Source: Roseomonas marmotae
Lineage (GTDB): Bacteria > Pseudomonadota > Alphaproteobacteria > Acetobacterales > Acetobacteraceae
Direction of reading: 5' to 3'
NCBI RefSeq assembly: GCF_017654485.1
Contig: NZ_CP061095.1
Coordinates: 206,501 to 270,500, forward strand
DNA: 64,000 nucleotides
A program made the translations under genes and the position numbers. The notes under the pieces were generated by a model that worked only from the letters and a program-made list of their open reading frames with translations, did no database searches and was not told the DNA's origin. Numbering within the stretch: the first letter of the stretch is position 1; each line of letters opens with the position of its first letter. Shown in pieces: positions 1 through 64,000 of the stretch.

Positions 1-2
1 CC

Positions 3-932
3 TGGCCGGAATGGCTGCCGGTCATCGCATCGGAAGTGCTGCATGGCGTCGCCAGTTGCGTGCTGGCGCCCGCCGTGGCCGCCATCAGCCTGGCACTGGT
101 GGGCCGGGCGCGGCTGGGTGAGCGGCTCGGGCGCAATGCGCGCTATGCCTCGATAGGCAACGGTGTGGCGGCCGCGGCCATGGGCAGCGTCGGCGCTTGG
201 CTCTCCGGCGCCTCGGTCTTCTGGCTGACGGCCGCGCTGACGGTGCCGAGCCTGATCGCACTGATGATGATCCGCGCCGAAGACCTGCATCCGCCGCCCG
301 TCATCCGTGACCCGAAGACCGCCGCGCCGCGCGACAGCATCTGGCTGCTGCTGCGCAACCGGGGCGTCCTGGTCTTCGCGCTCTGCTGCCTGCTTTTCAC
401 GCTGTCCAACGCCGCCATGCTGCCGCTGGTGGGAGCCGAGATCACGCGCCTCGGCGGCGAGCAAGCCAATCTCGTCATCGCCGCCTGCATCGTCGTGCCG
501 CAGCTGGTGGTGGCGGCCCTCTCGCCATGGGTCGGGCGGCTGGCGGAATCCCGGGGGCGGCGCATCGTGCTGCTGCTGGGCTTCAGCGCGCTGCCGCTGC
601 GCGGTGCGTTGCTGGCCGTGGTCTCGGACCCGATCGGGCTGGCGGCGGTGCAGGCGCTGGACGGCATCAGCGCCGCGGTGATGGGCGTGCTGCTGCCGCT
701 GCTGGCGGCCGACCTGACGCGCGGCACCAACCGCTTCAACCTCTGCATGGGGCTGTTCGGCCTGGCCGTGGGCATCGGCGGTACCATCAGCACCAGCCTC
801 GCGGGCGCCGTCTCCACCTGGTTCGGGCCAGCGGCGGCCTTCGGCATGCTGGCCGGCTGCGGCCTTCTGGCGATTCCTCTGCTGCTCTTCGCCATGCCGG
901 AGACGCGGGAGAAAGAGAACGGAGCTGCCTAG
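3..932 (+). CDS. MFS transporter, 5' end outside window
   Basis: This is the C-terminal part (about 309 codons) of a major facilitator superfamily permease in the inner membrane. The frame is open from the first in-frame codon at base 3, so the apparent GTG start at 36 is probably internal. About eight hydrophobic segments are visible, with the MFS loop signature G-R-L-A-E-S-R-G-R-R between segments, near base 535. The C-terminus (PETREKENGAA) is typical of MFS proteins. No substrate can be inferred. The stop codon sits in a small GGAGC/GCTCC inverted repeat. The next gene, ftsH, starts 267 bases later, so it is probably a separate unit. Confidence 0.85.
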   Translation, partial: WPEWLPVIASEVLHGVASCVLAPAVAAISLALVGRARLGERLGRNARYASIGNGVAAAAMGSVGAWLSGASVFWLTAALTVPSLIALMMIRAEDLHPPPVIRDPKTAAPRDSIWLLLRNRGVLVFALCCLLFTLSNAAMLPLVGAEITRLGGEQANLVIAACIVVPQLVVAALSPWVGRLAESRGRRIVLLLGFSALPLRGALLAVVSDPIGLAAVQALDGISAAVMGVLLPLLAADLTRGTNRFNLCMGLFGLAVGIGGTISTSLAGAVSTWFGPAAAFGMLAGCGLLAIPLLLFAMPETREKENGAA

Positions 933-1198
933 GCTCCGCTTCTTCGATGCCGGAACCAGGAAGTTCGCGAAGCGGATACGCGGCGGCGAATCATGCTGGC
1001 GCGGAGGCCGGCACCGGAACCTTCGTTCGCGGAACAGTGTTAGAATCCTTCAGGGGCGCCCATCGTAGAGTGACGGCATCGGTTCAAGCACCTGCCGCGC
1101 ACCGCCACCGGACGAAGGCGGGCCACGCGCCGAAGTCCACCGGAGCCGGACCCGGCGTTGTCTTGGCGGATTGGCATTGGACAGGAAGGCAGGCAGTG

Positions 1199-3049
1199 AT
1201 GAAGAGAAGCACATTCACTGCCTGGTACTGGGTTGCGGCGCTGCTTGGCCTCGTGGCGGCGCAGTATGTCGCGACGACCGTCGTGCGACCGGTGGCGACG
1301 ATCCCCTACAGCCAGTTCCAGCAACTCCTGCAGGAGAACAAGATCGCCGAGGTCGGGGTCTCCGACCGCTTCCTCCAGGGCGAGCTCAAGGAGCCGCTGC
1401 CCGGCGGGCAGATCCGCTTCGCGACCACTCGGGTGGAGCCGCCGGAATTCGCCGAGGAGCTGAGCCGCCACGGCGTGCGCTACACCGGCCAGGTCGAGAG
1501 CAACCTCCTGCCGATGCTGCTCTCCTGGATCGTCCCGGTGCTGCTGTTCGTCGGTGCCTGGCTCTGGATCGGCCGGCGCATCGGGATGGGCCAGGGCGGC
1601 CTGATGCAGATCGGCAAGAGCAAGGCCAAGGTCTATGTCGCGGCCGATACCGGCGTGACCTTCGCCGACGTCGCCGGCGTGGACGAAGCCAAGGACGAAC
1701 TGCGGGAGGTCGTGGACTTCCTCAGGGAGCCCGAGCGCTACCGCCGGCTCGGAGGGCGGATGCCGAAGGGCGTGCTGCTGGTCGGCCCGCCCGGCACCGG
1801 CAAGACGCTGCTGGCCAAGGCCGTCGCGGGCGAGGCCAAGGTGCCGTTCTTCTCCATCTCGGGCGCCGAATTCGTCGAGATGTTCGTGGGCGTCGGCGCG
1901 GCACGGGTGCGCGACCTGTTCGAGCAGGCCCGTGCCAGGGCGCCGGCCATCATCTTCATCGACGAGCTGGACGCGCTCGGCCGCGCGCGCGGCGTCGGCG
2001 GCGCCTATGGTGGCCATAGCGAGGCGGAGCAGACGCTGAACCAGTTGCTGGTCGAGATGGATGGCTTCGACAGCCGCTCCGGCCTCGTCATCCTGGCCGC
2101 GACCAACCGGCCGGAGATCCTAGACCCGGCGCTGCTGCGCGCGGGGCGCTTCGACCGTCAGGTGCTGGTGGACAGGCCGGACCGGAAGGGCCGCGTGGAT
2201 ATCCTGCACGTCCACATGCACAAGGTGACGCTCGGCCCGGATGTGGACGCGGAGAAGGTGGCCGCGCTGACGCCGGGCTTTACCGGCGCGGATCTCGCGA
2301 ACCTGGTGAACGAGGCGGCGCTGCTGGCGACCCGCCGCAGCGCGGATGCCGTGACCATGGCCGATTTCAGCAATGCGGTGGAGCGCATCGTCGCCGGCCT
2401 CGAGAGGCGCAATCGCCTGCTCAATCCGAAGGAGCGGGAGATTGTTGCGTATCACGAGATGGGCCATGCGCTGGTGGCGCTGGCACTGCCGGGCATGGAC
2501 CCCGTGCAGAAGGTTTCGATCATTCCACGCGGGATCGGCGCGCTCGGCTACACGGTGCAGCTGCCGACCGAGGACCGCTTCCTGATGACGCGCGAGGAGC
2601 TGGAGCGGAAGATGATGGTGATGCTCGGCGGGCGCGCCGCCGAGCTGATCGTCTTCGGCCACCTCTCGACGGGCGCCGCCAACGACCTGGAGCGCGTCAC
2701 CGAAACTGCGCGCGCGATGGTGGCGCGCTACGGCATGTCCGAGAAGCTCGGCAGCGTCACCTACGAGCGTGATCCACGGTCCTTCCTCGCCGATGGCGGC
2801 CCGCTGGGGGGCGGCGCGCGCGGACGAGAATACGGCGAGGCGGCGGCCAACGCGATCGATGAGGAGGTACGCCGCATCGTGGACGGAGCCTTGGAACAGA
2901 CCCTTGCCCTGCTGCGCGAGCGCCGCGAGGTCCTCAACAAGGGTGCGCGTCAGCTGCTGGAGATGGAGACGCTCGACCAGGCGGAGCTGACCCGGCTCGC
3001 CGGACGGCCCGCCGAGCCGGCGCAACCGGACGCCACGGCCGCGCAGTGA
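1199..3049 (+). CDS. ftsH: ATP-dependent zinc metalloprotease FtsH (second-type paralogue)
   Basis: This is a membrane-anchored AAA+ protease of 616 residues that extracts and degrades membrane and regulatory proteins. In order it has a transmembrane helix (about 8-28), a periplasmic domain, a second helix (about 103-123), the AAA module with Walker A GPPGTGKT (about 196) and Walker [12 protein letters not shown], the second region of homology ending [11 protein letters not shown], and the M41 peptidase with zinc motif HEMGH (about 419). Most FtsH proteins have HEAGH there. The ATG at 1199 puts the N-terminal helix at the start; the frame is open upstream to about 527, but that extension has no FtsH features. 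Its neighbours (RHH protein, esterase) are not those of the housekeeping ftsH (tilS, folP), so I read it as an additional copy. Confidence 0.93.
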
Positions 3050-3207
3050 GGCGCCGCCCCGCGCCTGCCGCCCTGGGCGGGTGAGAAAGCCGAAGCCACC
3101 CCGCATCGTTCCGGAACGAGTGTCGTCCGCTATGGCCGATGCTCCTTGAAAGCCACTGCCAAGGACCCATCTACCATCCACATGGATGGTCAGAGGATGG
3201 CGAACAG

Positions 3208-3630
3208 ATGGCTGGGAATGTGCATGAGCTCCGGCCCAAGCCCGGCGGCGAGACCGAGAAGATCACCATCAACCTGGGCTATGTCGACCTCGGTCATATC
3301 GACCTGCTGGTTCAGGACGGTTTTTACTCCAACCGGACCGACTTCATCCGCACCGCGATCCGCAACCAGATCGAGCGGCATTCCGACGCGGCCAGGCAAT
3401 CCGTCACGCGCAAAGGTCTCGATCTCGGGGTCCGGCATTTCAGCCGGGAAGACCTCGAGGCCGCCCGCGCGGCGGGTCAGCGTCTCGACATCCGGGTACT
3501 GGGCCTGGCAAGCATCGCAGCCGATGTCTCGCCGGAGCTGGCCCGCGACACGATCGCCACGATTTCCGTCCTTGGCGCATTGCAGGCCAGCGGCGCGGTG
3601 AAGGCCGCGCTCGCCGATCGCATCCGCTGA
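3208..3630 (+). CDS. CopG-like ribbon-helix-helix protein
   Basis: This is a 140-residue protein. Residues about 15-60 fit a ribbon-helix-helix DNA-binding fold: a short strand (KITINLGYVDLGHID) followed by two helices containing DFIRTAIRNQIERH. The C-terminal half (about 70-140) is unassigned. The start at 3208 is chosen because a GAGG lies at 3193-3196 and the RHH strand falls at the usual distance from the N-terminus; an upstream in-frame start at 3139 would add 23 unlikely residues. It ends 23 bases before the PHB-depolymerase-like gene, so the two are probably co-transcribed. It may regulate that esterase or its own operon (inference). It could also be an antitoxin-type RHH, but no toxin gene is adjacent. 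Confidence 0.75.
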   Translation: MAGNVHELRPKPGGETEKITINLGYVDLGHIDLLVQDGFYSNRTDFIRTAIRNQIERHSDAARQSVTRKGLDLGVRHFSREDLEAARAAGQRLDIRVLGLASIAADVSPELARDTIATISVLGALQASGAVKAALADRIR

Positions 3631-3653
3631 GAGGCGCATTGAAAGTTTCAGAC

Positions 3654-4883
3654 ATGAACACGGTTCTTCCGAACTCCATGCTCCAGGCGACCCGTCTCGT
3701 CCGTGAAGGACGGCTGGGCGAAGCCTCCACCCTGCTGCAACACTTCCTTCGTGGCGGAGAGCCGCCTGCCGATGCGCCAGCAGCGCACGGCACCACCGGC
3801 GAAGCCCGCGGGCAGCCACGGCGCGTCATCGACATCGACCCCGAGACGGGTGAAACCCCGGACCCCATGGCGGCCGCAAGGCGCCCAGCCGCCGCCGGAA
3901 TGGGCAAGGCCAGGATGCCGCAGGCGCTGCAAGGCCTTCTCGACCAGTTCAATCAGGGCGGTCTCGCTTCGGGCCTGTCGTCCCGTCCGGCCGTGCCGGT
4001 TCCCGACGGTGCGCGCTTCCTGGCCGGCTCTTACAGCAGCGATGCCGGGAGCCGCGGCTACAAGCTCTTTATCCCCAGCGGTTATGCCGGTGAGGCAGTG
4101 CCCCTGGTCGTCATGCTCCACGGCTGCACGCAGTCACCGGATGATTTCGCCGCCGGCACGCAAATGAACGCGCTGGCCGAGGAACAGGCCTGCCTGATCG
4201 TCTATCCCGGCCAGACATCATCGGCCAATGCCCAGAAGTGCTGGAACTGGTTCAGCCCTGGCGACCAGCAGCGGGACCAGGGCGAGCCCGCGCTGATCGC
4301 CGGGATCACGCGTCAGGTCATGCGCGACTACGCGGTCGACCCAGGCCGCGTCTACATCGCCGGGCTGTCCGCCGGCGGCGCCGCGGCGGCCATCATGGCG
4401 CAGTCCTATCCGGACCTTTACGCCGCCGCGGGCGTGCATTCCGGCCTGGCCTGCGGCGCGGCCCGCGACGTTCCCTCGGCCTTCGCCGCCATGCGGAATG
4501 GCGCGGCGCCGCAGCAGCCCATCCGCGCGGGAGCGGCCGGGGGAAGCCCGCGCATCGTCCCGACCATCGTGTTCCATGGGGACAAGGACGGCACGGTGCA
4601 TCCCCGCAACGGCGATCAGGTCATCGCCCAGTTCGCCATGGCCGGCACCCGGCGGGCCGAGCCGCAACGCGGGCAGGTGCCGGGCGGGCACACCTATAGC
4701 CGCACCATCCATACGGATGCCGCCGGGAAGCCCTTGCATGAGCATTGGCTGGTCCATGGCGGTGGCCACGCCTGGTACGGCGGCAGCGCCGCCGGGTCCT
4801 ATACCGACCCACGAGGCCCTAACGCATCGCGCGAGATGCTCCGCTTCTTCCTGGAGCATCCGCGCGGAATCACGACGCCGTAA
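3654..4883 (+). CDS. PHB depolymerase / feruloyl-esterase family hydrolase
   Basis: This is an alpha/beta hydrolase of the esterase_phb family, 409 residues, which hydrolyses ester bonds in polyhydroxyalkanoate or related esters. Visible features are the oxyanion motif VVMLHGCTQSPDDF, a nucleophile elbow GLSAGG, the acid residue in FHGDKDGTVHPRNGD and the catalytic histidine in GGGHAWYGGS. The first ~120 residues are low-complexity and precede the catalytic domain. I see no clear signal peptide, so secretion is uncertain. ATG 3654 is chosen; a TTG at 3639 preceded by GAGAGG is an alternative that adds five residues. It follows the RHH gene closely. The polymer substrate cannot be decided from sequence. 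Confidence 0.85.
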   Translation: MNTVLPNSMLQATRLVREGRLGEASTLLQHFLRGGEPPADAPAAHGTTGEARGQPRRVIDIDPETGETPDPMAAARRPAAAGMGKARMPQALQGLLDQFNQGGLASGLSSRPAVPVPDGARFLAGSYSSDAGSRGYKLFIPSGYAGEAVPLVVMLHGCTQSPDDFAAGTQMNALAEEQACLIVYPGQTSSANAQKCWNWFSPGDQQRDQGEPALIAGITRQVMRDYAVDPGRVYIAGLSAGGAAAAIMAQSYPDLYAAAGVHSGLACGAARDVPSAFAAMRNGAAPQQPIRAGAAGGSPRIVPTIVFHGDKDGTVHPRNGDQVIAQFAMAGTRRAEPQRGQVPGGHTYSRTIHTDAAGKPLHEHWLVHGGGHAWYGGSAAGSYTDPRGPNASREMLRFFLEHPRGITTP

Positions 4884-4901
4884 CTCCGGGACCCGCCAGC
4901 C

Positions 4902-6128
4902 TCAGTCCATCAGGGCCTGATAGGTCAGCACCCTCAGCTCCCGCCGCAGCGGGTAGGTGGAGGACGGTATGAGTTGGGTCAGCAGGATCACCGCCATGTC
5001 CTCGGCCGGATCCACCCAGAAGGCGGTGCTGGCGGCACCGCCCCAGGCGCATTCGCCCGGCGAGCCCAGGATCTGCGCCCGCGCCGGGTCGAGCATCACG
5101 GAAAAGCCGAGGCCGAAGCCGATTCCCTCATAAGTGCTTTCGGAAAAGCGTGGCTGGCCCATGGCCGCCATGTCGCCGGGCAGATGATTGCTCATCATCA
5201 GCGCGATGGTCTTGCGGCCCAGCAGGCGGGTGCCGTCCAACTCGCCTCTGTTCAACAGGAACTGGCAGAAGCGGACATAGTCCCCGACGGTCGAGACCAG
5301 TCCGCCGCCGCCCGAGCAGATGGCGCGGGGCTCGCCGAAGCGGCTGTCCTGCGGGTCATCGATCAGCGACAGGCGCCCGTCCGCGCCGCGGCCGTAGCAG
5401 GCGGCGAAGCGCGGGAGCTTCCCTGCCGGCACATGGAAATCCGTGTCCACCATACCCAGCGGCTGGATGAGGCGTTCCCGCAGGAACGTTCCGAAATCCT
5501 GGCCCGATATGACGGCGACCAGATGCCCCAGCACATCCGTCGCGATGGAGTAATTCCATTCCCGCCCCGGCTGCGCCAGCAGCGGCACGCCGGCGGCAGC
5601 TTCCACCACCTCGCCCAGGCTGCGGTCGGAGGTCTGGAAATCCACGCCTTGCTCTCGGTAGAGCGCGTCCACCATGCTGGCCTGCATGAAGCCATAGGTC
5701 AGGCCCGAGGTATGCGTCAGCAGGTCCCGGAAGGTGATGTCACGCTCGGCCGGGACGCTCTGGTAACTTCCCTGGCTACCACCGGTGAAAACGCGCATGT
5801 CCCGGAAGCAGGGCAGGAAGCGCGTGATCGGGTCGTCCAACTGGAAACGCCCTTCCTCGTACAGCATCATGATGGCGACGCTGGTGAGCGGCTTGGTCAT
5901 GGAATAAATGCGCAGGATGGTCTCCGGCGTCATCGGCACGCCACGCGCCATATCCGCGAGGCCGGAACAGCCGAGATGCGCCACCTGGCCATGCCGCATC
6001 ACCAGCGTGGTGGCACCGGCCAGCCTGCCGTCGCGGACCAGCGCCTCCCGCCAGGCATCAACCCGCGCCAGCCTGGCGCTGCTGAGCCCGACATCCTCGG
6101 GCCGGACCTGGTGAAGGGCACTCTCCAT
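4902..6128 (-). CDS. Serine hydrolase, class C beta-lactamase-related
   Basis: This is a 408-residue penicillin-binding-protein / class C beta-lactamase fold protein of the EstB/PBP4* esterase-like group. The SxxK nucleophile motif is SMTK (serine about 76, in ILRIYSMTKPLTS) and the Y-x-N equivalent is in EWNYSIATDVLG. There is no obvious signal peptide, which argues for a cytoplasmic esterase or transesterase rather than a resistance beta-lactamase. Start ATG 6128 is preceded by GGGAG eight bases upstream; an in-frame start at 6155 would add nine residues without a better ribosome site. It is convergent with the esterase gene (19-base gap) and is the last gene of a leftward run. Confidence 0.87.
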   Translation of the reverse strand: MESALHQVRPEDVGLSSARLARVDAWREALVRDGRLAGATTLVMRHGQVAHLGCSGLADMARGVPMTPETILRIYSMTKPLTSVAIMMLYEEGRFQLDDPITRFLPCFRDMRVFTGGSQGSYQSVPAERDITFRDLLTHTSGLTYGFMQASMVDALYREQGVDFQTSDRSLGEVVEAAAGVPLLAQPGREWNYSIATDVLGHLVAVISGQDFGTFLRERLIQPLGMVDTDFHVPAGKLPRFAACYGRGADGRLSLIDDPQDSRFGEPRAICSGGGGLVSTVGDYVRFCQFLLNRGELDGTRLLGRKTIALMMSNHLPGDMAAMGQPRFSESTYEGIGFGLGFSVMLDPARAQILGSPGECAWGGAASTAFWVDPAEDMAVILLTQLIPSSTYPLRRELRVLTYQALMD

Positions 6129-6199
6129 CCGTCGCACTCCCTGCAACTGGAACAAGCCGGCAGCATGCGCCCGGGGGCACCCGATGGCCAGACCGCGCC

Positions 6200-7711
6200 T
6201 CAGCGCCCCCGGCGCAGCAGGCGCCGCAGCCGCCCCTTGCGGAAGAGGCCGCGCTGGCTGACCGCCTCGAACATCTCCTCAGGCCCCTCGGGGTCCAGCA
6301 CCTCGTTGTCCGCCAGCCATTCCTCGACGACATTCAGCTCCGGCTCCTCATAGGGGCGGAGCGAACGGCCGGGGCCACGCAGCGCCTCGACGGCACCGAC
6401 CAGCGAACCCTCCGTCTCCATGCGCTGTGCCACCTCCTCCTCCGTCACGCCGAGATGCTCCGCCAGCAGCCCGTCGCGAAAGCGGCGTATGCGCGCGGAG
6501 AGGTCAGGATCGGCCGGCGCGCCGGCATCCACCGCCACGTCGCATTCCGTGTCCAGCCGCATGGAACGGTTGTTGAGGTTGGAGGAGCCGACCCGCAGCA
6601 CCCGGTCGTCCACGATCATGATCTTGGCATGGACATAGATGGGCTGCCCGCCCCTGGTGAAAGGGTGATAGAGGCGGAAGCGCCGGCCATGCGTATCGGC
6701 GCGGCGCAGCGCCTCATGCAGCCGGGCGCGGGCGGTATCCATGGCGACCGGCTCCAGCCATCCCTGCGCCGAGACGGGATTGACCAGCACGATTTCCGGC
6801 CCGTCCGGCTCCGAGAGCCGCCGGGCGATGGCCTCGGCGATGCGGCGGGAGGCGAAATACTGGCTCTCCGCATAGATCATGCGCCGGGCACTGGCGATCA
6901 GGTCCAGGTAGAGCTGCTCGATCTCCAGGACAGGCTCGACATCCGGCATGCGCGGATAGGTCCGGGCGATGGCGAAATCCGTATCCTGGAACTGCGGCTT
7001 CAGCATCTCCGGCCAGCAGTCGGTGCAGCTTTCCACCGGCTGCAGCACCTGCCCTCCGGCGGCGTGCCAGCGGTCGCGCGTCACCTGCCCGAGGACACGC
7101 GCGGCCTCGCCATCCAGCGCGGTGGTGGCGTCGTGCCAGGGGCCATAGGGGCTGCCACCCGGGCGGCGGCGGTCCGGTTCCTCATCCCGGTGCGCGCGGG
7201 TGTCCCAGCGGTCGCCCGTCATGTCGATGCCGCCGCAGAAGGCCAGGCTGTCATCCAGCACAACGATCTTCTGGTGGTGGGAGGCGCCGGTCGGATGCGC
7301 GCTGTCCAGCCGCGCCTGGATGCGCGGATGCCACATCCAGCGCATCAGCGTGAAGACGGTCGTGCCGCGGAACACCGCCCGCATGGCGCCGATATCCCAG
7401 CGCAGCAGATAGATCTCCAGCTCCGGCCGCCGCCGCACCAGCCAGAGGATGAAGTCGCCGAGCCGTTCCGGTGCCTCATCCGCCGCATCGGCCTTGCCGA
7501 GGCGGATGCGCGCGTCGAAATCCCAGCCCACCAGCATGATGCGGTGCTTCGCCGCCAGCATCGCTGCCCGCGCGACCCGGAAATAGTCGTCGGCATCGAC
7601 GATCACCGCGGCGTGGTCGGCGCGCGCCACGCGCCAGCAATTCCGCCCGGGTTGCAGCAGCGAGGATGTCGTCCCGGCCAATGCGGATTGCTCGATACCG
7701 GCTGATGTCAT
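6200..7711 (-). CDS. Phospholipase D-family protein
   Basis: This is a phospholipase D superfamily enzyme of about 503 residues with two HKD motifs: HHQKIVVLDD in the N-terminal half and VHAKIMIVDD, followed by GSSNLNNRSM, in the C-terminal half. Such proteins hydrolyse phospholipids or transfer phosphatidyl groups. The absence of N-terminal membrane helices argues against a cardiolipin synthase of Cls type. The N-terminus begins with a QPGRNCWRVARADHAAVIVDADDYF stretch typical of bacterial PLD-like proteins. Start ATG 7711 is chosen because the 19 further codons upstream are arginine-rich and lack family character. It lies downstream of ldhA on the same strand with an 83-base gap. Confidence 0.88.
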   Translation of the reverse strand: MTSAGIEQSALAGTTSSLLQPGRNCWRVARADHAAVIVDADDYFRVARAAMLAAKHRIMLVGWDFDARIRLGKADAADEAPERLGDFILWLVRRRPELEIYLLRWDIGAMRAVFRGTTVFTLMRWMWHPRIQARLDSAHPTGASHHQKIVVLDDSLAFCGGIDMTGDRWDTRAHRDEEPDRRRPGGSPYGPWHDATTALDGEAARVLGQVTRDRWHAAGGQVLQPVESCTDCWPEMLKPQFQDTDFAIARTYPRMPDVEPVLEIEQLYLDLIASARRMIYAESQYFASRRIAEAIARRLSEPDGPEIVLVNPVSAQGWLEPVAMDTARARLHEALRRADTHGRRFRLYHPFTRGGQPIYVHAKIMIVDDRVLRVGSSNLNNRSMRLDTECDVAVDAGAPADPDLSARIRRFRDGLLAEHLGVTEEEVAQRMETEGSLVGAVEALRGPGRSLRPYEEPELNVVEEWLADNEVLDPEGPEEMFEAVSQRGLFRKGRLRRLLRRGR

Positions 7712-7794
7712 GACCCGGCCACTGGCCGCCCTCCTCCACGCGGCGGAATGCCGACGGCGGCGGTGCAACGGTGTTCCGCCACCAGGGTTTCCGT

Positions 7795-8796
7795 TCAGGA
7801 CAAGGCGGGCAGCCGGTTCGGCAGAGGTCGGCCAGCCTCGAAATCGGCGGCGGAATGCAGCGTCGTCTCGGCAATGGCATGCAGCGCCGGGCGCGTCAGG
7901 AAGGCCTGATGCCCGGTGACCAGGACATTGGGAAAGGTCAGCAGCCGCTGGAAGACGTCGTCCTGGATGATCTCGTTGGACAGGTCCTCGAAGAACAGGT
8001 CGCCCTCCTGCTCATAGACATCCAGCGCCACGCCGCCGACAAGGCCGCGCTTCAGCCCGTCGATCAGCGCATCGGCGTCCACCAGCGCGCCACGGCTGGT
8101 ATTGATCAGCTGGAAGCCAGGGCGCGCGCGGGCGATGCTGGCGGCATCGACCAGATGGCGCGTCCCCGGCGTCAGCGGGCAGTGCAGGGTGATGATATCC
8201 GCCTGCTCCAACAACTGCTCGGTCGGTACGTAGCGCACGCCGGCGCTGACCAGGGCGGGGTTTTGCACCTGGTCGGCGGCCAGCACCTCGCAGCCGAAGC
8301 CCAGCCGCAGCGCGCGCGCCACCAGGGCGCCGATACGCCCGGTGCCGACCACCCCGGCCACGCGCCCGTGAAGCCCCAGGCCCAGCAGTCCATCCAGCGA
8401 GAAGTTATTCTCCCGCACGCGGGCCCAGGCGCGATGGATCTTGCGGTCCAGCGACAGCATCAGCCCGATGGTGAATTCCGCCACGGCCTCCGGCGAATAG
8501 GCGGGCACACGCACCACCGTGATCCCCAGCCGCGCCGCCGCCGCCAGATCGACATTGTTGAAGCCGGCGCAGCGCATGGCCACCAGCCGCGTGCCGCCTT
8601 CCGCCAGAACGGCCAGGGTAGCGGGATCCAGCCGGTCGTTGACGAAGGCGCAGACCGCCGGCCAGCCAGCCGCCAGCGATGCCGTCACCGCGTCCAGCCT
8701 CGGCTCCAGGAAGCCGATCTCATGGGCGAAGGCGGTATTGGCTTCCTCGAAACTCTGGCGGTCGTAGGACTTGGTGCTGAAGAAGGCGATGCGCAT
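7795..8796 (-). CDS. ldhA: D-lactate dehydrogenase (fermentative LdhA type)
   Basis: This is an NAD-dependent 2-hydroxyacid dehydrogenase of 333 residues that interconverts pyruvate and D-lactate. It follows the E. coli LdhA pattern closely: start MRIAFFSTKSYDR, the substrate loop RCAGFNNVDL, the NAD-binding motif VVGTGRIG, the catalytic arginine in NTSRGALVD, the segment DLFFEDLSNEIIQDDVF and the catalytic histidine in TGHQAFLT. It is cytoplasmic. It is preceded by lrgB, lrgA and an acylpyruvase on the same strand, which suggests a pyruvate-handling group (inference). The intergenic gap to lrgB is 31 bases, so they are probably one transcript. Confidence 0.9.
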   Translation of the reverse strand: MRIAFFSTKSYDRQSFEEANTAFAHEIGFLEPRLDAVTASLAAGWPAVCAFVNDRLDPATLAVLAEGGTRLVAMRCAGFNNVDLAAAARLGITVVRVPAYSPEAVAEFTIGLMLSLDRKIHRAWARVRENNFSLDGLLGLGLHGRVAGVVGTGRIGALVARALRLGFGCEVLAADQVQNPALVSAGVRYVPTEQLLEQADIITLHCPLTPGTRHLVDAASIARARPGFQLINTSRGALVDADALIDGLKRGLVGGVALDVYEQEGDLFFEDLSNEIIQDDVFQRLLTFPNVLVTGHQAFLTRPALHAIAETTLHSAADFEAGRPLPNRLPALS

Positions 8797-8827
8797 GGTC
8801 GGGTCTCCCTGCCGTCATTCAGCCTAA

Positions 8828-9547
8828 TCAACGCATCAGGTTCCACAGGAACGGCAACCAGAGTGTCGTCAACACCGCATTCAGCCCCATGGCGAGACTG
8901 CTGAACACGCCGGCGGTGAGGTTGACCGAGAGCGCCCGCGCCGTGCCCAGCCCGTGCGAGACGGTGCCGATGGCCAGCCCTCGCGCCCGCCAGTCCCGCA
9001 CGCCGGCCCAGTTCATCACCAGCGGGCCCAGCGCCGCGCCCACGGCGCCGGAGCAGAGCACGACGATGGCCGTGAGCGAAGGCAATCCGCCCAGCCGCTC
9101 GGCGACGCCCATGGCGACGGGGGTGGTGACGGAGCGTGGGGCCAGCGAGGCCAGGATCTCCGGCGCCGCGCCACAGGCCGCAGCGAGCCCGACACCCAGC
9201 CCCGCCGAGAGCAGCCCCCCCAGCAGGATGGAAAGCCCCGCCGGCAGCAGCGCGCTGTTGAGGTCACGCCATTGCCGGTGCAGCGGCACCGCCAGCGCCA
9301 CGGTGGCCGGCCCCAGCAGGAAATGGACGAACTGCGCGCCCTGGAAGTAGGCGCGGTAATCCACCCCCGTCACCAGCAGCCCGAACGACAGGATGGCGAC
9401 GGCGATCAGCACGGGGTTCGCCAGCGGGTGCCGGTGCAGCAGATGCTGGATGCGCAGCGCCGCCAGCCAGGCCAGTAGGGTGAAGGTCAGGGCGGAGAGT
9501 GGCTCCCGCGCCAGATAGACCCAGATATCGGCAAGGTCCTGCGGCAT
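8828..9547 (-). CDS. lrgB: LrgB/CidB-family membrane protein
   Basis: This is a 239-residue, multi-helix inner-membrane protein of the LrgB family. The conserved segment around LAPRSVTTPVAMGVAERLGG and the helix with IGTVSHGLGTARAL are diagnostic. LrgA/LrgB pairs were first described as holin-like modulators of autolysis in Staphylococcus; in Bacillus subtilis the PftA/PftB homologues facilitate pyruvate transport. The start ATG lies 7 bases after the lrgA stop, indicating translational coupling. Because ldhA follows and an acylpyruvase precedes, the pyruvate-transport role seems the better guess here (inference). Confidence 0.88.
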   Translation of the reverse strand: MPQDLADIWVYLAREPLSALTFTLLAWLAALRIQHLLHRHPLANPVLIAVAILSFGLLVTGVDYRAYFQGAQFVHFLLGPATVALAVPLHRQWRDLNSALLPAGLSILLGGLLSAGLGVGLAAACGAAPEILASLAPRSVTTPVAMGVAERLGGLPSLTAIVVLCSGAVGAALGPLVMNWAGVRDWRARGLAIGTVSHGLGTARALSVNLTAGVFSSLAMGLNAVLTTLWLPFLWNLMR

Positions 9548-9554
9548 GGCGACG

Positions 9555-9905
9555 TCAGCCCCGGCGCCGCAGCAGGAACTGCGCCAGGCGCCCGGTCAGC
9601 GCCATGCTCAGCAGCGTGCCGGGGATGATGGCCAGTGCCAGCGGCAGCCAGTTGCTGGCCAGGGTGGGCAGCAGCACGACCACCCCCACCCCCGCCGGCA
9701 CGAACAGCAGCCCGAGATTCCCGAGCAGCACGTCGGCCACGCGGCCCAGGGCAGGCGGCGGCTCCTCCTTCCCGCGCCACAGGCGCAGGATGACGAAGAG
9801 CAGCATCATGCCGATGACCGGGCCGGGGATGGGCAGGCGCAGCACCCGCGCCAGCAGCTCGCCGGCCAGCTGGCAGGCCAGCAGGGCGGTGATGGCGCCG
9901 GTCAT
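9555..9905 (-). CDS. lrgA: LrgA/CidA-family membrane protein
   Basis: This is a small (116-residue) membrane protein with four predicted helices and the family signature LRLPIPGPVIGMMLLFVILRL near the N-terminus. It is the partner of the LrgB protein encoded immediately downstream. The two are thought to form a complex that moves small organic acids (pyruvate in B. subtilis) or modulates the envelope. The ATG at 9905 gives the standard length. A 12-bp stem-loop lies just upstream, between this gene and the acylpyruvase gene, and could separate or attenuate the two. Confidence 0.88.
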   Translation of the reverse strand: MTGAITALLACQLAGELLARVLRLPIPGPVIGMMLLFVILRLWRGKEEPPPALGRVADVLLGNLGLLFVPAGVGVVVLLPTLASNWLPLALAIIPGTLLSMALTGRLAQFLLRRRG

Positions 9906-9977
9906 GGCTGGCGCACCGTGAACGACAGGGGCATGAGAAGGGTCCTTCCGCGGCAGGAACCCCCAGATTTCCCTCTG

Positions 9978-10016
9978 CCCGGCCGCTGCCGCAACGCATG
10001 ATGAGCAGCGGCCGGG
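9978..10016 (-). terminator. Terminator-like stem-loop between acylpyruvase and lrgA
   Basis: The arms CCCGGCCGCTGC (9978-9989) and GCAGCGGCCGGG (10005-10016) are perfectly complementary over 12 bp with a 15-base loop. The hairpin lies 19 bases past the stop codon of the leftward acylpyruvase gene. No T-tract follows on either strand, so it may act as an mRNA 3' stabiliser or attenuator rather than a classical intrinsic terminator. Confidence 0.5.
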
Positions 10017-10035
10017 TGTGCGTCAGGCGGGAGGC

Positions 10036-10725
10036 TCAGACCGCCTGATAGGTCACCGTGACCTCGCCCACGCCCTCGCAGGTGCCATGCATGGTGTCGC
10101 CCGGCTTCACGGCGCTGACGCCGGCGGGGGTGCCGGTCATGATCAGGTCGCCCGGCAGCAGCTCCACATAGCGGGAGAGATAGGCGATGGCTTCCGGCAG
10201 GGACCAGATCATCTGGCTCAGGTCGCCGGTCTGCTGCACCTTGCCGTTCACGGTGACCTCGATCTTGCCCCGGCTCGGATGGCCGATGCGGGAGGCAGGG
10301 ACGATCTCGCTGATCGGGCAGGACTGGTCGAAGCCCTTCGCGAGTTCCCAGGGGCGGCCAAGCTTCTTGGCTTCCGCCTGGATGTCGCGCCGCGTCATGT
10401 CCAGGCCGATGGCGTAGCCATAGACATGCTCCAGCGCGCGCTCCTGCGGGATGTTCTTGCCGCCCTTGCCGATGGCGGCCACCAGCTCGACCTCGTGGTG
10501 TAGGTCCTTGGTCTGGCCGGGAAAGGGCAGCGTGCCGCCGGGCACAGCGGCATTGGCCGGCTTGGAGAAGAAGAAGGGCGGTTCGCGGTCGGGGTCGTGG
10601 CCCATTTCCCGCGCATGCTCGGCATAGTTGCGGCCGACGCACCAGATGCGCCGGACGGGGAAGACGCCTTCTTCTCCCTTGACCGGGATGGTCGTCTCGG
10701 GCGCGGGCTCGATGACATAGCGCAT
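10036..10725 (-). CDS. Fumarylacetoacetate hydrolase family acylpyruvase
   Basis: This is a 229-residue single-domain FAH-family hydrolase that cleaves a C-C bond in acylpyruvates such as fumarylpyruvate or maleylpyruvate and releases pyruvate. It shows WCVGRNYAEHAREMG, the metal-binding glutamates in HHEVELVAAIG, the aspartate in GLDMTRRD and the closing GDLIMTGTPAGVSAVKPGD. The MGHDPDREPPFFFSKP segment is typical of the NagK/fumarylpyruvate hydrolase branch, but no gentisate or salicylate pathway genes are present, so the substrate remains open. It is transcribed divergently from a GntR regulator, with a palindrome between them that is probably the regulator's operator. Confidence 0.88.
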   Translation of the reverse strand: MRYVIEPAPETTIPVKGEEGVFPVRRIWCVGRNYAEHAREMGHDPDREPPFFFSKPANAAVPGGTLPFPGQTKDLHHEVELVAAIGKGGKNIPQERALEHVYGYAIGLDMTRRDIQAEAKKLGRPWELAKGFDQSCPISEIVPASRIGHPSRGKIEVTVNGKVQQTGDLSQMIWSLPEAIAYLSRYVELLPGDLIMTGTPAGVSAVKPGDTMHGTCEGVGEVTVTYQAV

Positions 10726-10739
10726 GGCGGTTGCTCCTG

Positions 10740-10760
10740 AACCAATTCCATTGATTGGTT
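10740..10760. promoter_or_regulatory. Palindromic operator between acylpyruvase and GntR genes
   Basis: The inverted repeat has arms AACCAAT and ATTGGTT separated by seven bases, perfectly symmetric, in the 88-base divergent intergenic region. It begins 15 bases upstream of the acylpyruvase ATG. Its position and symmetry fit an operator for the adjacent GntR/FCD-type regulator. It is also locally AT-rich in an otherwise GC-rich sequence. Binding is inferred, not shown. Confidence 0.55.
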
Positions 10761-10813
10761 AGGCCCGCACGGGAGAGGCGTCAAGCGGGTGGCGCAATGA
10801 AGCCGGGACGCCT

Positions 10814-11509
10814 ATGGCAGAGGCCATGGAACCTGATTCCGGCCTCCACGGCACGCCGGTCATGACACTGCTGCAGGCTTATCTCGCCAGCATCGCCCTC
10901 CCCGCCTCCGGCCGGCTGCCGCCGGAGCGCGAATTGGCGGAGGCGCTGGGCGTCTCCCGCGCCGAGCTGCGCAAGGCCCTGGCGATGTTGGAGGCCGAGG
11001 GGCAGCTCTGGCGCCATGTCGGCAAGGGCACCTTCCTGGGGCCCCGGCCACTGGCAGCCATCGGCGACGTGGCGCATCTGGCCCGGCAGGCGGATGCCAC
11101 GGACATGTTGAATGCCCGGCTCGCATTGGAGCCGCAGCTTGCGGCGCTGGCGGCCCGCAATGCCAAGCCGGCGCAGCTGGAGGCGATGCGCGCCGCCATG
11201 GAGGCCTCCCGCCGTCCGGGCCTCTCCTGGCGGGGCTATGAGGGCCAGGACGCCCGGCTGCACCGGGAGATCGCCTCCGCCGCCGGCAACCCGCTGCTGC
11301 TGCATCTGTTCGACCAGTTGGCGGCCATCCGCCGCGTGCTGACCTGGGACAGGCCGCGCCCGCAGCCGGAAGGCCCGCCACCCGGCCATCCCTCCTTCGC
11401 CGAGCACGAGCAGATCGTCGCCGCCATCGCGACCAGGGAGGCCGAGGCGGCGGCGGCGCATATGCATGACCACATCGCCGCCGTGCACCGCCTGATCGCC
11501 CAGGCCTGA
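10814..11509 (+). CDS. GntR-family transcriptional regulator (FCD type)
   Basis: This is a regulator of about 231 residues with an N-terminal winged helix (RLPPERELAEALGVSRAELRKAL...LWRHVGKGTFLG, about residues 34-80) and a C-terminal FCD effector domain (about 95-225) rich in helices, with the metal-site histidines expected in HREIAS, EHEQIV and HMHDHI. FCD domains usually bind small organic acids. An internal ATG at 10862 is an alternative start that keeps the whole HTH. It is divergent from the acylpyruvase gene and probably controls that leftward group through the palindrome at 10740. It converges on the RutB-like gene with a 5-base gap. Confidence 0.87.
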   Translation: MAEAMEPDSGLHGTPVMTLLQAYLASIALPASGRLPPERELAEALGVSRAELRKALAMLEAEGQLWRHVGKGTFLGPRPLAAIGDVAHLARQADATDMLNARLALEPQLAALAARNAKPAQLEAMRAAMEASRRPGLSWRGYEGQDARLHREIASAAGNPLLLHLFDQLAAIRRVLTWDRPRPQPEGPPPGHPSFAEHEQIVAAIATREAEAAAAHMHDHIAAVHRLIAQA

Positions 11510-11514
11510 GGCGT

Positions 11515-12207
11515 TCAGCCCGGTCCCGCATTGCTGCCGAGGGCGGCGCGCAGCTCCGCCCCCGTGGTCAGCCAGCCGAAGAAGTGCAGCACGTTGAACT
11601 CCGTGGCCGCCTGCTGCCCCGGCCCGGCGGCCATGGTGCCATCCGTCACCATCACCGGGAAAAACTCGCGGTGATAGGCATCCCGCAGCGTGCTCTCGAC
11701 GCAGACATTGGTGGCGACGCCCAGGATCAGAACGGTGCGGATGCGGCGGGCGGCGAGGATCTGTTCCAGGTTGGTGCCGGCGAAGCCGCTGTAGCGGGAT
11801 TTCGGCACCACGATATCGCCCGCCTCCGGCCGCAGGGCCTCGACGATCTCGTAGTCCCAGCCGCCTTTGGTGATCAGCCGTCCCGCCAGCTCGGGCTTCT
11901 CCCGCATCAGCCGCAGGGCATTGGATTTGTGCCAGACCGGGGCGGTGGGGCCGCCGGCCTCGCGCAGGTCGGGCTCGAAGCCGTTCTGCAGATAGATGAC
12001 GGGCATGCCCGCCGCCCGGCAGGCGGCGATGGTCAGGCGCGCTTCCTCGATCACCGGCGCGCTGCCGCTGACATCGAAGCCCGCCTGATCCAGGTAGCCG
12101 CCGGGGCTGCAATAGGCATTCTGCATATCCACCACGATGAGCGCGGCATCGGCGGCGGAGATGGGCAGCGGGCCGGGACGGGCCGGCAGGGTCACGGTCT
12201 GCGTCAT
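11515..12207 (-). CDS. RutB-like isochorismatase-fold amidohydrolase
   Basis: This is a cysteine hydrolase of 230 residues. The catalytic triad is visible: aspartate in VVDMQNAYCSPGGYLD, lysine in VVPKSRYSGF and cysteine in GVATNVCVESTLRDA. The sequence follows E. coli RutB (ureidoacrylate amidohydrolase, Rut pyrimidine degradation) through HKSNALRLMREKPEL, KGGWDYEIVEAL and the FFGW motif. The other rut genes (rutA, C, D, E, F) are not adjacent. A RutG-like permease occurs about 45 kb away, which could be coincidence. The true substrate may be ureidoacrylate or another carbamoyl/amide compound. It has no close co-directional neighbour, so it is probably a single-gene unit. Confidence 0.83.
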   Translation of the reverse strand: MTQTVTLPARPGPLPISAADAALIVVDMQNAYCSPGGYLDQAGFDVSGSAPVIEEARLTIAACRAAGMPVIYLQNGFEPDLREAGGPTAPVWHKSNALRLMREKPELAGRLITKGGWDYEIVEALRPEAGDIVVPKSRYSGFAGTNLEQILAARRIRTVLILGVATNVCVESTLRDAYHREFFPVMVTDGTMAAGPGQQAATEFNVLHFFGWLTTGAELRAALGSNAGPG

Positions 12208-12277
12208 GGCGGCAGGTTACAGGCAGAAACAGGCCTGGGGAGATTGCAGATGGCATGAGCGGAACAATCTTCCGTTC

Positions 12278-13027
12278 ATGCTCGCCCTGCTGAAGCCAGC
12301 CGCCTGGCTCTTCCTCCTGTTCTTCCTCCTCCCGCTCGGCGTCTCCGCCGCGCTCTACTGGCAAAGCGGCCAGGGCGCGGGCTGGCAGACCGCTGACCGT
12401 TCCAGTGCCGGCATCCTGCCGCCGGCAGAGACGCACAGGCCGGCCGTGCTGCGCGTCTTCGCCGCGCAGACGGTGCGCTGGCGCGGCATTTTCGCCGTGC
12501 ATTGCTGGATCGTCTTCAAGGAGGAAGGCGCTTCCCACTACACGCGCTACGATTACACCGCCTGGGGCGAGCCCATCCGCATGAACGGCTTCGAGCCTGA
12601 TGGCCGCTGGTTCGGCCGAGCGCCACAGACGGTCCTCGCCGCTGATGGCGAGAGGGCGGAGGCGCTGATCCCGCGCCTGCGACAGTCCATCGCGCAGTAT
12701 GCCTACCGCAACCGCGGCGACTACCGCGCCTGGCCCGGGCCGAATTCCAACACCTTCGTCGCCGCCGTGCTGGATGGGCTGCCGGAGATCGAGCTGGCGC
12801 TGCCGCCCACCGCCATCGGTAAGGATTATCCCTATGATGGCCGCTGGCTGCGCCTGACCCCTTCGGGCACCGGCATCCGGCTGACCCTGGGGGGCTATGG
12901 CGGGCTGACCCTGGCCTGGGTGGAAGGGATCGAGCTGAACATCCTGGGCGCCGTGGCCGGGCTGGACCTGCGTCGCCCCGCCATCAAGCTCCCCGGGCTC
13001 GGGCGGCTCGGGGTGAGCGCGGGCTGA
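12278..13027 (+). CDS. DUF3750 domain protein
   Basis: This is a 249-residue protein with one N-terminal membrane helix (MLALLKPAAWLFLLFFLLPL) followed by a DUF3750-like soluble domain. Conserved-looking stretches are WIVFKEEGASHYTRYDYTAWG, YRAWPGPNSNTFVAAVLDGLPE and LPPTAIGKDYP. The PGPNSNTF segment resembles the asparagine-centred motif of this family, whose biochemical role is unknown to me. ATG 12278 is chosen because it puts the hydrophobic segment at the N-terminus; the open frame upstream overlaps the divergent RutB-like gene and looks non-coding. It is probably an inner-membrane anchored periplasmic protein. Confidence 0.8.
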   Translation: MLALLKPAAWLFLLFFLLPLGVSAALYWQSGQGAGWQTADRSSAGILPPAETHRPAVLRVFAAQTVRWRGIFAVHCWIVFKEEGASHYTRYDYTAWGEPIRMNGFEPDGRWFGRAPQTVLAADGERAEALIPRLRQSIAQYAYRNRGDYRAWPGPNSNTFVAAVLDGLPEIELALPPTAIGKDYPYDGRWLRLTPSGTGIRLTLGGYGGLTLAWVEGIELNILGAVAGLDLRRPAIKLPGLGRLGVSAG

Positions 13028-13080
13028 ACCGTTGCGGAGACGCTTGCCGGCGTCCGGCGGCTCCTGCTATTGCAGATCCG

Positions 13081-13773
13081 ATGGTCACGACCCTCGCCCC
13101 GCCCGCGCTGACGTCGCTTCCGCCGGAGGAGGATCTCCGCCCCCTGGCCGACCGCGCCTATGAGCGGCTGCGGGAGGCGATCGTGGAAGGCATCCTCATC
13201 CCCGGCGCCAAGCTGTCCGAACGCGGACTGGCGGCCGCCCTCGGTATCTCCGCCCAGCCGGTGCGGGAGGCGCTGCGGCGGCTGGAGGCGGAGGGGATGG
13301 TGGAGACGCGGCCCCGCAGCGGCTCCTTCGTCGCGCCGCTGGACACGCCAAGGCTGGTGGAGATGGGGCGCATCCGTGCCGCGCTGGAAGGCGCCGCCGC
13401 CGGGCTGGCCGCCCGCCGCGCCGGCGCCGCCGACATTGCCGTGCTGCGCTCACGGCTCGCCGCCATGCGAGCCGCCACCGGGACGGGCGACCCGGCCATG
13501 CTGCGCCGGGCCAACGAGGCCTTCCATGACGCGCTGCACACGATCGGCGGCAATGCCTTCCTGATCCGCAGCCTGCATGCGCTGGGCGCCTACGACCATA
13601 TCGGCCGCGCCCGTGCCCTGGCGGCGGAGGACGAGCCTCGCCAGGCGCTGGATGAGCATGCCGCCATCCTCGATGCCATCGCCGCCCGGGATGCCGAGGC
13701 GGCGGAGGCGCTGATGCGCGCCCATACCCTGCGGTCCCTGGCCGTCGCCTTTCCAGAGGAGAGCCGCGACTAG
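13081..13773 (+). CDS. GntR-family transcriptional regulator (FCD type)
   Basis: This is a 230-residue FadR-like regulator. The winged helix spans about residues 20-85 (DRAYERLREAIVEGILIPGAKLSERGLAAALG, QPVREALRRLEAEGMVETRPRSGSFVAPLD) and the FCD domain about 95-220. It is followed 85 bases later by a Bug-type solute receptor gene on the same strand, so it probably controls uptake of a carboxylate bound by that receptor (inference). A small CGGCAGC/GCTGCCG hairpin at 13786-13802 separates the two genes. I see no convincing operator palindrome in the gap. Confidence 0.88.
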   Translation: MVTTLAPPALTSLPPEEDLRPLADRAYERLREAIVEGILIPGAKLSERGLAAALGISAQPVREALRRLEAEGMVETRPRSGSFVAPLDTPRLVEMGRIRAALEGAAAGLAARRAGAADIAVLRSRLAAMRAATGTGDPAMLRRANEAFHDALHTIGGNAFLIRSLHALGAYDHIGRARALAAEDEPRQALDEHAAILDAIAARDAEAAEALMRAHTLRSLAVAFPEESRD

Positions 13774-13858
13774 CAGAGCCCGCGCCGGCAGCGCCGCTGC
13801 CGCAGGATTCCACATAGCAAACACAGGGCGGTCAACGCCCGTGCCAGGAGGAATGAAG

Positions 13859-14842
13859 ATGCAGTTGTTTCCCCGTGCCGCCATCGCCGCGGCCATGCTG
13901 AGCCTCGCCACCCCTTGGGCGGCGCAGCCGGCCGCCGCGCAGGGCGCGGCCTATCCCAACCAGCCGATCCGGGTGATCGTCCCCTTTTCGGCCGGCACCT
14001 CGGACACCGTGGCACGCCTGGTCGGCCAGAAGATGAGCGAAACGCTGGGCCAGCCGCTGGTGGTCGAGAGCCGGCCCGGCGCCGGCGGCAATATCGGCAG
14101 CGAGGCCTGCGCCCGCGCGACGCCCGATGGCTATACGATCTGCCTCGGCACCATCAGCAGCCACGCGATCAATCCCTCGATCTTCGTGAAGATGCCTTAT
14201 GACAACCTGAAGGACTTCGCGCCGATCACGCAGCTCGCCGCCCAGCCCAATGCCCTGGCGGTGACCAACGACCTGCCCGCGAAGAACATCCAGGAACTGA
14301 TCACGCTGCTGAAGGGCAAGCCCGGGGAGTACAACTACGGCTCCTCCGGCGTCGGCACCTCCATCCACCTGGCGGGCGCGCTCTTCTCCCAGCTCACCGG
14401 GACGCAGATGGAGCATGTGCCCTATCGCGGCAGCGGCCAGATCATGACGGCGCTCCTGTCCGGCGAGTTGCCGCTCGCCTTCGACAACTTCTCCTCGGCC
14501 TGGCCTTTCGCCAGGGAAGGAAAGATCCGCATCCTCGGCGTGACCTCCGCCAGCCGCAGCCCGACGGCGCCCGACATCCCCGCCATCGCCGAGGCGGTGC
14601 CGGGCTTCGAGAGCCTCTCCTGGCACGGCTTCTTCGCCCCCGCCGGCACGCCGCCGGAGATCGTGGCGCGGCTGAACAAGGAGGCCGTGGCGGCGCTGCG
14701 CTCCGAGACCGTCTCCTCCCGCTTCCGCGACCTGGGCATCACCCCCGTCGGCAATTCGCCCGAGGAATTCCGCGCTTTCATCGCCGGCGAGACGCAGCGC
14801 TGGGGCGAGGTCGCCCGCGCCGCCAATATCCGCGTGGAGTGA
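13859..14842 (+). CDS. Bug-family tripartite tricarboxylate transporter receptor
   Basis: This is a periplasmic solute-binding protein of 327 residues, TctC/Bug family, which binds carboxylates for TTT transporters. It has an N-terminal signal peptide ending near AQPAAAQ, the Bug opening YPNQPIRVIVPFSAGTSDTVAR, the RPGAGGNIGSEACARATPDGYT segment and the C-terminal LGITPVGNSPEEFRAFI. AGGAGG at 13846-13851 supports the ATG at 13859 over the nearer ATG at 13853. No tctA or tctB membrane genes are adjacent, so it is an orphan receptor, as is common in Roseomonas and Bordetella. A strong terminator follows. Confidence 0.92.
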   Translation: MQLFPRAAIAAAMLSLATPWAAQPAAAQGAAYPNQPIRVIVPFSAGTSDTVARLVGQKMSETLGQPLVVESRPGAGGNIGSEACARATPDGYTICLGTISSHAINPSIFVKMPYDNLKDFAPITQLAAQPNALAVTNDLPAKNIQELITLLKGKPGEYNYGSSGVGTSIHLAGALFSQLTGTQMEHVPYRGSGQIMTALLSGELPLAFDNFSSAWPFAREGKIRILGVTSASRSPTAPDIPAIAEAVPGFESLSWHGFFAPAGTPPEIVARLNKEAVAALRSETVSSRFRDLGITPVGNSPEEFRAFIAGETQRWGEVARAANIRVE

Positions 14843-14870
14843 TCCGCGCCCCGGCACGGGGCGGCGAATG

Positions 14871-14930
14871 GCGCCGGGCCGGCCGCTGGCATCCCATCGA
14901 CGGGGTGCCGGGGCCGGCCCGGTGCTTTTT
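14871..14930 (+). terminator. Rho-independent terminator of the Bug receptor gene
   Basis: The 14-base arms GCGCCGGGCCGGCC (14871-14884) and GGCCGGCCCGGTGC (14912-14925) pair with a single G-U wobble. An inner GGCATCCC/GGGGTGCC helix extends the stem, and TTTTT follows at 14926-14930. This is the classic intrinsic terminator layout. The T-tract touches the stop codon of the convergent asmA-like gene. Confidence 0.85.
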
Positions 14931-17005
14931 CAGCGGCGTTGCCGGCTGCCGGCGCGGTTGGCCAGGGCGCGGCAGCCGCTATCCTCGTCCGTGCCGAACT
15001 GGATGGTCGGCAGGATGGCCAGCAGCGGGTTGATGAAGGCCAGCCCCACTGCCGCGCCGCCCCGCGCGCCGAGTTCCAGCGGCTCGGGCAGCACGCTGGG
15101 GTCGCTGAAACTGCCGGAGATACGGATATCGGTGGAGAGCGCGCCGATGGTGAACTCGCGCGACTGCGTGCGCAGGCGGTAGCCGATCTGCTCCCGGGCC
15201 AGGTTCACCTGCCCATCCCCGACGATGATGGCTTCATCGGTGTCGATGATCATGGACTGCGTGTCCAGGGTGCCATCCTTCAGCGCCAGGTCGGCGATGA
15301 AGCATTGCAGGCTGGTCCGGCTGGGGATGCCTAGCGCGGAGAGGATGGCATTGGCCAGCCGCAGCCCGGAAAGATCCACCAGCAAGGCCGAGAGATTGCC
15401 GCCGGAGGTGGTCAGCGTCACCCGCCCGTCGCCGCGCCCCAGCAGCTGCGCCAGTGACGCGCCGGTGGAGCGCAGCTCCGCCCGCCCGCTCAGCGTGCCG
15501 CCGCCCTCGGAGCCCGCGGCGCTCATCAGCTTGGAGATATCGATGCGCTGGAACTGCGCCTTCACATCGGCCCTCAGCCCGCCGCCATCCACCGGGGAGA
15601 GCTTGCCGGTGAAGAGCATCTGCCCCCGGCCGATGCCGAAGGAAATCGGATGCAGGTCGACATTGCCGTCGACGACGTCGAATTCGGCGCGCAGGTTGTC
15701 CAGCGGCTGGCTGCGCCCGCCGCGGATGGAGCCGGCGCGGTATTTCACATGCACATCGGCGGCCGTCAGCTTCGGCATGTTCACCGGCGTATCCGGCAGC
15801 ACCTGTCCGCTGGGCTTGGCGGGCGGCTTGTCGCCCGGAGCCTCGCCGATGAAGCCCGCGAGGTCATCCAGGTCGACACGCTCGGAGACGAGGTTGACGG
15901 TCACGTCCGGCCGCTCCCGGCGCGGCAGCACCGCGACCTCCCCGCCCAGGTCGCTGCGGCCAACGGTGCCCCTGATATCGCTGAAGCGGATGCGCTCGGC
16001 GCTGTAGTCCAGCGCGCCGGCGACGCGATAGGCCGAGGTCTGCGGGATGGGCACGCCGGTCAGCGGCGTCAGCAGGCCCATATCGGGCCCGGCGAGCACC
16101 AGCTGCAGCGCCGCGCCCTGGAAATGCAGCGGGTCGCTGAGCGTGCCTTGCAGCGAGACATTGGTGGGCCCGTTATCCAGCCGCAGCTGCACCGGCCAGG
16201 GCTTCTCGGCCTCGCGCAGCGAGAGCAGCCCGCCACCCACCAGGCGTCCGGTGATGGGCTGGCCGGCATAGGTGCCCTCGGCCGTCACGACGATGCGGGA
16301 TGGCTCGGCCTCCAGCGCGGGCGTGATGGCATTGGCATCGGCCGTGGCGGAACCCTGCCGGGGCGGCACGGGAGGCGCGGGCGGCGCCGGCAGCGGGAGG
16401 CCGTTCTCCGCGATCACCAGGGTGGATTCCGGCGTGGCGGCAGGGGCCTCGGCCGCTGCCTGCGGCGTGGCTTCCTCGGTCTCGATGTGGAGGCCGAAAT
16501 CGGCGCGCAGCTGCGGCAGGATCACCTTGCCCTCGCCATCGCGGATGCGCACGGCGCCGATCTGCGGCTGCTGCGCCGGCTCGGACGGCTCGCCGGCATT
16601 TTCCTGGCCGTCGGTGTCGAAGATGTAGTTGGCGCTCCCGTCCGGCATAGCGCGGATATTCAGCACGGGGCGGTCGGCCTCGATCCAGGGCAGGGTCAGC
16701 GGTGCGCCACGCCACCAGTCCCAGGCATTCACGGCGGCGGCGAGCCGGTCGATGCGCGCGAAGGGCGTGGGGTCGTTGAAGCCCTCGGGGTTTCCCACCA
16801 CCACGCCCTCCGCCGTGACGACGATGGTGCGGCCGAGCTTCACATGCAGATGCTCCAGCTTCACCTCCCGCCCCAGGGCGGCGGAAGCACGCGGCTCGAT
16901 GATCGGGATCAGCCAGTCCCAGCGGAAGAGCGCCACGGCCAGGGCGACGAGCAGCACGGGAATGCCGAGCCAAAGCAGCCATCTGCGCGCCGCGCGTCTC
17001 GCCAT
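14930..17005 (-). CDS. AsmA-family envelope protein
   Basis: This is a 691-residue AsmA-like protein. It has one N-terminal membrane helix (WLLWLGIPVLLVALAVALF) followed by a long beta-rich periplasmic body with the family start LEHLHVKLG and the C-terminal AsmA region (about 520-680) ending in TDIRISGSFSDPSVLPEP. AsmA/TamB-type proteins are implicated in moving phospholipid between membranes or in outer-membrane protein assembly. A proline/alanine-rich linker lies near the middle (about residues 205-245). ATG 17005 has GGAGGA six bases upstream. It is divergent from the DUF2272 lipoprotein gene. Confidence 0.88.
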   Translation of the reverse strand: MARRAARRWLLWLGIPVLLVALAVALFRWDWLIPIIEPRASAALGREVKLEHLHVKLGRTIVVTAEGVVVGNPEGFNDPTPFARIDRLAAAVNAWDWWRGAPLTLPWIEADRPVLNIRAMPDGSANYIFDTDGQENAGEPSEPAQQPQIGAVRIRDGEGKVILPQLRADFGLHIETEEATPQAAAEAPAATPESTLVIAENGLPLPAPPAPPVPPRQGSATADANAITPALEAEPSRIVVTAEGTYAGQPITGRLVGGGLLSLREAEKPWPVQLRLDNGPTNVSLQGTLSDPLHFQGAALQLVLAGPDMGLLTPLTGVPIPQTSAYRVAGALDYSAERIRFSDIRGTVGRSDLGGEVAVLPRRERPDVTVNLVSERVDLDDLAGFIGEAPGDKPPAKPSGQVLPDTPVNMPKLTAADVHVKYRAGSIRGGRSQPLDNLRAEFDVVDGNVDLHPISFGIGRGQMLFTGKLSPVDGGGLRADVKAQFQRIDISKLMSAAGSEGGGTLSGRAELRSTGASLAQLLGRGDGRVTLTTSGGNLSALLVDLSGLRLANAILSALGIPSRTSLQCFIADLALKDGTLDTQSMIIDTDEAIIVGDGQVNLAREQIGYRLRTQSREFTIGALSTDIRISGSFSDPSVLPEPLELGARGGAAVGLAFINPLLAILPTIQFGTDEDSGCRALANRAGSRQRR

Positions 17006-17209
17006 CGTCGTCCTCCGTGATCTGCCGCGCTCTCCTGCGTCAACGTCGCCTGGGTGGCGGGGTTGTGCGCGGCGCCCAATGCTCAAGTCATGGTGAGGGT
17101 AGCGGCCACCACCTCCAGGCGGCGATGCGCCGCGGCAAGGTGGCACGCCTTTGTGACGCTGGGCCGCCCGCCGCGTTGAGGCTTCCGCAACCAAGGCGGA
17201 GATTCGACT

Positions 17210-18037
17210 ATGCGCGGATGGATCGGGCGAGGGCTGGCACTGGCGATGGCCGGGGCAGCGCTGCTCTCAGGCTGCGCCTCTCCGCCGCCGCCCCCGCCGG
17301 TGCCGCAGGTCAGTGCCGAGGCTCCCCAGCGGGCGGCGCTGGTGCGCGCCGCGCTGGAGGAATGGGAACGCTGGGGACGCCCGACCGTCGACGGCTGGCC
17401 GGAAGTGCTGCCGCAGGAGCCGGCACCCGAGAACTACAGCAATGTCCTGGCCTACTGGGAGACGGTGCCCGAGGGCCCCGCCGTCATCCAGCGTCACCAG
17501 CAGACCCACGACGCCTTGATGACCGGGCTGATGGAAATGCTTCCCGTGGGCGCGCCGCAGGTCCTGCCCTCCATCTCCCTCTGGTCGCATCCGGCGTGGT
17601 CCGCGGCCTTCGTCAGCTACGTCATGCAGCGGGCGGGCGTACCGGGCTTCGTCTTCCCCCCCTCGGCGGCGCATTCCTTCTATGTCGACGCGCTGCTGGC
17701 CAACTGGTCCAGCTACCCCGAGGGCGCCGCCTTCCGCCCGCATGCCCCGCATGAATACGCGCCCCGGCCCGGCGACCTGATCTGCGCCGACCGTTCCATA
17801 TCGCCGCTCTACGGCTGGGAGGAGCGGCTGGCCGAGCCGGGCCAGTTCCGCCCGATGCATTGCGACGTGGTGGTGGCCTCGGGCGGCGGGCTGGTGCAGG
17901 CGGTGGGCGGCAATGTGCTGGGCGCGGTGGTGTTGCGCCGCTTTCCCGCGGATGCCGCAGGCCGTGCCCTGCCCCCGCCCTGGGACAAGCCGCCCTTCTT
18001 CGTGGTCTTCGAGAACCGGCTGGATACGACGCGCTGA
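17210..18037 (+). CDS. DUF2272 domain lipoprotein
   Basis: This is a 275-residue predicted lipoprotein. The signal peptide ends in the lipobox LLSGC, with cysteine about 23, followed by a proline-rich tether (ASPPPPPPVPQ). The remainder matches the DUF2272 pattern: ISLWSHPAWSAAFVSYVMQRAGVPGF, FPPSAAHSFYVDALL, PRPGDLICADR and HCDVVVA. The ordering of a Ser/Cys-like site, histidine and GDL...C...D recalls NlpC/P60 or CHAP-like peptidase folds, but that is an inference. It is probably anchored in the outer membrane. The start ATG has GGCGGAG about ten bases upstream. A stem-loop follows the stop. Confidence 0.82.
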   Translation: MRGWIGRGLALAMAGAALLSGCASPPPPPPVPQVSAEAPQRAALVRAALEEWERWGRPTVDGWPEVLPQEPAPENYSNVLAYWETVPEGPAVIQRHQQTHDALMTGLMEMLPVGAPQVLPSISLWSHPAWSAAFVSYVMQRAGVPGFVFPPSAAHSFYVDALLANWSSYPEGAAFRPHAPHEYAPRPGDLICADRSISPLYGWEERLAEPGQFRPMHCDVVVASGGGLVQAVGGNVLGAVVLRRFPADAAGRALPPPWDKPPFFVVFENRLDTTR

Positions 18038-18042
18038 AGGAT

Positions 18043-18069
18043 GGGGGCAGCTTACTTACCTCTGCCCCC
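18043..18069 (+). terminator. Terminator-like hairpin after DUF2272 gene
   Basis: The arms GGGGGCAG (18043-18050) and CTGCCCCC (18062-18069) are perfectly complementary with an 11-base loop, five bases past the stop codon. No T-tract follows. It probably marks the 3' end of the DUF2272 transcript before the exporter gene. Confidence 0.5.
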
Positions 18070-18111
18070 TGACCAGGCTAGACACGGCCGCGACAAGACA
18101 GGACTACCGCT

Positions 18112-19368
18112 ATGGCAGTGAAGACACAGGCGCCGCCCGCCCCGGCACCGGGCGGCACGCCGCATGCCGGCATGGGCTTCAAGCAATTCGTGGCGATCAT
18201 CGCCGCCATGATGATGACCAACGCCCTGGCCATCGATTCCATGCTGCCGGCGCTGCCGGAGATCGGCCACGCGCTGGGCGTCACCTCGGACAACCAGCGG
18301 CAATGGATCATCACCGCCTATCTGCTGGGCTTCGGCGCGCCGCAGATCATCTATGGCCCGCTGGCCGACCGCTTCGGGCGCAAGCCGGTGCTGCTGACGG
18401 GCTTCGTGATCTATACCCTGGCCAGCATCCTGGCGATGTTCAGCGGCAGCTTCGCCACCATGCTGCTGGCGCGGGTGCTGCAGGGCACCGGCGCGGCGGC
18501 GACGCGGGTGCTGGCGGTCTCCATCGTGCGGGACTGCTACTCCGGGCGGAAGATGGCGCAGGTGATGTCGCTGGCCTTCATCGTCTTCCTGGCGGTGCCG
18601 GTGGTGGCGCCGAGCCTGGGGCAGCTGATCGTGCTGGTGGCCCCCTGGCCCTTCATCTTCCTGGCGCTGGCGGTGTTCGGCGGTGCCGTCGGCATCTGGA
18701 TCACGCTGCGCCTGCCGGAGACGCTGCACCCCGAGGACCGCATGCCCATCGCCGCCGGGCGCATCATGGCCGCCTTCCGCCTGGCGCTGACCAACCGCCA
18801 GGCCGTGGGCTACATGCTGGCCATGGCGCTGATGCTGGGCGGGCTCTTCGGCTTCATCAATTCGGCGCAGCAGGTCTTCGCCGATACCTTCCGCGCGCCG
18901 GAGCTGTTCACCACCATCTTCGCCGCCGTGGCGATGGCCATGGCCATCGCCTCCCTGCTGAACGCCCGGCTGGTCGGGCGCTTCGGCACGCGCCGCATCT
19001 CCCACACCATGCTGCTGGGCTATATCGGCTTCGCGGTGGTCCATGCGGCCGTGGCGCTCTCAGGGCATGAGAGCCTCCTGACCTTCTCGCTGCTGCAGGC
19101 CGGCATGATGTTCTGCTTCGGCCTGACCGGGCCGAATTTCGGCTCCATGGCGATGGAGCCGCTGGGACACATCGCCGGCACCGCCTCATCCGTGCAGGGC
19201 TTCGTCACCACCGTCGTCGGCGCGCTGATCGGCTTCTTCGTCGGCCAGCAGTTCGACGGCACGACCGCGCCGCTGATGCTGGGCTTCGCCGGCTGCGGCA
19301 TCATGGCCCTGGTCCTCGTGCTCTTCGCCGAACGGGGGCAGCTCTTCCGCTCCCGCCAGGGCGCCTGA
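18112..19368 (+). CDS. Bcr/CflA-type MFS drug-efflux transporter
   Basis: This is a 418-residue permease with twelve predicted helices, of the DHA1 Bcr/CflA group (bicyclomycin, chloramphenicol and related efflux). Diagnostic features are the early helix with MLPALPEIGHALG, QWIITAYLLGFGAPQIIYGPLADRFGRKPVLL (motif A) and RVLQGTGAAATRVLAVSIVRDCY (motif C region). The N-terminal ~22 residues are proline/alanine-rich and cytoplasmic. The ModE-like gene begins 10 bases after its stop, so both may share a transcript. The drug or metabolite exported cannot be predicted. Confidence 0.9.
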   Translation: MAVKTQAPPAPAPGGTPHAGMGFKQFVAIIAAMMMTNALAIDSMLPALPEIGHALGVTSDNQRQWIITAYLLGFGAPQIIYGPLADRFGRKPVLLTGFVIYTLASILAMFSGSFATMLLARVLQGTGAAATRVLAVSIVRDCYSGRKMAQVMSLAFIVFLAVPVVAPSLGQLIVLVAPWPFIFLALAVFGGAVGIWITLRLPETLHPEDRMPIAAGRIMAAFRLALTNRQAVGYMLAMALMLGGLFGFINSAQQVFADTFRAPELFTTIFAAVAMAMAIASLLNARLVGRFGTRRISHTMLLGYIGFAVVHAAVALSGHESLLTFSLLQAGMMFCFGLTGPNFGSMAMEPLGHIAGTASSVQGFVTTVVGALIGFFVGQQFDGTTAPLMLGFAGCGIMALVLVLFAERGQLFRSRQGA

Positions 19369-19378
19369 GGCCGGCACC

Positions 19379-19729
19379 GTGGCGGCACCCGGGCTGATGA
19401 TCCGCATCGATCTGGGCGCCGGGCGCCGGCTGGGACCGGGCAAGGTGGCATTGCTGGAAGCCATCGCCGAGACCGGCTCCATCTCCGCCGCCGCGCGGCA
19501 GATGCGCATGTCCTACAAGCGGGCCTGGAGCCTGGTGGAGGAAATGAACGGCTATGGCCCGCAGCCCGTGGTGGCCGCGGCCCCGGGCGGCGCCCGCGGC
19601 GGCGGCGCGAGCCTGACGGAACAGGGACGGCGGCTGGCCGAACTCTACCGCGCCGTCGAGGCCGCCGCCGGCGCGGCGGCCGAGGCACCGCTGCGCGCGC
19701 TGGCCGCGCTGACCGGCCCCGGAACCTAG
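19379..19729 (+). CDS. ModE-type winged helix-turn-helix regulator without molbindin domain
   Basis: This 116-residue protein matches the N-terminal DNA-binding domain of ModE: LGAGRRLGPGKVALLEAIAETGSISAAARQMRMSYKRAWSLVEEMN at about residues 12-57, then a glycine-rich wing and SLTEQGRRLAELYRAVE. The C-terminal molybdate-binding (TOBE/Mop) repeats of full-length ModE are absent, so it either senses molybdate through a partner or does not sense it itself. It starts with GTG 10 bases after the MFS exporter and converges on the modABCD operon. The Mo-box-like inverted repeat before modA is its most likely target (inference). Confidence 0.82.
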   Translation: MAAPGLMIRIDLGAGRRLGPGKVALLEAIAETGSISAAARQMRMSYKRAWSLVEEMNGYGPQPVVAAAPGGARGGGASLTEQGRRLAELYRAVEAAAGAAAEAPLRALAALTGPGT

Positions 19730-19946
19730 GGTCCCGTCCCCCGGTCCGTGGGACTATCCCTGAACCGTGGCGGAGCGGCGGGCCGATGGAAAGCACGGCC
19801 GCCTGTCCGGATGGCGAGGTCTGAAGGACTTCGGAATCAGGACACCGAGGCGGCTTCCATCCACCAAGGTCCGCTTGCCGGCCCTGGCCTTTTGACGGCG
19901 CGAAGGCCTTCCCCGGCCAGCGGCCTCTGCCTGACCGGGATCCGCA

Positions 19947-20795
19947 CTAGCCCAGCCGGTCGAAGGCGACGCTGATCGCCAGCGGCGGCGCGGCGAAGGG
20001 CGCGGCGGTGATCAGCACATCGGCGCCGGCGCGGGCATAGGCTGCGGCATTGGCCTCCGTCACATCGCCATTCGCCGCCAGCCTGGGGCGCCTCGCGTGA
20101 TCGGTCAGGGCGCGCGCCACCTCGGCGAACTGCTCGGGCGAGAGGCCGGCGCATTGCACGACATCGACGCCGGCATGGGCCAGCAGCACGGCTTCGTCCA
20201 CGCTCCGGGCTTCCACCATCACCTGCCGTCCCGGCTGGGCCGCGCGCAGGCGTGAGACCCAGCGATGCGCCGGCTCCCGCCCCAGGAAGGCGCGGTGATC
20301 CGCCGTCACCAGCAGGCTGTCGGAGAGGCCGAGGCGATGCGGCACACAGCCCGCCGTCATGATGGCCTTCAGCATCACATCCTTGGCGCCCGGCAGATGC
20401 CCGCGCGTGCAGGCGACGACGATATCCGGGCGGGCCGTGCGGGCCTCGGCGCGGATGCGGGCTGCGCGGCTGGCGACACCGGAGGCCACCGCCATCAGCG
20501 CCTGCGCCACCTTGGCCGCCAGATGCAGGGTGCTGGCCGGACCCGTGGCGGTCAGGATGGTTCCGCCCTCCTCCGCCAGCGCGCCGGAGGAGGCGACCCG
20601 GTGCACCTCGGCGCCCGCCAGGCGGAACAGGGTCTCCGCTTCCTCCGCCGCGCAGAGCGTCATGGTGGCACCAGCCCGCAGCACCGCCTGGCCCCGCGCG
20701 TCCTGAATTCCCAGCGCCAGGGTGGTCAGGTCGCCATAAGGCGCGTCTTCCCGCAGCATCGCTTCCAGCCGGGCGGTCGAGATCAGAAAGGTCAT
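19947..20795 (-). CDS. modD: ModD, quinolinate phosphoribosyltransferase-like molybdenum protein
   Basis: This is a 282-residue homologue of nicotinate-nucleotide pyrophosphorylase (NadC) of the ModD subgroup, which is found at the end of mod operons; its biochemical role is unsettled. Visible features are REDAPYGDLTT, TLHLAAKVAQALMAVASGVAS, the TRGHLPGAKDVMLKAIMTAGCVPHRLGLSD region (where NadC has TRKT.PG.R...K.A...GG...HR.GL.D) and VMVEARSVDEA. ATG 20795 has AAGGAA nine bases upstream; a GTG two codons earlier is possible. It lies 89 bases after modC on the same strand, with a stem-loop between. Confidence 0.87.
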   Translation of the reverse strand: MTFLISTARLEAMLREDAPYGDLTTLALGIQDARGQAVLRAGATMTLCAAEEAETLFRLAGAEVHRVASSGALAEEGGTILTATGPASTLHLAAKVAQALMAVASGVASRAARIRAEARTARPDIVVACTRGHLPGAKDVMLKAIMTAGCVPHRLGLSDSLLVTADHRAFLGREPAHRWVSRLRAAQPGRQVMVEARSVDEAVLLAHAGVDVVQCAGLSPEQFAEVARALTDHARRPRLAANGDVTEANAAAYARAGADVLITAAPFAAPPLAISVAFDRLG

Positions 20796-20843
20796 TTCCA
20801 CGGTTTCCTTGGACGCTGGGGTTGGGGCTTTGCCGTCAGGATA

Positions 20844-20874
20844 GCGCCGTCATGCTTCGCGTATGACAGGGCGC
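20844..20874 (-). other. Intercistronic stem-loop between modC and modD
   Basis: GTCAT (20849-20853) pairs with ATGAC (20863-20867) around a nine-base loop. The stem continues as GCGCC (20844-20848) with GGCGC (20870-20874) across a two-base bulge. It lies in the 89-base gap between modC and modD. It could protect the modABC message or lower modD expression. No T-tract is present. Confidence 0.4.
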
Positions 20875-20884
20875 AGCGGGCGGC

Positions 20885-22000
20885 TCACATGCCGGTTGGA
20901 CATGCCTCGTTACGGGCTTCGCCATGATCGAAGGCGACGGATTTGATCAGCGCCCAGACTTGCCGCCCCGGCGAGAGGCCAAGCCGCGCCACGGAATCGC
21001 GCGTCACGCGCGCCAGCAACAGGCTGGGGCCGATCCGCAGCCGCAGCGTCGCCTCATGCGGACCGGCGGGCACGCCGGGGACGACGGATTCGATCACCGC
21101 CGGCAGCACATTCTGCATGGAGAGGCCGCGCGGCTCCTCGACGGCCACGGAGACGTCGCGCGCCCGCAGCCGCAGCCGCAGCGCGGTACCCACCGGCACC
21201 GGCCGCAGCGTCGCCACCAGTTCCCCGCCAGGGAAACCCAGCCGCATCAGGCCACGCGCCGCATCGTGCACCAGCACCACGCAGGGCAGCAGCGCGCCGG
21301 CATCGCGCCGCGCCGCGAGGGGCAGGTCGGGGCGGGCGGAAAGCTCCTCCGCCGGACCGGCGGCCAGCACGCGCCCGGCCTCCATCAGCACCAGCGTATC
21401 GGCCAGGCGGTCCACCTCCTCCAGCGAATGGGTCACGTAGAGCAGCGGCACCCGCAGCGCGTCACGCAGACGCGCCAGGAAGGGCAGCACCTCGGCCCGG
21501 CGGGCGGCGTCCAGCGCCGCCAGCGGCTCATCCATCAGCAGCAGGCGTGGGCGGGCCAGCAGAGCACGGCCCAGCGCCACGCGCTGCTTCTCCCCGCCCG
21601 AGAGCGCGCCGGGCCGGCGCCCTAGCAGGTGCCCGATGCCCAGCAGCGCCGTCACTTCCTCGAAGCCCGGTCCCTCGGCGCCTCGTGGCGCGCGGCGGGC
21701 GCCGTAGCGCAGGTTGCTCTCAACCGAGAGGTGCGGGAAGAGGCGCGCATCCTGGAAGACGACGCCGCAGCGGCGCCTTTCGGGCGGCACGTCCAGCCCG
21801 GCGCCGGTATCCAGCAGCACGTCGCCGTCCAGGGCGACGCGGCCTTCCTGGGGGCGCAGCAGCCCGGCGGCAGCCGAGAGCAGCGTGGACTTGCCGCAGC
21901 CCGAGGGGCCGAAGAGCACCGTCACACCAGGCGTCGGCGCGGCGAAGGCGGCCTCAAGCCCGAAGCCGGGAAAGCGGTGCCGGACCGAGACCTCCAGCAT
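20885..22000 (-). CDS. modC: Molybdate ABC transporter ATP-binding protein ModC
   Basis: This 371-residue ABC ATPase energises molybdate import with ModA and ModB. Walker A is GPSGCGKS, the Q-loop is in GVVFQDARLFPHLSV, the signature LSGGEKQRVALGRALL, Walker B LLLMDEPLAALD and the H-loop LLYVTHSLEEV. The C-terminal ~70 residues (LSMQNVLPAVIESV through QVWALIKSVAFD) form the TOBE/Mop molybdate-binding domain typical of ModC. The ATG overlaps the modB stop as TGATG. The reading frame is open upstream through modB in another frame, but ModC similarity starts exactly here. Confidence 0.95.
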   Translation of the reverse strand: MLEVSVRHRFPGFGLEAAFAAPTPGVTVLFGPSGCGKSTLLSAAAGLLRPQEGRVALDGDVLLDTGAGLDVPPERRRCGVVFQDARLFPHLSVESNLRYGARRAPRGAEGPGFEEVTALLGIGHLLGRRPGALSGGEKQRVALGRALLARPRLLLMDEPLAALDAARRAEVLPFLARLRDALRVPLLYVTHSLEEVDRLADTLVLMEAGRVLAAGPAEELSARPDLPLAARRDAGALLPCVVLVHDAARGLMRLGFPGGELVATLRPVPVGTALRLRLRARDVSVAVEEPRGLSMQNVLPAVIESVVPGVPAGPHEATLRLRIGPSLLLARVTRDSVARLGLSPGRQVWALIKSVAFDHGEARNEACPTGM

Positions 22001-22698
22001 CAGCGGCCCAGCATCCGGTGCATGTGCCGCGCCACCCATTCCGCCAGCAGCAGCCCGCCCACGGCCAGCGCAAAGGACAGCGCCGCCAGCCGCGCCGCCC
22101 TGATCTCGCCGCCCGGAGACTGGGTGGCGCTGTAGATGGCCAGCGGCAGAGTCTGGGTCTCGCCGGGGATATTGGAGACGAAGGTGATCACGGCGCCGAA
22201 TTCGCCCAGCCCGGCGGCGAAGGCGGTGATGGCGCCGGCCAGGATGCCGGGGGCGATCAGCGGCAGGGTGACGGTGCAGAAGCGGTCCAGCGGCCCGGCG
22301 CCCAGGGTGCGCGCCGCCGCCTCCAGCCCCGGGTCCACGGCCTCCAGCGAGAGGCGCACGGCGCGGACGATCAGGGGGAAGGACATGACGGCCGTGGCCA
22401 GGGCGGCGCCCCCGCTGGTGAAGACGAGGCGGATGCCGAACCATTCCTGCAGCAGCCGCCCGATTGGCCCCTGCACGCCGAACAGCACCAGCAGCAGCCA
22501 GCCCACCACCACGGGCGGCAGCACCAGCGGCAGATGCACCAGCGCATCCAGCAGCGCCCGGCCAGGGAAGCGCCCGCGTGCCAGCACCCAGGCCGCCAGC
22601 ACCGCCGGCGGCAGGCCGAAGGCCACGCTGCGGAGCGCGACCGCCAGGCTGAGCCGGACGGCCTGCCATTCCTCGGGCGAGAGCAGCTCCGGCAGCAC
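22000..22698 (-). CDS. modB: Molybdate ABC transporter permease ModB
   Basis: This 232-residue inner-membrane permease has about five helices. The ABC coupling motif is EAARTLGAGPLDRFCTVTLPLIAPGILAGAITAFA, and ARALGEFG-like residues occur as AAGLGEFGAVITF. It begins with GTG directly after the modA stop (TGA-GTG) and ends overlapping modC, so modA-modB-modC are translationally coupled. The length matches ModB proteins (about 225-230). Confidence 0.94.
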   Translation of the reverse strand: MLPELLSPEEWQAVRLSLAVALRSVAFGLPPAVLAAWVLARGRFPGRALLDALVHLPLVLPPVVVGWLLLVLFGVQGPIGRLLQEWFGIRLVFTSGGAALATAVMSFPLIVRAVRLSLEAVDPGLEAAARTLGAGPLDRFCTVTLPLIAPGILAGAITAFAAGLGEFGAVITFVSNIPGETQTLPLAIYSATQSPGGEIRAARLAALSFALAVGGLLLAEWVARHMHRMLGR

Positions 22699-23472
22699 TC
22701 AGGGCTTGTTCAGGCTGAAGCCGAGGCGGCGGAAGGTGGGCGCGGCCTCCGTGCCGGTCAGGAATTCGAGCACCGCGCGCGCCCGGGCGTCGCCCTCCGC
22801 CCGGCGCGTCAGCGCGAAGGGATAGGTGACGGGCGGATGGCTTCCGGCCGGAAAGGTGCCGACCACCGCCACGTCCGGCGCCACGGCGGCATCGGTGCCG
22901 TAGACGATGCCCAGCGGCGCCTCGCCACGCTCCACCAGCAGCAGGGCGCTGCGGACATTGTCGGCACGGGCCAGGCGGGGACCCAGAGCCTGCCACTGGC
23001 CCATCCAGGTCAGGGCCGCCTGGGCGTATTTGCCCACCGGCACATGGGCCGGATCGCCCGTGGTCAACCGACCGTCGGCGCCCAGCAGCGCCAGCAGGTC
23101 CGTCTGCTGCGTCAGCGCGACCGGATGCGCCCGCGCCCTGGGAGCCACCAGCACCAGGCTGTTGCCGACCGGACTGATGCGCGTCGCACTGAGGATCAGG
23201 TTTCGCTGCTGGAGATAATCCATCCAGGGCTCATCGGCCGAGGCGAAGAGATGGGCCGGCGCGCCCTGCTCGATCTGCCGCGCCAAAGCGGAGGAGGCGG
23301 CGAAGGAGAAGCGCAGGGTCTGCCCGGTGCGGGCCCGCCACTGCTCGCCCAGCGCCTTCATGGCATCGGTCAGGCTGGCGGCCGCGAAGACGGTGATGGC
23401 ATCCTGCGCGCGGGCCGGTGGGGCCGCGGCGGGCAGCGTGAGCAGGACGGCCAGGATCAGGCGGCGAAGCAT
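22699..23472 (-). CDS. modA: Molybdate-binding periplasmic protein ModA
   Basis: This is a solute-binding protein of 257 residues that delivers molybdate (and probably tungstate) to ModBC. The signal peptide is MLRRLILAVLLTLPAAAPPARA, followed by the ModA motifs ITVFAAASLTDAMKAL, FSFAASSALARQIEQGAPAHLFASAD and GIVYGTDAAVAP. The ATG at 23472 is preceded by GGAGG, part of which belongs to a 13-bp inverted repeat (23481-23512). An upstream in-frame start at 23610 overlaps msrB and is rejected. It is the first gene of the mod operon. Confidence 0.94.
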   Translation of the reverse strand: MLRRLILAVLLTLPAAAPPARAQDAITVFAAASLTDAMKALGEQWRARTGQTLRFSFAASSALARQIEQGAPAHLFASADEPWMDYLQQRNLILSATRISPVGNSLVLVAPRARAHPVALTQQTDLLALLGADGRLTTGDPAHVPVGKYAQAALTWMGQWQALGPRLARADNVRSALLLVERGEAPLGIVYGTDAAVAPDVAVVGTFPAGSHPPVTYPFALTRRAEGDARARAVLEFLTGTEAAPTFRRLGFSLNKP

Positions 23473-23480
23473 CACGGCGG

Positions 23481-23512
23481 CCTCCGCTATGTCCAACCAG
23501 ACATAACGGAGG
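23481..23512 (-). promoter_or_regulatory. Mo-box-like inverted repeat (ModE operator) overlapping modA ribosome site
   Basis: The arms are CCTCCGCTATGTC (23481-23493) and GACATAACGGAGG (23500-23512), complementary at 12 of 13 positions around the six-base spacer CAACCA. The core TATGTC...GACATAACG resembles the ModE operator of E. coli modA, whose right half carries ACATAACG. On the coding strand the near arm contains the GGAGG ribosome-binding site of modA. A bound regulator, or the same sequence folded in RNA, could therefore block expression. Confidence 0.7.
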
Positions 23513-23530
23513 CCTGACCGGGCGGCAAGT

Positions 23531-23938
23531 TCAGGCGGGCGTGAAATCCATGGCCACGCCGTTGATGCAGTAGCGCAGGTGACTAGGGGGCGGACCATCC
23601 GGGAAAACATGGCCGAGATGGCTTCCGCAGCGGGAGCAATGCACCTCCGTGCGAATCATGCCGTGGCTGCGGTCGGTGGTGGTTTCGACCGAGCCTTCCA
23701 GCGGCTCGTCGAAGCTGGGCCAGCCGGTGCCGCTCTCGAACTTCCGGCCGCCGCGGAACAGCGGCTGGCCGCAGCCGGCGCAGGAGAAGGTGCCGTCCCG
23801 CTTCTCATGCAGCAGGGCACAGGTGCCCGGCCGCTCCGTGCCGTGCCGGCGCATCACCTGGTACTGCTCCGGCGTCAGGCGCTGGCGCCATTCGGCGTCG
23901 GTGAAAGTGACGGGATACTGACGGGTCTCGTTGTCCAT
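23531..23938 (-). CDS. msrB: Peptide-methionine (R)-S-oxide reductase MsrB
   Basis: This 135-residue enzyme reduces the R epimer of methionine sulfoxide in proteins, in the cytoplasm. The zinc-binding pairs are CAGCG and CSRCG, the active-site cysteine is in RYCINGVAMDF, and the substrate residues are in ESGTGWPSFDEP and SHLGHVFPDGPP. The length is standard for a stand-alone MsrB, and no fused MsrA domain is present. It is upstream of modA on the same strand with a 58-base gap that holds the ModE-type operator, so read-through into the mod operon is possible. The periplasmic counterpart MsrPQ is encoded at 59.3-60.9 kb. Confidence 0.95.
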   Translation of the reverse strand: MDNETRQYPVTFTDAEWRQRLTPEQYQVMRRHGTERPGTCALLHEKRDGTFSCAGCGQPLFRGGRKFESGTGWPSFDEPLEGSVETTTDRSHGMIRTEVHCSRCGSHLGHVFPDGPPPSHLRYCINGVAMDFTPA

Positions 23939-23983
23939 GCGGTCCTCCGCTGATGGCGCCTGGGCGGCAGAGATGGGGGTTCC

Positions 23984-24748
23984 CTACTCCGCCGTCCACC
24001 CACCATCGACCAACATGGCCGAACCCGTCATCAGCGAAGAGGCGTCGGAGGCCAGGAAGACCACCGCGCCCATCAGATCCTCCACCTGCCCGATGCGCCC
24101 GAGCTTGATCTTGCCCAGCACGCTCTCCTTGAAGGCCGGGTCCTCGAAGAAGGGCCTGGTCAGCGGGGTTTCGATGAAGGTGGGGCCGATGCTGTTCACG
24201 CGGATGCCATGCGGCGCCAGGTCGATGGCCATGGCCTTGGTCAGCCCCTCGATGGCGTGCTTGCTGGCGCAATAGACGGTGCGTCGCGCACCGCCCACAT
24301 GGCCCATCTGCGAGGAGACATGGATGATCGAGCCGGGCCTGCCCGCCGCGATCAGCCGCTTCGCCACGGCCTGTGCGGCGAAGAAGGCGCCACGCAGGTT
24401 GAGGTCCATCACCGCGTCGAAATCCTCCACCGTCACATCGGTGAACTGCGCGGGGCGGTTGCTGCCGGCATTGTTGACGAGGATGTCGTAGGGCTCCCGC
24501 GCCTCCAATGCCGTGGCGGTGGCATGGGGGTCGATCACGTCCAGGCACAGGGTGTCGGCGCTGCCGCCCTCGGCCCGGATGGCCCCGGCGGCGTCCTCGA
24601 TCTCCGGCGCGGTGCGGGCGGCGAGGGTGACATGCGCCCCCGCCTCGGCCAGGGCCGCGGCCATGGCGAGGCCGATGCCCCGCCCGGCACCCGTGACCAG
24701 CGCCCTGCGCCCGTCCAGACGGAAGGAGGGTGTGCGCGGCAGCTTCAT
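23984..24748 (-). CDS. SDR-family oxidoreductase (LacI-controlled operon)
   Basis: This is a classical short-chain dehydrogenase/reductase of 254 residues: NAD(P)-binding TGAGRGIG, NNAG, the catalytic serine in IIHVSSQMGH and YCASK (Y-x3-K), then a C-terminal GGWTAE. The acidic residue expected for NAD preference is not obvious (after the second strand it reads LAARTAPE). It is the last gene of an operon with the HisD paralogue and the gulonate-dehydrogenase-like enzyme. Its ATG overlaps the upstream stop by four bases. Gluconate 5-dehydrogenase-like SDRs have this look, which fits sugar-acid metabolism (inference). Confidence 0.87.
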   Translation of the reverse strand: MKLPRTPSFRLDGRRALVTGAGRGIGLAMAAALAEAGAHVTLAARTAPEIEDAAGAIRAEGGSADTLCLDVIDPHATATALEAREPYDILVNNAGSNRPAQFTDVTVEDFDAVMDLNLRGAFFAAQAVAKRLIAAGRPGSIIHVSSQMGHVGGARRTVYCASKHAIEGLTKAMAIDLAPHGIRVNSIGPTFIETPLTRPFFEDPAFKESVLGKIKLGRIGQVEDLMGAVVFLASDASSLMTGSAMLVDGGWTAE

Positions 24749-25680
24749 GGCTCGGCGTCCTTCAGGTGGCGCGCCAGCGCCATCAGCCGGCGGTCGCGCC
24801 AGGCACGGCGAGCCGCGAGTTCAGATTCCGGCAGCACCTCGCGCCGCTGCGCCTCGATCTGCCCGATCAGCTTCTCATCCCAGACGCGGTGCTCCTCCGT
24901 GGAGGCGGCGATGCTGTGATAGAGCGGGCCGAGGCGCCGGGCGTAATCGGCCACGCCGCCGGGGGCGTTGAGGTCGATGGTCTCGAAGGGCCCCATGAAG
25001 GCCCAGCGCAGGCCGAGGCCCTTGGACACCGTGCGGTCCACATCCTCGGCCGTCGCCAGCCCGGCTTCCACCAGCCGCCAGGCCTCCATCAGCAACACGC
25101 CCTGCAGGCGGTTGAGGATGAACCCCTCGATCTCCCGCGTCATCTCGACGGGGGCCTGGCCGACGCGCTCCATCAGGGCACGGACGGATTTCACCGTCTC
25201 CGGCGCCGTCCAGGGGGCGGGCACCAGTTCCACCACCGGCGCGAGCGACGGCGGGTTGACCGGATGCGCCACCAGGCAGCGCGCCCGGCAGGCCACATGG
25301 TCGGTATAGGCGGAGGCCGGGATGCCGGAAGAAGAGGAACCCACCAGCGTGTCGGGGCCGATGACGGCATCGATCGCGCTGAAGACCTCGCGCTTCACAT
25401 CCGTGCGCTCGAAGGTGCTTTCCTGCGCGTAGACGGCGCCATCCAGCGCCTCGCGCAGGTCCTTCGCGACGGTGACTCGTGCGAGGATGGCCGAAGGGTC
25501 CTCCTCGACCAGCCCATAGGCGGAGAGATCGTTCAGCTGCTGCCGGACCACCTCGCGCCCCTTCTCCGCCCCGCCGGGGGAGGCGTCGTAGAGCGAGACC
25601 TCGCAGCCTGCGCGCGCGAAGACCACGGCCCAGCCGCTGCCGACCAGACCCGTGCCGATGATGGCGATCTTCTCCGCCAT
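24745..25680 (-). CDS. 3-hydroxyacyl-CoA dehydrogenase family, L-gulonate 3-dehydrogenase-like
   Basis: This is a 311-residue NAD-dependent dehydrogenase with the dinucleotide motif IIGTGLVGSGWA at the N-terminus and a 3HCDH C-terminal domain (about 185-285). The segment AHPVNPPSLAPVVELVPAPWTAPETV closely follows lambda-crystallin/L-gulonate 3-dehydrogenase rather than fatty-acid beta-oxidation enzymes, and no thiolase or hydratase gene is nearby. Carnitine 3-dehydrogenase is the other candidate in this clade. ATG 25680 gives the expected N-terminus. It lies 14 bases after the HisD paralogue and overlaps the SDR by four bases, so the three genes form one operon. Confidence 0.85.
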   Translation of the reverse strand: MAEKIAIIGTGLVGSGWAVVFARAGCEVSLYDASPGGAEKGREVVRQQLNDLSAYGLVEEDPSAILARVTVAKDLREALDGAVYAQESTFERTDVKREVFSAIDAVIGPDTLVGSSSSGIPASAYTDHVACRARCLVAHPVNPPSLAPVVELVPAPWTAPETVKSVRALMERVGQAPVEMTREIEGFILNRLQGVLLMEAWRLVEAGLATAEDVDRTVSKGLGLRWAFMGPFETIDLNAPGGVADYARRLGPLYHSIAASTEEHRVWDEKLIGQIEAQRREVLPESELAARRAWRDRRLMALARHLKDAEP

Positions 25681-25694
25681 GGCGTCTTCCTCCC

Positions 25695-27002
25695 TTATTC
25701 CGCCGCGGCGCCGTACGGCACGTTCTTGCCGCCGTAGCGCCGCACGCGCAGGTTGGCCTGTTCGCCGTGGCCCGTGAAGCCTTCCAGCGCGCAGAGGCGG
25801 GAGCAATATTCGCCGATGCTGGCCGAGGCCTCATCTGTCAGCACGCGCTGATAGGTGCAGGTCTTCAGGAACTTGCCGACCCAGAGGCCACCCGTATAGC
25901 GCGCCGCCTTCTTGGTCGGCAGGGTGTGGTTGGTGCCGATGACCTTGTCGCCGTATGCGACGTTGGTGCGCGGGCCGAGGAAGAGCGCGCCGTAATTCGT
26001 CATGCGGTCCAGGAACCAGTCGGGGTCCTTCGTCATGACCTGCACATGCTCGGACGCGATCTGATCGGCGATCTTCAGCATCTCCTCGTCGTCTTCCGCG
26101 ACGATGACGGCGCCATGGCTCTCCCAGGCCTTCCGCGCGATCTCGGCGGTCGGCAGGATCTTCAGCAGGCGCTCCACCTCCGCCATCGTCTCGCGCGCCA
26201 GCTTCTCGGAGGTCGTCAGCAGGATCGCCGGCGAGTCCGGGCCATGCTCGGCCTGGCCCAGCAGGTCGGTCGCGCACATCTCGCCATCGACGCTCTCGTC
26301 GGCGATCACCAGCGTCTCGGTGGGACCCGCGAAGAGGTCGATGCCGACGCGGCCATAGAGCTGCCGCTTGGCCTCGGCCACGAAGGCATTGCCGGGGCCG
26401 ACTAGCATGTCCACGCTCTCGATGCTCTGCGTGCCCAGCGCCATGGCGCCGATCGCCTGGATGCCACCGAGGCAGTAGATCTCATCCGCGCCGGCCATGT
26501 GCTGCGCGGCGACGATGGCGGGCGCGGGCTTGCCCTGGTAGGGCGGCGCGCAGGTGATGATGCGCGGCACGCCCGCCACCTTGGCGGTGATGACGGACAT
26601 ATGGGCCGAGGCCAGCAGCGGATACTTGCCGCCGGGCACGTAGCAGCCCACCGAGTTCACGGGGATGTTCTTATGGCCGAGCACCACGCCCGGCAGCGTC
26701 TCCACCTCGATATCCTTCAGCGCGTCGCGCTGGGCCTGGGCGAAGTTGCGGACCTGGGTCTGCGCGAATTCGATGTCCTGGAGGTCGCGGTCCTTCAACT
26801 GCGCCATGCAGTCGCGGATCTCGGACTCGCTCAGGCGGTAATTGTCCCGGTCCCATTTGTCGAAGCGGACGGAGAGTTCGCGCACCGCCGCGTCACCGCG
26901 CGCCTCGATGTCGAGGAGAATGTTCTCCACCGTCTCCCGCACCTGGCGGTCGGCGGATTTCGCCGCTTCCACATCCGTGCCGCGCTTGAGCCACTGCGCC
27001 AT
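25695..27002 (-). CDS. Histidinol dehydrogenase paralogue (catabolic type)
   Basis: This is a 435-residue HisD-fold, zinc- and NAD-dependent dehydrogenase. Such enzymes oxidise a primary alcohol through the aldehyde to a carboxylate. The zinc and catalytic positions are kept: [31 protein letters not shown] and EGFTGHGEQ. The neighbourhood is not a histidine operon: a LacI regulator is upstream, and a gulonate-dehydrogenase-like enzyme and an SDR are downstream. Characterised HisD paralogues include sulfopropanediol dehydrogenase HpsN, so a polyol, sugar-acid or sulfonate substrate is plausible. ATG 27002 is preceded by the GGAGG-like AGGGAGGACCGGGTG and by a 20-bp palindrome. Confidence 0.87.
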
Positions 27003-27020
27003 CACCCGGTCCTCCCTGGC

Positions 27021-27040
27021 TGTTGCATACGTATGCAACA
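27021..27040. promoter_or_regulatory. Perfect 20-bp palindrome, likely LacI-family operator
   Basis: The sequence TGTTGCATAC and its exact inverse complement lie back to back, centred between bases 27030 and 27031. The site is 19 bases upstream of the HisD-paralogue ATG, in the 74-base gap after the lacI-type gene. LacI-family operators are typically even palindromes with a central CG, as here (TACGTA core). The site is AT-richer than its surroundings. The regulator encoded next door is the natural candidate to bind it. Confidence 0.75.
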
Positions 27041-27076
27041 AAGGTTAGCGCAGGCCCGGATGGGCCGCAACGGGGT

Positions 27077-28147
27077 TCAGGGCTTCCAGACCAGCCTTCC
27101 CTCCTGCGTGACCACGCCCTGCGGCGGCAGGCGGGCGGAGCCCCGCAGCACCAGTTCCCCCGGCATGACCGCGCCCACGGCCGGCGCCGCCGGATCGGCC
27201 AGGTGGTGGCTGAGGATGGAGAGCACACGGGCCGCCATGGGCTGGATCGGCTGGGCATAGGTCGTGAGGTCCACCACCGGCCAGGATGCCGGCCCCGCGT
27301 CGTCGAAGCCGATGATGGAGACCTCCCGCCCCGGCTCCAGTCCGAATTCCCGCCGTGCCACGCCAAGCGCGGCGAAAGCCATGTGGTCATTGGCGCAGAA
27401 CAGCGCATCCGGCCGCTCAGGCGCCGAGAGCAGTTCCCGTGCCGCTCGCGCCGCCTCCGCGAAGTCGTAATGCCCGACGGCCCGCAGCGGCGGCGGCAGG
27501 CCCAGCGCCGCCAGGGCCTCCCGGAACCCGGCCTCACGTTCCCGGCTGGTGGAGGCGTTCTCCAGCCCGGCGATGAAGGCGGGGCGCCGGTGACCGCCCG
27601 CCGCCAGGAAGCGCGCGATCAGCGCCGCGCCGCCATGGTTGTCGCCGGTGACGCTGGAGGTGGCGCCATCCTCGGTCCGCCGGTTCAGCAACACCACTGG
27701 GATACCGGCCTGCCGGCATTCCAGCGCGAAGCGGGAGGAGAGGCTGGCCGAGGCCATGACCAGCGCGTCCAGCCGGTAGCGCAGCACCTCCTCCAGGATG
27801 GGGTCGGAGCTTTCCCCCGGCCGGGCGGTGAAAAGCAGCACCCGGTAGCCCGCCCCTTCCAGCGCCGTGGAGAGGGCCTCCAGCATGGCGGGATAGAACG
27901 GGTTCTCCAGATAGGCGGCCGCGACCCCGATGATGCTGGACCGCCGGGTGATCAGGGAGCGCGCGATCAGATTGGGGCGATAGCCCAGCCGGGCGGCAGC
28001 TTCGGCCACCTTGCGCGCGGTGTCCGGTGCGATGCTGGCACCTGGGGTGAAGGCGCGGGAGACGGCGGATTGCGAGACCCCGGCCAGCCGCGCCACGTCA
28101 TGCGCCGTGGCGGCGCGGATGGGGCCGGGCGCACGGGTCTTGGCCAT
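27077..28147 (-). CDS. LacI-family transcriptional regulator
   Basis: This 356-residue regulator has an N-terminal LacI helix-turn-helix and hinge (TAHDVARLAGVSQSAVSRAFTPGASIAPDTARKVAEAAARLGYRPNLIARSL) followed by a periplasmic-binding-protein-like effector domain with GVAAAYLENPFY, PDALFCANDHMAFAALG and VSIIGFDD. It binds a small sugar-like effector and represses or activates the downstream operon. It is transcribed in the same direction as that operon, 74 bases ahead, and the perfect palindrome in the gap is probably its operator. About 350 non-coding bases lie upstream. Confidence 0.92.
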   Translation of the reverse strand: MAKTRAPGPIRAATAHDVARLAGVSQSAVSRAFTPGASIAPDTARKVAEAAARLGYRPNLIARSLITRRSSIIGVAAAYLENPFYPAMLEALSTALEGAGYRVLLFTARPGESSDPILEEVLRYRLDALVMASASLSSRFALECRQAGIPVVLLNRRTEDGATSSVTGDNHGGAALIARFLAAGGHRRPAFIAGLENASTSREREAGFREALAALGLPPPLRAVGHYDFAEAARAARELLSAPERPDALFCANDHMAFAALGVARREFGLEPGREVSIIGFDDAGPASWPVVDLTTYAQPIQPMAARVLSILSHHLADPAAPAVGAVMPGELVLRGSARLPPQGVVTQEGRLVWKP

Positions 28148-28505
28148 GCGGTGTTCAGCCCCGCCGGCCAGGGCGCGCGGCGAAGCGGCAGGGCGGCAGG
28201 GCGGACGGCGGAAGCAAGGGCGGTGTCATGGCGGGTCCAGCGGAGCAGTAGCGCGAATGGGGCCGGCTCTCACGGGCAAACTGCGCTCTGGCCAGCACCG
28301 AGGGCAACCCGGCGAGGGAGCCGCGAGCCAAAGCTTTGCCATAATTACCCTTGTGGCGCTGCCGTTTTCCATTTTTTGTTCACGATAAGTTCTGATACTG
28401 ACCTGGAGACGCGCCTCAGTATGGCAAAAACGTGACCGTCGCTGCCCAAATTGAGGCTGGAATGTGGCGATAGTTCGCCCTAATTGGGAAGCACAGGAGG
28501 CACCG
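28148..28505. other. Intergenic region upstream of lacI-type gene and small ORF
   Basis: About 358 bases without a protein gene separate the divergent LacI regulator and the 58-codon gene. The part from about 28325 to 28490 is clearly less GC-rich than the rest of the window and probably holds the promoters for both directions. It contains the palindrome CAAAGCTTTG at about 28329-28338, a candidate -10 CATAAT (28339-28344) and a small hairpin GGCGA/TCGCC (28463-28476) just ahead of the small gene's ribosome site. I could not assign a convincing -35/-10 pair. Confidence 0.5.
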
Positions 28506-28682
28506 ATGGACAGCAAGCTGATCGATATCCGCGGCACCAAGAAGATCCACGAGGATGCTGTGGCTGCCGCCCGTCGGGAACGCGAAAGCGCCGCTTATGC
28601 CGAACTGGCCGAGATGAACGTCAACTGGAACAGCTGGGGCGAGAAGCCTGGATTCCTGATGGGGTCCTACCGCCCGCACTGA
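28506..28682 (+). CDS. Small protein of 58 residues, unknown
   Basis: I do not recognise this gene. A perfect AGGAGG at 28495-28500 lies five bases before the ATG, a stronger ribosome site than most in the window, and a clean terminator follows, so I consider it a real and well-translated gene. The protein is charged and has no membrane segment: a lysine/arginine/alanine-rich helix-prone middle (EDAVAAARRERESAAYAELAE) and an aromatic/glycine C-terminus (NWNSWGEKPGFLMGSYRPH). It does not match DUF1127 or a toxin/antitoxin pattern. Two C-loop hairpins and an intrinsic terminator follow immediately. Confidence 0.65.
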   Translation: MDSKLIDIRGTKKIHEDAVAAARRERESAAYAELAEMNVNWNSWGEKPGFLMGSYRPH

Positions 28683-28688
28683 ACGCAC

Positions 28689-28730
28689 GCGCCTCTCCCC
28701 CAGGCGCGGCTGCCTTCCCCCAAGGCAGCC
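28689..28730 (+). ncRNA. Two tandem C-loop hairpins, possible 3'UTR small RNA
   Basis: Hairpin one pairs GCGCCT (28689-28694) with AGGCGC (28702-28707) around the loop CTCCCCC. Hairpin two pairs GGCTGCCTT (28708-28716) with AAGGCAGCC (28722-28730) around the loop CCCCC. They are contiguous, begin six bases past the small gene's stop and are followed by an intrinsic terminator. Two C-rich loops plus a terminator recall alphaproteobacterial anti-Shine-Dalgarno (cuckoo-type) small RNAs. That comparison is inference. Confidence 0.4.
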
Positions 28731-28745
28731 CCCCGAAACCGCAGC

Positions 28746-28782
28746 GGCCTGCCTCGCCATTGATGCGAGGCAGGCCGTTTTC
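28746..28782 (+). terminator. Rho-independent terminator after the small gene
   Basis: The 12-base arms GGCCTGCCTCGC (28746-28757) and GCGAGGCAGGCC (28765-28776) are perfectly complementary around a seven-base loop and are followed by GTTTTC. Only the rightward direction has the T-tract, so it ends the transcript of the 58-codon gene and its hairpins. Confidence 0.88.
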
Positions 28783-28855
28783 ATATGGCGGCGCTGTCAG
28801 GCCAACAGGGCCGGGACAGCGGAACGGGAAGCCCGTGGGCTTCCCGTCATCTCAT

Positions 28856-30460
28856 TCAGGACGCTTCGCGGCGGATGTTCCAGAGCACGGGGAAGCCGAA
28901 GTCGATCACTCCCTTCAGTTCCTTCCGCCACACCGCCGGGCTGGAGAACTGGCCCGTCAGCATGAAGTTCACATTGGCCAGGGCGCGGCGGTTGATCTCC
29001 GCCATGATCTCCCGGCGCTTCTCCAGATCGGCCTCCGCCTCGAAACGCTGTAGCAGCGGCGTCAGGGCCTCATCGCAATACAGCCAGGGCGCGGTGCCCG
29101 TGCAGTTGTAGCCGATGCCCAGGTTGCTCAGCGGGTCTGAAAGGTCGAAGCCCGTGTAAACGACGGGCACGGCGCTCCAGCCGCCCTTCTCCACCGGCTC
29201 ACGGCTCAGCCAGCGCTGCGCGGCCGTGGCCCAGTCCAGGGTCTGCTGGTCCACGTTCAGCCCCATCCGCTTCATGCGATCCGCCACCACCATGGCCATG
29301 GGGTTGATCAGCGCTGAATCCGCCGGGTGCAGGAGGACCACCCGCTCGTTGTTGTAGCCGGATTCCTTCAGCATGGCGCGGGCGCGTTCCAGGCTCGGCT
29401 CCCGCAGGGCCTCACTGCCGGCCTCGGTGGCGTAGCGCGTGCCGCACATGGTCATGGACTGGCAGATGGGCTGGAACATGCCCTCCGGCAGGCCGTGCAC
29501 GGCCACCGTCTCGCTCTGGTCCAGCCCCGTCTGCAGGGCCTGGCGCACCTTCAGGTTGTTGAAGGGCGGCTGTGCATGGTTCAGCGCCAGGCCCCCCATG
29601 ATCTGGGCGATGCCGCCGGGCTTGGCCAGGGTGAGGTTACGGTCGCGTTGCAGCACCGGCAGGAAGTCCAGCGGCGCGTATTCGAGGTAATCCACCTCGC
29701 CATTCCGCAGCGCGGCGGCGCGGGTGGCGGGGTCGCCGATATTGATGAATTCGGCGCGCTCGACATGCACGACCTTGCCGCCGGCCAGGCCATCCGCCGG
29801 CTCCTCGCGCGGGCGGTAGCGCGGGTTACGGCGGAAGACGGTCTTCTCGCCCGGCACCCATTCCTCCTTGATGAAGAGGAAGGGGCCGGAGCCCACAATC
29901 TCCTTCACCGCCTCGGTCGGCGGCGTCGTTCCCGCGATGCGCGCGGGCATCATGAAGGGCACATGCACGCTCGGCTTGCCCAGCGCGTCGATTACGCCGC
30001 CGAAGGGCCGCGACAGTTCCAGCACGAACTGATTCTCGCTGGTGGCGCGCAGATCCTTACTGGCCGCCATCAGCCGGCGGCCGGTGGAATCGCGCCCGCC
30101 CCAGCGCTTGATGGAGGCGACGCAATCCTCCGCCGTCACGGGCTTGCCGTCATGCCATTCCAGGCCGGGGCGCAGCGTGAAGGTATAGGTCAGACCGTCA
30201 TCGCTGATCTTCCAACCTTCCAGCATCTGCGGGCGGAAATTGCCTTTGCTGTCCATCGACACCAACGTGTCGAAGACCATGTAGGCGAAGTTGCGGGTGA
30301 TGAAGGAGGTGCCAACGACGGGGTCCAGCACCTGCAGGCCGACATTCACCACCAGCCGCACGGGCCTCTCGGCCTGCTGTGCCTGCACGGGCAGGGCGAT
30401 GCCGGCGGCAAGCAGCGCAGAAGCGAGGACCGTCCGGCGCAGCCAGTTCTTCAGTTGCAT
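28856..30460 (-). CDS. ABC transporter substrate-binding protein, family 5 (peptide/oligosaccharide type)
   Basis: This is a 534-residue periplasmic binding protein with a signal peptide (MQLKNWLRRTVLASALLAAGIALPVQAQ). Family-5 features are LVSMDSKGNFRPQMLEGWKISDDGLTYTFTLRPGLEWHDGKPVTAEDCVASIKRW and the C-terminal region listing paired residues near RREIMAEINRRALA. Homologues bind peptides, nickel or oligosaccharides. No dppBCDF-type permease or ATPase genes are adjacent, so it must share a transporter or act alone. It is the distal gene of a leftward operon after the polysaccharide deacetylase (26-base gap) and two SDRs. Confidence 0.9.
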   Translation of the reverse strand: MQLKNWLRRTVLASALLAAGIALPVQAQQAERPVRLVVNVGLQVLDPVVGTSFITRNFAYMVFDTLVSMDSKGNFRPQMLEGWKISDDGLTYTFTLRPGLEWHDGKPVTAEDCVASIKRWGGRDSTGRRLMAASKDLRATSENQFVLELSRPFGGVIDALGKPSVHVPFMMPARIAGTTPPTEAVKEIVGSGPFLFIKEEWVPGEKTVFRRNPRYRPREEPADGLAGGKVVHVERAEFINIGDPATRAAALRNGEVDYLEYAPLDFLPVLQRDRNLTLAKPGGIAQIMGGLALNHAQPPFNNLKVRQALQTGLDQSETVAVHGLPEGMFQPICQSMTMCGTRYATEAGSEALREPSLERARAMLKESGYNNERVVLLHPADSALINPMAMVVADRMKRMGLNVDQQTLDWATAAQRWLSREPVEKGGWSAVPVVYTGFDLSDPLSNLGIGYNCTGTAPWLYCDEALTPLLQRFEAEADLEKRREIMAEINRRALANVNFMLTGQFSSPAVWRKELKGVIDFGFPVLWNIRREAS

Positions 30461-30486
30461 CGTGCTCTCTTCCTCTCCGTTCCTGC

Positions 30487-31317
30487 TCAGCCCGCCTCAT
30501 GCGCGGCGGACCATGCCGCCGCCACTTCCTCGCCCGTGGCGAACCAGACACCGGGGAAGGTCTTGATCCACTGGATCATCTCCCGCAGCAGCGCGACGCG
30601 GCTGGGCCGGCCGCTGATCTGCGGATGCATCACGAGATTATAGAGGCCGCCCCAGCGATAGATTTCGCGGAACTCGTCCTGGAAGATTTCCCGCAGGTGG
30701 CTGTTGGGAAAAATCGGACGCGGGCGGGCAATGGAGAAGAGCGCGTGCGGCGCGTCGTCCAGGCTCCAGTGCCAGGGCAGCTCGATCGGCCCACGCCCGC
30801 CATCCGGCAGCTCCAGCCGGTAGGGATTCACATCGGCCATCAGCGAGCTGTCGTAGAGGAAGCCGTGCTTCTGCAGCAGGCCGATCAGGTTGTCGCTGGT
30901 CTCGCCGGCCGGGGAGCGGTAGCCCTTCGGGATCACGCCCAGCACGCGCTTCAGGGCATCGAGCCCGCGTTCCATCTCCTCCACTTCCTTCTCGGGGAAG
31001 TCGGGATCGATCCACTCATGGGAATAGGAATGATGGGCGATCTCGTGCCCACCCTTCAGAATCATCTCGCCACGGCTCGCATGATTCTCCGCCGTCCAGC
31101 CAGGGACGAAGAAGGTGGCCTTTACCTCCTCCTCGGCCAGCGTCTCCAGGATCTTCGGCACGGCGACGCGGGCGCCATAGGTGCCCTGGCTCAGGATACC
31201 GGGGCGGCGCGCATTGGCGGGATCGCGCGAGAGCCAGAGCGTCTCCGCGTCGAAGTCGAAGGTCAGCATCACCGCGATGCGCGCCCCGTTCGGCCAGTTC
31301 ACCTTCATGTCGATCAT
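30487..31317 (-). CDS. Polysaccharide deacetylase (NodB-homology) family protein
   Basis: This is a 276-residue carbohydrate esterase 4-like protein without a signal peptide. The metal site is recognisable in LTFDFDAET (D-x-D), HEIAHHSYSH (H-x4-H) and YRSPAGETSDNLIGLLQKHGF. Members deacetylate sugars or hydrolyse C-N bonds (for example PuuE-type allantoinase), and the cytoplasmic location favours a small-molecule amide substrate. The start ATG has GAGGAG nine bases upstream. It lies between an SDR and the peptide-type binding protein, within what appears to be one operon facing an IclR regulator. Confidence 0.85.
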   Translation of the reverse strand: MIDMKVNWPNGARIAVMLTFDFDAETLWLSRDPANARRPGILSQGTYGARVAVPKILETLAEEEVKATFFVPGWTAENHASRGEMILKGGHEIAHHSYSHEWIDPDFPEKEVEEMERGLDALKRVLGVIPKGYRSPAGETSDNLIGLLQKHGFLYDSSLMADVNPYRLELPDGGRGPIELPWHWSLDDAPHALFSIARPRPIFPNSHLREIFQDEFREIYRWGGLYNLVMHPQISGRPSRVALLREMIQWIKTFPGVWFATGEEVAAAWSAAHEAG

Positions 31318-31329
31318 GCTTCTCGCTCC

Positions 31330-32109
31330 TCAGTTCTCGCCGTCGCGCGGCGGATGCCGCCCATCCATCCAGCCGCCATCGGCCACGATGACCTGCCCCG
31401 TCACGAAGGAGGCATCGGAGGATGCCAGGAAGGCAATGACGCCCGCGATCTCCTCCGGCCGCGCGCTCCGGCGCAGCGGCGCGGCCTCCACCATGGCACG
31501 GCGGTAATAGGAGTTGAGGAGGAATCCCTCGGTCATCGCCGTTTCGATCACGCCGGGCGCCACGGCATTCACGCGCAGCCCGCGCGGACCCAGCTCGGCC
31601 GCCAGCTGCCGGGTGAACTGCGCCACGCCGCCCTTGGCCGCGGCATAGGCGCTGATCCCCGGATAGCCCGCGACGCCGAAGATCGAGGAGAGGTTCACCA
31701 CGCATCCGCCTGGCTGGGTCAGATGTGGCAGCACATCCCGCGTCACCCGCAGCACGGCGGTCAGATTGGTGTCGATGAAGCGCGCGATCAGCGCGTCGTC
31801 GCTCTCTGCCAGCGCGCGGGAGCCGCCGATGCCCGCGTTGTTCACGAGGATATCGATGCGGCCGAAGGCTTCCAGCGCCGCCACGGCCAGCCGGGCGCCG
31901 ACATCGGGCGCCGTGATGTCCAGCACGCAGGCAACGGCGCCGGGCGGCAGGGGCGCTTCAGCCAGCGCGGGGTCACGGTCGGCCAGCAGCACGCGCGCAC
32001 CTTCCGCCGCCAGTCGTGCAGCCGTGGCGGCGCCGATGCCGCCCGCGGCCCCCGTGACAATGGCCACTTGGCCGGCGAAGCGTTGCGGGTCAGGCAAGAC
32101 GACCTCCAT
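31330..32109 (-). CDS. SDR-family oxidoreductase
   Basis: This is a 259-residue short-chain dehydrogenase: TGAAGGIG nucleotide motif, D after the second strand (LLADRDP, suggesting NAD), NNAG, serine in VVNLSSIFGV and YAAAK. It ends in GGWMDGRHPPRDGEN. The true start is ATG 32109; the open frame further upstream overlaps the preceding SDR in another frame. Its start lies 20 bases inside the upstream SDR gene, so the two are coupled. The substrate is unknown. Confidence 0.88.
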   Translation of the reverse strand: MEVVLPDPQRFAGQVAIVTGAAGGIGAATAARLAAEGARVLLADRDPALAEAPLPPGAVACVLDITAPDVGARLAVAALEAFGRIDILVNNAGIGGSRALAESDDALIARFIDTNLTAVLRVTRDVLPHLTQPGGCVVNLSSIFGVAGYPGISAYAAAKGGVAQFTRQLAAELGPRGLRVNAVAPGVIETAMTEGFLLNSYYRRAMVEAAPLRRSARPEEIAGVIAFLASSDASFVTGQVIVADGGWMDGRHPPRDGEN

Positions 32110-32854
32110 CGACAGGCAAAGAGACGCCGGTGACAAAGCCCGCCCCCTTCCCCAGCAGGAACAGGACGCTTTCCGCCACTTCCTCGGCATGGCCAAAGCG
32201 GCCCAGCGGATGGCGGGCGCGGAATTCATCCATGCGGCGGGCCCGCGCCTCCGCATCTCCGGCAGCGGCGAAAGTGGCCTCCAGCATCGGTGTCTCGATC
32301 GAGCCCGGGCAGACGCAGTTGACGCGGATGCCTTCCGGCGCATGGGCCAGGGCGAGGCTGCGGGTCAGCATGACCACCGCACCCTTGCTGGCGGAATAGG
32401 CGGGGAGCGCCAGGGAGCCCACCAGCCCAGCGGTGGAGGCCAGCGTCACCACCGCGCCGCCGCCCGCCTGGCGGATCTGCGGGATGAAGGCGCGGACGGC
32501 CAGCCAGGTGCCCTTCACGTTCACGGAGAAGACGCGGTCCCAGTCGGCTTCCTGCGCCTCCACCGCCGGCACGGTGGGGCCGAGCATCCCTGCTGCCGTC
32601 ACCAGCAGGCTGGCGGGGCCGAAGCGGCGCAGCCCTTCCTCGGCCGCCCGCGCCACATCCCCGGCGACGGAGACGTCGCCCGCCACGGCAAGCGCCTGCG
32701 GGCATTGCGCCGCCAGGGCGTCAAGCCCTGCGGCATCACGGTCGAAGAGGACGAGCTTCGCTCCCTCTCGCGCCAGGGCCTCCGCGACAGCGCGGCCCAG
32801 GCCGGAGGCGGCGCCGGTCACCGCCGCCACCTGCCCTTCGAAACGTCCACCCAT
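32090..32854 (-). CDS. SDR-family oxidoreductase
   Basis: This is a 254-residue short-chain dehydrogenase with TGAASGLG, LFDRDAAG (acidic residue favouring NAD), the catalytic serine in VTLASTAGLV and YSASK. The usual NNAG motif reads TAAG, a common but notable variant. It is the first gene of the leftward operon SDR-SDR-deacetylase-binding protein and is divergent from the IclR regulator across 119 bases that contain a 14-bp GC palindrome (32887-32900). The open frame extends upstream to about 33169, but that part overlaps the IclR gene and lacks SDR character. Confidence 0.88.
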   Translation of the reverse strand: MGGRFEGQVAAVTGAASGLGRAVAEALAREGAKLVLFDRDAAGLDALAAQCPQALAVAGDVSVAGDVARAAEEGLRRFGPASLLVTAAGMLGPTVPAVEAQEADWDRVFSVNVKGTWLAVRAFIPQIRQAGGGAVVTLASTAGLVGSLALPAYSASKGAVVMLTRSLALAHAPEGIRVNCVCPGSIETPMLEATFAAAGDAEARARRMDEFRARHPLGRFGHAEEVAESVLFLLGKGAGFVTGVSLPVDGGRLA

Positions 32855-32973
32855 GCTGGGCCCCCAGAAGCCGAGAGGAAGAGAGAGCCGGCATGCCGGC
32901 CGGAAGTGCTGGACAAAGCCCATATCGCAGAGCAATACGAACACATCGCCATGAAGCCTAGGAAGCCGCGCTG

Positions 32974-33780
32974 ATGCTGTCAAAGGGAAAGGACGACACC
33001 GCCGCGAGGGAGGCAGGGGACCGGCTTTTCCTGCAATCGGTGGAGCGCGCGTTGCGGGTCCTGGAAGCCTTTGGCCGGCAGGCCCGGCCCATGTCGCTGG
33101 CCGAGCTGGCCGCGGCCGCGGGGCTGGACAAGAGCGCGACCCAGCGGGTCGCGCATACCTTGCAGGCACTCGGTTATCTGGAACGCAGCGCCAGCGGGCC
33201 AGGGCTCGTGCCAGGCAAGCGGCTGCTGGACCGTTCCTTCGACTACCTGCGGATGAACCCGCTGGTGGAGCGGGCGACGCCGGTGCTGCAGGAACTCCGC
33301 CGTACCGTGCAGGAGCGCGTGGATCTCAGCCTCTTCGACGACACCGATGTCGTCTATGCCGTGCGGCTGCAGAGCAAGCGGGAGACTTTCTTCGCCACGC
33401 TGGTCGGGCGACGGCTGCCGACCTTCTGCTCCTCCGGCGGCCGCGCCATCCTGGCGGCCCTGCCGGAGGCGGAGGCCGAGGACATCCTCGCGCGCTCAGA
33501 CCGCCGGCCGATGACCCCCAAGACCATCACCGATCTTCCGGGCATCCGGCGCAAGATCGCCGAGGCGCGGCGGGACGGCTTCGCCCTGGCGGTCGAGGAG
33601 GCACTGCTGGGAGAGATCGCGCTGGGCACGGCGGTGCGTGACCGGGACGGGCGCCCGGTGGCCGCCATCCATGTGGCGGGCTCGCTGTCTGAATGGGATG
33701 CCGAGACCTTCCGCCGCCGCGTCGGCCCCGTGGCCATCGAGGCGGCACGGGCCCTGAGCCAGGGCCCGGCCATCCGCTGA
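32974..33780 (+). CDS. IclR-family transcriptional regulator
   Basis: This is a 268-residue IclR-type regulator: winged helix (ALRVLEAFGRQARPMSLAELAAAAGLDKSATQRVAHTLQALGYLER, about 25-70) and effector-binding domain (about 90-260) with CSSGGRAILAALPE and GEIALGTAVRDRDGRPVAAIHVAG. The start ATG overlaps the stop of a seven-codon upstream mini-ORF (32951-32974, TGATG), which may be chance or a leader. It is divergent from the SDR operon and probably controls it. A GC-rich hairpin without a T-tract follows its stop. Confidence 0.9.
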   Translation: MLSKGKDDTAAREAGDRLFLQSVERALRVLEAFGRQARPMSLAELAAAAGLDKSATQRVAHTLQALGYLERSASGPGLVPGKRLLDRSFDYLRMNPLVERATPVLQELRRTVQERVDLSLFDDTDVVYAVRLQSKRETFFATLVGRRLPTFCSSGGRAILAALPEAEAEDILARSDRRPMTPKTITDLPGIRRKIAEARRDGFALAVEEALLGEIALGTAVRDRDGRPVAAIHVAGSLSEWDAETFRRRVGPVAIEAARALSQGPAIR

Positions 33781-33786
33781 GAGCGT

Positions 33787-33812
33787 CCCGGCGCGCGCCC
33801 TGGCGCGCCGGG
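33787..33812. terminator. Hairpin between convergent iclR-type and aldolase genes
   Basis: The arms CCCGGCGCGC (33787-33796) and GCGCGCCGGG (33803-33812) are perfectly complementary with a six-base loop. They sit in the 41-base gap between two convergent stop codons, where a bidirectional terminator is expected. No T-tract is present on either side. Confidence 0.55.
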
Positions 33813-33821
33813 TGTCGTCGC

Positions 33822-34931
33822 TCAGAGCGCCAGGGAGCGCCCGGCGGAGCCGAGATCGGCGAAGGCTTCGTCCAGCCGCTTCACCACGCCCTTCTCGCCG
33901 GCCCGCAGCCACTTGCGGGGGTCGTAAAGCTTCTTGGTCGGCTTGCCGTTGGAGGGGTCGATCTGGTGCGTGAAGGCCACGGGATTGGCCTGCACATAGG
34001 CGCCCACCGGCTCGGCGAAGGCGAATTGCGTGTCGGTGTCGATGTTCATCTTGAACACGCCATAGGACACGGCCTCGGTGATCTTGTCCTTCTCCGAGCC
34101 CGAGCCGCCATGGAAGACCAGGCTCATCGGCTTGGCGCCGCCGCCGAACCTGGCGGAGACGGCCTCCTGCGAGGCCTTCAGGATCTCCGGCCGCAGCTTG
34201 ACGTTGCCCGGCGCGTAGACGCCGTGGACATTGCCGAAGGAGGCCGCGACGGTGACATGGCCAAGGGGGGAGAGAATCTCCCAGGCCTTCAGCACATCCT
34301 CGGGCTGCGTGTAGAGATGCGCGTTGTCGGCGGACTCTTCGAGATCGTGGCCGATGCCGTCTTCCTCGCCGCCGGTGACGCCCAGCTCGATCTCGAGGCT
34401 CATGCCCAGCGGCGCCATGCGCTTCAGGACCTTGGCGCATTCCTCGATATTCACGTCGAGCGGCTCGGCCGAGAGGTCGATCATGTGGGAGGAGAAGAGC
34501 GGCTTGCCCGTCCGCTTCATGAACTCCTCGCCGTGGTCGATCATGGCATTGACCCAGGGCAGCAGGCTGCGGTCGGCATGGTCGGTGTGCAGCACCACGC
34601 AGATGCCATAGGCCTTGGCCACGGTGTGCACATGCTGCGCGGCGGAAACCGCGCCCAGCACGCGGGCGGCATTGGCGTCCGGGCAGCCTTCGCCGGCGAA
34701 GAAGCGGGCGCCGCCGTTCGAGAGCTGGATGATGACGTCGGACTTGTTCTTCGCCGCCGCTTCCAGCACCGCGTTGATGCTGTTGGTGCCGACGACGTTC
34801 ACGGCGGGCAGCGCATAGCCACCCTCACGGCAGGCATCCAGCAGCGCCAGGTAATCCGCTCCGGTCACCACGCCCGGCTGCAGCTTCCTGCCTGCCTGCG
34901 GAGCCTGGCTCTCCTGTACCATGTCGTTCAT
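33822..34931 (-). CDS. fba: Class II fructose-bisphosphate aldolase
   Basis: This is a zinc-dependent aldolase of glycolysis, gluconeogenesis and the Calvin cycle, 369 residues, class IIA length. Metal and substrate motifs are VVLHTDHADRSLLPWV, EIELGVTGGEEDGI, ASFGNVHGVYAPG, LVFHGGSGSEKD and KMNIDTDTQFAF. It is cytoplasmic. No other Calvin or glycolytic genes flank it, and it appears monocistronic with about 180 non-coding bases upstream. A tagatose-bisphosphate aldolase is less likely given the length and IIA motifs. Confidence 0.93.
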   Translation of the reverse strand: MNDMVQESQAPQAGRKLQPGVVTGADYLALLDACREGGYALPAVNVVGTNSINAVLEAAAKNKSDVIIQLSNGGARFFAGEGCPDANAARVLGAVSAAQHVHTVAKAYGICVVLHTDHADRSLLPWVNAMIDHGEEFMKRTGKPLFSSHMIDLSAEPLDVNIEECAKVLKRMAPLGMSLEIELGVTGGEEDGIGHDLEESADNAHLYTQPEDVLKAWEILSPLGHVTVAASFGNVHGVYAPGNVKLRPEILKASQEAVSARFGGGAKPMSLVFHGGSGSEKDKITEAVSYGVFKMNIDTDTQFAFAEPVGAYVQANPVAFTHQIDPSNGKPTKKLYDPRKWLRAGEKGVVKRLDEAFADLGSAGRSLAL

Positions 34932-35111
34932 CTGTGGTCCTCGTGGTGGCTGTATGCGCGTGGCCGCTCCGGCCCCGGCGCGTCATTCCCGGCCTGCATG
35001 ACGAAGCAGGAGCCACGACCATAATTCCAATTCGCGCCGCCGGGTAGATGCCCCCCTCCGGCCACCGGCCAACCCACGAGGAAATCATCGCCTTTCCCGG
35101 GATGCCGGGTC

Positions 35112-36062
35112 TCAGCGGTCTCCGCCGTCCCACCAGCGCACCACTTCCGCCATGCCGTCCCGCAGAGCGATGCGCGGCGTCCAGAGCGTGGCGGGGGGCA
35201 GGCTCGCGGGGTCGGCGCTCCAGTCGCGATGCAGCAGCTCCCGCGCCTTGCCATGGCCGAAGATGCCGCGCCTCCCGCTCAGCTTCGCCCAGAGGTCCGC
35301 CGACCACCCGGCGGCCAGGAAGACCGCGTCGGGCAGGCGCAGCAGGCGCGGCGGGCGCCGGCCCATGGCGGCGGCGGTGACGCTCAGCACCTCGGTGAAG
35401 CCGTAGCCGTCGTGGCGTGCATCGGAAACTTCGTAGCAGCCGCCTGATATCTCGGCGCCGCAGAGAGCAGCGATGGCATCGGCCAGGTCGGCGGCATGGA
35501 TCATGGCGATCCGTGGCTCGGGCGGCCCCGGCACGGCGGCGAAGGGTGCCGTCACGAGCCGGCGCAACGCCCTTCCCTCCTCGTCTCCGGGGCCGTAGAC
35601 CACGCCGGGGCGCAGGATGGTCCAGGCCTCCCCGCCAGCGGCGGCACGCGCCGCCGCCTCGCCCGCCCGCTTGCTGGCGGCATAGTGGGAGAGCTGCGGC
35701 GCCCGCGCGGCCAGCGAGGAGATCAGCAACCGCCGTGCCTCCGGCGCCTCCCGCGCCACCACCTCGGCCAGCAGGGCGGTGCCGTCGCGGTTGACGCGCA
35801 TGAAGCCGGCGAGGTCCGATGCCTTGGTCAGCCCGGCCAGATGCACCACCGCATCGGCACCGCGCACCAGCTGGGTCAGGGCGGCGGCGTCCTGCATGTC
35901 GCCCAGCACCAGCTCCATCGGCGCATCGGCCAGCAACGGATGCACAGGGTCGCGCCGTACCAGCATGCGCAGCCGCCAGCCGGCGCGGGCGAGCGCGGCC
36001 AGCGCATAGCGGCCGACGAAGCCGGTGCCGCCCGTCACTGCGACCAGCGGCGCCCCGCGCAT
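35112..36062 (-). CDS. NAD(P)-dependent epimerase/reductase, CerR (ceramide reductase)-like
   Basis: This is an extended SDR of 316 residues, NDUFA9-like: VAVTGGTGFVGRYALAALARAGW at the N-terminus, HLAGLTKASD, catalytic YAASKRAGE and LRPGVVYGPGDEE. In Caulobacter an NDUFA9-like protein (CerR) reduces the 3-keto group during ceramide synthesis and is encoded beside the acyl-ACP synthetase, exactly as here (five bases after the acyl-AMP ligase). Serine palmitoyltransferase and its ACP are encoded 13 kb to the right. Without that context it would be called a generic sugar-nucleotide epimerase. Confidence 0.8.
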   Translation of the reverse strand: MRGAPLVAVTGGTGFVGRYALAALARAGWRLRMLVRRDPVHPLLADAPMELVLGDMQDAAALTQLVRGADAVVHLAGLTKASDLAGFMRVNRDGTALLAEVVAREAPEARRLLISSLAARAPQLSHYAASKRAGEAAARAAAGGEAWTILRPGVVYGPGDEEGRALRRLVTAPFAAVPGPPEPRIAMIHAADLADAIAALCGAEISGGCYEVSDARHDGYGFTEVLSVTAAAMGRRPPRLLRLPDAVFLAAGWSADLWAKLSGRRGIFGHGKARELLHRDWSADPASLPPATLWTPRIALRDGMAEVVRWWDGGDR

Positions 36063-36067
36063 GGGCG

Positions 36068-37810
36068 TCAGGCGACCTGCTGGCTGGCGCTCGGGACCGG
36101 ACCGAATTCGCCGGCGAGATATTTGCGGCGCGACCAGGCCCGGCTCAGCTTGCCAGAGGAGGTCTGCACCAGCGCGCCCGGCGGCACCAGCACCACCCGG
36201 CCCTCCAGCCCGTGGCGGGCGCGCAGCACGCCGCCGACCTCGGCGATCAGCCGCTCCCGTGCCGTGGCATCGGGGGCGCCGCGCGCCTCGACCAGCAGCA
36301 CCACCGTCTCCTCGCCTTCCTCATCCACCGAGAAGGCAGCGACATCGCCAGTGCGCAGGTTGGGCAGCGCGTGCTCCACGGACCATTCCAGGTCCTGCGG
36401 CCAGATGTTGCGGCCCTTCACCAGGATCACGTCCTTGGCGCGACCGGTGATGACCACCTGTCCGTCCAGCATGTAGCCGAGGTCGCCGGTATCCAGCCAA
36501 CCGTCTTCCGAAAGCACCTCGGCCGTCCGCTCAGGCTGGCCGTCATAGCCCTGCATGATGCTGGGGCCACGCACGCGGATGCTGCCCACCTGCCGGTCCG
36601 GCAGGATCCGGCCAGCGGAATCGCGCACCTCCAGCTCATGCTCCGGCAGCACCTTTCCGCAGAGGACGAAGGGCCGGCGCCGCTCGGTCTGCGCGGTCGC
36701 GGGCACGGCCCGGCCCTCGGTCTCCAGCCGCGTCAGGTCGATCTCGTCGGTTTCGAAGCCCTGCTCCAGCTCGGCAAAGGATATGGCCAGCGTCGCCTCT
36801 GCCATGCCGTAGCTCGGCACCAGCGCCTCCCGCCGGAAGCCATGCGGGGCGAAGCCCTCGGCGAAGGCTTCCAGCACATGCGGGCGGATCATGTCGCCGC
36901 CCAGCCCGGCGACGCGCCAGGAGGAAAGGTCCAGCCCCTCCGGCGCGCTGGCGCGGCGGCGGACGCAGAGCTCGTAGCCGAAGCTCGGGCTGAAGGAGAG
37001 CGTACCTTTGTATTCCGAGAGGATCGACAGCCACATCATCGGCCGCCGGGCAAAGTCGGAGGTCGGCATCGCGTCGATCGAGAGCTGCCCGGCGATCGGC
37101 GTGAGCAGGAACCCGACCAGACCCATGTCGTGGTAGAAGGGCAGCCAGGAGGCGGTGCGGTCGCCCAGCCGCATCTTCAGCCCGTGCTGCATGATGCCGG
37201 AGGTATTGGCCATCACCGCCCGCTGCCGCACGGCCACGCCCGTCGGGTGCCGCGTGCTGCCGGAGGAGAATTGCAGATAGGCGATGTCATCCGGTCCGCT
37301 GGCCACGGGTGCCGCGGCGGCGGGCTGCACGCCGCGCATCTGCTCCACCGTGCCGAAGAACTTCAGGCCCATCCGCCCGGCCACCGGGGCCAGCCAGGGC
37401 ATGATCTCGCCGGGGACAAAGAGGGCGGCCGCGTGGGCTTCCTGCAACAGCCGCTCGACCTGCGCCACATAGGCCTCCCGCCCGCCGAAGGGCGGCGGCA
37501 GCGGCAGCGGCGCGGGCACCAGCCCGGCATACTGGCTGGCGAAGAAGGCGCAGACGAAATCCGGCGAGGTATCGGCCAGCATGGCCACCCGCTCTCCCCG
37601 CCGCAGCCCGGCGCCCAGGAGCCGGCCGGCCAGGTCCAGCGCCTGCTCCCGCAGGTCGCGATAGGTCAGGCTGGCGACATGCCCGCCGCGGATCGAATGG
37701 AAGGCGATGCCGGTCGCGCCGCCGGCCGCGTAATCCAGCGCCTCGGGCAGGGTCGCGAAATCGCCCCTGCGCAGCGGAAGGCCGCTCAAAGTCGGTATCG
37801 GAAGCGGCAT
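36068..37810 (-). CDS. Fatty acyl-AMP ligase, acyl-ACP synthetase (AasR-like)
   Basis: This is an adenylate-forming enzyme of 580 residues: P-loop FSSGSTRHPTGVAV, A5-type motif SYGMAEATLA, GYDG, LDTGDLGYMLDGQVVITGRAKDVILVKGRNIWPQDLE and a C-terminal lysine in SSGKLSRAWSRRKYL. Overall it follows the FAAL group, which passes acyl-AMP to an acyl carrier protein rather than to CoA. In Caulobacter the equivalent enzyme (AasR) charges the dedicated ACP used by serine palmitoyltransferase. It is the first gene of a two-gene leftward operon with the CerR-like reductase. A candidate promoter is at 37919-37945. Confidence 0.87.
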   Translation of the reverse strand: MPLPIPTLSGLPLRRGDFATLPEALDYAAGGATGIAFHSIRGGHVASLTYRDLREQALDLAGRLLGAGLRRGERVAMLADTSPDFVCAFFASQYAGLVPAPLPLPPPFGGREAYVAQVERLLQEAHAAALFVPGEIMPWLAPVAGRMGLKFFGTVEQMRGVQPAAAAPVASGPDDIAYLQFSSGSTRHPTGVAVRQRAVMANTSGIMQHGLKMRLGDRTASWLPFYHDMGLVGFLLTPIAGQLSIDAMPTSDFARRPMMWLSILSEYKGTLSFSPSFGYELCVRRRASAPEGLDLSSWRVAGLGGDMIRPHVLEAFAEGFAPHGFRREALVPSYGMAEATLAISFAELEQGFETDEIDLTRLETEGRAVPATAQTERRRPFVLCGKVLPEHELEVRDSAGRILPDRQVGSIRVRGPSIMQGYDGQPERTAEVLSEDGWLDTGDLGYMLDGQVVITGRAKDVILVKGRNIWPQDLEWSVEHALPNLRTGDVAAFSVDEEGEETVVLLVEARGAPDATARERLIAEVGGVLRARHGLEGRVVLVPPGALVQTSSGKLSRAWSRRKYLAGEFGPVPSASQQVA

Positions 37811-37918
37811 GAAGGCTCTCTCCGCCCAGATGCTCGGGCATGGCCAGATACAAGATCGCCTGCCCAGTCTCCGGCAGGCGTGGAGGCACTCCCTCAGCCC
37901 GGAAATGCGTCTGGCCTG

Positions 37919-37945
37919 CCTATAAGCTCAAGCCGATCCCGTCAA
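37919..37945 (-). promoter_or_regulatory. Candidate promoter for the acyl-AMP ligase operon
   Basis: On the minus strand TTGACG (37940-37945) is followed after 15 bases by TATAGG (37919-37924), in a locally AT-rich stretch about 110 bases upstream of the ligase start codon. The -35 match is good; the spacing is short of the ideal 17. The region also has to serve the divergent nucleotidyltransferase gene. Confidence 0.35.
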
Positions 37946-38080
37946 TCTTATGAGGGGCCGCCATGGTCCTGTGGCATGGCGCGGCGGACTGGCCGGTGCT
38001 AGATTCAGTCCTTACTCGGAGTTCGGGCCGGGTCCCGGCACCGCCGTGTGGCCGCGCCGCCAGCCGGCTCTTCGAGGCGG

Positions 38081-38872
38081 ATGAGGACCAGAACACTGCG
38101 CGCTGTCATTCTCTGCGCCGGCCAGGGCCGGCGTCTGATGCCCCTGACCGAGTTCAACCCGAAATGTCTTCTGCCAGTCGCCGGCATGCCCGTGCTGGAA
38201 TGGCAGCTGCGCGCCCTGGCGGCCAATGGCATCACCGATGTCACGGTCGTCACCGGCTTCGGGGCCGACCGGGTGGAGGCCATGCTGGCCGGGCTCGGCG
38301 ATTCCGCCGCCGGCGTGCGGCCGCGCTTCAACCCCTTCTACGCGGTGGCCGACAATACCGGCAGCTGCTTCCTGGCGCGGGACGTGCTGGAGCAGGGCAG
38401 CCGCGAGACTGGCGGCTGCCTGCTGCTGAATGGCGACACGCTGTTCGAGCCTGCCATCCTGCGCCGGCTGCTGGATGCGCCCGCCGCCCCCATCACCGTC
38501 ACCATCGACCGCAAGGCGCAGTATGATGACGACGACATGAAGGTCTCGCTGGCGGGCACGCGGCTGCTGGCCATCGGCAAGACCCTGCCGCCGGAACGGA
38601 CCCAGGGCGAGTCCATCGGCATGCTGCTTTTCCGCGGCGAGGGCGGCGCCCGCTTCGCCGCCGGCGTGGAAGCCGTGCTGCGCCGGCCCGACGGGCTGAA
38701 GCGCTGGTATCTCTCCGTCATCGATGCCCTGGCCGCGGAGATGGAGGTGCGGGTCGCCTCGATCGAGGGCCTCTCCTGGGGCGAGATCGACTTCCCGGCC
38801 GATGTGATGCGGGCGGAAATGCTGGGCCAGCGCTGGCGCGAGGCCGCGGCCACGGTGGCCGCGGCGGAGTAA
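38081..38872 (+). CDS. Sugar-/choline-phosphate-type nucleotidyltransferase
   Basis: This is a 263-residue NTP transferase that makes an NDP-activated small phosphate ester. The N-terminal signature is AVILCAGQGRRLMPLTEFNPKCLLPVAGMPVLEWQLRAL and the metal site is in CLLLNGDTLFEP. It resembles LicC-type cytidylyltransferases more than RmlA. In Caulobacter a nucleotidyltransferase of the sphingolipid locus (CpgD) is a phosphoglycerate cytidylyltransferase for the ceramide head group, and this gene is a candidate for the same or a related step (inference). ATG 38081 is chosen over a GTG at 38048. It is divergent from the acyl-AMP ligase operon. Confidence 0.83.
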   Translation: MRTRTLRAVILCAGQGRRLMPLTEFNPKCLLPVAGMPVLEWQLRALAANGITDVTVVTGFGADRVEAMLAGLGDSAAGVRPRFNPFYAVADNTGSCFLARDVLEQGSRETGGCLLLNGDTLFEPAILRRLLDAPAAPITVTIDRKAQYDDDDMKVSLAGTRLLAIGKTLPPERTQGESIGMLLFRGEGGARFAAGVEAVLRRPDGLKRWYLSVIDALAAEMEVRVASIEGLSWGEIDFPADVMRAEMLGQRWREAAATVAAAE

Positions 38873-38885
38873 GGGCGCGGCGCCC

Positions 38886-39650
38886 TCAGCCCCGCCGGGC
38901 CAGCACGGCCTCCGCCAGTTCCAGGTCGGCCGGCTTGTCCACATCGACGGCGGCCTCGGCGAAGGGCAGTTCCACCGCCGCCAGCCGGGTGCCGGTGCGG
39001 GCGCCCAGCGCCGCCAGCACGGCGGGCAGGCTGAGCAGGCCCAGCGCGAAGCGCAGCAGCACCCAGGGGCCCAGCAGCCTCACCATGGAGAGCGGCTTCT
39101 TCCGCTGCTGCTCCACCTGCCGCCAGAAATCCACCACGGCCCCGGCGCGCGCCGTGCCCATCCAGAAGAGATTGCAGCCGCTGAAGCGCCCGTCGCGGAA
39201 GCGCAGCCAGGTGCGGCGCGTCTCCGGCCAGGCGGCCAGCACCGTCTCCGCCCGCGCCAGACCGGCGGCGACATCCACGCCCGGCGGCAGGTCGGCCAGG
39301 AAGCGCCCCACCATGGCCGGGGTCAGCAGCGCGTGGTCGGCCGTCGTCACCAGCAGCGGAGCGCCGAATTCCGCCAGGGCGGCGGCCACGCTGCGGCTGG
39401 GCGAGCCTTCCGCCGGGCGCGGCAGCGCATTCCCCAGCGGGAAGCCGGCCAGGCTCCGCTCCGGCGCCTCGATCATCACGACGATCCGGGCGATGCCGGG
39501 GCTGGCCCGCAGCGCCGCCAGCACCCGCGCCAGCATGGGCACCCCGCCCACCGGCAGCAGCGCCTTGTGAGAGACGCCGGCCGCCAGCGCCATGGGATCC
39601 CGCGCGCCCTGCCGGCTGCCCGCCAGCACCAGGGCCGTCACGCCGGTCAT
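38886..39650 (-). CDS. MobA-like NTP transferase
   Basis: This is a 254-residue protein with an MobA/IspD-like nucleotidyltransferase core: ALVLAGSRQGARDPMALAAGVSHKALLPVGGVPMLARVLAAL, TTADHALLTPAMV and a C-terminal metal aspartate in AAVDVDKPADLELAEAVL. A hydrophobic insert (LLGPWVLLRFALGLLSLPAVLAAL, about residues 185-208) could touch the membrane. Its ATG overlaps the stop of the GNAT gene, so it belongs to the leftward HIT-lptF-lptG-GNAT-NTase operon. A head-group nucleotide activation role for sphingolipid is inferred from context; cofactor synthesis (MobA) is unlikely given the neighbours. Confidence 0.8.
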   Translation of the reverse strand: MTGVTALVLAGSRQGARDPMALAAGVSHKALLPVGGVPMLARVLAALRASPGIARIVVMIEAPERSLAGFPLGNALPRPAEGSPSRSVAAALAEFGAPLLVTTADHALLTPAMVGRFLADLPPGVDVAAGLARAETVLAAWPETRRTWLRFRDGRFSGCNLFWMGTARAGAVVDFWRQVEQQRKKPLSMVRLLGPWVLLRFALGLLSLPAVLAALGARTGTRLAAVELPFAEAAVDVDKPADLELAEAVLARRG

Positions 39651-40801
39651 GCCGCGATGTCCCTGCCGAAGACGCGATAGGTCTTGTAGGCCTTGCCGCC
39701 CACCGCCTCGGCCAGGCGGCGCATCGGCAGGTTGTCCTCCAGCACCCAGGACATCTCGATGGTGCGGATGCCCATGGCCCGGGCCTCCCGCCGCAGCGCG
39801 TCCACGATGAAGAGCGGCAGCACCCGGCCCAGCATGCCCCGCGCGACATCCCGCCGCACGCCCATCAGCGGCACGCGGGCGGTGCCGGGCAACCTGTGCC
39901 GCAGCCGCCAGAGCAGCTTCGCCCAGCCGAGGGGCAACAGCCGGCCGCCGAGGTCGCGGATCGCCTCGTTCAGGTTGGGCAGGCAGACGGCGAAGGCCAC
40001 CGCCTGCCCCTCCATCTCCGCGAACCAGACCAGCCTCTCGTGCAGCAGCGGCTTCAGGCTGGAGGCCATGGCATCCACCTCCTCCCGGGTGATGGGCACG
40101 AAGCCCCAGTTGCCGGCCCAGGCCTCGTTGAAGATGTCCACCAGCCGCTCGACCTCCCGCCGCAGCTCCGCCCGCCGCAGCGGCCGCAGAACCACCCCCG
40201 GCGGCAGGCCGCGCGCCACCAGCTGGGCGGCGGCGGGGGTGGGCGGCAGGGCCGTCTCCACCCGGTAGGCGAGCAGGTCCTTCTCCCGCTCATAACCGAG
40301 GGCCTGGAGGTGCCGGGCGGCATGGGGCGGGTCATGCGGCATCATCAGCATGGGCGGGGTGTCGAAACCCTCCACCAGCAGCCCGCTTTCCTCATTGATC
40401 GAAAGGCTGAAGGGGCCGGTGATGCGCCGCACGCCACGCGCCGCGCACCAGCCCTCCGCCACCTCCAGCAGCGCGGCATGGACGGTGGCGTCATCCCCCG
40501 CGGCCAGCAGGCCGAAATGCCCGGCCGGGCTGCCATCGGCCATGGGGGGGGAGAGCCGGTCCTGCTGCGCGCTGATGCGCCCCACCACCTCGTCATCCCG
40601 CAGCGCCAGCCAGAAGGCGGCCTCGGCATGGCGGAAATAGGGGTTCCGGCGGGGAGAGAGGGTCATGCGACGCTCCATCCGCAACGGCGGCACCCAGTTC
40701 GGGTCGCCGCGCATCAGCCGCTCCGGCAAGCGGATGAACCGCTCCATGGCGGCGCGGCCGGAGACCGGGACGATCTCCACCCCATGGCGCTGGTGCATCA
40801 T
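39647..40801 (-). CDS. GNAT-family N-acyltransferase, candidate bacterial ceramide synthase
   Basis: This is a 384-residue GNAT-fold protein. The N-terminal part shows FIRLPERLMRGDPNWVPPLRMERRMTLSPRRNPYFRHAEAAFWLA and VGRISAQQD, and the C-terminal part ITREEVDAMASSLKPL, VAFAVCLPNLNEAI and MSWVLEDNLPMRRLAEAVGGKAYKTYRVF, typical of this large GNAT subgroup. The bacterial ceramide synthase of Caulobacter (bCerS) is an acyl-CoA-dependent GNAT protein encoded in a comparable locus. It overlaps lptG by four bases upstream and the MobA-like NTase by four bases downstream. If bCerS, it N-acylates the sphingoid base at the inner membrane. Confidence 0.78.
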   Translation of the reverse strand: MMHQRHGVEIVPVSGRAAMERFIRLPERLMRGDPNWVPPLRMERRMTLSPRRNPYFRHAEAAFWLALRDDEVVGRISAQQDRLSPPMADGSPAGHFGLLAAGDDATVHAALLEVAEGWCAARGVRRITGPFSLSINEESGLLVEGFDTPPMLMMPHDPPHAARHLQALGYEREKDLLAYRVETALPPTPAAAQLVARGLPPGVVLRPLRRAELRREVERLVDIFNEAWAGNWGFVPITREEVDAMASSLKPLLHERLVWFAEMEGQAVAFAVCLPNLNEAIRDLGGRLLPLGWAKLLWRLRHRLPGTARVPLMGVRRDVARGMLGRVLPLFIVDALRREARAMGIRTIEMSWVLEDNLPMRRLAEAVGGKAYKTYRVFGRDIAA

Positions 40802-41862
40802 TGTTCCTCGAAGCGGATCAGCAGCATGCCGCCCAGGGCGGCGAAGACGATGGGTGCGGTCCAGACGGAGAGGGCCACCGGCGCCACTCCGGCCTCGCCC
40901 AGCGCGGTCAGCAGCCCACCCAGCAGCAGATAGCCGAGCCCCAGGCTGAGGCCCAGCAGCGGCCGGAGCCCCCCGCCGCCCCGCCGGGGCATCTCAAAGG
41001 CCACGGGCGCGGCCAGCAGCAGCATCAGGAAGGGGGCCAGCAGCCGCGCGAAGCTGTTCTGCAGCCGCGTGGCATAGAAGGCCGGGCCACGGTCCACCGC
41101 CTGTTCCCGCCGCAGCGCGCGCAGCAGCCACCAGGGGTCCTGGGATTCCGTCGGCCTGGCGAGCTCGATGATCTCGGCGGGCGGCGGGCCCTCCGGCCAG
41201 GGGCGCGTGGCCTGCCGCACCAGCCTGGTGCCGCCGGGCTCGGCCACCCGCACGCCCTGGAGGGTCCAGCCGGCGCCGTCATGCACGGCACTGTCGGCCT
41301 CGATCCGCGCCCGGGCCACGCCATCCTCGGCCCGCGGCACCAGCAGCAGGCCCTGGAGATGCGCGCCATCCAGCGAAACCCGGTCGATGCCGACGATCTG
41401 CGAACCCGCGCGCAGCCAGACGCGGGGCGGGGCGGAGGCCGGCGCCAGGGCGCGGCTCTCGGTGCTTTCCCACCATTCGGCCAGCATCCGCTCCGTGCGT
41501 GGGGCGACGAAGCCCAGCAGTACCCCCTGCGCCAGCGCCGCCGCCAGGCAGACCGGAAGCAGCGTCACCAGCACCCGGCGCACCGGAATGCCGGACGCTC
41601 GCAGCGCCGTCATCTCCAGCGTCATGGCCAGGCGGCGAAAGGTGAGCATGCCCGCCACCAGCGTCGCCAGAGGCACCATCTGCCCGAGCACGGTGGGCAG
41701 CCGCAGCGCCGCGTAGCGTGCGAGATCCTCGATGCCGCCGCGGTGCAGCACCTCGCTGGCGCGGTCCAGCAGGTCCAACAGTTGCAGCAGCGCCGCCAGC
41801 CCCAGCAGCGCCGCCAGGAAGCGGCCGATGAAAATCCGGGAAAGATACCGGCGGCGGATCAC
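40798..41862 (-). CDS. lptG: LptG-type permease (YjgQ family)
   Basis: This is a 354-residue inner-membrane protein of the LptF/LptG family with six predicted helices around a periplasmic jellyroll-like domain (about 140-255). It opens with the family segment YLSRIFIGRFLAALLGLAALLQLLDLLD and LTFRRLAMTLEMTALRASGIPVRRVL, which in LptG contacts LptB. It overlaps lptF and the GNAT gene by four bases each. In a canonical setting it exports LPS with LptB2F. Here the surrounding sphingolipid genes raise the possibility of a dedicated sphingolipid exporter. Confidence 0.87.
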   Translation of the reverse strand: MIRRRYLSRIFIGRFLAALLGLAALLQLLDLLDRASEVLHRGGIEDLARYAALRLPTVLGQMVPLATLVAGMLTFRRLAMTLEMTALRASGIPVRRVLVTLLPVCLAAALAQGVLLGFVAPRTERMLAEWWESTESRALAPASAPPRVWLRAGSQIVGIDRVSLDGAHLQGLLLVPRAEDGVARARIEADSAVHDGAGWTLQGVRVAEPGGTRLVRQATRPWPEGPPPAEIIELARPTESQDPWWLLRALRREQAVDRGPAFYATRLQNSFARLLAPFLMLLLAAPVAFEMPRRGGGGLRPLLGLSLGLGYLLLGGLLTALGEAGVAPVALSVWTAPIVFAALGGMLLIRFEEQ

Positions 41863-43169
41863 GGGCGGGACTGCCCGGGCGACGAGGCGACGGGCCGCTC
41901 CGTGGCGGAAGCGCGTGGGCGGCGGCGCGGCAGCCAGGCGCCGAGTGCGGAGGTCATGCTCTCCAGCCGCTGCAGCACGGCATCGAAGGGCCCTTCATAG
42001 GGGTTCCGGTTCGCATGGCGGAAGGCCATGAGGGAGAAGAGGGCGAAGAGGCCGAAGATCCCCCAGAGCGCCGGGGCGGGGTTGATCAACCCGATATCGC
42101 CCAGCGATTCCGCGAGCTGCACCGCGTGGTGGTAGATCACCAGGATCACGGCCGAGAGCGCCACGCCCTGCCAACGCCGGGTGCGCTTGGCGCCAAGGCC
42201 CATCGGGATGGCCAGCAGCGGCAGCAGCGCCATGGAGAAGGAGCGGACCAACCGGCCGTTCAGTTCCCCTTCCAGCCGACGGCGCGGGACATCCGGCTCC
42301 CCCGGGCCCGGCGGCCCGTCCCTGCGGGTGGCCGCCCAGAGCTCGCCCAGCGTCATCTCCCGCTCGTCATTGCCGCGGAAGCGGAAGGGGTCGATGGTCA
42401 TGCTGAAGGGGCGTGTGATGGCAGAATCGCCGAATTGCAGCGTCGTCACTTCCCCCTGCGGAGAGATGGAGATCTGCCTGCCGGCCTCGAGTTGCAGCAG
42501 CAGCGTGCCTTCCGCTGGCTGCCGGGTCAGCCAGCCGGTGCGGGCCGTGGTGGTGACCTGCGTGCCGTCCGGCCGTTTCTGCTCGATGAAGATGCCGCCC
42601 AGCTGCCCGGTCCGGGGATCGACCACATCGGCGCTGACGGCGAGGTTCTTGCCGATGCGGATGAATTCCCCGGCGCCGACCGTGGCGTTCCAGCCCGCAT
42701 GCGTCACGGCATAGAAGGCGGCGCGGTAGCTGTAGCGGCCGAGCGGCTGCAGGTAGCCGTAGATCACGATCCCCGCCAGCGCCAGCAGCACGCCGACCAG
42801 CAGGAAGGGCCGGGCCAGCCGGGCAAGGGAGAGGCCGCTGCTCTGCAGGGCATCCAGCTCGTGATTCTCGCTGAGCCGGGTGATGACGGTGAAGACGCTG
42901 ATGAAGAACGCCGCCGGCAGCGCCAGGCCTATGTAATGCGGCGTCAGGAAGACCAGCAGCTGGATGACCGGGGCGATGGCGCCATTGCTGCTGGCGACGA
43001 GGTCGAACAGCCGCAGCAGCCGCTCCAGCAGCAGGGCCGGCAGCACCACCATCAGCGTCGCCAGCAGCGGCCGGCCCAGCAGGCGCAGCAGGTAGCGCGA
43101 CACCAGGGGGCTGGCGAATGTTCCGGCCAGGGGCGGCCGCCCGGCAACTGTGGCGGGGGTGCCCTCCAT
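41859..43169 (-). CDS. lptF: LptF-type permease (YjgP family)
   Basis: This is a 436-residue partner of LptG with the same six-helix plan: YLLRLLGRPLLATLMVVLPALLLERLLRLFDL at the start, the coupling helix SENHELDALQSSGLSLARLARPF, a large periplasmic domain (about 145-285) and C-terminal helices. A proline/arginine-rich cytoplasmic tail of about 40 residues follows. Its ATG overlaps the stop of the HIT gene (TGATG), and its end overlaps lptG. Gene order HIT-lptF-lptG-GNAT-NTase in one tightly coupled operon is unusual for a housekeeping LPS exporter. Confidence 0.88.
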   Translation of the reverse strand: MEGTPATVAGRPPLAGTFASPLVSRYLLRLLGRPLLATLMVVLPALLLERLLRLFDLVASSNGAIAPVIQLLVFLTPHYIGLALPAAFFISVFTVITRLSENHELDALQSSGLSLARLARPFLLVGVLLALAGIVIYGYLQPLGRYSYRAAFYAVTHAGWNATVGAGEFIRIGKNLAVSADVVDPRTGQLGGIFIEQKRPDGTQVTTTARTGWLTRQPAEGTLLLQLEAGRQISISPQGEVTTLQFGDSAITRPFSMTIDPFRFRGNDEREMTLGELWAATRRDGPPGPGEPDVPRRRLEGELNGRLVRSFSMALLPLLAIPMGLGAKRTRRWQGVALSAVILVIYHHAVQLAESLGDIGLINPAPALWGIFGLFALFSLMAFRHANRNPYEGPFDAVLQRLESMTSALGAWLPRRRPRASATERPVASSPGQSRP

Positions 43170-43612
43170 CAGGCCGGCAGACCGGCCCAGCCTGCCCGCA
43201 GCCTCGTCACGAGGTCCCGCAGTTGCGCCGCGTCCGGCGTCACAGCCTTGCCCAGCGCCGGGGGACCGGGCCAGCCGGCATCAGGCACCCTCAGCCCGGC
43301 ATGCTCACGCTCGCCCTCATAGCGGGGGATGACGTGGAAATGCACATCCGGGTCCATCATCATCAACATGAGGTAGTTAATTTTCTCATATTGCGTAAAT
43401 TCCCGCAGCAGGGCCTCGATCCGCGTGACCACGCTGCCCAGTTCAGCGAAGGCAGCGGGGCTGACATCGCCGAAGGCCTGTACCGGCTCGCGGCAGATCA
43501 GCGCCAGACTGCCGAGGGTGGGTTGTTCCGGGCGCACCAGCACGGCCCAATGCGCCGTCTCGCCGACCAGGGTCGTGGGGTAACCGAATTTGCTCAGCGT
43601 CGCACTTGCCAT
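43169..43612 (-). CDS. HIT-family protein
   Basis: This is a 147-residue histidine-triad superfamily protein. The triad is DVHFHVIPRYEG (H-x-H-x-x near residue 90), with the upstream conserved block GETAHWAVLVRPEQPTLGSLALICREPV. HIT proteins hydrolyse or transfer nucleotidyl groups from phosphate esters. The third histidine of the canonical HxHxHxx is replaced here (HFHVIPR), as in several HIT subfamilies. ATG 43612 is chosen; the longer frame to 43873 overlaps the divergent DUF2141 gene. As the first gene of the lptFG operon, it may process a nucleotide-activated head group (inference). Confidence 0.83.
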   Translation of the reverse strand: MASATLSKFGYPTTLVGETAHWAVLVRPEQPTLGSLALICREPVQAFGDVSPAAFAELGSVVTRIEALLREFTQYEKINYLMLMMMDPDVHFHVIPRYEGEREHAGLRVPDAGWPGPPALGKAVTPDAAQLRDLVTRLRAGWAGLPA

Positions 43613-44180
43613 TCTGCGTCTCGGAAGCCTGAGGGGGACGGGACACTCACCCCGCAACATAGTCCTTCCGGCCACCGGGGACGAGAGGGAGCGCAAGCGC
43701 GGGCATGTTCTGGCGGCGGGGCTGCTGGCGGCGCTGCTGACGGCGGCGGCGGCGCCGGCACTGGCGGCGGACCCGGTGGCCGGCACCTGCGGCGCCCCTG
43801 GCGCGCCCGAGGGGCCGCATATCCAGGTGGTCGTGACGGGTGCGCGGAAGGTGGCAGGCAACATGACCATCACCCTCTATGGCCCTCGCTCCGAGGCCTT
43901 CCTGGCACGTGGCGGCAGGCTGGCCCGGCAGCGCGTGCCGCTGAGGAGCACCGAGGCGCAGGCCTGCTTCGCCGTCTCCGCCCCCGGCGACTACGCCATC
44001 GCCGTCTATCACGACGAGGATGACGACCATGACTTCAAGCGCACGGCTCTGGGCCTGCCGGCCGAGGGCTATGGCTTCTCCAACAACCCCTCCACCCTGC
44101 TGGGCCTGCCGAGCTTCAACTCGGTCCGCTTCCGTGTAGGAGCGGCGGGGGCGCAAATTCCCATCAGGCTGCGCTACTGA
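43590..44180 (+). CDS. DUF2141 family secreted protein
   Basis: This protein of up to 196 residues carries a signal peptide (KRGHVLAAGLLAALLTAAAAPALA) and a DUF2141 domain: GPHIQVVVTGARKVAGNMTITLYG, FAVSAPGDYAIAVYHDEDDDHDFKRTALGLPAEGYGFSNNP. DUF2141 proteins are small, beta-rich and periplasmic, with no established activity. The start is uncertain: TTG 43590 lies inside the start of the divergent HIT gene, and no ATG precedes the signal peptide, so a nearer non-ATG start around 43660-43720 is likely. Its end overlaps the convergent phosphoesterase by 17 bases. Confidence 0.78.
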   Translation: MLSVALAILRLGSLRGTGHSPRNIVLPATGDERERKRGHVLAAGLLAALLTAAAAPALAADPVAGTCGAPGAPEGPHIQVVVTGARKVAGNMTITLYGPRSEAFLARGGRLARQRVPLRSTEAQACFAVSAPGDYAIAVYHDEDDDHDFKRTALGLPAEGYGFSNNPSTLLGLPSFNSVRFRVGAAGAQIPIRLRY

Positions 44181-45087
44181 ATGCCGCGCCTGCCGGGACG
44201 GTGCCCAGCGCCAGCCCCCATCGGCCGGTGGTGCGGAACCGCCCCTCCGCCGGGTCGTAGCGGCGTATCACGGCCCCCAGCACCCAGCCGCCCGCGGCGC
44301 GGGTGATGCGGTAGAGGTTCCAGCCGCCCATGTGGCGATGCCCTTGCCCGGCCAGCGCCTGCGGCACGCCGATGGCGGGAAGCAGGCTGCCCCCGGGGCC
44401 GGGCAGCGGCACCAGCGCGGGGCGGTGGCTGTGGCCATGCAGCAGCAACTCCGCGCCCTGCCGTGCCAGGACTTCCAGCAACGCCGCGCGGTCCCGCAGG
44501 CCGCGCCGCCGGTTCTCGCCGATCGGCGGATGATGGATCAGCACCACGCGGCACAACCCCTGCCGCCCGGATTCCGCCAGCAGCGCCGAAAGGCCTTCCA
44601 GCTGCGCCGGCCCTAGCCACCCGGCCGCCGAGCCCGGAGGTGTCGGCACCGCGCTGGAAAGGCCGATCAGCGCCACCTCGCCCATCCGGCGCAGAAAGGG
44701 AAAGCCCTCCCGGTCCGGCCCGTCCCCGCGCATCCACTCGGCCCAGAGGCCCAGCCCCTGTGCCCAGGGCACGGGCACCAGCGCGTCATGGTTGCCGGGG
44801 ATAGCCACCACCCGCGCGGGCCGGCCGAGCCTTTCCAGGAAGGCGCGGCCGGCGGCGAATTCATCCGGCAGGGCGAAATGGGTCAGATCCCCTGTCACGG
44901 CCACGGCATCCGGCGCGAAGCTCTCCAGATCCTCCAGCAGCAGGTCTGCCGGCAGCTCGGCGCGCCGCTGGCGCTTGCGTTGCCAGGCAAGGTAGGACAG
45001 CAAGCGCTTCCCAAGCAGTTGCCGGACACCCGGCAGGGCCTGGGGCGGCAAGTGGAGATCCGAGAGATGGGCGAGAACCAGCGTCAT
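44164..45087 (-). CDS. Calcineurin-like metallophosphoesterase
   Basis: This is a 307-residue metallophosphoesterase with all metal motifs: LAHLSDLHL (D-x-H), AVTGDLTHFA (GD), IPGNHDALV (GNHD), LIHHPPIG and LLHGHSHRPAL (GH-x-H). There is no signal peptide or membrane helix, so it is cytoplasmic. In the sphingolipid island it may remove a phosphate from a phosphorylated lipid or head-group precursor, but related enzymes have many substrates. Its start overlaps the divergent CDP-alcohol phosphatidyltransferase by 21 bases if that gene starts at 45067. Confidence 0.87.
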   Translation of the reverse strand: MTLVLAHLSDLHLPPQALPGVRQLLGKRLLSYLAWQRKRQRRAELPADLLLEDLESFAPDAVAVTGDLTHFALPDEFAAGRAFLERLGRPARVVAIPGNHDALVPVPWAQGLGLWAEWMRGDGPDREGFPFLRRMGEVALIGLSSAVPTPPGSAAGWLGPAQLEGLSALLAESGRQGLCRVVLIHHPPIGENRRRGLRDRAALLEVLARQGAELLLHGHSHRPALVPLPGPGGSLLPAIGVPQALAGQGHRHMGGWNLYRITRAAGGWVLGAVIRRYDPAEGRFRTTGRWGLALGTVPAGAAFSSAA

Positions 45088-46266
45088 GCGGACGCGACCA
45101 TAGCGGCTGAGGCGCCGGCGGCGAATGCCGGGGCCCCGGTCACGGCGCGGCTGCTGGGCGAGGCCTCGACACCGATCTGGAGCATGTCATCCTCGGAGCT
45201 GCTGCGCCGGGCCCTCTCCCGCGCGGGCGTGGCCGAGGCCGGGCCGCAGGACCCGGCCGGCGGGCCGCTGCTGCTGATGCGGGCGGATCATGTCTATGAC
45301 GCCTCCCTGGTCGCGCAGATGGCCAAGGCCACCGGCACGCTGCTGCTGCGGCCCGAAGACCGCCGGCCTGTGGCGGCGCATCTGCCGGCCGGCACCGGTG
45401 CCGCGCGAGCCGAGGCCGTCGCCCGCGCCCTGCTGGCCGGCGCTCCGGCGCGGGACCCTGCTTTCGACGGCCTCTCTGCCGCCGCGCCGGGCGAGATGGT
45501 GGGCGCCTATGACAAGGCGCTGCGCAAGCGCGGCGCGCCTTACTTGCTGGAGCTGACGCCGGAGAGCCGGCGGGCGGTGGAGTGGCGGATGTTCGGCGGC
45601 GCCTACAAGGGCGTCACCGATCTCGTCACCAAATATGCTTGGCCGCATCCGGCCTTCCATGTGGTGCGGGCCTGCGCGGCGCTGGGCATCACCCCCAACC
45701 AGGTGACGGCGCTGAGCCTGATCCTGGTCTTCGCGGCGCTCTATTGGTTCTGGCAGGGGAATTTCTGGCCGGGCCTGGCCGCCGCCTGGGTGATGACCTT
45801 CCTCGACACCGTCGATGGCAAGCTGGCGCGGGTGACGCTGACCTCCACCAAGTTCGGCAATCTCTTCGACCACCTGATCGACCTGATCCACCCGCCCTTC
45901 TGGTGGCTGGCCTGGATCGCCGGCTGCACCGCCATCGGCATGCCGCTGCCCGACCCCTGGCTGGCTGGCGTCATCGTCTTCGGCGGGTATGTGCTACAGC
46001 GCGTGCAGGAGGGCATCTTCATCCGCGCCTTCGGCATGCACATCCATGTCTGGCGCCGCTTCGACAGCTTCTTCCGGCTGATCATCGCCCGGCGGAACCC
46101 CAACCTGCTGCTGCTGACGCCCGCCATGCTCATCGGCCGGCCCGACCTGGGCATGATGGCCGTGGTGATCTGGACGGCGCTGGGCTGCGTGGAGCAGCTG
46201 GTCGTGACGGTGCAGGCCATGCTGGCCCGCCGCCGCGGCCCCCTGCGCTCCTGGCTGGATGCCTGA
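45067..46266 (+). CDS. CDP-alcohol phosphatidyltransferase with N-terminal NTase-like domain
   Basis: This is a protein of about 399 residues. The C-terminal ~230 residues are a membrane-embedded CDP-alcohol phosphatidyltransferase with the complete signature DG-KL-AR-x8-G-x3-D-x3-D (DGKLARVTLTSTKFGNLFD then HLID). It swaps the CMP of a CDP-lipid or CDP-alcohol for a second alcohol. The N-terminal ~170 residues (VTARLLGEASTPIWSMSSSELLRRALSRAGV, LLLMRADHVYDASLV) look like a reduced nucleotidyltransferase half, reminiscent of bifunctional inositol-phosphate cytidylyltransferase/DIPP synthases but without the GxGxR loop. ATG 45067 keeps this domain whole; ATG 45184 would cut it. It is first of a three-gene rightward operon. 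Confidence 0.83.
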   Translation: MGENQRHADATIAAEAPAANAGAPVTARLLGEASTPIWSMSSSELLRRALSRAGVAEAGPQDPAGGPLLLMRADHVYDASLVAQMAKATGTLLLRPEDRRPVAAHLPAGTGAARAEAVARALLAGAPARDPAFDGLSAAAPGEMVGAYDKALRKRGAPYLLELTPESRRAVEWRMFGGAYKGVTDLVTKYAWPHPAFHVVRACAALGITPNQVTALSLILVFAALYWFWQGNFWPGLAAAWVMTFLDTVDGKLARVTLTSTKFGNLFDHLIDLIHPPFWWLAWIAGCTAIGMPLPDPWLAGVIVFGGYVLQRVQEGIFIRAFGMHIHVWRRFDSFFRLIIARRNPNLLLLTPAMLIGRPDLGMMAVVIWTALGCVEQLVVTVQAMLARRRGPLRSWLDA

Positions 46267-46271
46267 GGCGA

Positions 46272-47225
46272 TTGGCCCGCATCGCCATCCTGAGCAACCC
46301 GCGTAGCAGCAGCCACCGCGCCGGTCGTGCCGCGCTGGCCGAGGCCGCCGCGCGCCTGCCCCATGCGGCGCCGGAGAGCCGCGAGGCTCTGCGCGCCGCC
46401 CTGGCCGGCTTCGCCGCCGGGGGGGTGGACCTGCTGGCCGTGCATGGCGGCGACGGGACGCTGCGGGAAGTGCTGAGCGCGCTGCCTCAGGCCTGGACCG
46501 GCCCGATGCCCGCCCTCGCGCCCCTGGCCGCCGGCCGCACCAATCTGGCTGCCCATACCCTGGCGCCGGAGCGGCGGGCGCGGGACGGAGATGTCACGGG
46601 CCTCCGGCACCTGCTGACGGCGGCGGCGGAGGGGCGGCTGCGGCGGCAGGCCCGGCCGGTGCTGGAAGTGCAGGGCCATGCCGGCCCCGGTGCCGCGCCG
46701 CTGCGCGGGCTGCTCCTCGGCGCCGCCGGGTTCACCGAGGCCATCCGGCTGGCCGAGAGCCGGCTGCACCGGCACGGGCTGATGAACAATGCCGTGGTGG
46801 GCATGACCGCCCTGATGGTGGCGGCGCAGACCCTGACCGGGCGCGGCGATACCGGCCGCCGGCTGCGGCAGGGCACCCCCATGTGGGTGGCGCGGGATGC
46901 CGGCGCGGCCGAGGAAGGCGCCCGCTTCATGCTGCTGGCCACCACGCTCGACCGGCTGATGCTGGGCCTCTGGCCCTTCTGGGGCGGAGGGCCGGGAGCC
47001 ATCCGCCTGCTGGACGTGGCGGCGCCGCCACGGCACCTCGGGGCCGGCCTCTGGCGCCTGCTGCGGGGCCGGACGCCGGACCTGCCGGGCTGGCGCAGCG
47101 GATGCGTCGGGCAGTTGCAGGTCGGGCTGCAGCAGCCCTTCGTGCTGGACGGGGAGATCTTCGAGCCGGGGCCGGAGGGCATCCGCATCACGGCTTCCGA
47201 ACCCCTGACCTTCGTCGCGGCATGA
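46272..47225 (+). CDS. Diacylglycerol/sphingoid-type lipid kinase
   Basis: This is a 317-residue DAGK-catalytic-domain protein that phosphorylates a lipid hydroxyl using ATP. The nucleotide motif is LLAVHGGDGTLREVL (GGDGT), preceded by ILSNPRSSSH and followed by LAPLAAGRTNLAAHTL, where kinases usually have GTAND. The start is TTG 46272, five bases after the upstream stop, with GAGG in the stop region. In Caulobacter a homologous kinase in the sphingolipid locus (CpgB) phosphorylates ceramide. Given the neighbours I expect ceramide or sphingoid base as the acceptor. Its stop overlaps the next gene by four bases. Confidence 0.85.
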   Translation: MARIAILSNPRSSSHRAGRAALAEAAARLPHAAPESREALRAALAGFAAGGVDLLAVHGGDGTLREVLSALPQAWTGPMPALAPLAAGRTNLAAHTLAPERRARDGDVTGLRHLLTAAAEGRLRRQARPVLEVQGHAGPGAAPLRGLLLGAAGFTEAIRLAESRLHRHGLMNNAVVGMTALMVAAQTLTGRGDTGRRLRQGTPMWVARDAGAAEEGARFMLLATTLDRLMLGLWPFWGGGPGAIRLLDVAAPPRHLGAGLWRLLRGRTPDLPGWRSGCVGQLQVGLQQPFVLDGEIFEPGPEGIRITASEPLTFVAA

Positions 47226-48178
47226 GCAGGGCGCTGGAGGCCCTGACGGAGCGGGTGGCGGCGGAGATGGCGGTGCCGGCCTCCCCTTCCCCGGCCATGG
47301 CGGCCGCCATGGCGCTGGCGCGGGACATCGCGGCAAGCCACGGCGGCTCGGTGCGGGCGGTGCTCTTCTACGGTTCCTGCCGGCGCAGCGGCGAGACCTC
47401 GGGGCTGCTGGACCTCTATGTGGTGCATGACGGCCACCGGGCCTTCCATGGGGCCGGCATCCCGGCCCTGCTGAACGCGCTGCTGCCGCCCAATGTGATG
47501 CAGCACCGGGCCGAGGTCGCCGGGCTGGGCGAGGTGCGGGCCAAGGTGGCCGTGCTGTCCCGGCGGCAGTTCGAGCGCCGGCTGAGCGCCGCCTCGCTGG
47601 ATACCACCATCTGGGCCCGCTTCTGCCAGCCGGCCACCCTGGTCCATGCCCGGGACGCCGAGGCCGCCGCCTGGGCCCATGTGGCGGGGGCGCGGGCCTT
47701 CATGGCGGCCGCGCTCTGGGCTGCGAGGCTGGGACCACGGCGCGGCGCCCCCGCCGCCTTCTGGCGGGCGCTCTTCGCCCATACCTATGGCGCCGAGCTC
47801 CGCGCGGAGCGGCAGGGCCGGGGCGGCAGCATCCATGATGCGGCGCCGGACTGGTTCGACGGCAACCTGCCGCTGGCCTTCGCGGCGCTGGGGCTGGATG
47901 GGGTGCCCGACGCAGAGGGGCAACTGGCGCCCGGCCCGCCGCCCTCCTGGCGCTGGCCGGCCGGCTGGGCGCTGCGGCGCTGGCTGGGCAAGCCCCTGAA
48001 CATCGCGCGGCTGGTCAAGGCCGCCTTCACCTTCGAGGGCGGTGCCGACTACCTCGTCTGGAAGATCGAGCGCCATTCCGGCGAGCGGCTGGCACTCACC
48101 GACTGGCAGCGCCGCCACCCCATCGCCGCCGCGCCGCGCCTGCTCTGGCGGCTCTGGCGGCGCGGGGCGGTGCGCTGA
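47222..48178 (+). CDS. Tam41-like nucleotidyltransferase (CDP-lipid synthase type)
   Basis: This is a 318-residue protein that I align by eye with mitochondrial Tam41, a CTP:phosphatidate cytidylyltransferase. The Pol-beta-type site is AVLFYGSCRRSG (GS) followed by LLDLYVVHDG (D-x-x-V). Later segments match Tam41 in order: ARDAEAAAWAHVAGARAFMAAALWAA, FWRALFAHTYGAELR and the C-terminal KAAFTFEGGADYLVWKIERHSG. No membrane helices are evident. It overlaps the lipid kinase by four bases, so kinase product and nucleotidyl transfer are probably consecutive steps. Activation of ceramide- or sphingoid-phosphate with CTP is my hypothesis. It ends 12 bases from the convergent spt stop. Confidence 0.72.
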   Translation: MSRALEALTERVAAEMAVPASPSPAMAAAMALARDIAASHGGSVRAVLFYGSCRRSGETSGLLDLYVVHDGHRAFHGAGIPALLNALLPPNVMQHRAEVAGLGEVRAKVAVLSRRQFERRLSAASLDTTIWARFCQPATLVHARDAEAAAWAHVAGARAFMAAALWAARLGPRRGAPAAFWRALFAHTYGAELRAERQGRGGSIHDAAPDWFDGNLPLAFAALGLDGVPDAEGQLAPGPPPSWRWPAGWALRRWLGKPLNIARLVKAAFTFEGGADYLVWKIERHSGERLALTDWQRRHPIAAAPRLLWRLWRRGAVR

Positions 48179-48190
48179 CGGCGCGGGGCG

Positions 48191-49405
48191 CTACTCGGCG
48201 GCGGAGTTGACGGCGATGTCGCCCACCATGCCCAGCGCCTGGCCGATGGCACGGATGGTCGCCAGGGCATGGTCGATCTGCTCCGGCGTATGATCGGCGC
48301 AGATGCTGGTGCGCAGCAGCGGCTTGCCTTCCGGCGTCGCCTGACCCAGCGCCAGGTTGACATAGACCCCTTCGTCCAGCAGCCGGTTCCAGAAGAGGAT
48401 CGCCACCTCCTGGTCCGGGCAGCGGATGGAGGCGATGGGGCTGGCCACCGGGCCGAGGCTGAAGCCCGCCGCCAGCAGGCCCTCGTGGAACTGGCGGGCG
48501 TTGCGCTGCAGCCGCACCCGGCGCAGCGGCTGGCTTTCCATCACCTCGATCGCCCGTGTCACGGACGCGATGACGGAGGGCGGCAGCGAGGCCGTGAACA
48601 TGTAGGGCCGCGAGGTCAGGCGCAGCAGGTCGAAATCCTCGACATCCGAAGCGCAGAAGCCGCCCACGGCGCCCAGGCTCTTGCTGAAGGTGCCGACGAC
48701 ATAGTCCACACCGTCCTCGCAGCCCTCGGCCTCGGCCAGGCCGCGGCCATTCTCGCCCAGCACGCCCAGCGAATGCGCCTCATCCACCAGCATCCAGGCG
48801 CCGGCCTCGCGCTTGACCTCGACGAAGTCGCGGAGCGGGGCGGTGTCGCCCAGCATGGAATAGATGCCCTCGACCACCACCAGCTTCTCGCCAGGCTGGC
48901 TGGCCAGCAGGCGCAGGCGGCGGCGCAGGTCCTCGGGGTCGTTGTGGCGGAAGCGCGTCACCTGCGCGCCGGCCAGCTTGGCGCCGTCATAGATGCTGGC
49001 ATGGCTGTCGGCGTCCAGCAGCAGGTGGTCCTTCGGCCCCGCCAGCGCCGCCATCGTGCCCAGGTTCGCCTGATAGCCGGTGGAGAAGACCATGGCGGAG
49101 CGGCGCTTGAGGAAGGCGGCCAGCCGCCGCTCCAGCCCCGAATGCCCGCCATAGGAGCCGTTGGCTATCCTGGAGCCGGTGGTGCCGGTGCCCTCATGCT
49201 GCAAAGCCTCGACGCCGGCGGCGATGCAGCTCTCATCGAAGGTCAGGCCGAGATAGTTGTTGGTGCCGAGGAGCAGCACGCGGCGGCCACCGAGCAGCGC
49301 CTCGGTCGCCGAGACGACCCGGTCGAAGACCACGCCGAAGGGGTCGCGTCCCGCGGAGGCCACCGCATCGCGGGCCTCGCGCAGCTTCCGGTATTTCGCC
49401 AGCAC
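48191..49405 (-). CDS. spt: Serine palmitoyltransferase (alpha-oxoamine synthase)
   Basis: This is a PLP-dependent enzyme of 404 residues that condenses serine with a fatty acyl thioester to 3-ketosphinganine, the first step of sphingolipid synthesis. It shows GTNNYLGLTFDE, GTGTTGSRIANGSYGGHSGLERRLAAF, DADSHASIYDGAKLAG, EGIYSMLGD, VDEAHSLGVLGENGRG and the Schiff-base lysine in GTFSKSLGAVGGF. It starts with GTG two bases after the ACP stop. An adjacent dedicated ACP distinguishes SPT of this type (Sphingomonas/Caulobacter) from KBL and BioF. It is cytoplasmic or membrane-associated. Confidence 0.9.
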   Translation of the reverse strand: MLAKYRKLREARDAVASAGRDPFGVVFDRVVSATEALLGGRRVLLLGTNNYLGLTFDESCIAAGVEALQHEGTGTTGSRIANGSYGGHSGLERRLAAFLKRRSAMVFSTGYQANLGTMAALAGPKDHLLLDADSHASIYDGAKLAGAQVTRFRHNDPEDLRRRLRLLASQPGEKLVVVEGIYSMLGDTAPLRDFVEVKREAGAWMLVDEAHSLGVLGENGRGLAEAEGCEDGVDYVVGTFSKSLGAVGGFCASDVEDFDLLRLTSRPYMFTASLPPSVIASVTRAIEVMESQPLRRVRLQRNARQFHEGLLAAGFSLGPVASPIASIRCPDQEVAILFWNRLLDEGVYVNLALGQATPEGKPLLRTSICADHTPEQIDHALATIRAIGQALGMVGDIAVNSAAE

Positions 49406-49407
49406 GC

Positions 49408-49650
49408 TCAGGCGACCCGTGACGCTGCCAGGATCTGGACGAGATCGCCAACGGTCTCGATCTCAGCCATCTGGTTCATCGGGATGATCGTGTCGAACTG
49501 GGTCTCAACCTGCATGATGAAGTCCATGACCGCGACGGAATCAAGGTTGAGATCCTGCAGGATATTCGTGTCAGCCGTGACCGGACGGGAGACCCCTACC
49601 ACCGACTGGATGGCAGCGACCACGCTCCGGTAAATCTCGTCCTCTGGCAA
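49408..49650 (-). CDS. Acyl carrier protein dedicated to sphingolipid synthesis (AcpR-like)
   Basis: This is an ACP of about 80 residues. The phosphopantetheine serine is in ILQDLNLDSVAVMDFIMQVE, flanked by the expected helices (EIYRSVVAAIQSVVGV and IPMNQMAEIETVGDLVQIL). Start TTG 49650 gives a standard ACP length with GGGGG nine bases upstream; an ATG at 49713 would add 21 atypical residues. It sits immediately ahead of spt, as in Caulobacter and Sphingomonas, and probably carries the acyl chain supplied by the acyl-AMP ligase at 36-37.8 kb. A drop in GC content and a candidate promoter lie upstream. Confidence 0.87.
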   Translation of the reverse strand: MPEDEIYRSVVAAIQSVVGVSRPVTADTNILQDLNLDSVAVMDFIMQVETQFDTIIPMNQMAEIETVGDLVQILAASRVA

Positions 49651-49715
49651 TGAAAGAGCCCCCAAGGTGCCGGCCGGTGCCCCCCGGCGCCGTTCGTGAC
49701 GAATGCAAGTCATAA

Positions 49716-49744
49716 AAGCTAAGACAAACCAACTGAATTGTCAG
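49716..49744 (-). promoter_or_regulatory. Candidate promoter for acp-spt
   Basis: On the minus strand CTGACA (49739-49744) and TAGCTT (49716-49721) are separated by 17 bases. They lie in the only distinctly AT-rich patch of the area, overlapping the last codons of the flippase gene. The -35 match is five of six and the -10 match is weak. Confidence 0.3.
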
Positions 49745-51104
49745 GTGGTGGAATGAAAGGGCTGGCATTCGAATGTCGCAGGGCAGCCATGGCGGTTCCC
49801 GCCTGGATCGCCGCCATCGTGGCAGCCATGGCGATGGAAGCCAGCCCCGCCCCCCAGAGCCCGGCCAGATGCATGCCGGTGAGGGCGGCAGGCACATAGA
49901 GGACCGCGCCGGCCAGCCGGGCCTTCAGCGCCGCACCCTGGCGGTCGATCGACATCAGCAGGGGTTCCAGCGCGAAGCTGGCGAAGCCGATACCGGAGGC
50001 GATTCCCAGCAGCATCATGACCGGATAGGCCGGCAGCGCCTCCGCCCCGCCCACCAGCCGCAGCAATGGCTGCCCCAGCAAGGCCAGCACCACCAGCAGC
50101 AGCGCCGAGCCGGCGGTGGAGGCCAGCAGCGCCCGGCGCAGCAGCGCGCCGATGGCACGGCGGTCGCGTGAGGCGGCGAGCCGCGCCAGCTCCGGGAAGA
50201 TGGCCGGGCTGAGGAAGCGGCCGGGCTTCAGGGCCGCCTCCCCGATCTGCCGCGCGATGGCGAAGAGCGCGGCCTCGGCCGGCCCCAGCACCGCGCCTGC
50301 GCAAAGCGCGCCCAGATGGCCGGAGGCGAGGGAGAGGGTGGCGGTGAGATTGGTGGTCCAGACGAAGGACCAGATGCCCGGATGAACCCGGGCGGCCGGC
50401 GGCGGCCGGCCCTCCCCGGCATCGCCGATCAGCCCGCGCTTCCTCAGCTCCCGCCAGGCGGCATAGACCAGAGAGAGGCCGCCCACGGCGGTCGCGATGT
50501 ACCAGACGGTCAGGAAGGCCGGCAGCCCGAGGCCCAGGAAGAAGGCGAGGCCGGCGCCGGCCAGCCGCACCAGCGCGCCGAGCGTGTCCCGCGTCGCCAG
50601 CACGTCGAATCGGTTGAACAGCCGCAGCAGCCCGGTGGGCGTGGCCATGACCATGAAGGCCGAGGAGGTGGCGTAGAGCGCCGCCATGCCCGCCAGTTCC
50701 GGCGCGATGTTGAAAAGCCCGCCGAGCCACCAGGCCACGGCGGCGCAGATCGCCATGCCCCCCAGGGCGGCGCCGGCATCCAGCCCGGCGGTGAAGCGGA
50801 CCAGGCTGCGGAACTCGGCGCGCTGCCCATGCTCCAGACTCGCGGCGCCGTAGCGCAGCACCGCCTGCCAGGACTGGAACTTGGTGATGGAGGAGGCGGC
50901 CTGCGCGAAGGCATGCATCAGCACCAGCACGCCGAAGGTCTCCACGCCCAGGGCGCGGAAGGCCAGGCCCGTGGCGGCGAGGTTGATCAGGCCCATCGCC
51001 GCCTTGCCACCCAGCATGGTCCCGGCATTTCGCAGCAGGCGCCGGGTGATCGTGTCAATATTGGCAGCCGTGGCGAGTCGCTCGCCCTCGGAGGATGCTG
51101 TCAC
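49719..51104 (-). CDS. Wzx/MATE-type polysaccharide or lipid flippase
   Basis: This is a 461-residue inner-membrane protein with about 12-14 helices, of the polysaccharide-biosynthesis (Wzx/MVF) type. It opens ITRRLLRNAGTMLGGKAAMGLINLAATGLAFRALGVETFGVLVLMHAFAQAASSITKFQSW, a pattern typical of O-antigen flippases. It is directly upstream of acp and spt on the same strand. It could flip a decorated sphingolipid or a polysaccharide intermediate, but no glycosyltransferase gene is present in the window, which favours the lipid idea (inference). Confidence 0.85.
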   Translation of the reverse strand: MTASSEGERLATAANIDTITRRLLRNAGTMLGGKAAMGLINLAATGLAFRALGVETFGVLVLMHAFAQAASSITKFQSWQAVLRYGAASLEHGQRAEFRSLVRFTAGLDAGAALGGMAICAAVAWWLGGLFNIAPELAGMAALYATSSAFMVMATPTGLLRLFNRFDVLATRDTLGALVRLAGAGLAFFLGLGLPAFLTVWYIATAVGGLSLVYAAWRELRKRGLIGDAGEGRPPPAARVHPGIWSFVWTTNLTATLSLASGHLGALCAGAVLGPAEAALFAIARQIGEAALKPGRFLSPAIFPELARLAASRDRRAIGALLRRALLASTAGSALLLVVLALLGQPLLRLVGGAEALPAYPVMMLLGIASGIGFASFALEPLLMSIDRQGAALKARLAGAVLYVPAALTGMHLAGLWGAGLASIAMAATMAAIQAGTAMAALRHSNASPFIPPPDNSVGLS

Positions 51105-51258
51105 GCTGGTCCTGTTCCCGACTCGGGTGCCCCGGGCGACATCGCGGCGGGCCAGTGCCCCGGAGGGGCGTCCCTCCCGCCCGGAGCGGGGCTCCGGCAG
51201 CGGGAGGACACAGCTTCTACCATGCCATCGGGCGGCGAACCAATGCCGCCCTGGCAGG

Positions 51259-52209
51259 TCAGGCCGTTACCAGCCCACCCATCCGCAGTGCCTTCTGCGC
51301 CATGGCCACCGCCCCCGCGCGGGAGCGGGCGGCGCCGACGAAGCGGCGGACATGCACGAAGACCGCGTCCGGCACGCCGGAGGCCTCGGCCAGCGCGGCC
51401 TCCTGCAGCCCTGCCCATTCCTCCGGCAGCGGCAGGCGCTGGGCGAAGGAATGCGGCTCAGGCGGCATGGCATCGACCATCCAGTTGCCGTTGGGCACGG
51501 GATAGACGGCATAGATCACCGGCAGCGCATGCGCGAAGACGGCATTCTTCCAGGGCATGCCGCGCTCCAGCTCCAGCACGCGCGGATCGGCCGAGGCCGC
51601 ATGCGCCGCCACCACCTTCGCATCGGCGGCCAGGCGGGAGCGAAGCACGGCCACGCGGCGGCGCAGCACCCCGTCCAGCAGCGCGACGGCCTGGAGGAAG
51701 GCGGCGTCCTCGGCCTGCTGGCGGCCTTCCTCCGGCGTGTCCCAGGTCAGGTTGCAATCGCCGACCAGGGCGGCGAGGTCCAGCGCCTCCCGGCTGCCGG
51801 CCACGCCGTTATCGACCTCGTCGATGCGGCGGATGAGGCTGCGGTCCAGCTCGGCGGCGATGGCGGGGGCCATGTCCTCGGCACCCTCGGCGCGCAGCAG
51901 GGCACGGAGCGCGTCCTGGCCAAAATGCTGCCAGACCAGTCCGGCGGAGCTGAAGGGCGTGCCGTCCTCCCGCGCCGGGGCACCACGCTGATGGTGGTCA
52001 TAGCGATGGGCGGCGGGGTCGTAGGACAGGCCCACATCCCAGACGTAATCCCCCTGCGCGATGGTGGCGGCGTCGCGCGTGCGGACAAGGCGGTGGTCCT
52101 GCCCCGGCGCATGCAAGCCCAGCGCGTGCCGCAGCACGACATAGGCAAAGGCCTCGTCGCAGTGGAAGCTGCCGCTATGGGTGACAAGAAGGGGGAGGGC
52201 GTCGGTCAT
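51259..52209 (-). CDS. MYG1 family (UPF0160) metal-dependent exonuclease-like protein
   Basis: This is a 316-residue DHH-like protein of the MYG1 family: VTHSGSFHCDEAFAYVVLR, YDHHQRGAP, DEVDNGVAGSREALDL and the C-terminal PHSFAQRLPLPEEWAGLQEAALAEASGVPDAVFVHVRRFVG. The eukaryotic member is a 3'-5' RNA exonuclease; the bacterial role is not defined. The start ATG is 130 bases from the divergent YhaO-like gene. It is co-directional with the flippase but separated by 154 bases containing a CCGGAGC/GCTCCGG hairpin, so it is probably a separate transcript. Confidence 0.88.
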   Translation of the reverse strand: MTDALPLLVTHSGSFHCDEAFAYVVLRHALGLHAPGQDHRLVRTRDAATIAQGDYVWDVGLSYDPAAHRYDHHQRGAPAREDGTPFSSAGLVWQHFGQDALRALLRAEGAEDMAPAIAAELDRSLIRRIDEVDNGVAGSREALDLAALVGDCNLTWDTPEEGRQQAEDAAFLQAVALLDGVLRRRVAVLRSRLAADAKVVAAHAASADPRVLELERGMPWKNAVFAHALPVIYAVYPVPNGNWMVDAMPPEPHSFAQRLPLPEEWAGLQEAALAEASGVPDAVFVHVRRFVGAARSRAGAVAMAQKALRMGGLVTA

Positions 52210-52339
52210 CGGTATTCCTGGCGGCTGCGGCGGGGGTTATGTCGCCTCCGCCCGGCCGGGACAACCGACGGCCAGCCCTGTCCCCCTGTCGCGCCTGCCC
52301 CGCCCGTGGCAGTTTACATTTCCTGAAACCGAGACGACC

Positions 52340-53611
52340 TTGCCCAGCTTCCGCTTCCTGCACGCCGCCGACCTGCATCTGGACAGCCCGCTGCGCGGGC
52401 TGGACGCCGATGCCAGCGCACCGGCGCAGCGCATCCGCCAGGCCAGCCGGGACGCGCTGGGCAACCTGGTGCGGCTGGCGCTGGCGGAGCAGGTGGATTT
52501 CCTGGTCGTGGCCGGCGACCTCTATGACGGCGACTGGCAGGATTTCCGCACCGGCCAAGCGCTGGTGGCCGCCTTCGCGCGGCTGACCCGCGCGGGCATC
52601 CGCATCGTCGCCATCCGTGGCAACCATGATGCCGACAGCGTGCTGACCCGGGACCTGCGCCTGCCGGAGGGCGCCACGCTGCTGGCGCACAAGGCGCCGC
52701 AGACGCTCTGCTTCGAGGAGCTGGGCGTCGCCTTCCACGGGCAGAGCTTCGCCCAGCGCGCGGTGGTGGAGAATATCGCCAGGGCTTATCCGAGGCCGCA
52801 TCCGGGCCTGTTCAACATCGGGCTGCTGCATACCGCCGCAGCCGGCCACGCGGCGCATGAGAACTACGCCCCCTGCAGCATCGAGCAGCTGGCGGGCCAT
52901 GGCTACGACTACTGGGCGCTGGGCCATGTGCATGAGAGGGCCGTGCTGCACCGCGAGCCCTGGATCGTCTTTCCCGGCAACCTGCAGGGCCGGCATGTCA
53001 ACGAGCCCGGCGCCAAGGGTGCCTCGCTGGTCACGGTGCGGGGCGGGCGGGTGGCCGATGTCAGCCACCAGCCGCTGGATACCGTGCGCTGGGACCGGCT
53101 CAGCATCGACTGCACGGGCACGGCCGACATGCCGGCCGTGCTGGACCGCGTGAGCGCCGCCATGCAGCGGGCGATGGACCGGGCGGAAGGGCGGCTGCTG
53201 GCGCTGCGCATCCAGCTTGAAGGCCCCTGCCCCGCCCATCTGGCGCTGGTCCGTGATGCCGCGGCGACGCGGGAGACCATCCGTTCCGCCGGCCTGGAGC
53301 TGAGTGAGGACGATCTCTGGATCGAGGATGTCCGCATCCGCACCCGCCCGGCACTGGAGCTTTCGGCCCTGCGTGCCCGCACCGACGCGGTGGGCCGGCT
53401 GGTCGGCGCCATCGAGGATCTGGCGGCCAGCCCGGACGAGGCCCTGGCCGCCCCTGTCCGCGACTATGCCGCCCGGCTGCTGGACCGCGCCGGGCTGCGC
53501 GAGGCGCTGGGCGAGGACCACCCCGCCGTCCTGGCGGCCGGGGGCACCCTGCCCCTGGAACTGCTCGAACGTGCCCGCGCCCTGCTGCTGGCACGGCTGG
53601 CCGAGGACTGA
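52340..53611 (+). CDS. DNA repair exonuclease, SbcD/YhaO-type metallophosphoesterase
   Basis: This is a 423-residue Mre11/SbcD-like nuclease: [15 protein letters not shown] (D-x-H), [36 protein letters not shown] and [12 protein letters not shown]. The C-terminal ~150 residues form the capping and partner-binding region. Start TTG 52340 puts the phosphoesterase strand at the N-terminus; the upstream open frame is unconvincing. The YhaN-type ATPase begins six bases after its stop, so the two are an operon and very likely one complex acting on DNA ends. Confidence 0.88.
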
Positions 53612-53617
53612 GCCGCC

Positions 53618-56600
53618 TTGCGCCTGACCAGCCTATCGCTACGCCACTACGGCAGCTTCGCCGACAGCAACCTGGAATTCGACCCCGCCCCGGGCCGGAT
53701 CAACCTTGTGCTGGCGCCCAATGGCGCCGGCAAGTCGGTGCTGCGCTCGGCGCTGGGGGACCTGCTCTTCGGCATCGGCGCGCAGACCCCGATGGGCTTC
53801 CGCCACGGCTATGCCGGCATGCGTATCCTGGCGCGGGGCACAGGCCCGGATGGCCGGCCATTCACGCTGGACCGCTCTAAAGGCCGCACGAATACCTTGC
53901 TGGATGACGCCGGCCAGCCGGTCGGCGCCGCCGGACTCGCGAGGCTGGCCGGCACCGCCGACCGGGCGCTGCTGGAACGCCTCTTCGCCCTGGATACCGA
54001 GCGGCTGCGGAGCGGCGGGCAAGGGTTGCTGGCCTCCGGCGGCGCGCTGGCGGAAGCATTGCTGCAGGCGGCGGGCGGTATGCGACAGGCCCGCACGCTT
54101 CGGCTGGCGCTGGAGGGGGACCGTGACCGCCTGGCCCCCACCCGCAAGCGCGCCCAGGCCCCCTTCTATGCGGCGCTGGACCGTCTGGCCACCAGCCGCC
54201 GGCTGCTGAAGGACAGCACGGTGCGGCCCGAAGGCTGGCAGCAGCGGGACCGCGCGCTGGCGGAGGCCATGCGGCAGCGGGAGGAAGCGCAGCAGGCCGC
54301 ACGGCAGGCCGGTGCCGCCATCCACCGGATGGAGCGCGTCCGCCGCATCCGCCCGCTGCTGGCACGGCTTGACGCAGCCAGCGCCTGGATGGCGGCCAAC
54401 CCGGATTCGCCGCAACTGCCGGAGGGGTTGCAGGACCGGCTCTCGGCGGCGCTGCGGATGGCGGAGCAGGGCACCGAAACCCTGCGCGTCGCCCGGCAGC
54501 GGCATGACGCCCTGCTGGAACAGGCGCGCGGCGTCACGCCGGATGCCACGCTGCTGGCGCAGGCCGAGGCCATCCGGGCCTTGCAGGAAGCCGCCGGCGC
54601 CGCCGCCAAGGCGCGCCTCGCCCTGCCGGAACTGGAAGAGACGCTGCGCGCCCTGGAGGCCGGCATGGCCGAGCACCGGCTGGCGCTGGGCCTGGCCGCC
54701 GATGCGCCGCTGCCGCCGCCGGCCCTGCTGCGGCAGGCGCGGGAGCTGGCCGAGGAACATGCCCGCCGCGCCATGGCGGCTGAGGCGCTGCCGGGCCGCA
54801 TCGCCGGCCTGGAAGCCGAATGGCGGGAGGCCGCCGAGGCCCTGCGCCGGATGCCCCCGGCGGAGGAGCCGGAGGAATTGACCGCCCTTCTGGCCGAGAT
54901 CGCGGCGGAGGGCGAGCCGGTGCGGCTGGCCACCGGCGCGGCGCGCGAGGTGGAGCAGGCCCGCGCCCGGCTGGCGGCGGAAACGGCCTGCCTGCCCGAG
55001 GTTTTGCGCACGGCCGGGGTCCTGCACGCCCTCTCTCCACCCCCTCCGGCCCTGCTGGAGCGGCTCTGGGAGGCGCGGGAAGCAGCGATGGATGCCGCGC
55101 GACGGGCCGAGGCCGAACACGCCCGCCTGGATGCGGCGCTGCGGCAGGCGCGGCAGGACCGCGCGGTGCTGGACCGCCAGGGGAGCCTGCCTGACGAGGC
55201 GGCGCTGGCCCACGCGCGGCGGCGGCGGGAGGAGGGCTGGCACCTGATCTTCCGGCGCGCCTTCGCCGGGCCTGTGGATGCTGCGGCGGAACAGGCCTTC
55301 GCCGGGGCGGAACCCCTGCCCCTGGCCTATGCCCGCGCCGTGGCCGAGGCGGATGCCATCGCCGACCAGCGGCTGCTGGAAGCGGAGCGGCTGACGCGCG
55401 CCGCCGACCTGGACGGGGCGATCCTGCGACAGCAGGCCGGCCTGGAACAGGCCGCCGAAGCCGCCCGCGCCGCGCGGGAGGAGGCTGTTGCAGCCGAAGC
55501 CGCCTGGACCGCCTTGCTGGAGCCCTGCGGGCTGGCGCCTGGCGCGCGGCGATCCGAGCTGGCGGCACTGCTGGCGCAGCGGGAGACCTGCCTGAAGGCC
55601 GCGCTGGCGCTCGAAGACGCGCTGGCGGCGGCCAGGGAGCTGGAAGCCCGGCAGGCGGCCCAGGCGAAGCGGCTGGCGCATGCCCTGGGGCTGGCCGGGG
55701 ACGGGCAGGACCTGCGCGCACTGCTCGACCTCGCCTCGGCCCGGCAGCGGGAGGCGCGTCGCGGGGTCGAGGCCCGCGCCGCCCTGGCCGCCCGGCACGA
55801 CACCGCCGCGCGCGACCTCGCCCAGGCTCGGCGGGATCTGGAGGAGGCGGAGGCGCGCATCGCCGCCTGGCGGCAGGAATGGGGCGAGGTGGCACGGCGC
55901 CTTGGCCGCGACCCGGAGGAGCGCGCCGGGCAGGGCATCGCCAGCCTCGCATTGTTCGAGGAGCTGCGCGGCCTCTCGGCGCAGGCTTCGGACCTCCGCG
56001 CCCGCGTCGCCGGGATGCGGGCGGAGATCGAGGGCTTCGGCGCGGAATGCCTGCGCCTGCACAAGGCTGTGACGGGCGCGGCGCCGGAGGATGTCTTCGC
56101 CGCCGCCCGCGCCCTGCGGCAGCGGCTGGAGCAGGAGGAGGCCGAGGCCTCGCGCCTCGCGCTGCTCCGGCAGCAGGCGGAAGCGGCGGAGCGGGAGGTG
56201 GAGACGGCCGGGCGGCAGGCGGCGGAGGCCGGTGCCGCGCTGCGCGGCGTGCTGGCCGAGGCCGGCGCCGGCACGGCCGAGGAAGCCACGCGGCGCCTGG
56301 CCCTGGCCGCCCTGTGGCGGGACCAGGCCGCCGCCCAGGCTTCCGCCCTGGAAGACCTGCGCCAGGCCGGCGACGGCCTGCCCCCCGAGGCGCTGCGGAC
56401 CGAGGCGGCGGAGCTGGCGGCCGAGACGCTGGAAGACCTGCTGGCGGCGGCGCGGGCGGAGCAGCAGGCGCAGCAGGATCGCATCGCCGAGGCCTCGGCG
56501 CAGGCGGCGCGGCTGCAGGCGGAGCTGGACGCGCTGCATGCCGATGACGGCGTCTCCCGCGCCGCGCAGGACCAGCAGGCCGCCATCGCCCAGCTGGGCC

Positions 56601-57100
56601 GCACGCTGGAGGAAGCCGTGCTGGCGCAACTGGCCGCCAGCCTGCTGGAGTCCGCCATGGGCCGGTTGCAGGAAGCGGGGGACGACGCGCTGCTGCGCCG
56701 CATCGGCGCAACCTTCGCCGCCCTGACGGAAGGCGCCTATCCCGCCGTGCAATCGCGCGAGGATGAGAAGGGCGTGGCGCATCTCGTCATCCGCCGCCGG
56801 GACTTCCCGGAGGAGGAGACGCTGGTGGAAGCCCTTTCCGAAGGCACGCGGGACCAGCTTTTCCTGGCGCTGCGCCTGGTGGCGATCGAGGACCAGGTGG
56901 CCGAGGGCACCTGCCTGCCCTTCCTGGGCGACGACATCCTGCAGAGCTTCGACGACCGTCGCGCCGCCGCGGCCTTCCGCGCGCTTCTGGACTTCAGCAC
57001 GACGGCGCAGGTGATCCTGCTGAGCCACCACCGGCACCTGGCCGGGATCGCGGCGGATGCGCTGCCGCCGGGCGCCCTGCATCTGCAAAGCCTGGAATAG
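53618..57100 (+). CDS. SbcC/YhaN-type AAA ATPase
   Basis: This is a 1160-residue ABC-type ATPase related to Rad50/SbcC (YhaN group). The N-terminal lobe carries [14 protein letters not shown] and Walker [13 protein letters not shown] (about residue 34). The C-terminal lobe has the signature [18 protein letters not shown] and Walker [15 protein letters not shown], then the H-loop [10 protein letters not shown]. Between them are about 900 residues of heptad-like, alanine/glutamate/arginine-rich coiled coil; I see no CxxC zinc hook. It starts with TTG six bases after the YhaO-like gene. The partner nuclease is presumably regulated by ATP-driven movement of this protein. Confidence 0.9.
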
Positions 57101-57137
57101 ATCACCCGCACGGTTACCCCGAGAGGAGAGACACCCC

Positions 57138-58481
57138 ATGACTTCCTTCTTCCCCCGCTGGCCACTCGCGCGGGGCGGCGTCGTCGCACCCGATGAGCGG
57201 CTGCCCTGGGGCACCACCGGCGTCATGGGGGTGCAGCACCTGGTGGCCATGTCCGGCTCCACCATCCTCGGCCCGCTGCTGATGGGCTTCGACCCGAATC
57301 TGGCGATCCTCTTCTCCGGCATCGGCACGCTGATCTTCTTCGTGCTGACCGGCGGCCGGGTGCCCAGCTATCTCGGCTCCTCCTTCTCCTTCATCGCCGT
57401 GGTCATCGCCGTCACCGGCTATGCCGGCCAGGGGCCGAACCCGAATATCGGGCCGGCACTGGGGGGCATCATCGCCGCCGGCGCGCTCTACGCGCTGATC
57501 GGCCTCATCGTGATGGCCGCGGGCTCCCGCTGGATCGAGCGGCTGATGCCGCCGGCGGTCACGGGCGCGGTCGGCGCCGCCATCGGCCTGAACCTGGCGC
57601 CGGTCGCGGTGCGGGGCATCGAGGGCATAGGGCCGCATATCCTGGTGGCGCTGGGCACGCTGCTGGCGACGGCGCTGATCGCCGTCTATGCGCCGCTGCG
57701 TATCCGCCGCCTTTCCATCCTCTTCGGCATCGCCGCCGGCTATGCCTTCTATCTGCTGCTCGGCAACGGGCTGGGGATGCTGCCGCCGATCTCCTTCGCG
57801 GAGCTTGCGGCCACGCCCTGGCTTGGCATGCCCACGCTGCACGCGCCGAGCTTCGAGACGGGCGCGATGCTGCTGATCGCCCCGGTGGCCTTCATCCTCG
57901 TCGCCGAGAACCTCGGCCATATCAAGGCCATCGGCGCCATGACGGGCCGGGATCTCGACCCCTATATCGGCCGTGGCTTCCTGGGCGACGGCATCGCCAC
58001 CATGGTCTCCGGCGCCGGGGGCGGCACGGGCGTCACCACCTATGTCGAGAATATGGGCGTGATGGCCGTCACGCGCGTCTATTCCACCCTGGTCTTCGTG
58101 GTGGCGGCCGTCGCGGCCATCGCGCTGGGCTTCTCGCCCAAATTCGGCGCCCTGCTGCGCACCATCCCCGCTCCGGTGCTGGGCGGGCTGGCGGTGGTGG
58201 TCTTCGGGCTGATCGCGGCGGCGATGATCCGGCTCTGGGTCGATAATCGCGTCGACTTCTCCGACCCGCGCAACCTGCTGACCGTCGGCGTCGCGCTGGT
58301 CATGGGCGCGGGGGATTTCTCCGTCACGATCGGCGGCTTCTCCATCGCCGGCATCGGCACGGCCACCGTCGCCGCCATCGGCCTCTACCAGTTGCTTGGC
58401 ATCGGGCGGCGGGATCGGGTGGAAGTGTTGCCCGGCCTCTCGGAAGCCGATGCGGCGCCTGAGCAGCGGCGCCCGCACTGA
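57138..58481 (+). CDS. NCS2 family nucleobase permease (RutG/UraA-like)
   Basis: This is a 447-residue symporter with about 14 helices for uracil, xanthine or similar bases. Diagnostic stretches are GVVAPDERLPWGTTGVMGVQHLVAM, DPNLAILFSGIGTLIFFVLTGGRVPSYLGSSFSFI, VAENLGHIKAIGAMTGRDLDPYIGRGFLGDG and TYVENMGVMAVTRVYST. The overall pattern follows E. coli RutG (pyrimidine permease) closely. GAGAGGAGAG at 57121-57130 precedes the ATG 57138. No rut or other pyrimidine catabolic gene is adjacent. A hairpin follows the stop. Confidence 0.9.
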   Translation: MTSFFPRWPLARGGVVAPDERLPWGTTGVMGVQHLVAMSGSTILGPLLMGFDPNLAILFSGIGTLIFFVLTGGRVPSYLGSSFSFIAVVIAVTGYAGQGPNPNIGPALGGIIAAGALYALIGLIVMAAGSRWIERLMPPAVTGAVGAAIGLNLAPVAVRGIEGIGPHILVALGTLLATALIAVYAPLRIRRLSILFGIAAGYAFYLLLGNGLGMLPPISFAELAATPWLGMPTLHAPSFETGAMLLIAPVAFILVAENLGHIKAIGAMTGRDLDPYIGRGFLGDGIATMVSGAGGGTGVTTYVENMGVMAVTRVYSTLVFVVAAVAAIALGFSPKFGALLRTIPAPVLGGLAVVVFGLIAAAMIRLWVDNRVDFSDPRNLLTVGVALVMGAGDFSVTIGGFSIAGIGTATVAAIGLYQLLGIGRRDRVEVLPGLSEADAAPEQRRPH

Positions 58482-58494
58482 AGTCCTGGCGCGG

Positions 58495-58515
58495 GGTGCG
58501 GGATCACCCCGCACC
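58495..58515. terminator. Hairpin between convergent permease and aldolase genes
   Basis: The arms GGTGCGGG (58495-58502) and CCCGCACC (58508-58515) are perfectly complementary with a five-base loop, located between two convergent stops (58481 and 58533). There is no T-tract, but position and strength suit a bidirectional terminator. Confidence 0.55.
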
Positions 58516-58532
58516 GGAGCATTCCTCAGTCC

Positions 58533-59195
58533 CTAGGCGGTCCTGCGTCCGGGATGCAGGCGTGCCCAGGCCGCCACGAAATCCCTTGCCCTGGCAGCGA
58601 CCTCGCCCGGTGTCATGCCGGGCTTGAACAGCGCCGAGCCCAGTCCGAAGCCGGCGGCGCCCGCTTCCAGGTAGGGTTCCATGTTGCCGGGCGTGATGCC
58701 GCCCACCGGCAGCAGCCGCGTGCCAGGCGGCAGCACCGCGCGCATGGCCTTCATCACATTCGGGCCGACCAGCTCCGCCGGGAAGATCTTCAGCGCCGTC
58801 GCGCCGGCAGCTAGGGCGGCGAAAGCCTCGGTCGGCGTGGCGACGCCGGGCGTGCAGATCAACCCGGACCGCGCTGCGGCGGCGATCACGGCGGTATCGG
58901 CATGCGGCGTCACCACCAGTTCCGCCCCCAGTGCCTCGAGGCGCTCCACCTCCGCCGCCTGCATCACGGTGCCCGCGCCCACCAGCGTATCCTGCGGCAG
59001 GGAGCGGCGCAGGATGGCGATGCTGTCGAAGGGCTGCGGAGAATTCAGCGGCACCTCGATCAGGCGGAAGCCGGCCTCGTGCAGCACGGTGCCGGTGGCC
59101 TCTGCTTCCTCCGGCCGCAGGCCGCGCAGGATGGCGATCAACGGCAGGCCGGCCATGGCGGCATCGAAGCGGGCCTGAAAGGGCGTCGTGGTCAT
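58533..59195 (-). CDS. dgoA: 2-dehydro-3-deoxy-6-phosphogalactonate aldolase
   Basis: This is a class I KDPG/KDPGal aldolase of 220 residues that cleaves the 2-keto-3-deoxy-6-phosphosugar acid to pyruvate and glyceraldehyde 3-phosphate. It opens LPLIAILRGLRPEEAEATGTVLHEAGFRLIEVPLNSPQPFDSI, the pattern of DgoA rather than Eda, with the Schiff-base lysine in ATALKIFPAELVGP and the phosphate loop PVGGITPGNM. The matching KDGal kinase and dehydratase are not in the window. It appears to stand alone, with 91 bases separating it from msrQ upstream. Confidence 0.88.
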   Translation of the reverse strand: MTTTPFQARFDAAMAGLPLIAILRGLRPEEAEATGTVLHEAGFRLIEVPLNSPQPFDSIAILRRSLPQDTLVGAGTVMQAAEVERLEALGAELVVTPHADTAVIAAAARSGLICTPGVATPTEAFAALAAGATALKIFPAELVGPNVMKAMRAVLPPGTRLLPVGGITPGNMEPYLEAGAAGFGLGSALFKPGMTPGEVAARARDFVAAWARLHPGRRTA

Positions 59196-59286
59196 GGCTG
59201 GGGCCTCCCTGGCCGGCGCATCACGGGGCGGGGCCGCGCTCCGTGGATTCCCGTGCTACGACGGCCCACAGGCAGGGTCAAACGGT

Positions 59287-59961
59287 TCAGGCTGGTGGCG
59301 CCAGCGTAGTGGCGGGACGCGCACTCCTCCCGCGCCGCTCGGCCCGTCGGCGGCGCGGCACCAGCCGCAGCAGCAGCAGCCCGGCCACGATGGCGGCATA
59401 GATCACGGGCTCCGCCGGCCAGGACTTCACCGACAGCACGAAATGCACCGCCACCAGGGCGATGGCCGGGTAGACCAGCTTGTGCAGCCTGGTCCATTTC
59501 GGCCCCAGCCTGCGGATGGAAAATCGGTTGGAGGTGGCGGCCAGCGGCACCAGCATCAGCAGCGCCGCGAAGCCGATGGTGATGTAGTAACGCTTCAGGA
59601 TATCTGCCGAGATCGCTGCCCAGCTCAGCCCCTGGTCCAGCAGCAGATAGGTGGCGAAGTGCAGGACGGCATAGAGGAAGGCCAGCAACCCCAGCGCGCG
59701 GCGGTAGCGCAGCAGACTCAGGTCGGCGAAGCGCCGCAGCGGCGTGACGCAGAGCCCGAGGATCAGGAAGCGCAGCGCCCAGAGGCCGAGCCGGTGCTCC
59801 AGCTCCCGCGCCGGATCGGCGCCAAGCTGGTTCGAGACGGTGAGCCAGACGATCCAGGCCAGTGGCAACAGGCCCAGCAGATAGCAGGCCAGTGACGGAA
59901 TGCGCGCCGTCGCCGCATTGATGCGGTGCGAGAGCGGCATGGGGATGGCGGTACCCGACAT
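59287..59961 (-). CDS. msrQ: MsrQ, heme membrane subunit of periplasmic methionine sulfoxide reductase
   Basis: This is a 224-residue integral membrane protein of the ferric-reductase-like family with about six helices. It passes electrons from the quinone pool or flavin to MsrP. Conserved features include LGLWALRFLILGLCVTPLRR, RYRRALGLLAFLYAVLHFATYL (heme-ligand histidine), KRYYITIGFAALLMLVPLAATSN and WTRLHKLVYPAIALVAVHFVLSVK. The C-terminus is arginine-rich. Its start overlaps the msrP stop, so the two are translationally coupled. Confidence 0.92.
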   Translation of the reverse strand: MSGTAIPMPLSHRINAATARIPSLACYLLGLLPLAWIVWLTVSNQLGADPARELEHRLGLWALRFLILGLCVTPLRRFADLSLLRYRRALGLLAFLYAVLHFATYLLLDQGLSWAAISADILKRYYITIGFAALLMLVPLAATSNRFSIRRLGPKWTRLHKLVYPAIALVAVHFVLSVKSWPAEPVIYAAIVAGLLLLRLVPRRRRAERRGRSARPATTLAPPA

Positions 59962-60896
59962 CAGAAATTCGTCCGCAGGTCCAGGCCGGAATAGAGGCCG
60001 GCCACCTGCTCGCCATAGCCGTTGAACGTCAGCGTCGGCTTGCGGCGGGCGAAGAGGCCGGAACCGATCACGCGCTCATTCGCCTGGCTCCAGCGCGGAT
60101 GGTCGACCTGGGGATTCACATTGGCATAGAAGCCATATTCCCGCGCGTTCTGGATGTTCCAGCTGGTGGGCGGCTGCTTGTCAGTCAGCGTGACGCGGAC
60201 GATGGATTTGATGCCCTTGAAGCCGTATTTCCACGGCACCACCAGCCGCAGCGGCGCGCCGTTCTGGTTGGGCAGCACCTCGCCATACAAGCCGGTGGCC
60301 AGGATGGTCAGGGGATGCATCGCCTCATCCAGCCGCAGCCCCTCGACGTAAGGCCAGTCCAGCGCCTGGAACAGGCCGCGCTGCCCTGGCATTTCCGATG
60401 GTCGCACCAGCGTCTGGAATGCGACATACCGGGCCGCCCCCTGCGGGTCCGCGCGCTTCAGCACCTCCGCCAGCGGGAAGCCGAGCCAGGGGACGACCAT
60501 CGACCAGGCCTCGACGCAGCGATGCCGGTAGATGCGGTCCTCCAGCGCATAGGGCTTCAAGAAATCCTCCAGCTGGTAGTCCGCCGGATTGTTGACGAGC
60601 CCATCGACCCTGACCGTCCAGGGGCTGGTCTTCAGCGCGCCAGACCTCTGCTTCGGGTCGGATTTGTCGACGCCGAATTCGTAGAAGTTGTTGTAGCTGG
60701 TCACATCCTCCCGGCTGGTCGGCTTCTCATCGGTCGAGAAGGGGCTGGGGATGCCCTGGAGCGTGGCGGCCCCTGCCCCACCCCCGGCACTCAGCGCCAG
60801 CCCCGCCGCGCCCAGCAGCAGGCCACGGCGGTTGAGGTAGATGTCGCGGGGCGTGATCTCCGAGCCGTGAATGTCACGCTGGGTGAAGAGCGGCAT
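59961..60896 (-). CDS. msrP: MsrP, molybdopterin catalytic subunit of methionine sulfoxide reductase
   Basis: This is a 311-residue periplasmic molybdoenzyme that repairs oxidised methionine in envelope proteins. The N-terminus has a twin-arginine signal ([22 protein letters not shown]), consistent with export of the folded, cofactor-loaded protein. The molybdenum-ligand cysteine is in [24 protein letters not shown], and [31 protein letters not shown] is the conserved C-terminal stretch. Its molybdenum demand links it functionally to modABCD in this window. The upstream 135 bases hold a small hairpin (about 61012-61025). Confidence 0.94.
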
Positions 60897-61031
60897 GGCG
60901 AGGACCTCCTGCGGCCCCCGCCACGGAGGTGGCGCGGCAAGGGGCTGGTTCCGGGCACAGACGCCGCCGCCCCACCACTTATTCCCCCCGCCCCGTGATT
61001 TTCCATCAACACCGCCGTGAGGCGGCGCGCC

Positions 61032-61817
61032 TCAGCGAGCCGGGCGGATGCCGCCATAGGTTGTCAGGTGCGCCCCCGCCAGCCAGCCCGCATCGACCGG
61101 CAGGTTGATGCCGGTGACGGCCGAGGCATCGTCCGAGAGCAGGAAGGCCACGCTCGTGCCAATCTCCTCCGCCTCCACCATCCGGCCGAGCGGCGCGGCC
61201 TCGGCCAGCAGCGCCGGGTCGCGCAGCCCCTTGTCGATGGCGGCCCGTAGCGGCGGCGTCGCGACATAGCCTGGGGAGATGGCATTTACCCGCACGCCGG
61301 AGCGGCCCCATTCCGCCGCCAGGCAGGCCGCCATATGCACCACCGCGGCCTTCGAGGGGGCATAGGCATGCAGCGGCGCGGTGCGCCAGGCGGTGACGGA
61401 GCCCGTAACCACGATGGCCCCCTTCCCCCGCTTCGCCATGCGCCGCCCGGCCGCGAGGCAGGAGACATAGACGCCGCGCACATTCACCGCCATCACGCGG
61501 TCGAACTCGCTCAGCGGCAGGGTCTCCGGCGTGCTGCCGGGCTGGATCAGCCCGGCATTGGCCATCAGTGCTTCCACCGGGCCGAACTCCGCCTCGATCC
61601 TCTCGATGGCGGCCTCCGTCGCGGCCTCGTCCACCACGTCGAAGGGCACCGCCCCCGCGCCGATGCCGCGTGCCGCGCTTTCGCAGGCCTCGGCATTGAT
61701 GTCGGAGATGACGACGCGCCAGCCGCGCCGCGCCAGCACCCCGGCGGTGGCCAGCCCGATGCCGCTGGCCCCGCCCGTCACCAGGGCAACGCGCCCGCGT
61801 CCTTCGTCCCGTTCCAT
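61032..61817 (-). CDS. SDR-family oxidoreductase at the end of the liv operon
   Basis: This is a 261-residue short-chain dehydrogenase with TGGASGIG, an acidic residue after strand two (ISDINAEA, favouring NAD), ANAG in place of NNAG, serine in VVTGSVTAW and YAPSK as the Y-x3-K motif. It starts 11 bases after livF and is therefore probably co-transcribed with the branched-chain-amino-acid-type ABC transporter, which may import its substrate (inference). The C-terminus ends AHLTTYGGIRPAR. Confidence 0.88.
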   Translation of the reverse strand: MERDEGRGRVALVTGGASGIGLATAGVLARRGWRVVISDINAEACESAARGIGAGAVPFDVVDEAATEAAIERIEAEFGPVEALMANAGLIQPGSTPETLPLSEFDRVMAVNVRGVYVSCLAAGRRMAKRGKGAIVVTGSVTAWRTAPLHAYAPSKAAVVHMAACLAAEWGRSGVRVNAISPGYVATPPLRAAIDKGLRDPALLAEAAPLGRMVEAEEIGTSVAFLLSDDASAVTGINLPVDAGWLAGAHLTTYGGIRPAR

Positions 61818-61828
61818 GGTGTTTCCCC

Positions 61829-62542
61829 TCAGACCGCGAGATATCGTTGCATGATCGCATCATTGCTGCGCAGCTCGGCAATGGTCGCGCTATAGACCAC
61901 CTGCCCCTTGTCGATGACGGTGGCATGGGTGGCGATGCCCAGGCAGAAATGCATGTTCTGCTCGGCGATCAGGATGGTCACGCCCATGTCGCGGAGCGAG
62001 CGGATGAGGTCGCCGATGGCCTGCACGACGATGGGCGCCAGCCCCTCGCTCGGCTCGTCCAGCAGCAGGATATCGGGGTTGCCCATCAGCGTGCGGGCAA
62101 TGGTCAGCATCTGCTGCTCGCCGCCCGAGAGGCGCCCGGCCATGCGGTTCCGCATGCCCTCCAGGACAGGGAAGACCTCGTAGATCCGCGTGGTGGTCCA
62201 GTACCGGTCGCCACGCGGGCCGGCCTTGGCGCCGACGATGAGATTGTCCTCCACCGTGTGCTCCGGAAAGACCTGCCGGTCCTCCGGCACATAGCCGATG
62301 CCGGCGCGGGCCACGAGATAGGGCGGCTTGCCCGAGACCGTCCGGCCGGAAAGCGCGACACGGCCATGGCGTGGCGGCGCGATGCCGGCGATGGCCTTGA
62401 AGGTCGTGCTCTTGCCAGCGCCGTTGCGGCCCAGCAGCGCCATGGTCTGGCCGCGGGCCACCGCCAGATCGACGCCGAAGAGGATCTGGCTGGCGCCATA
62501 GAAGACATCGGCGCCCTGCATTTCCAGGATCGGGGTGTTCAT
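61829..62542 (-). CDS. livF: ABC transporter ATP-binding protein, LivF type
   Basis: This 237-residue ABC ATPase of the branched-chain amino acid (HAAT) family has Walker A GRNGAGKST, Q-loop VPEDRQVFPEHTVEDNL, signature LSGGEQQMLTIARTL, Walker B LLLDEPSEGLAP and H-loop ILIAEQNMHF. The length and SEGLAP motif are typical of LivF. It starts two bases after livG. HAAT transporters also carry urea, amides and aromatic acids, so the substrate is not fixed by the name. Confidence 0.9.
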   Translation of the reverse strand: MNTPILEMQGADVFYGASQILFGVDLAVARGQTMALLGRNGAGKSTTFKAIAGIAPPRHGRVALSGRTVSGKPPYLVARAGIGYVPEDRQVFPEHTVEDNLIVGAKAGPRGDRYWTTTRIYEVFPVLEGMRNRMAGRLSGGEQQMLTIARTLMGNPDILLLDEPSEGLAPIVVQAIGDLIRSLRDMGVTILIAEQNMHFCLGIATHATVIDKGQVVYSATIAELRSNDAIMQRYLAV

Positions 62543-62544
62543 GC

Positions 62545-63312
62545 TCAGGCCTGCCCCGGCGTCAGCGCCATGTGGTGGTCGGTGCCGAGATAGGCGTCGA
62601 TCACATCCTGGTTGCGGCGGATCTCCTCCGGCGTGCCCTGCGCCAGCACGGCGCCGTATTTCAGCACATGCACGGTCTGCGAGATCTTGAATACGATATC
62701 CATGTCATGCTCGATGAAGACCATGGTGAGGCGCTTGGCCTGCCAGAGGCTGTGCACCTTCTCGATCATCCGCCATCGCTCGTCCGGCCCCATGCCCGCC
62801 GTCGGCTCGTCCAGCAGCAGAACCTTTGGCTCCATCGCCAGGGCCAGGCCGATATCCAGCAGCTTCTGGTCGCCATGGGAGAGGCGGCTGGTAGGCTGAT
62901 CGGCCTTCGCGGTCAGGCCCAGCAGTTCCAGCAGTTCCTCCAACCGTTCCTGAAGCCCTGCCAGAGGGAAGCGCCTGAAGAGCGTCCAGGAACGGCGTTG
63001 ATGCGAGGTGATGGCGGCGGTGACAGCCTCCCGCACCGTCAGGCTGGGAAAGAGCGAGGCGACCTGGAAGGCACGCGCCATGCCGCGGCGGACGATCTCA
63101 AGGCTGGAGAGGCCGACGATATCCTGCCCATCAAAGAGCACGCGGCCGGAATCCGGCCGCAGATGGCCGGAGATGAGATTGAAGAAGGTGGTCTTGCCCG
63201 CGCCATTGGGGCCGATGATGGCGGTGAGCGAGCCTGTGGGGAAGGCAAGCGTGACATCGCGCGTCGCCTGCACGCCGCCGAAGGATTTGCTGAGGTGTTC
63301 GACCTGGAGCAT
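62545..63312 (-). CDS. livG: ABC transporter ATP-binding protein, LivG type
   Basis: This 255-residue ABC ATPase has Walker A GPNGAGKTTFFNLISG, the LivG-type VRRGMARAFQVASLFPSLTVREAV, signature RLSHGDQKLLDIGLAL, Walker B LLLDEPTAGMGPDE and the H-loop MVFIEHDMDIVF. The signature reads LSHGD instead of LSGGQ, a normal feature of LivG. It lies three bases after livM and two bases before livF. Confidence 0.9.
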   Translation of the reverse strand: MLQVEHLSKSFGGVQATRDVTLAFPTGSLTAIIGPNGAGKTTFFNLISGHLRPDSGRVLFDGQDIVGLSSLEIVRRGMARAFQVASLFPSLTVREAVTAAITSHQRRSWTLFRRFPLAGLQERLEELLELLGLTAKADQPTSRLSHGDQKLLDIGLALAMEPKVLLLDEPTAGMGPDERWRMIEKVHSLWQAKRLTMVFIEHDMDIVFKISQTVHVLKYGAVLAQGTPEEIRRNQDVIDAYLGTDHHMALTPGQA

Positions 63313-63315
63313 CGC

Positions 63316-64000
63316 TCAGCCCACCGCCTTCTTCTTCTTGGCCACGACGGGCGCGGTGGCCAGGCCGGCACGGGCCTCGCGCCGTGTCAACAGCCAGGCG
63401 TGCAGGTAATCCGCCACGCCGCGCCGCAGCCCCAGCACGATGACGAGGATGACGATGCCCAGCACCAGGCCATGGTGCTCGGTATAGATCGTCACATAGT
63501 GGTTCAGGGTCTGCAGCAGGAAGGCGCCGATGACCGGGCCAAGGAAAACCTGCGTTCCACCCAGCATGATCATGAAGATCGCTTCACCCGAGGTCGTCCA
63601 GAAACCGAATTCCGGATAGGCGCCGGAGACGAAGAGCGCGAGCAGGATGCCGGCCACGCTGGCCAGGGTCGCGGCCATGACGAAGATGCCGAGCTTCATC
63701 CGCACGACATCCACGCCGAGGAAGTTGGCGCGCGCCGGATTGTCGCGGATCATGCGGAGCGTATAGCCGAAGGGCGACTGCCAGATCTGCCGCATGACAA
63801 CCAGGCAGGCGACGAAGACCACGACGCAGAAGCTGTAGAGGGTCAGGGCGTTGTTCAGGTCGATGCCCAGGAAGGCCGGGCGGGGAATGCCGCCGCGAAG
63901 TCCCTGGTCGCCGCCTGTCAGGTCAACCCAGGTCAGGATGATGCTATGGATGAACATCTGGAAGGCCAGGGTGATGAAGGAGAAATAGATCTCCTTCAGC
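63316..64000 (-). CDS. livM: Branched-chain amino acid-type ABC permease LivM, 5' end outside window
   Basis: This is the C-terminal portion (about 228 codons) of a LivM-type inner-membrane permease. The frame remains open to the window edge; the last visible upstream residues, LKEIYFSFITLAFQM, are the LivM pattern preceding MFIHSIILTWVDLTGGDQGLRGG, so the ATG at 63957 is internal. The coupling segment MIRDNPARANFLGVDVVRMKLGIFVMAA is present. The C-terminus carries a basic tail (VVAKKKKAVG). LivH and the binding protein are presumably beyond the window. Confidence 0.9.
   Translation of the reverse strand, partial: LKEIYFSFITLAFQMFIHSIILTWVDLTGGDQGLRGGIPRPAFLGIDLNNALTLYSFCVVVFVACLVVMRQIWQSPFGYTLRMIRDNPARANFLGVDVVRMKLGIFVMAATLASVAGILLALFVSGAYPEFGFWTTSGEAIFMIMLGGTQVFLGPVIGAFLLQTLNHYVTIYTEHHGLVLGIVILVIVLGLRRGVADYLHAWLLTRREARAGLATAPVVAKKKKAVG

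Follow-up and report, generated by a model that had tools for sequence, protein, structure and literature searches.

Between positions 35112 and 51104 of the 64,000-nt stretch of Roseomonas marmotae DNA analysed here (the window, to which all positions refer) lies an island of genes for ceramide synthesis, head-group assembly and candidate lipid export, listed below with strand, profile scores and percent identity to the C. vibrioides counterparts.

35112..36062, minus: cerR, NDUFA9-like ceramide reductase (CC_1164 orthologue); PF01370 81 bits; 47% over 97% (C. vibrioides L175)
36068..37810, minus: aasR, fatty acyl-AMP / acyl-AcpR ligase (CC_1165); NF006624 790.9 bits, cut-off 600; 52%
38048..38872, plus: cpgD, CTP:phosphoglycerate cytidylyltransferase (CC_1152); PF12804 (NTP_transf_3) 48.6 bits; 53%
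38886..39650, minus: second MobA-like nucleotidyltransferase (CC_1153); PF12804 51 bits; 2dpw 84 bits; 52%
39647..40801, minus: cerS (bcerS), GNAT-type ceramide synthase (CC_1154); PF00583 27.8 bits, cut-off 20.7; 50% over 97%
40798..41862, minus: lptF2, second LptF/LptG permease (CC_1155/CC_1156 pair; F and G labels arbitrary); PF03739 208 bits; 36%
41859..43169, minus: lptG2, second LptF/LptG permease (label likewise arbitrary); PF03739 208 bits; 36%
43169..43612, minus: HIT-domain protein at the CC_1157 position; PF01230 24.2 bits, cut-off 21.5; 59%
~43590..44180, plus: DUF2141 protein, probably secreted, start uncertain; PF09912 93.7 bits
44164..45087, minus: metallophosphoesterase (CC_1158); PF00149 45.9 bits; 42%
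45184..46266, plus: cpgA, CDP-alcohol phosphotransferase (CC_1159), likely start 45184; PF01066 48.7 bits; 51%
~46272..47225, plus: cpgB, ceramide kinase (CC_1160), DAGK_cat; PF00781 34.7 bits; 36%
47222..48178, plus: cpgC, predicted Tam41-fold nucleotidyltransferase (CC_1161); predicted model matches Tam41; 42%
48191..49405, minus: spt, serine palmitoyltransferase (CC_1162); NF047599 637 bits, cut-off 500; 61%
49408..49653, minus: acpR, dedicated acyl carrier protein (CC_1163); PF00550 44.7 bits; LDSV site in translation; 39%; ORF opens at 49713 (49408-49713), start 49653 chosen by homology
49719..51104, minus: Wzx-like flippase (CC_1166); sub-threshold PF01943 26.8 bits (cut-off 28.2); NF041503 22 bits, far under cut-off 300; 35%

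Gene strands were decided by homology, GC3-based gene picking having skipped the HIT and phosphoesterase genes; a minus-strand ORF which it had selected (46487-48118) was dropped. All genes named in the original prediction were recovered in place by Pfam/NCBIfam profile matches, synteny and, for the Tam41-like gene, a predicted model, among them the five ceramide genes (39% identity to C. vibrioides for AcpR, up to 61% for Spt).

In Caulobacter, CC_1168-CC_1152 constitute a 17-gene cluster that makes ceramide, turns it into the unusual charged sphingolipid ceramide diphosphoglycerate (CPG2) and includes candidate exporters; PMC11324152 lists in it nucleotidyltransferases, a kinase, a CDP-DAG-synthase-like protein, a CDP-alcohol transferase, a phosphoesterase, a second LptF/LptG pair and a flippase. 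The mutants of that study, which dealt with synthesis, assign the making of ceramide, CPG and CPG2 to eleven of the corresponding Caulobacter genes, and published Caulobacter work also covers the activities of Spt/AcpR, CpgB and CpgD together with mutant phenotypes. Fifteen of the 16 window genes have syntenic orthologues in the C. vibrioides contig at 35–61% identity. Compared with C. vibrioides DSM 9893, aasR, cerR, acpR, spt, cerS, cpgA-D, the CC_1153, CC_1158 and HIT genes, lptF2/lptG2 and the flippase gene are near-collinear, with the same order and orientation except for aasR-cerR, which in the window has moved to the far end; the window also has the DUF2141 gene added, while LptC2 and CC_1167 find no counterpart on its replicon. 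Gene identity, synteny and co-inheritance are directly established. The cluster type is already known, the island being one more example of the Caulobacter CPG2 cluster, and sequence comparison makes it very probable that we are dealing with the Roseomonas-group orthologue of that cluster on a plasmid-like replicon. Sphingolipid synthesis, phospho-decoration and export, all foreseen in the original prediction, make up the reading with the best support, given the orthologues and, for synthesis and phospho-decoration, the Caulobacter mutants; the exporter genes are present as candidates.

That these are unrelated genes merely resembling ceramide enzymes, the refuting case raised with the prediction, has almost no probability left. 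Several Pfam matches are generic and weak (GNAT 27.8 bits, HIT 24 bits) and the host genome contains two further Spt-like enzymes (32–34% identity), but the island Spt exceeds its equivalog cut-off and groups with other Roseomonas-group SPTs in a tree, orthology and synteny across the cluster contradict the notion, and the collinearity of the block in other genomes excludes a chance grouping. Scarcely more credible is the stronger view that arrangement and extra enzymes define a new pathway going beyond the Caulobacter locus. The window does differ from C. vibrioides in where aasR-cerR sits, in having the DUF2141 gene and in lacking LptC2, yet the supposedly extra enzymes already figure in the 17-gene cluster of PMC11324152 and are also carried by the C. 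vibrioides L175 contig, and the DUF2141 gene recurs in C. segnis. Searches of the window's replicon (contig C5) at E 1e-3 for the two C. vibrioides L175 ORFs adjoining the flippase, LptC2 and CC_1167 by their position, gave no match; because CPG2 is expected in N. eutropha, A. vinelandii and P. luteola, likewise without both (PMC11324152), their absence is compatible with membership. One LptC is encoded in the host genome, on contig C1, and there are two LptF/LptG pairs, one inside the island and the other at C1:965472-967734.

It is improbable that the pathway attaches a different phospho-headgroup, with CpgD and CpgA using another phospho-alcohol (e.g., phosphocholine or inositol phosphate) and a product other than CPG2. 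The CpgD fold family does include phosphocholine and other cytidylyltransferases, solved relatives being CTP:phosphocholine cytidylyltransferase (1jyk) and nucleotidyl transferase 4jd0 among others, and on the plasmids the gene bears the annotation 'phosphocholine cytidylyltransferase family'. However, the window protein is 53% identical over 89% to C. vibrioides CpgD and scores 413 bits against the CpgD profile versus 97.7 bits for the host's paralogue, and the entire partner gene set is conserved. In CpgA, the CDP-alcohol phosphotransferase motif DxxDGxxARx8GxxxDxxxD is invariant in all nine rows of the alignment. Residues R29, K39 and D130 of CpgD (window numbering) are invariant across 11 aligned rows and, judging by their spacing, probably correspond to the active-site R16, K26 and D112 of the Caulobacter protein (PMC12275187). 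No Pfam family matched CpgC at E 0.01; its predicted structure model matched the Tam41 fold, and this predicted CDP-lipid synthase fold supports a candidate CDP-ceramide step; identity to Tam41, the mitochondrial/bacterial CDP-DAG synthase, is 11%, and the lipid substrate is presumed to be ceramide-1-phosphate. Among 25 CpgA-negative loci with CpgC, the CC_1153-type nucleotidyltransferase occurs in 22 and the phosphoesterase in 19, a poor fit to their published role in the second step.

The pattern of the HIT gene is different. CpgA and CpgD share the same 23 of 80 genomes (CpgD counted with the profile of alignment A5, omitting G002, G006, G012, G019, G028 and G035 at 97–127 bits), and HIT is found in 21 of these 23, the exceptions being G343 and G491; the remaining 57 genomes all lack it. 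In three draft genomes HIT and CpgA co-occur on different contigs. The HIT superfamily is characterised by the motif HxHxHxx. The window protein passes the Pfam HIT cut-off, and the aligned island-type proteins carry D[PK][DH]VHFHV[ILV]PRY, in which the second and third histidines of the triad are invariant, as in Fhit and bacterial HIT proteins; unlike in these, the first is Asp in 7/9 rows, and the way the island protein is inherited links it to a lipid pathway. A PDB profile search gave 2oik as the nearest match (2.5e-10), with Fhit among the five matches. In Caulobacter, CC_1157 mutants lacked high cofitness with the cluster and the gene was called "probably unrelated" (PMC11324152, S1 Table legend), in line with HIT being a mere passenger without a part in CPG2 synthesis. 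This reading is rather unlikely: against it stand the genome-wide association of HIT with CpgA and CpgD, even across separate contigs, the presence of other cluster genes in loci that lack CpgA, and a conservation between the window and C. vibrioides (59%) that exceeds that of CpgB (36%) or CpgC (42%). HIT is predicted to be an overlooked candidate enzyme of the CPG2 pathway, inherited with the second-phosphoglycerate enzymes. A further-reaching, reasonably probable interpretation is that HIT, CpgD and CpgA form an inherited three-gene module adding the second phosphoglycerate, in which HIT performs an unrecognised nucleotide-processing step. On this interpretation the trait as a whole, a type of outer-membrane lipid that comes with dedicated exporter genes, would be an accessory feature of the Roseomonas group carried on plasmids. 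HIT might act, for example, as a CDP-glycerate pyrophosphohydrolase that disposes of incorrect CDP-glycerate isomers, or it might remove a nucleotide. Among the literature matches listed, mostly open-access text without supplements, only PMC11324152 treats CC_1157, and within these searches a HIT role in the CPG2 pathway is not in print. Co-inheritance thus singles out, as a specific and readily testable candidate, a gene discounted in the earlier genetic work.

For these counts 80 of some 148 SPT-positive genomes were taken, in most cases a single genome from each genus; 16 incomplete or redundant ones (G015, G333, G386, G675, G507, G041, G068, G166, G132, G110, G116, G101, G218, G584, G661, G549) were then dropped from the table and 16 SPT-negative genomes added. 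CpgA was found in five of the 16 dropped genomes. The loci of three of the five (G507, G675 and G333, the other two being G015 and G386) were viewed for HIT: it adjoins CpgA in G507 and G675, with CpgD beside both as called by an older iterated NTaseD profile only, and was not seen in the 3.3-kb piece of G333. The A5 profile was used for the CpgD count as the iterated one had absorbed a paralogue (G099, G129, G131, G255, G658). Also uncounted are a 43-bit match in G028, further weak or second matches, and weak CpgA-like matches of 24–243 bits, and G013 was scored CpgA-positive from a contig-cut 73.5-bit match.

In the route we propose, AasR would load a fatty acid onto AcpR and Spt would condense the acyl group with serine, CerS would attach the amide acyl chain and CerR reduce the keto group. 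The ceramide would be phosphorylated by CpgB, and CpgC, as a Tam41-type cytidylyltransferase, may turn ceramide-1-phosphate into a putative CDP-ceramide, giving ceramide phosphoglycerate (CPG). CpgD would make CDP-glycerate, from which CpgA would transfer the second phosphoglycerate to yield CPG2. In this final branch HIT would most likely break down CDP-glycerate by-products or remove a nucleotide; 3-phosphoglycerate and L-2-phosphoglycerate are further substrates of the Caulobacter CpgD. Finally, the flippase and LptF2/LptG2, sharing LptC, may move the lipid toward the outer membrane. Counting against this route, PMC11087976 reports a periplasmic location for CerR, which is hard to reconcile with cytoplasmic ATP/CTP chemistry on ceramide.

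Unlike the Caulobacter cluster, which is chromosomal, the window cluster is located on a plasmid-like replicon (C5) of 320 kb with parAB at its start, and is probably plasmid-borne; RepC was matched on contig C4, not on C5. Related clusters reside on Roseomonas plasmids of 358–441 kb. That of R. haemaphysalidis p546-2 (NZ_CP061179.1) has all 16 genes in the same order, whereas the R. mucosa AD3 plasmid (NZ_CP034903.1) has all 16 in a rearranged order and adds three glycosyltransferase-annotated genes and one of the sterol-desaturase family. The key enzyme is found in only 5 of the 17 genomes of the genus. Since the cluster occurs on large Roseomonas plasmids, including one of the human skin bacterium R. 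mucosa, closely related bacteria need not share the lipid trait, whose gain or loss may go along with that of a replicon.

The DUF2141 gene (~43590-44180, plus strand) was overlooked in the original prediction. It is present in the C. segnis cluster and absent from that of C. vibrioides, and nothing in the PDB matched the predicted model of its product at an E-value of up to 0.001. Its spread over 6 of 23 CpgA-positive and 13 of 41 CpgA-negative SPT loci rules it out as a member of the second-phosphoglycerate module and indicates that it tracks the ceramide genes rather than CpgA; wherever found (22/22 and 32/32 loci), it has a cluster gene less than 600 bp away.

Pfam and NCBIfam scans recovered all genes named in the original prediction where it had placed them, within an island at window positions 35112–51104 (the window itself lying at G000:C5:206501-270500 of the host assembly). 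Spt scored 637 bits against NF047599 (cut-off 500) and the fatty acyl-AMP ligase 791 bits against NF006624 (cut-off 600), and the same scans matched an ACP, an epimerase-type reductase, a GNAT protein, HIT, metallophosphoesterase and CDP-alcohol phosphotransferase proteins, a DAGK_cat kinase, two NTP_transf_3 proteins and two LptF/LptG permeases. The flippase reached sub-threshold family scores only, and the ‘Tam41-like’ protein (CpgC) had no Pfam match. The strand of overlapping reading frames was decided by protein homology, which overrode GC3 at 46487–48118, where choosing by GC3 alone gave the wrong frame. One gene, encoding a DUF2141 protein between HIT and the phosphoesterase, had been overlooked:

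43169–43612, minus strand: HIT-domain gene
43590–44180, plus strand: DUF2141 gene

PMC11324152 describes a 17-gene Caulobacter cluster (CC_1168–CC_1152) in which five genes lead to ceramide and six are required for ceramide phosphoglycerate (CPG) and ceramide diphosphoglycerate (CPG2), LptC2/F2/G2 and a flippase are the presumed export system, and CC_1167 and CC_1157 are termed probably unrelated. Named loci came from a contig scan with a CpgA alignment (the best 80 loci from 589 relatives) and included Caulobacter vibrioides DSM 9893 (L175), with the order CpgD(+) CC_1153(-) CerS(-) LptF(-) LptG(-) HIT(-) phosphoesterase(-) CpgA(+) CpgB(+) CpgC(+) Spt(-) AcpR(-) CerR(-) AasR(-) flippase(-). 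Fifteen genes are common to this locus and the window, order and orientation being kept with the sole exception in order of AasR-CerR, placed beyond CpgD in the window; orthologues share 35–61% identity over 83–99% coverage. This synteny and these identities sustain the functional reading first proposed, of sphingolipid synthesis, phospho-decoration and export, and on sequence grounds the CPG2 biosynthesis cluster predicted here is genuine and complete. The further claim that it goes beyond the Caulobacter locus fails, since the same 15 genes occur in L175 and the published cluster has 17. New here are the predicted HIT component, the likely plasmid setting and model-based fold support for CpgC. 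By position in C. vibrioides DSM 9893 (rather than in strain CB15), the HIT gene is CC_1157. Two L175 reading frames, whose positions next to the flippase mark them as LptC2 and CC_1167, had no match at E 1e-3 on the window's 320-kb replicon and LptC is single-copy in the host genome, so that LptF2/LptG2 would need to rely on the shared LptC.

SPT neighbourhoods compared in 80 genomes, in pieces of mostly 20 kb, include many Acetobacteraceae loci with AasR, AcpR, Spt, CpgB, CpgC, phosphoesterase, LptF/G and CC_1153, and without CpgA, CpgD or HIT. Whole-genome searches of 80 genomes (64 with SPT, 16 without) found CpgA (alignment A1) in 23, full-length in 22 and cut by a contig end in one, a further genome with only a 43-bit match being left out of the count. 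CpgD (A5) reached at least 302 bits in exactly these 23 genomes and only 97–127 bits in six others. Members of the HIT subfamily (alignment A2 at E 1e-15; lowest score 183 bits) were present in 21 of the 23 CpgA-bearing genomes and none of the remaining 57 (Fisher 2.5e-17, for genomes that are not independent and query alignments containing some of the genomes searched). Both CpgA-bearing genomes missing HIT, G343 and G491, carry an additional CpgA-like gene; G399 and G468 also have one, yet retain HIT. In the two without HIT, this second CDP-alcohol transferase comes directly after LptF/LptG, at L107:18123-19334 (G343; checked with Pfam) and L118:2030-3430 (G491).

In 15 of 21 genomes at most 5 kb separates HIT from CpgA; the two genes share a contig in 18, whereas in the other three, all draft assemblies, they lie on different contigs. 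By linear coordinates, 13 of 23 genomes have no CpgD within 15 kb of CpgA, although in G264 the plasmid origin may hide a shorter distance and different contigs of drafts can be neighbours; in the five-contig genome G480 the distance is ~130 kb. Since HIT or CpgD is far from CpgA or on another contig in several genomes, the joint pattern is more than linkage alone. At least eight changes of the CpgA label, and nine for HIT, are required on an SPT tree of 63 of the 64 SPT-bearing genomes. HIT was found in 74 of the 80 CpgA-bait loci (the best 80 loci from 589 relatives). In five of the six lacking it (L151, L186, L197, L204 and L209) the sequence runs out no more than 1.2 kb upstream of CpgA; L203 is the exception. 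HIT neighbours CpgA in both G507 and G675, where a CpgD-type gene occupies the opposite side.

Two points are in tension. Caulobacter mutants (PMC11324152) place CC_1153 and the phosphoesterase at the CPG to CPG2 step. However, among 25 CpgC-bearing loci without CpgA, the CC_1153-type nucleotidyltransferase occurs in 22 and the phosphoesterase in 19, which is at odds with that placement. Likewise, the periplasmic location reported for CerR (PMC11087976) is hard to reconcile with the need of later steps for ATP and CTP.

A plasmid or chromid is expected to start with parA and parB. The 320,239-bp contig C5 has a ParA gene at its start and a ParB gene next to it (G000:C5:1-2361), and a ParA match within the first 400 bases also occurs in C2, C4, C6, C8 and C9 of the assembly, as rotated circular plasmids show. 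No exact overlap was found between the ends of C5, and no RepC on it. C5 is likely a plasmid. Spt-like matches (E 1e-70) occur in 25 plasmid records, 12 of them from Roseomonas (358–441 kb); CpgC matches these same 12, and the full cluster was read in two plasmids, R. haemaphysalidis p546-2 and R. mucosa p1-AD3. Two more Spt-like enzymes, of the alpha-oxoamine synthase family, are encoded by the host at C1:48150-49244 (34% identity) and C5:175884-176957 (32%); neither reaches the SPT family cut-off.

SPT exceeds the family cut-off in 5 of 17 genomes of the genus, and is found in 100 of 299 genomes of the family (E 1e-75) and 49 of 385 of the class (E 1e-80). The block behaves as a unit, since the flank on the MYG1 side is common to G000, G001 and G013, whereas the flanks in R. 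haemaphysalidis (G007) differ. The SPTs of the 13 CpgA-bearing Acetobacteraceae rows cluster together, apart from those of the remaining Acetobacteraceae (support 100/97).

In 54 loci, a tally in which several genomes appear twice, a DUF2141 protein is encoded next to ceramide or CPG genes, as in the window, L158, L040 and L039; some of these loci have no CPG head-group gene in the piece. Its gene lies at most 600 bp from a cluster gene in every case (22 of 22 and 32 of 32 loci, in sets that overlap in several genomes and with proximity partly expected within a 20-kb piece). The predicted fold is beta-rich, without a clear PDB relative; a periplasmic sphingolipid-associated protein is possible. 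Five SPT loci (L087 in G099, L094 in G129, L095 in G131, L103 in G255, L130 in G658) carry a CpgD-like paralogue and a distant CDP-alcohol transferase, with no CpgB or CpgC match in these pieces, and perhaps transfer a phospho-headgroup directly to ceramide. In R. mucosa AD3 (L040; p1-AD3 154826-196010), the cluster includes three genes annotated as glycosyltransferases (ELM1/GtrOC1, GT4, GT39) and one of the sterol-desaturase family, which suggests a further glycosylated or hydroxylated sphingolipid.
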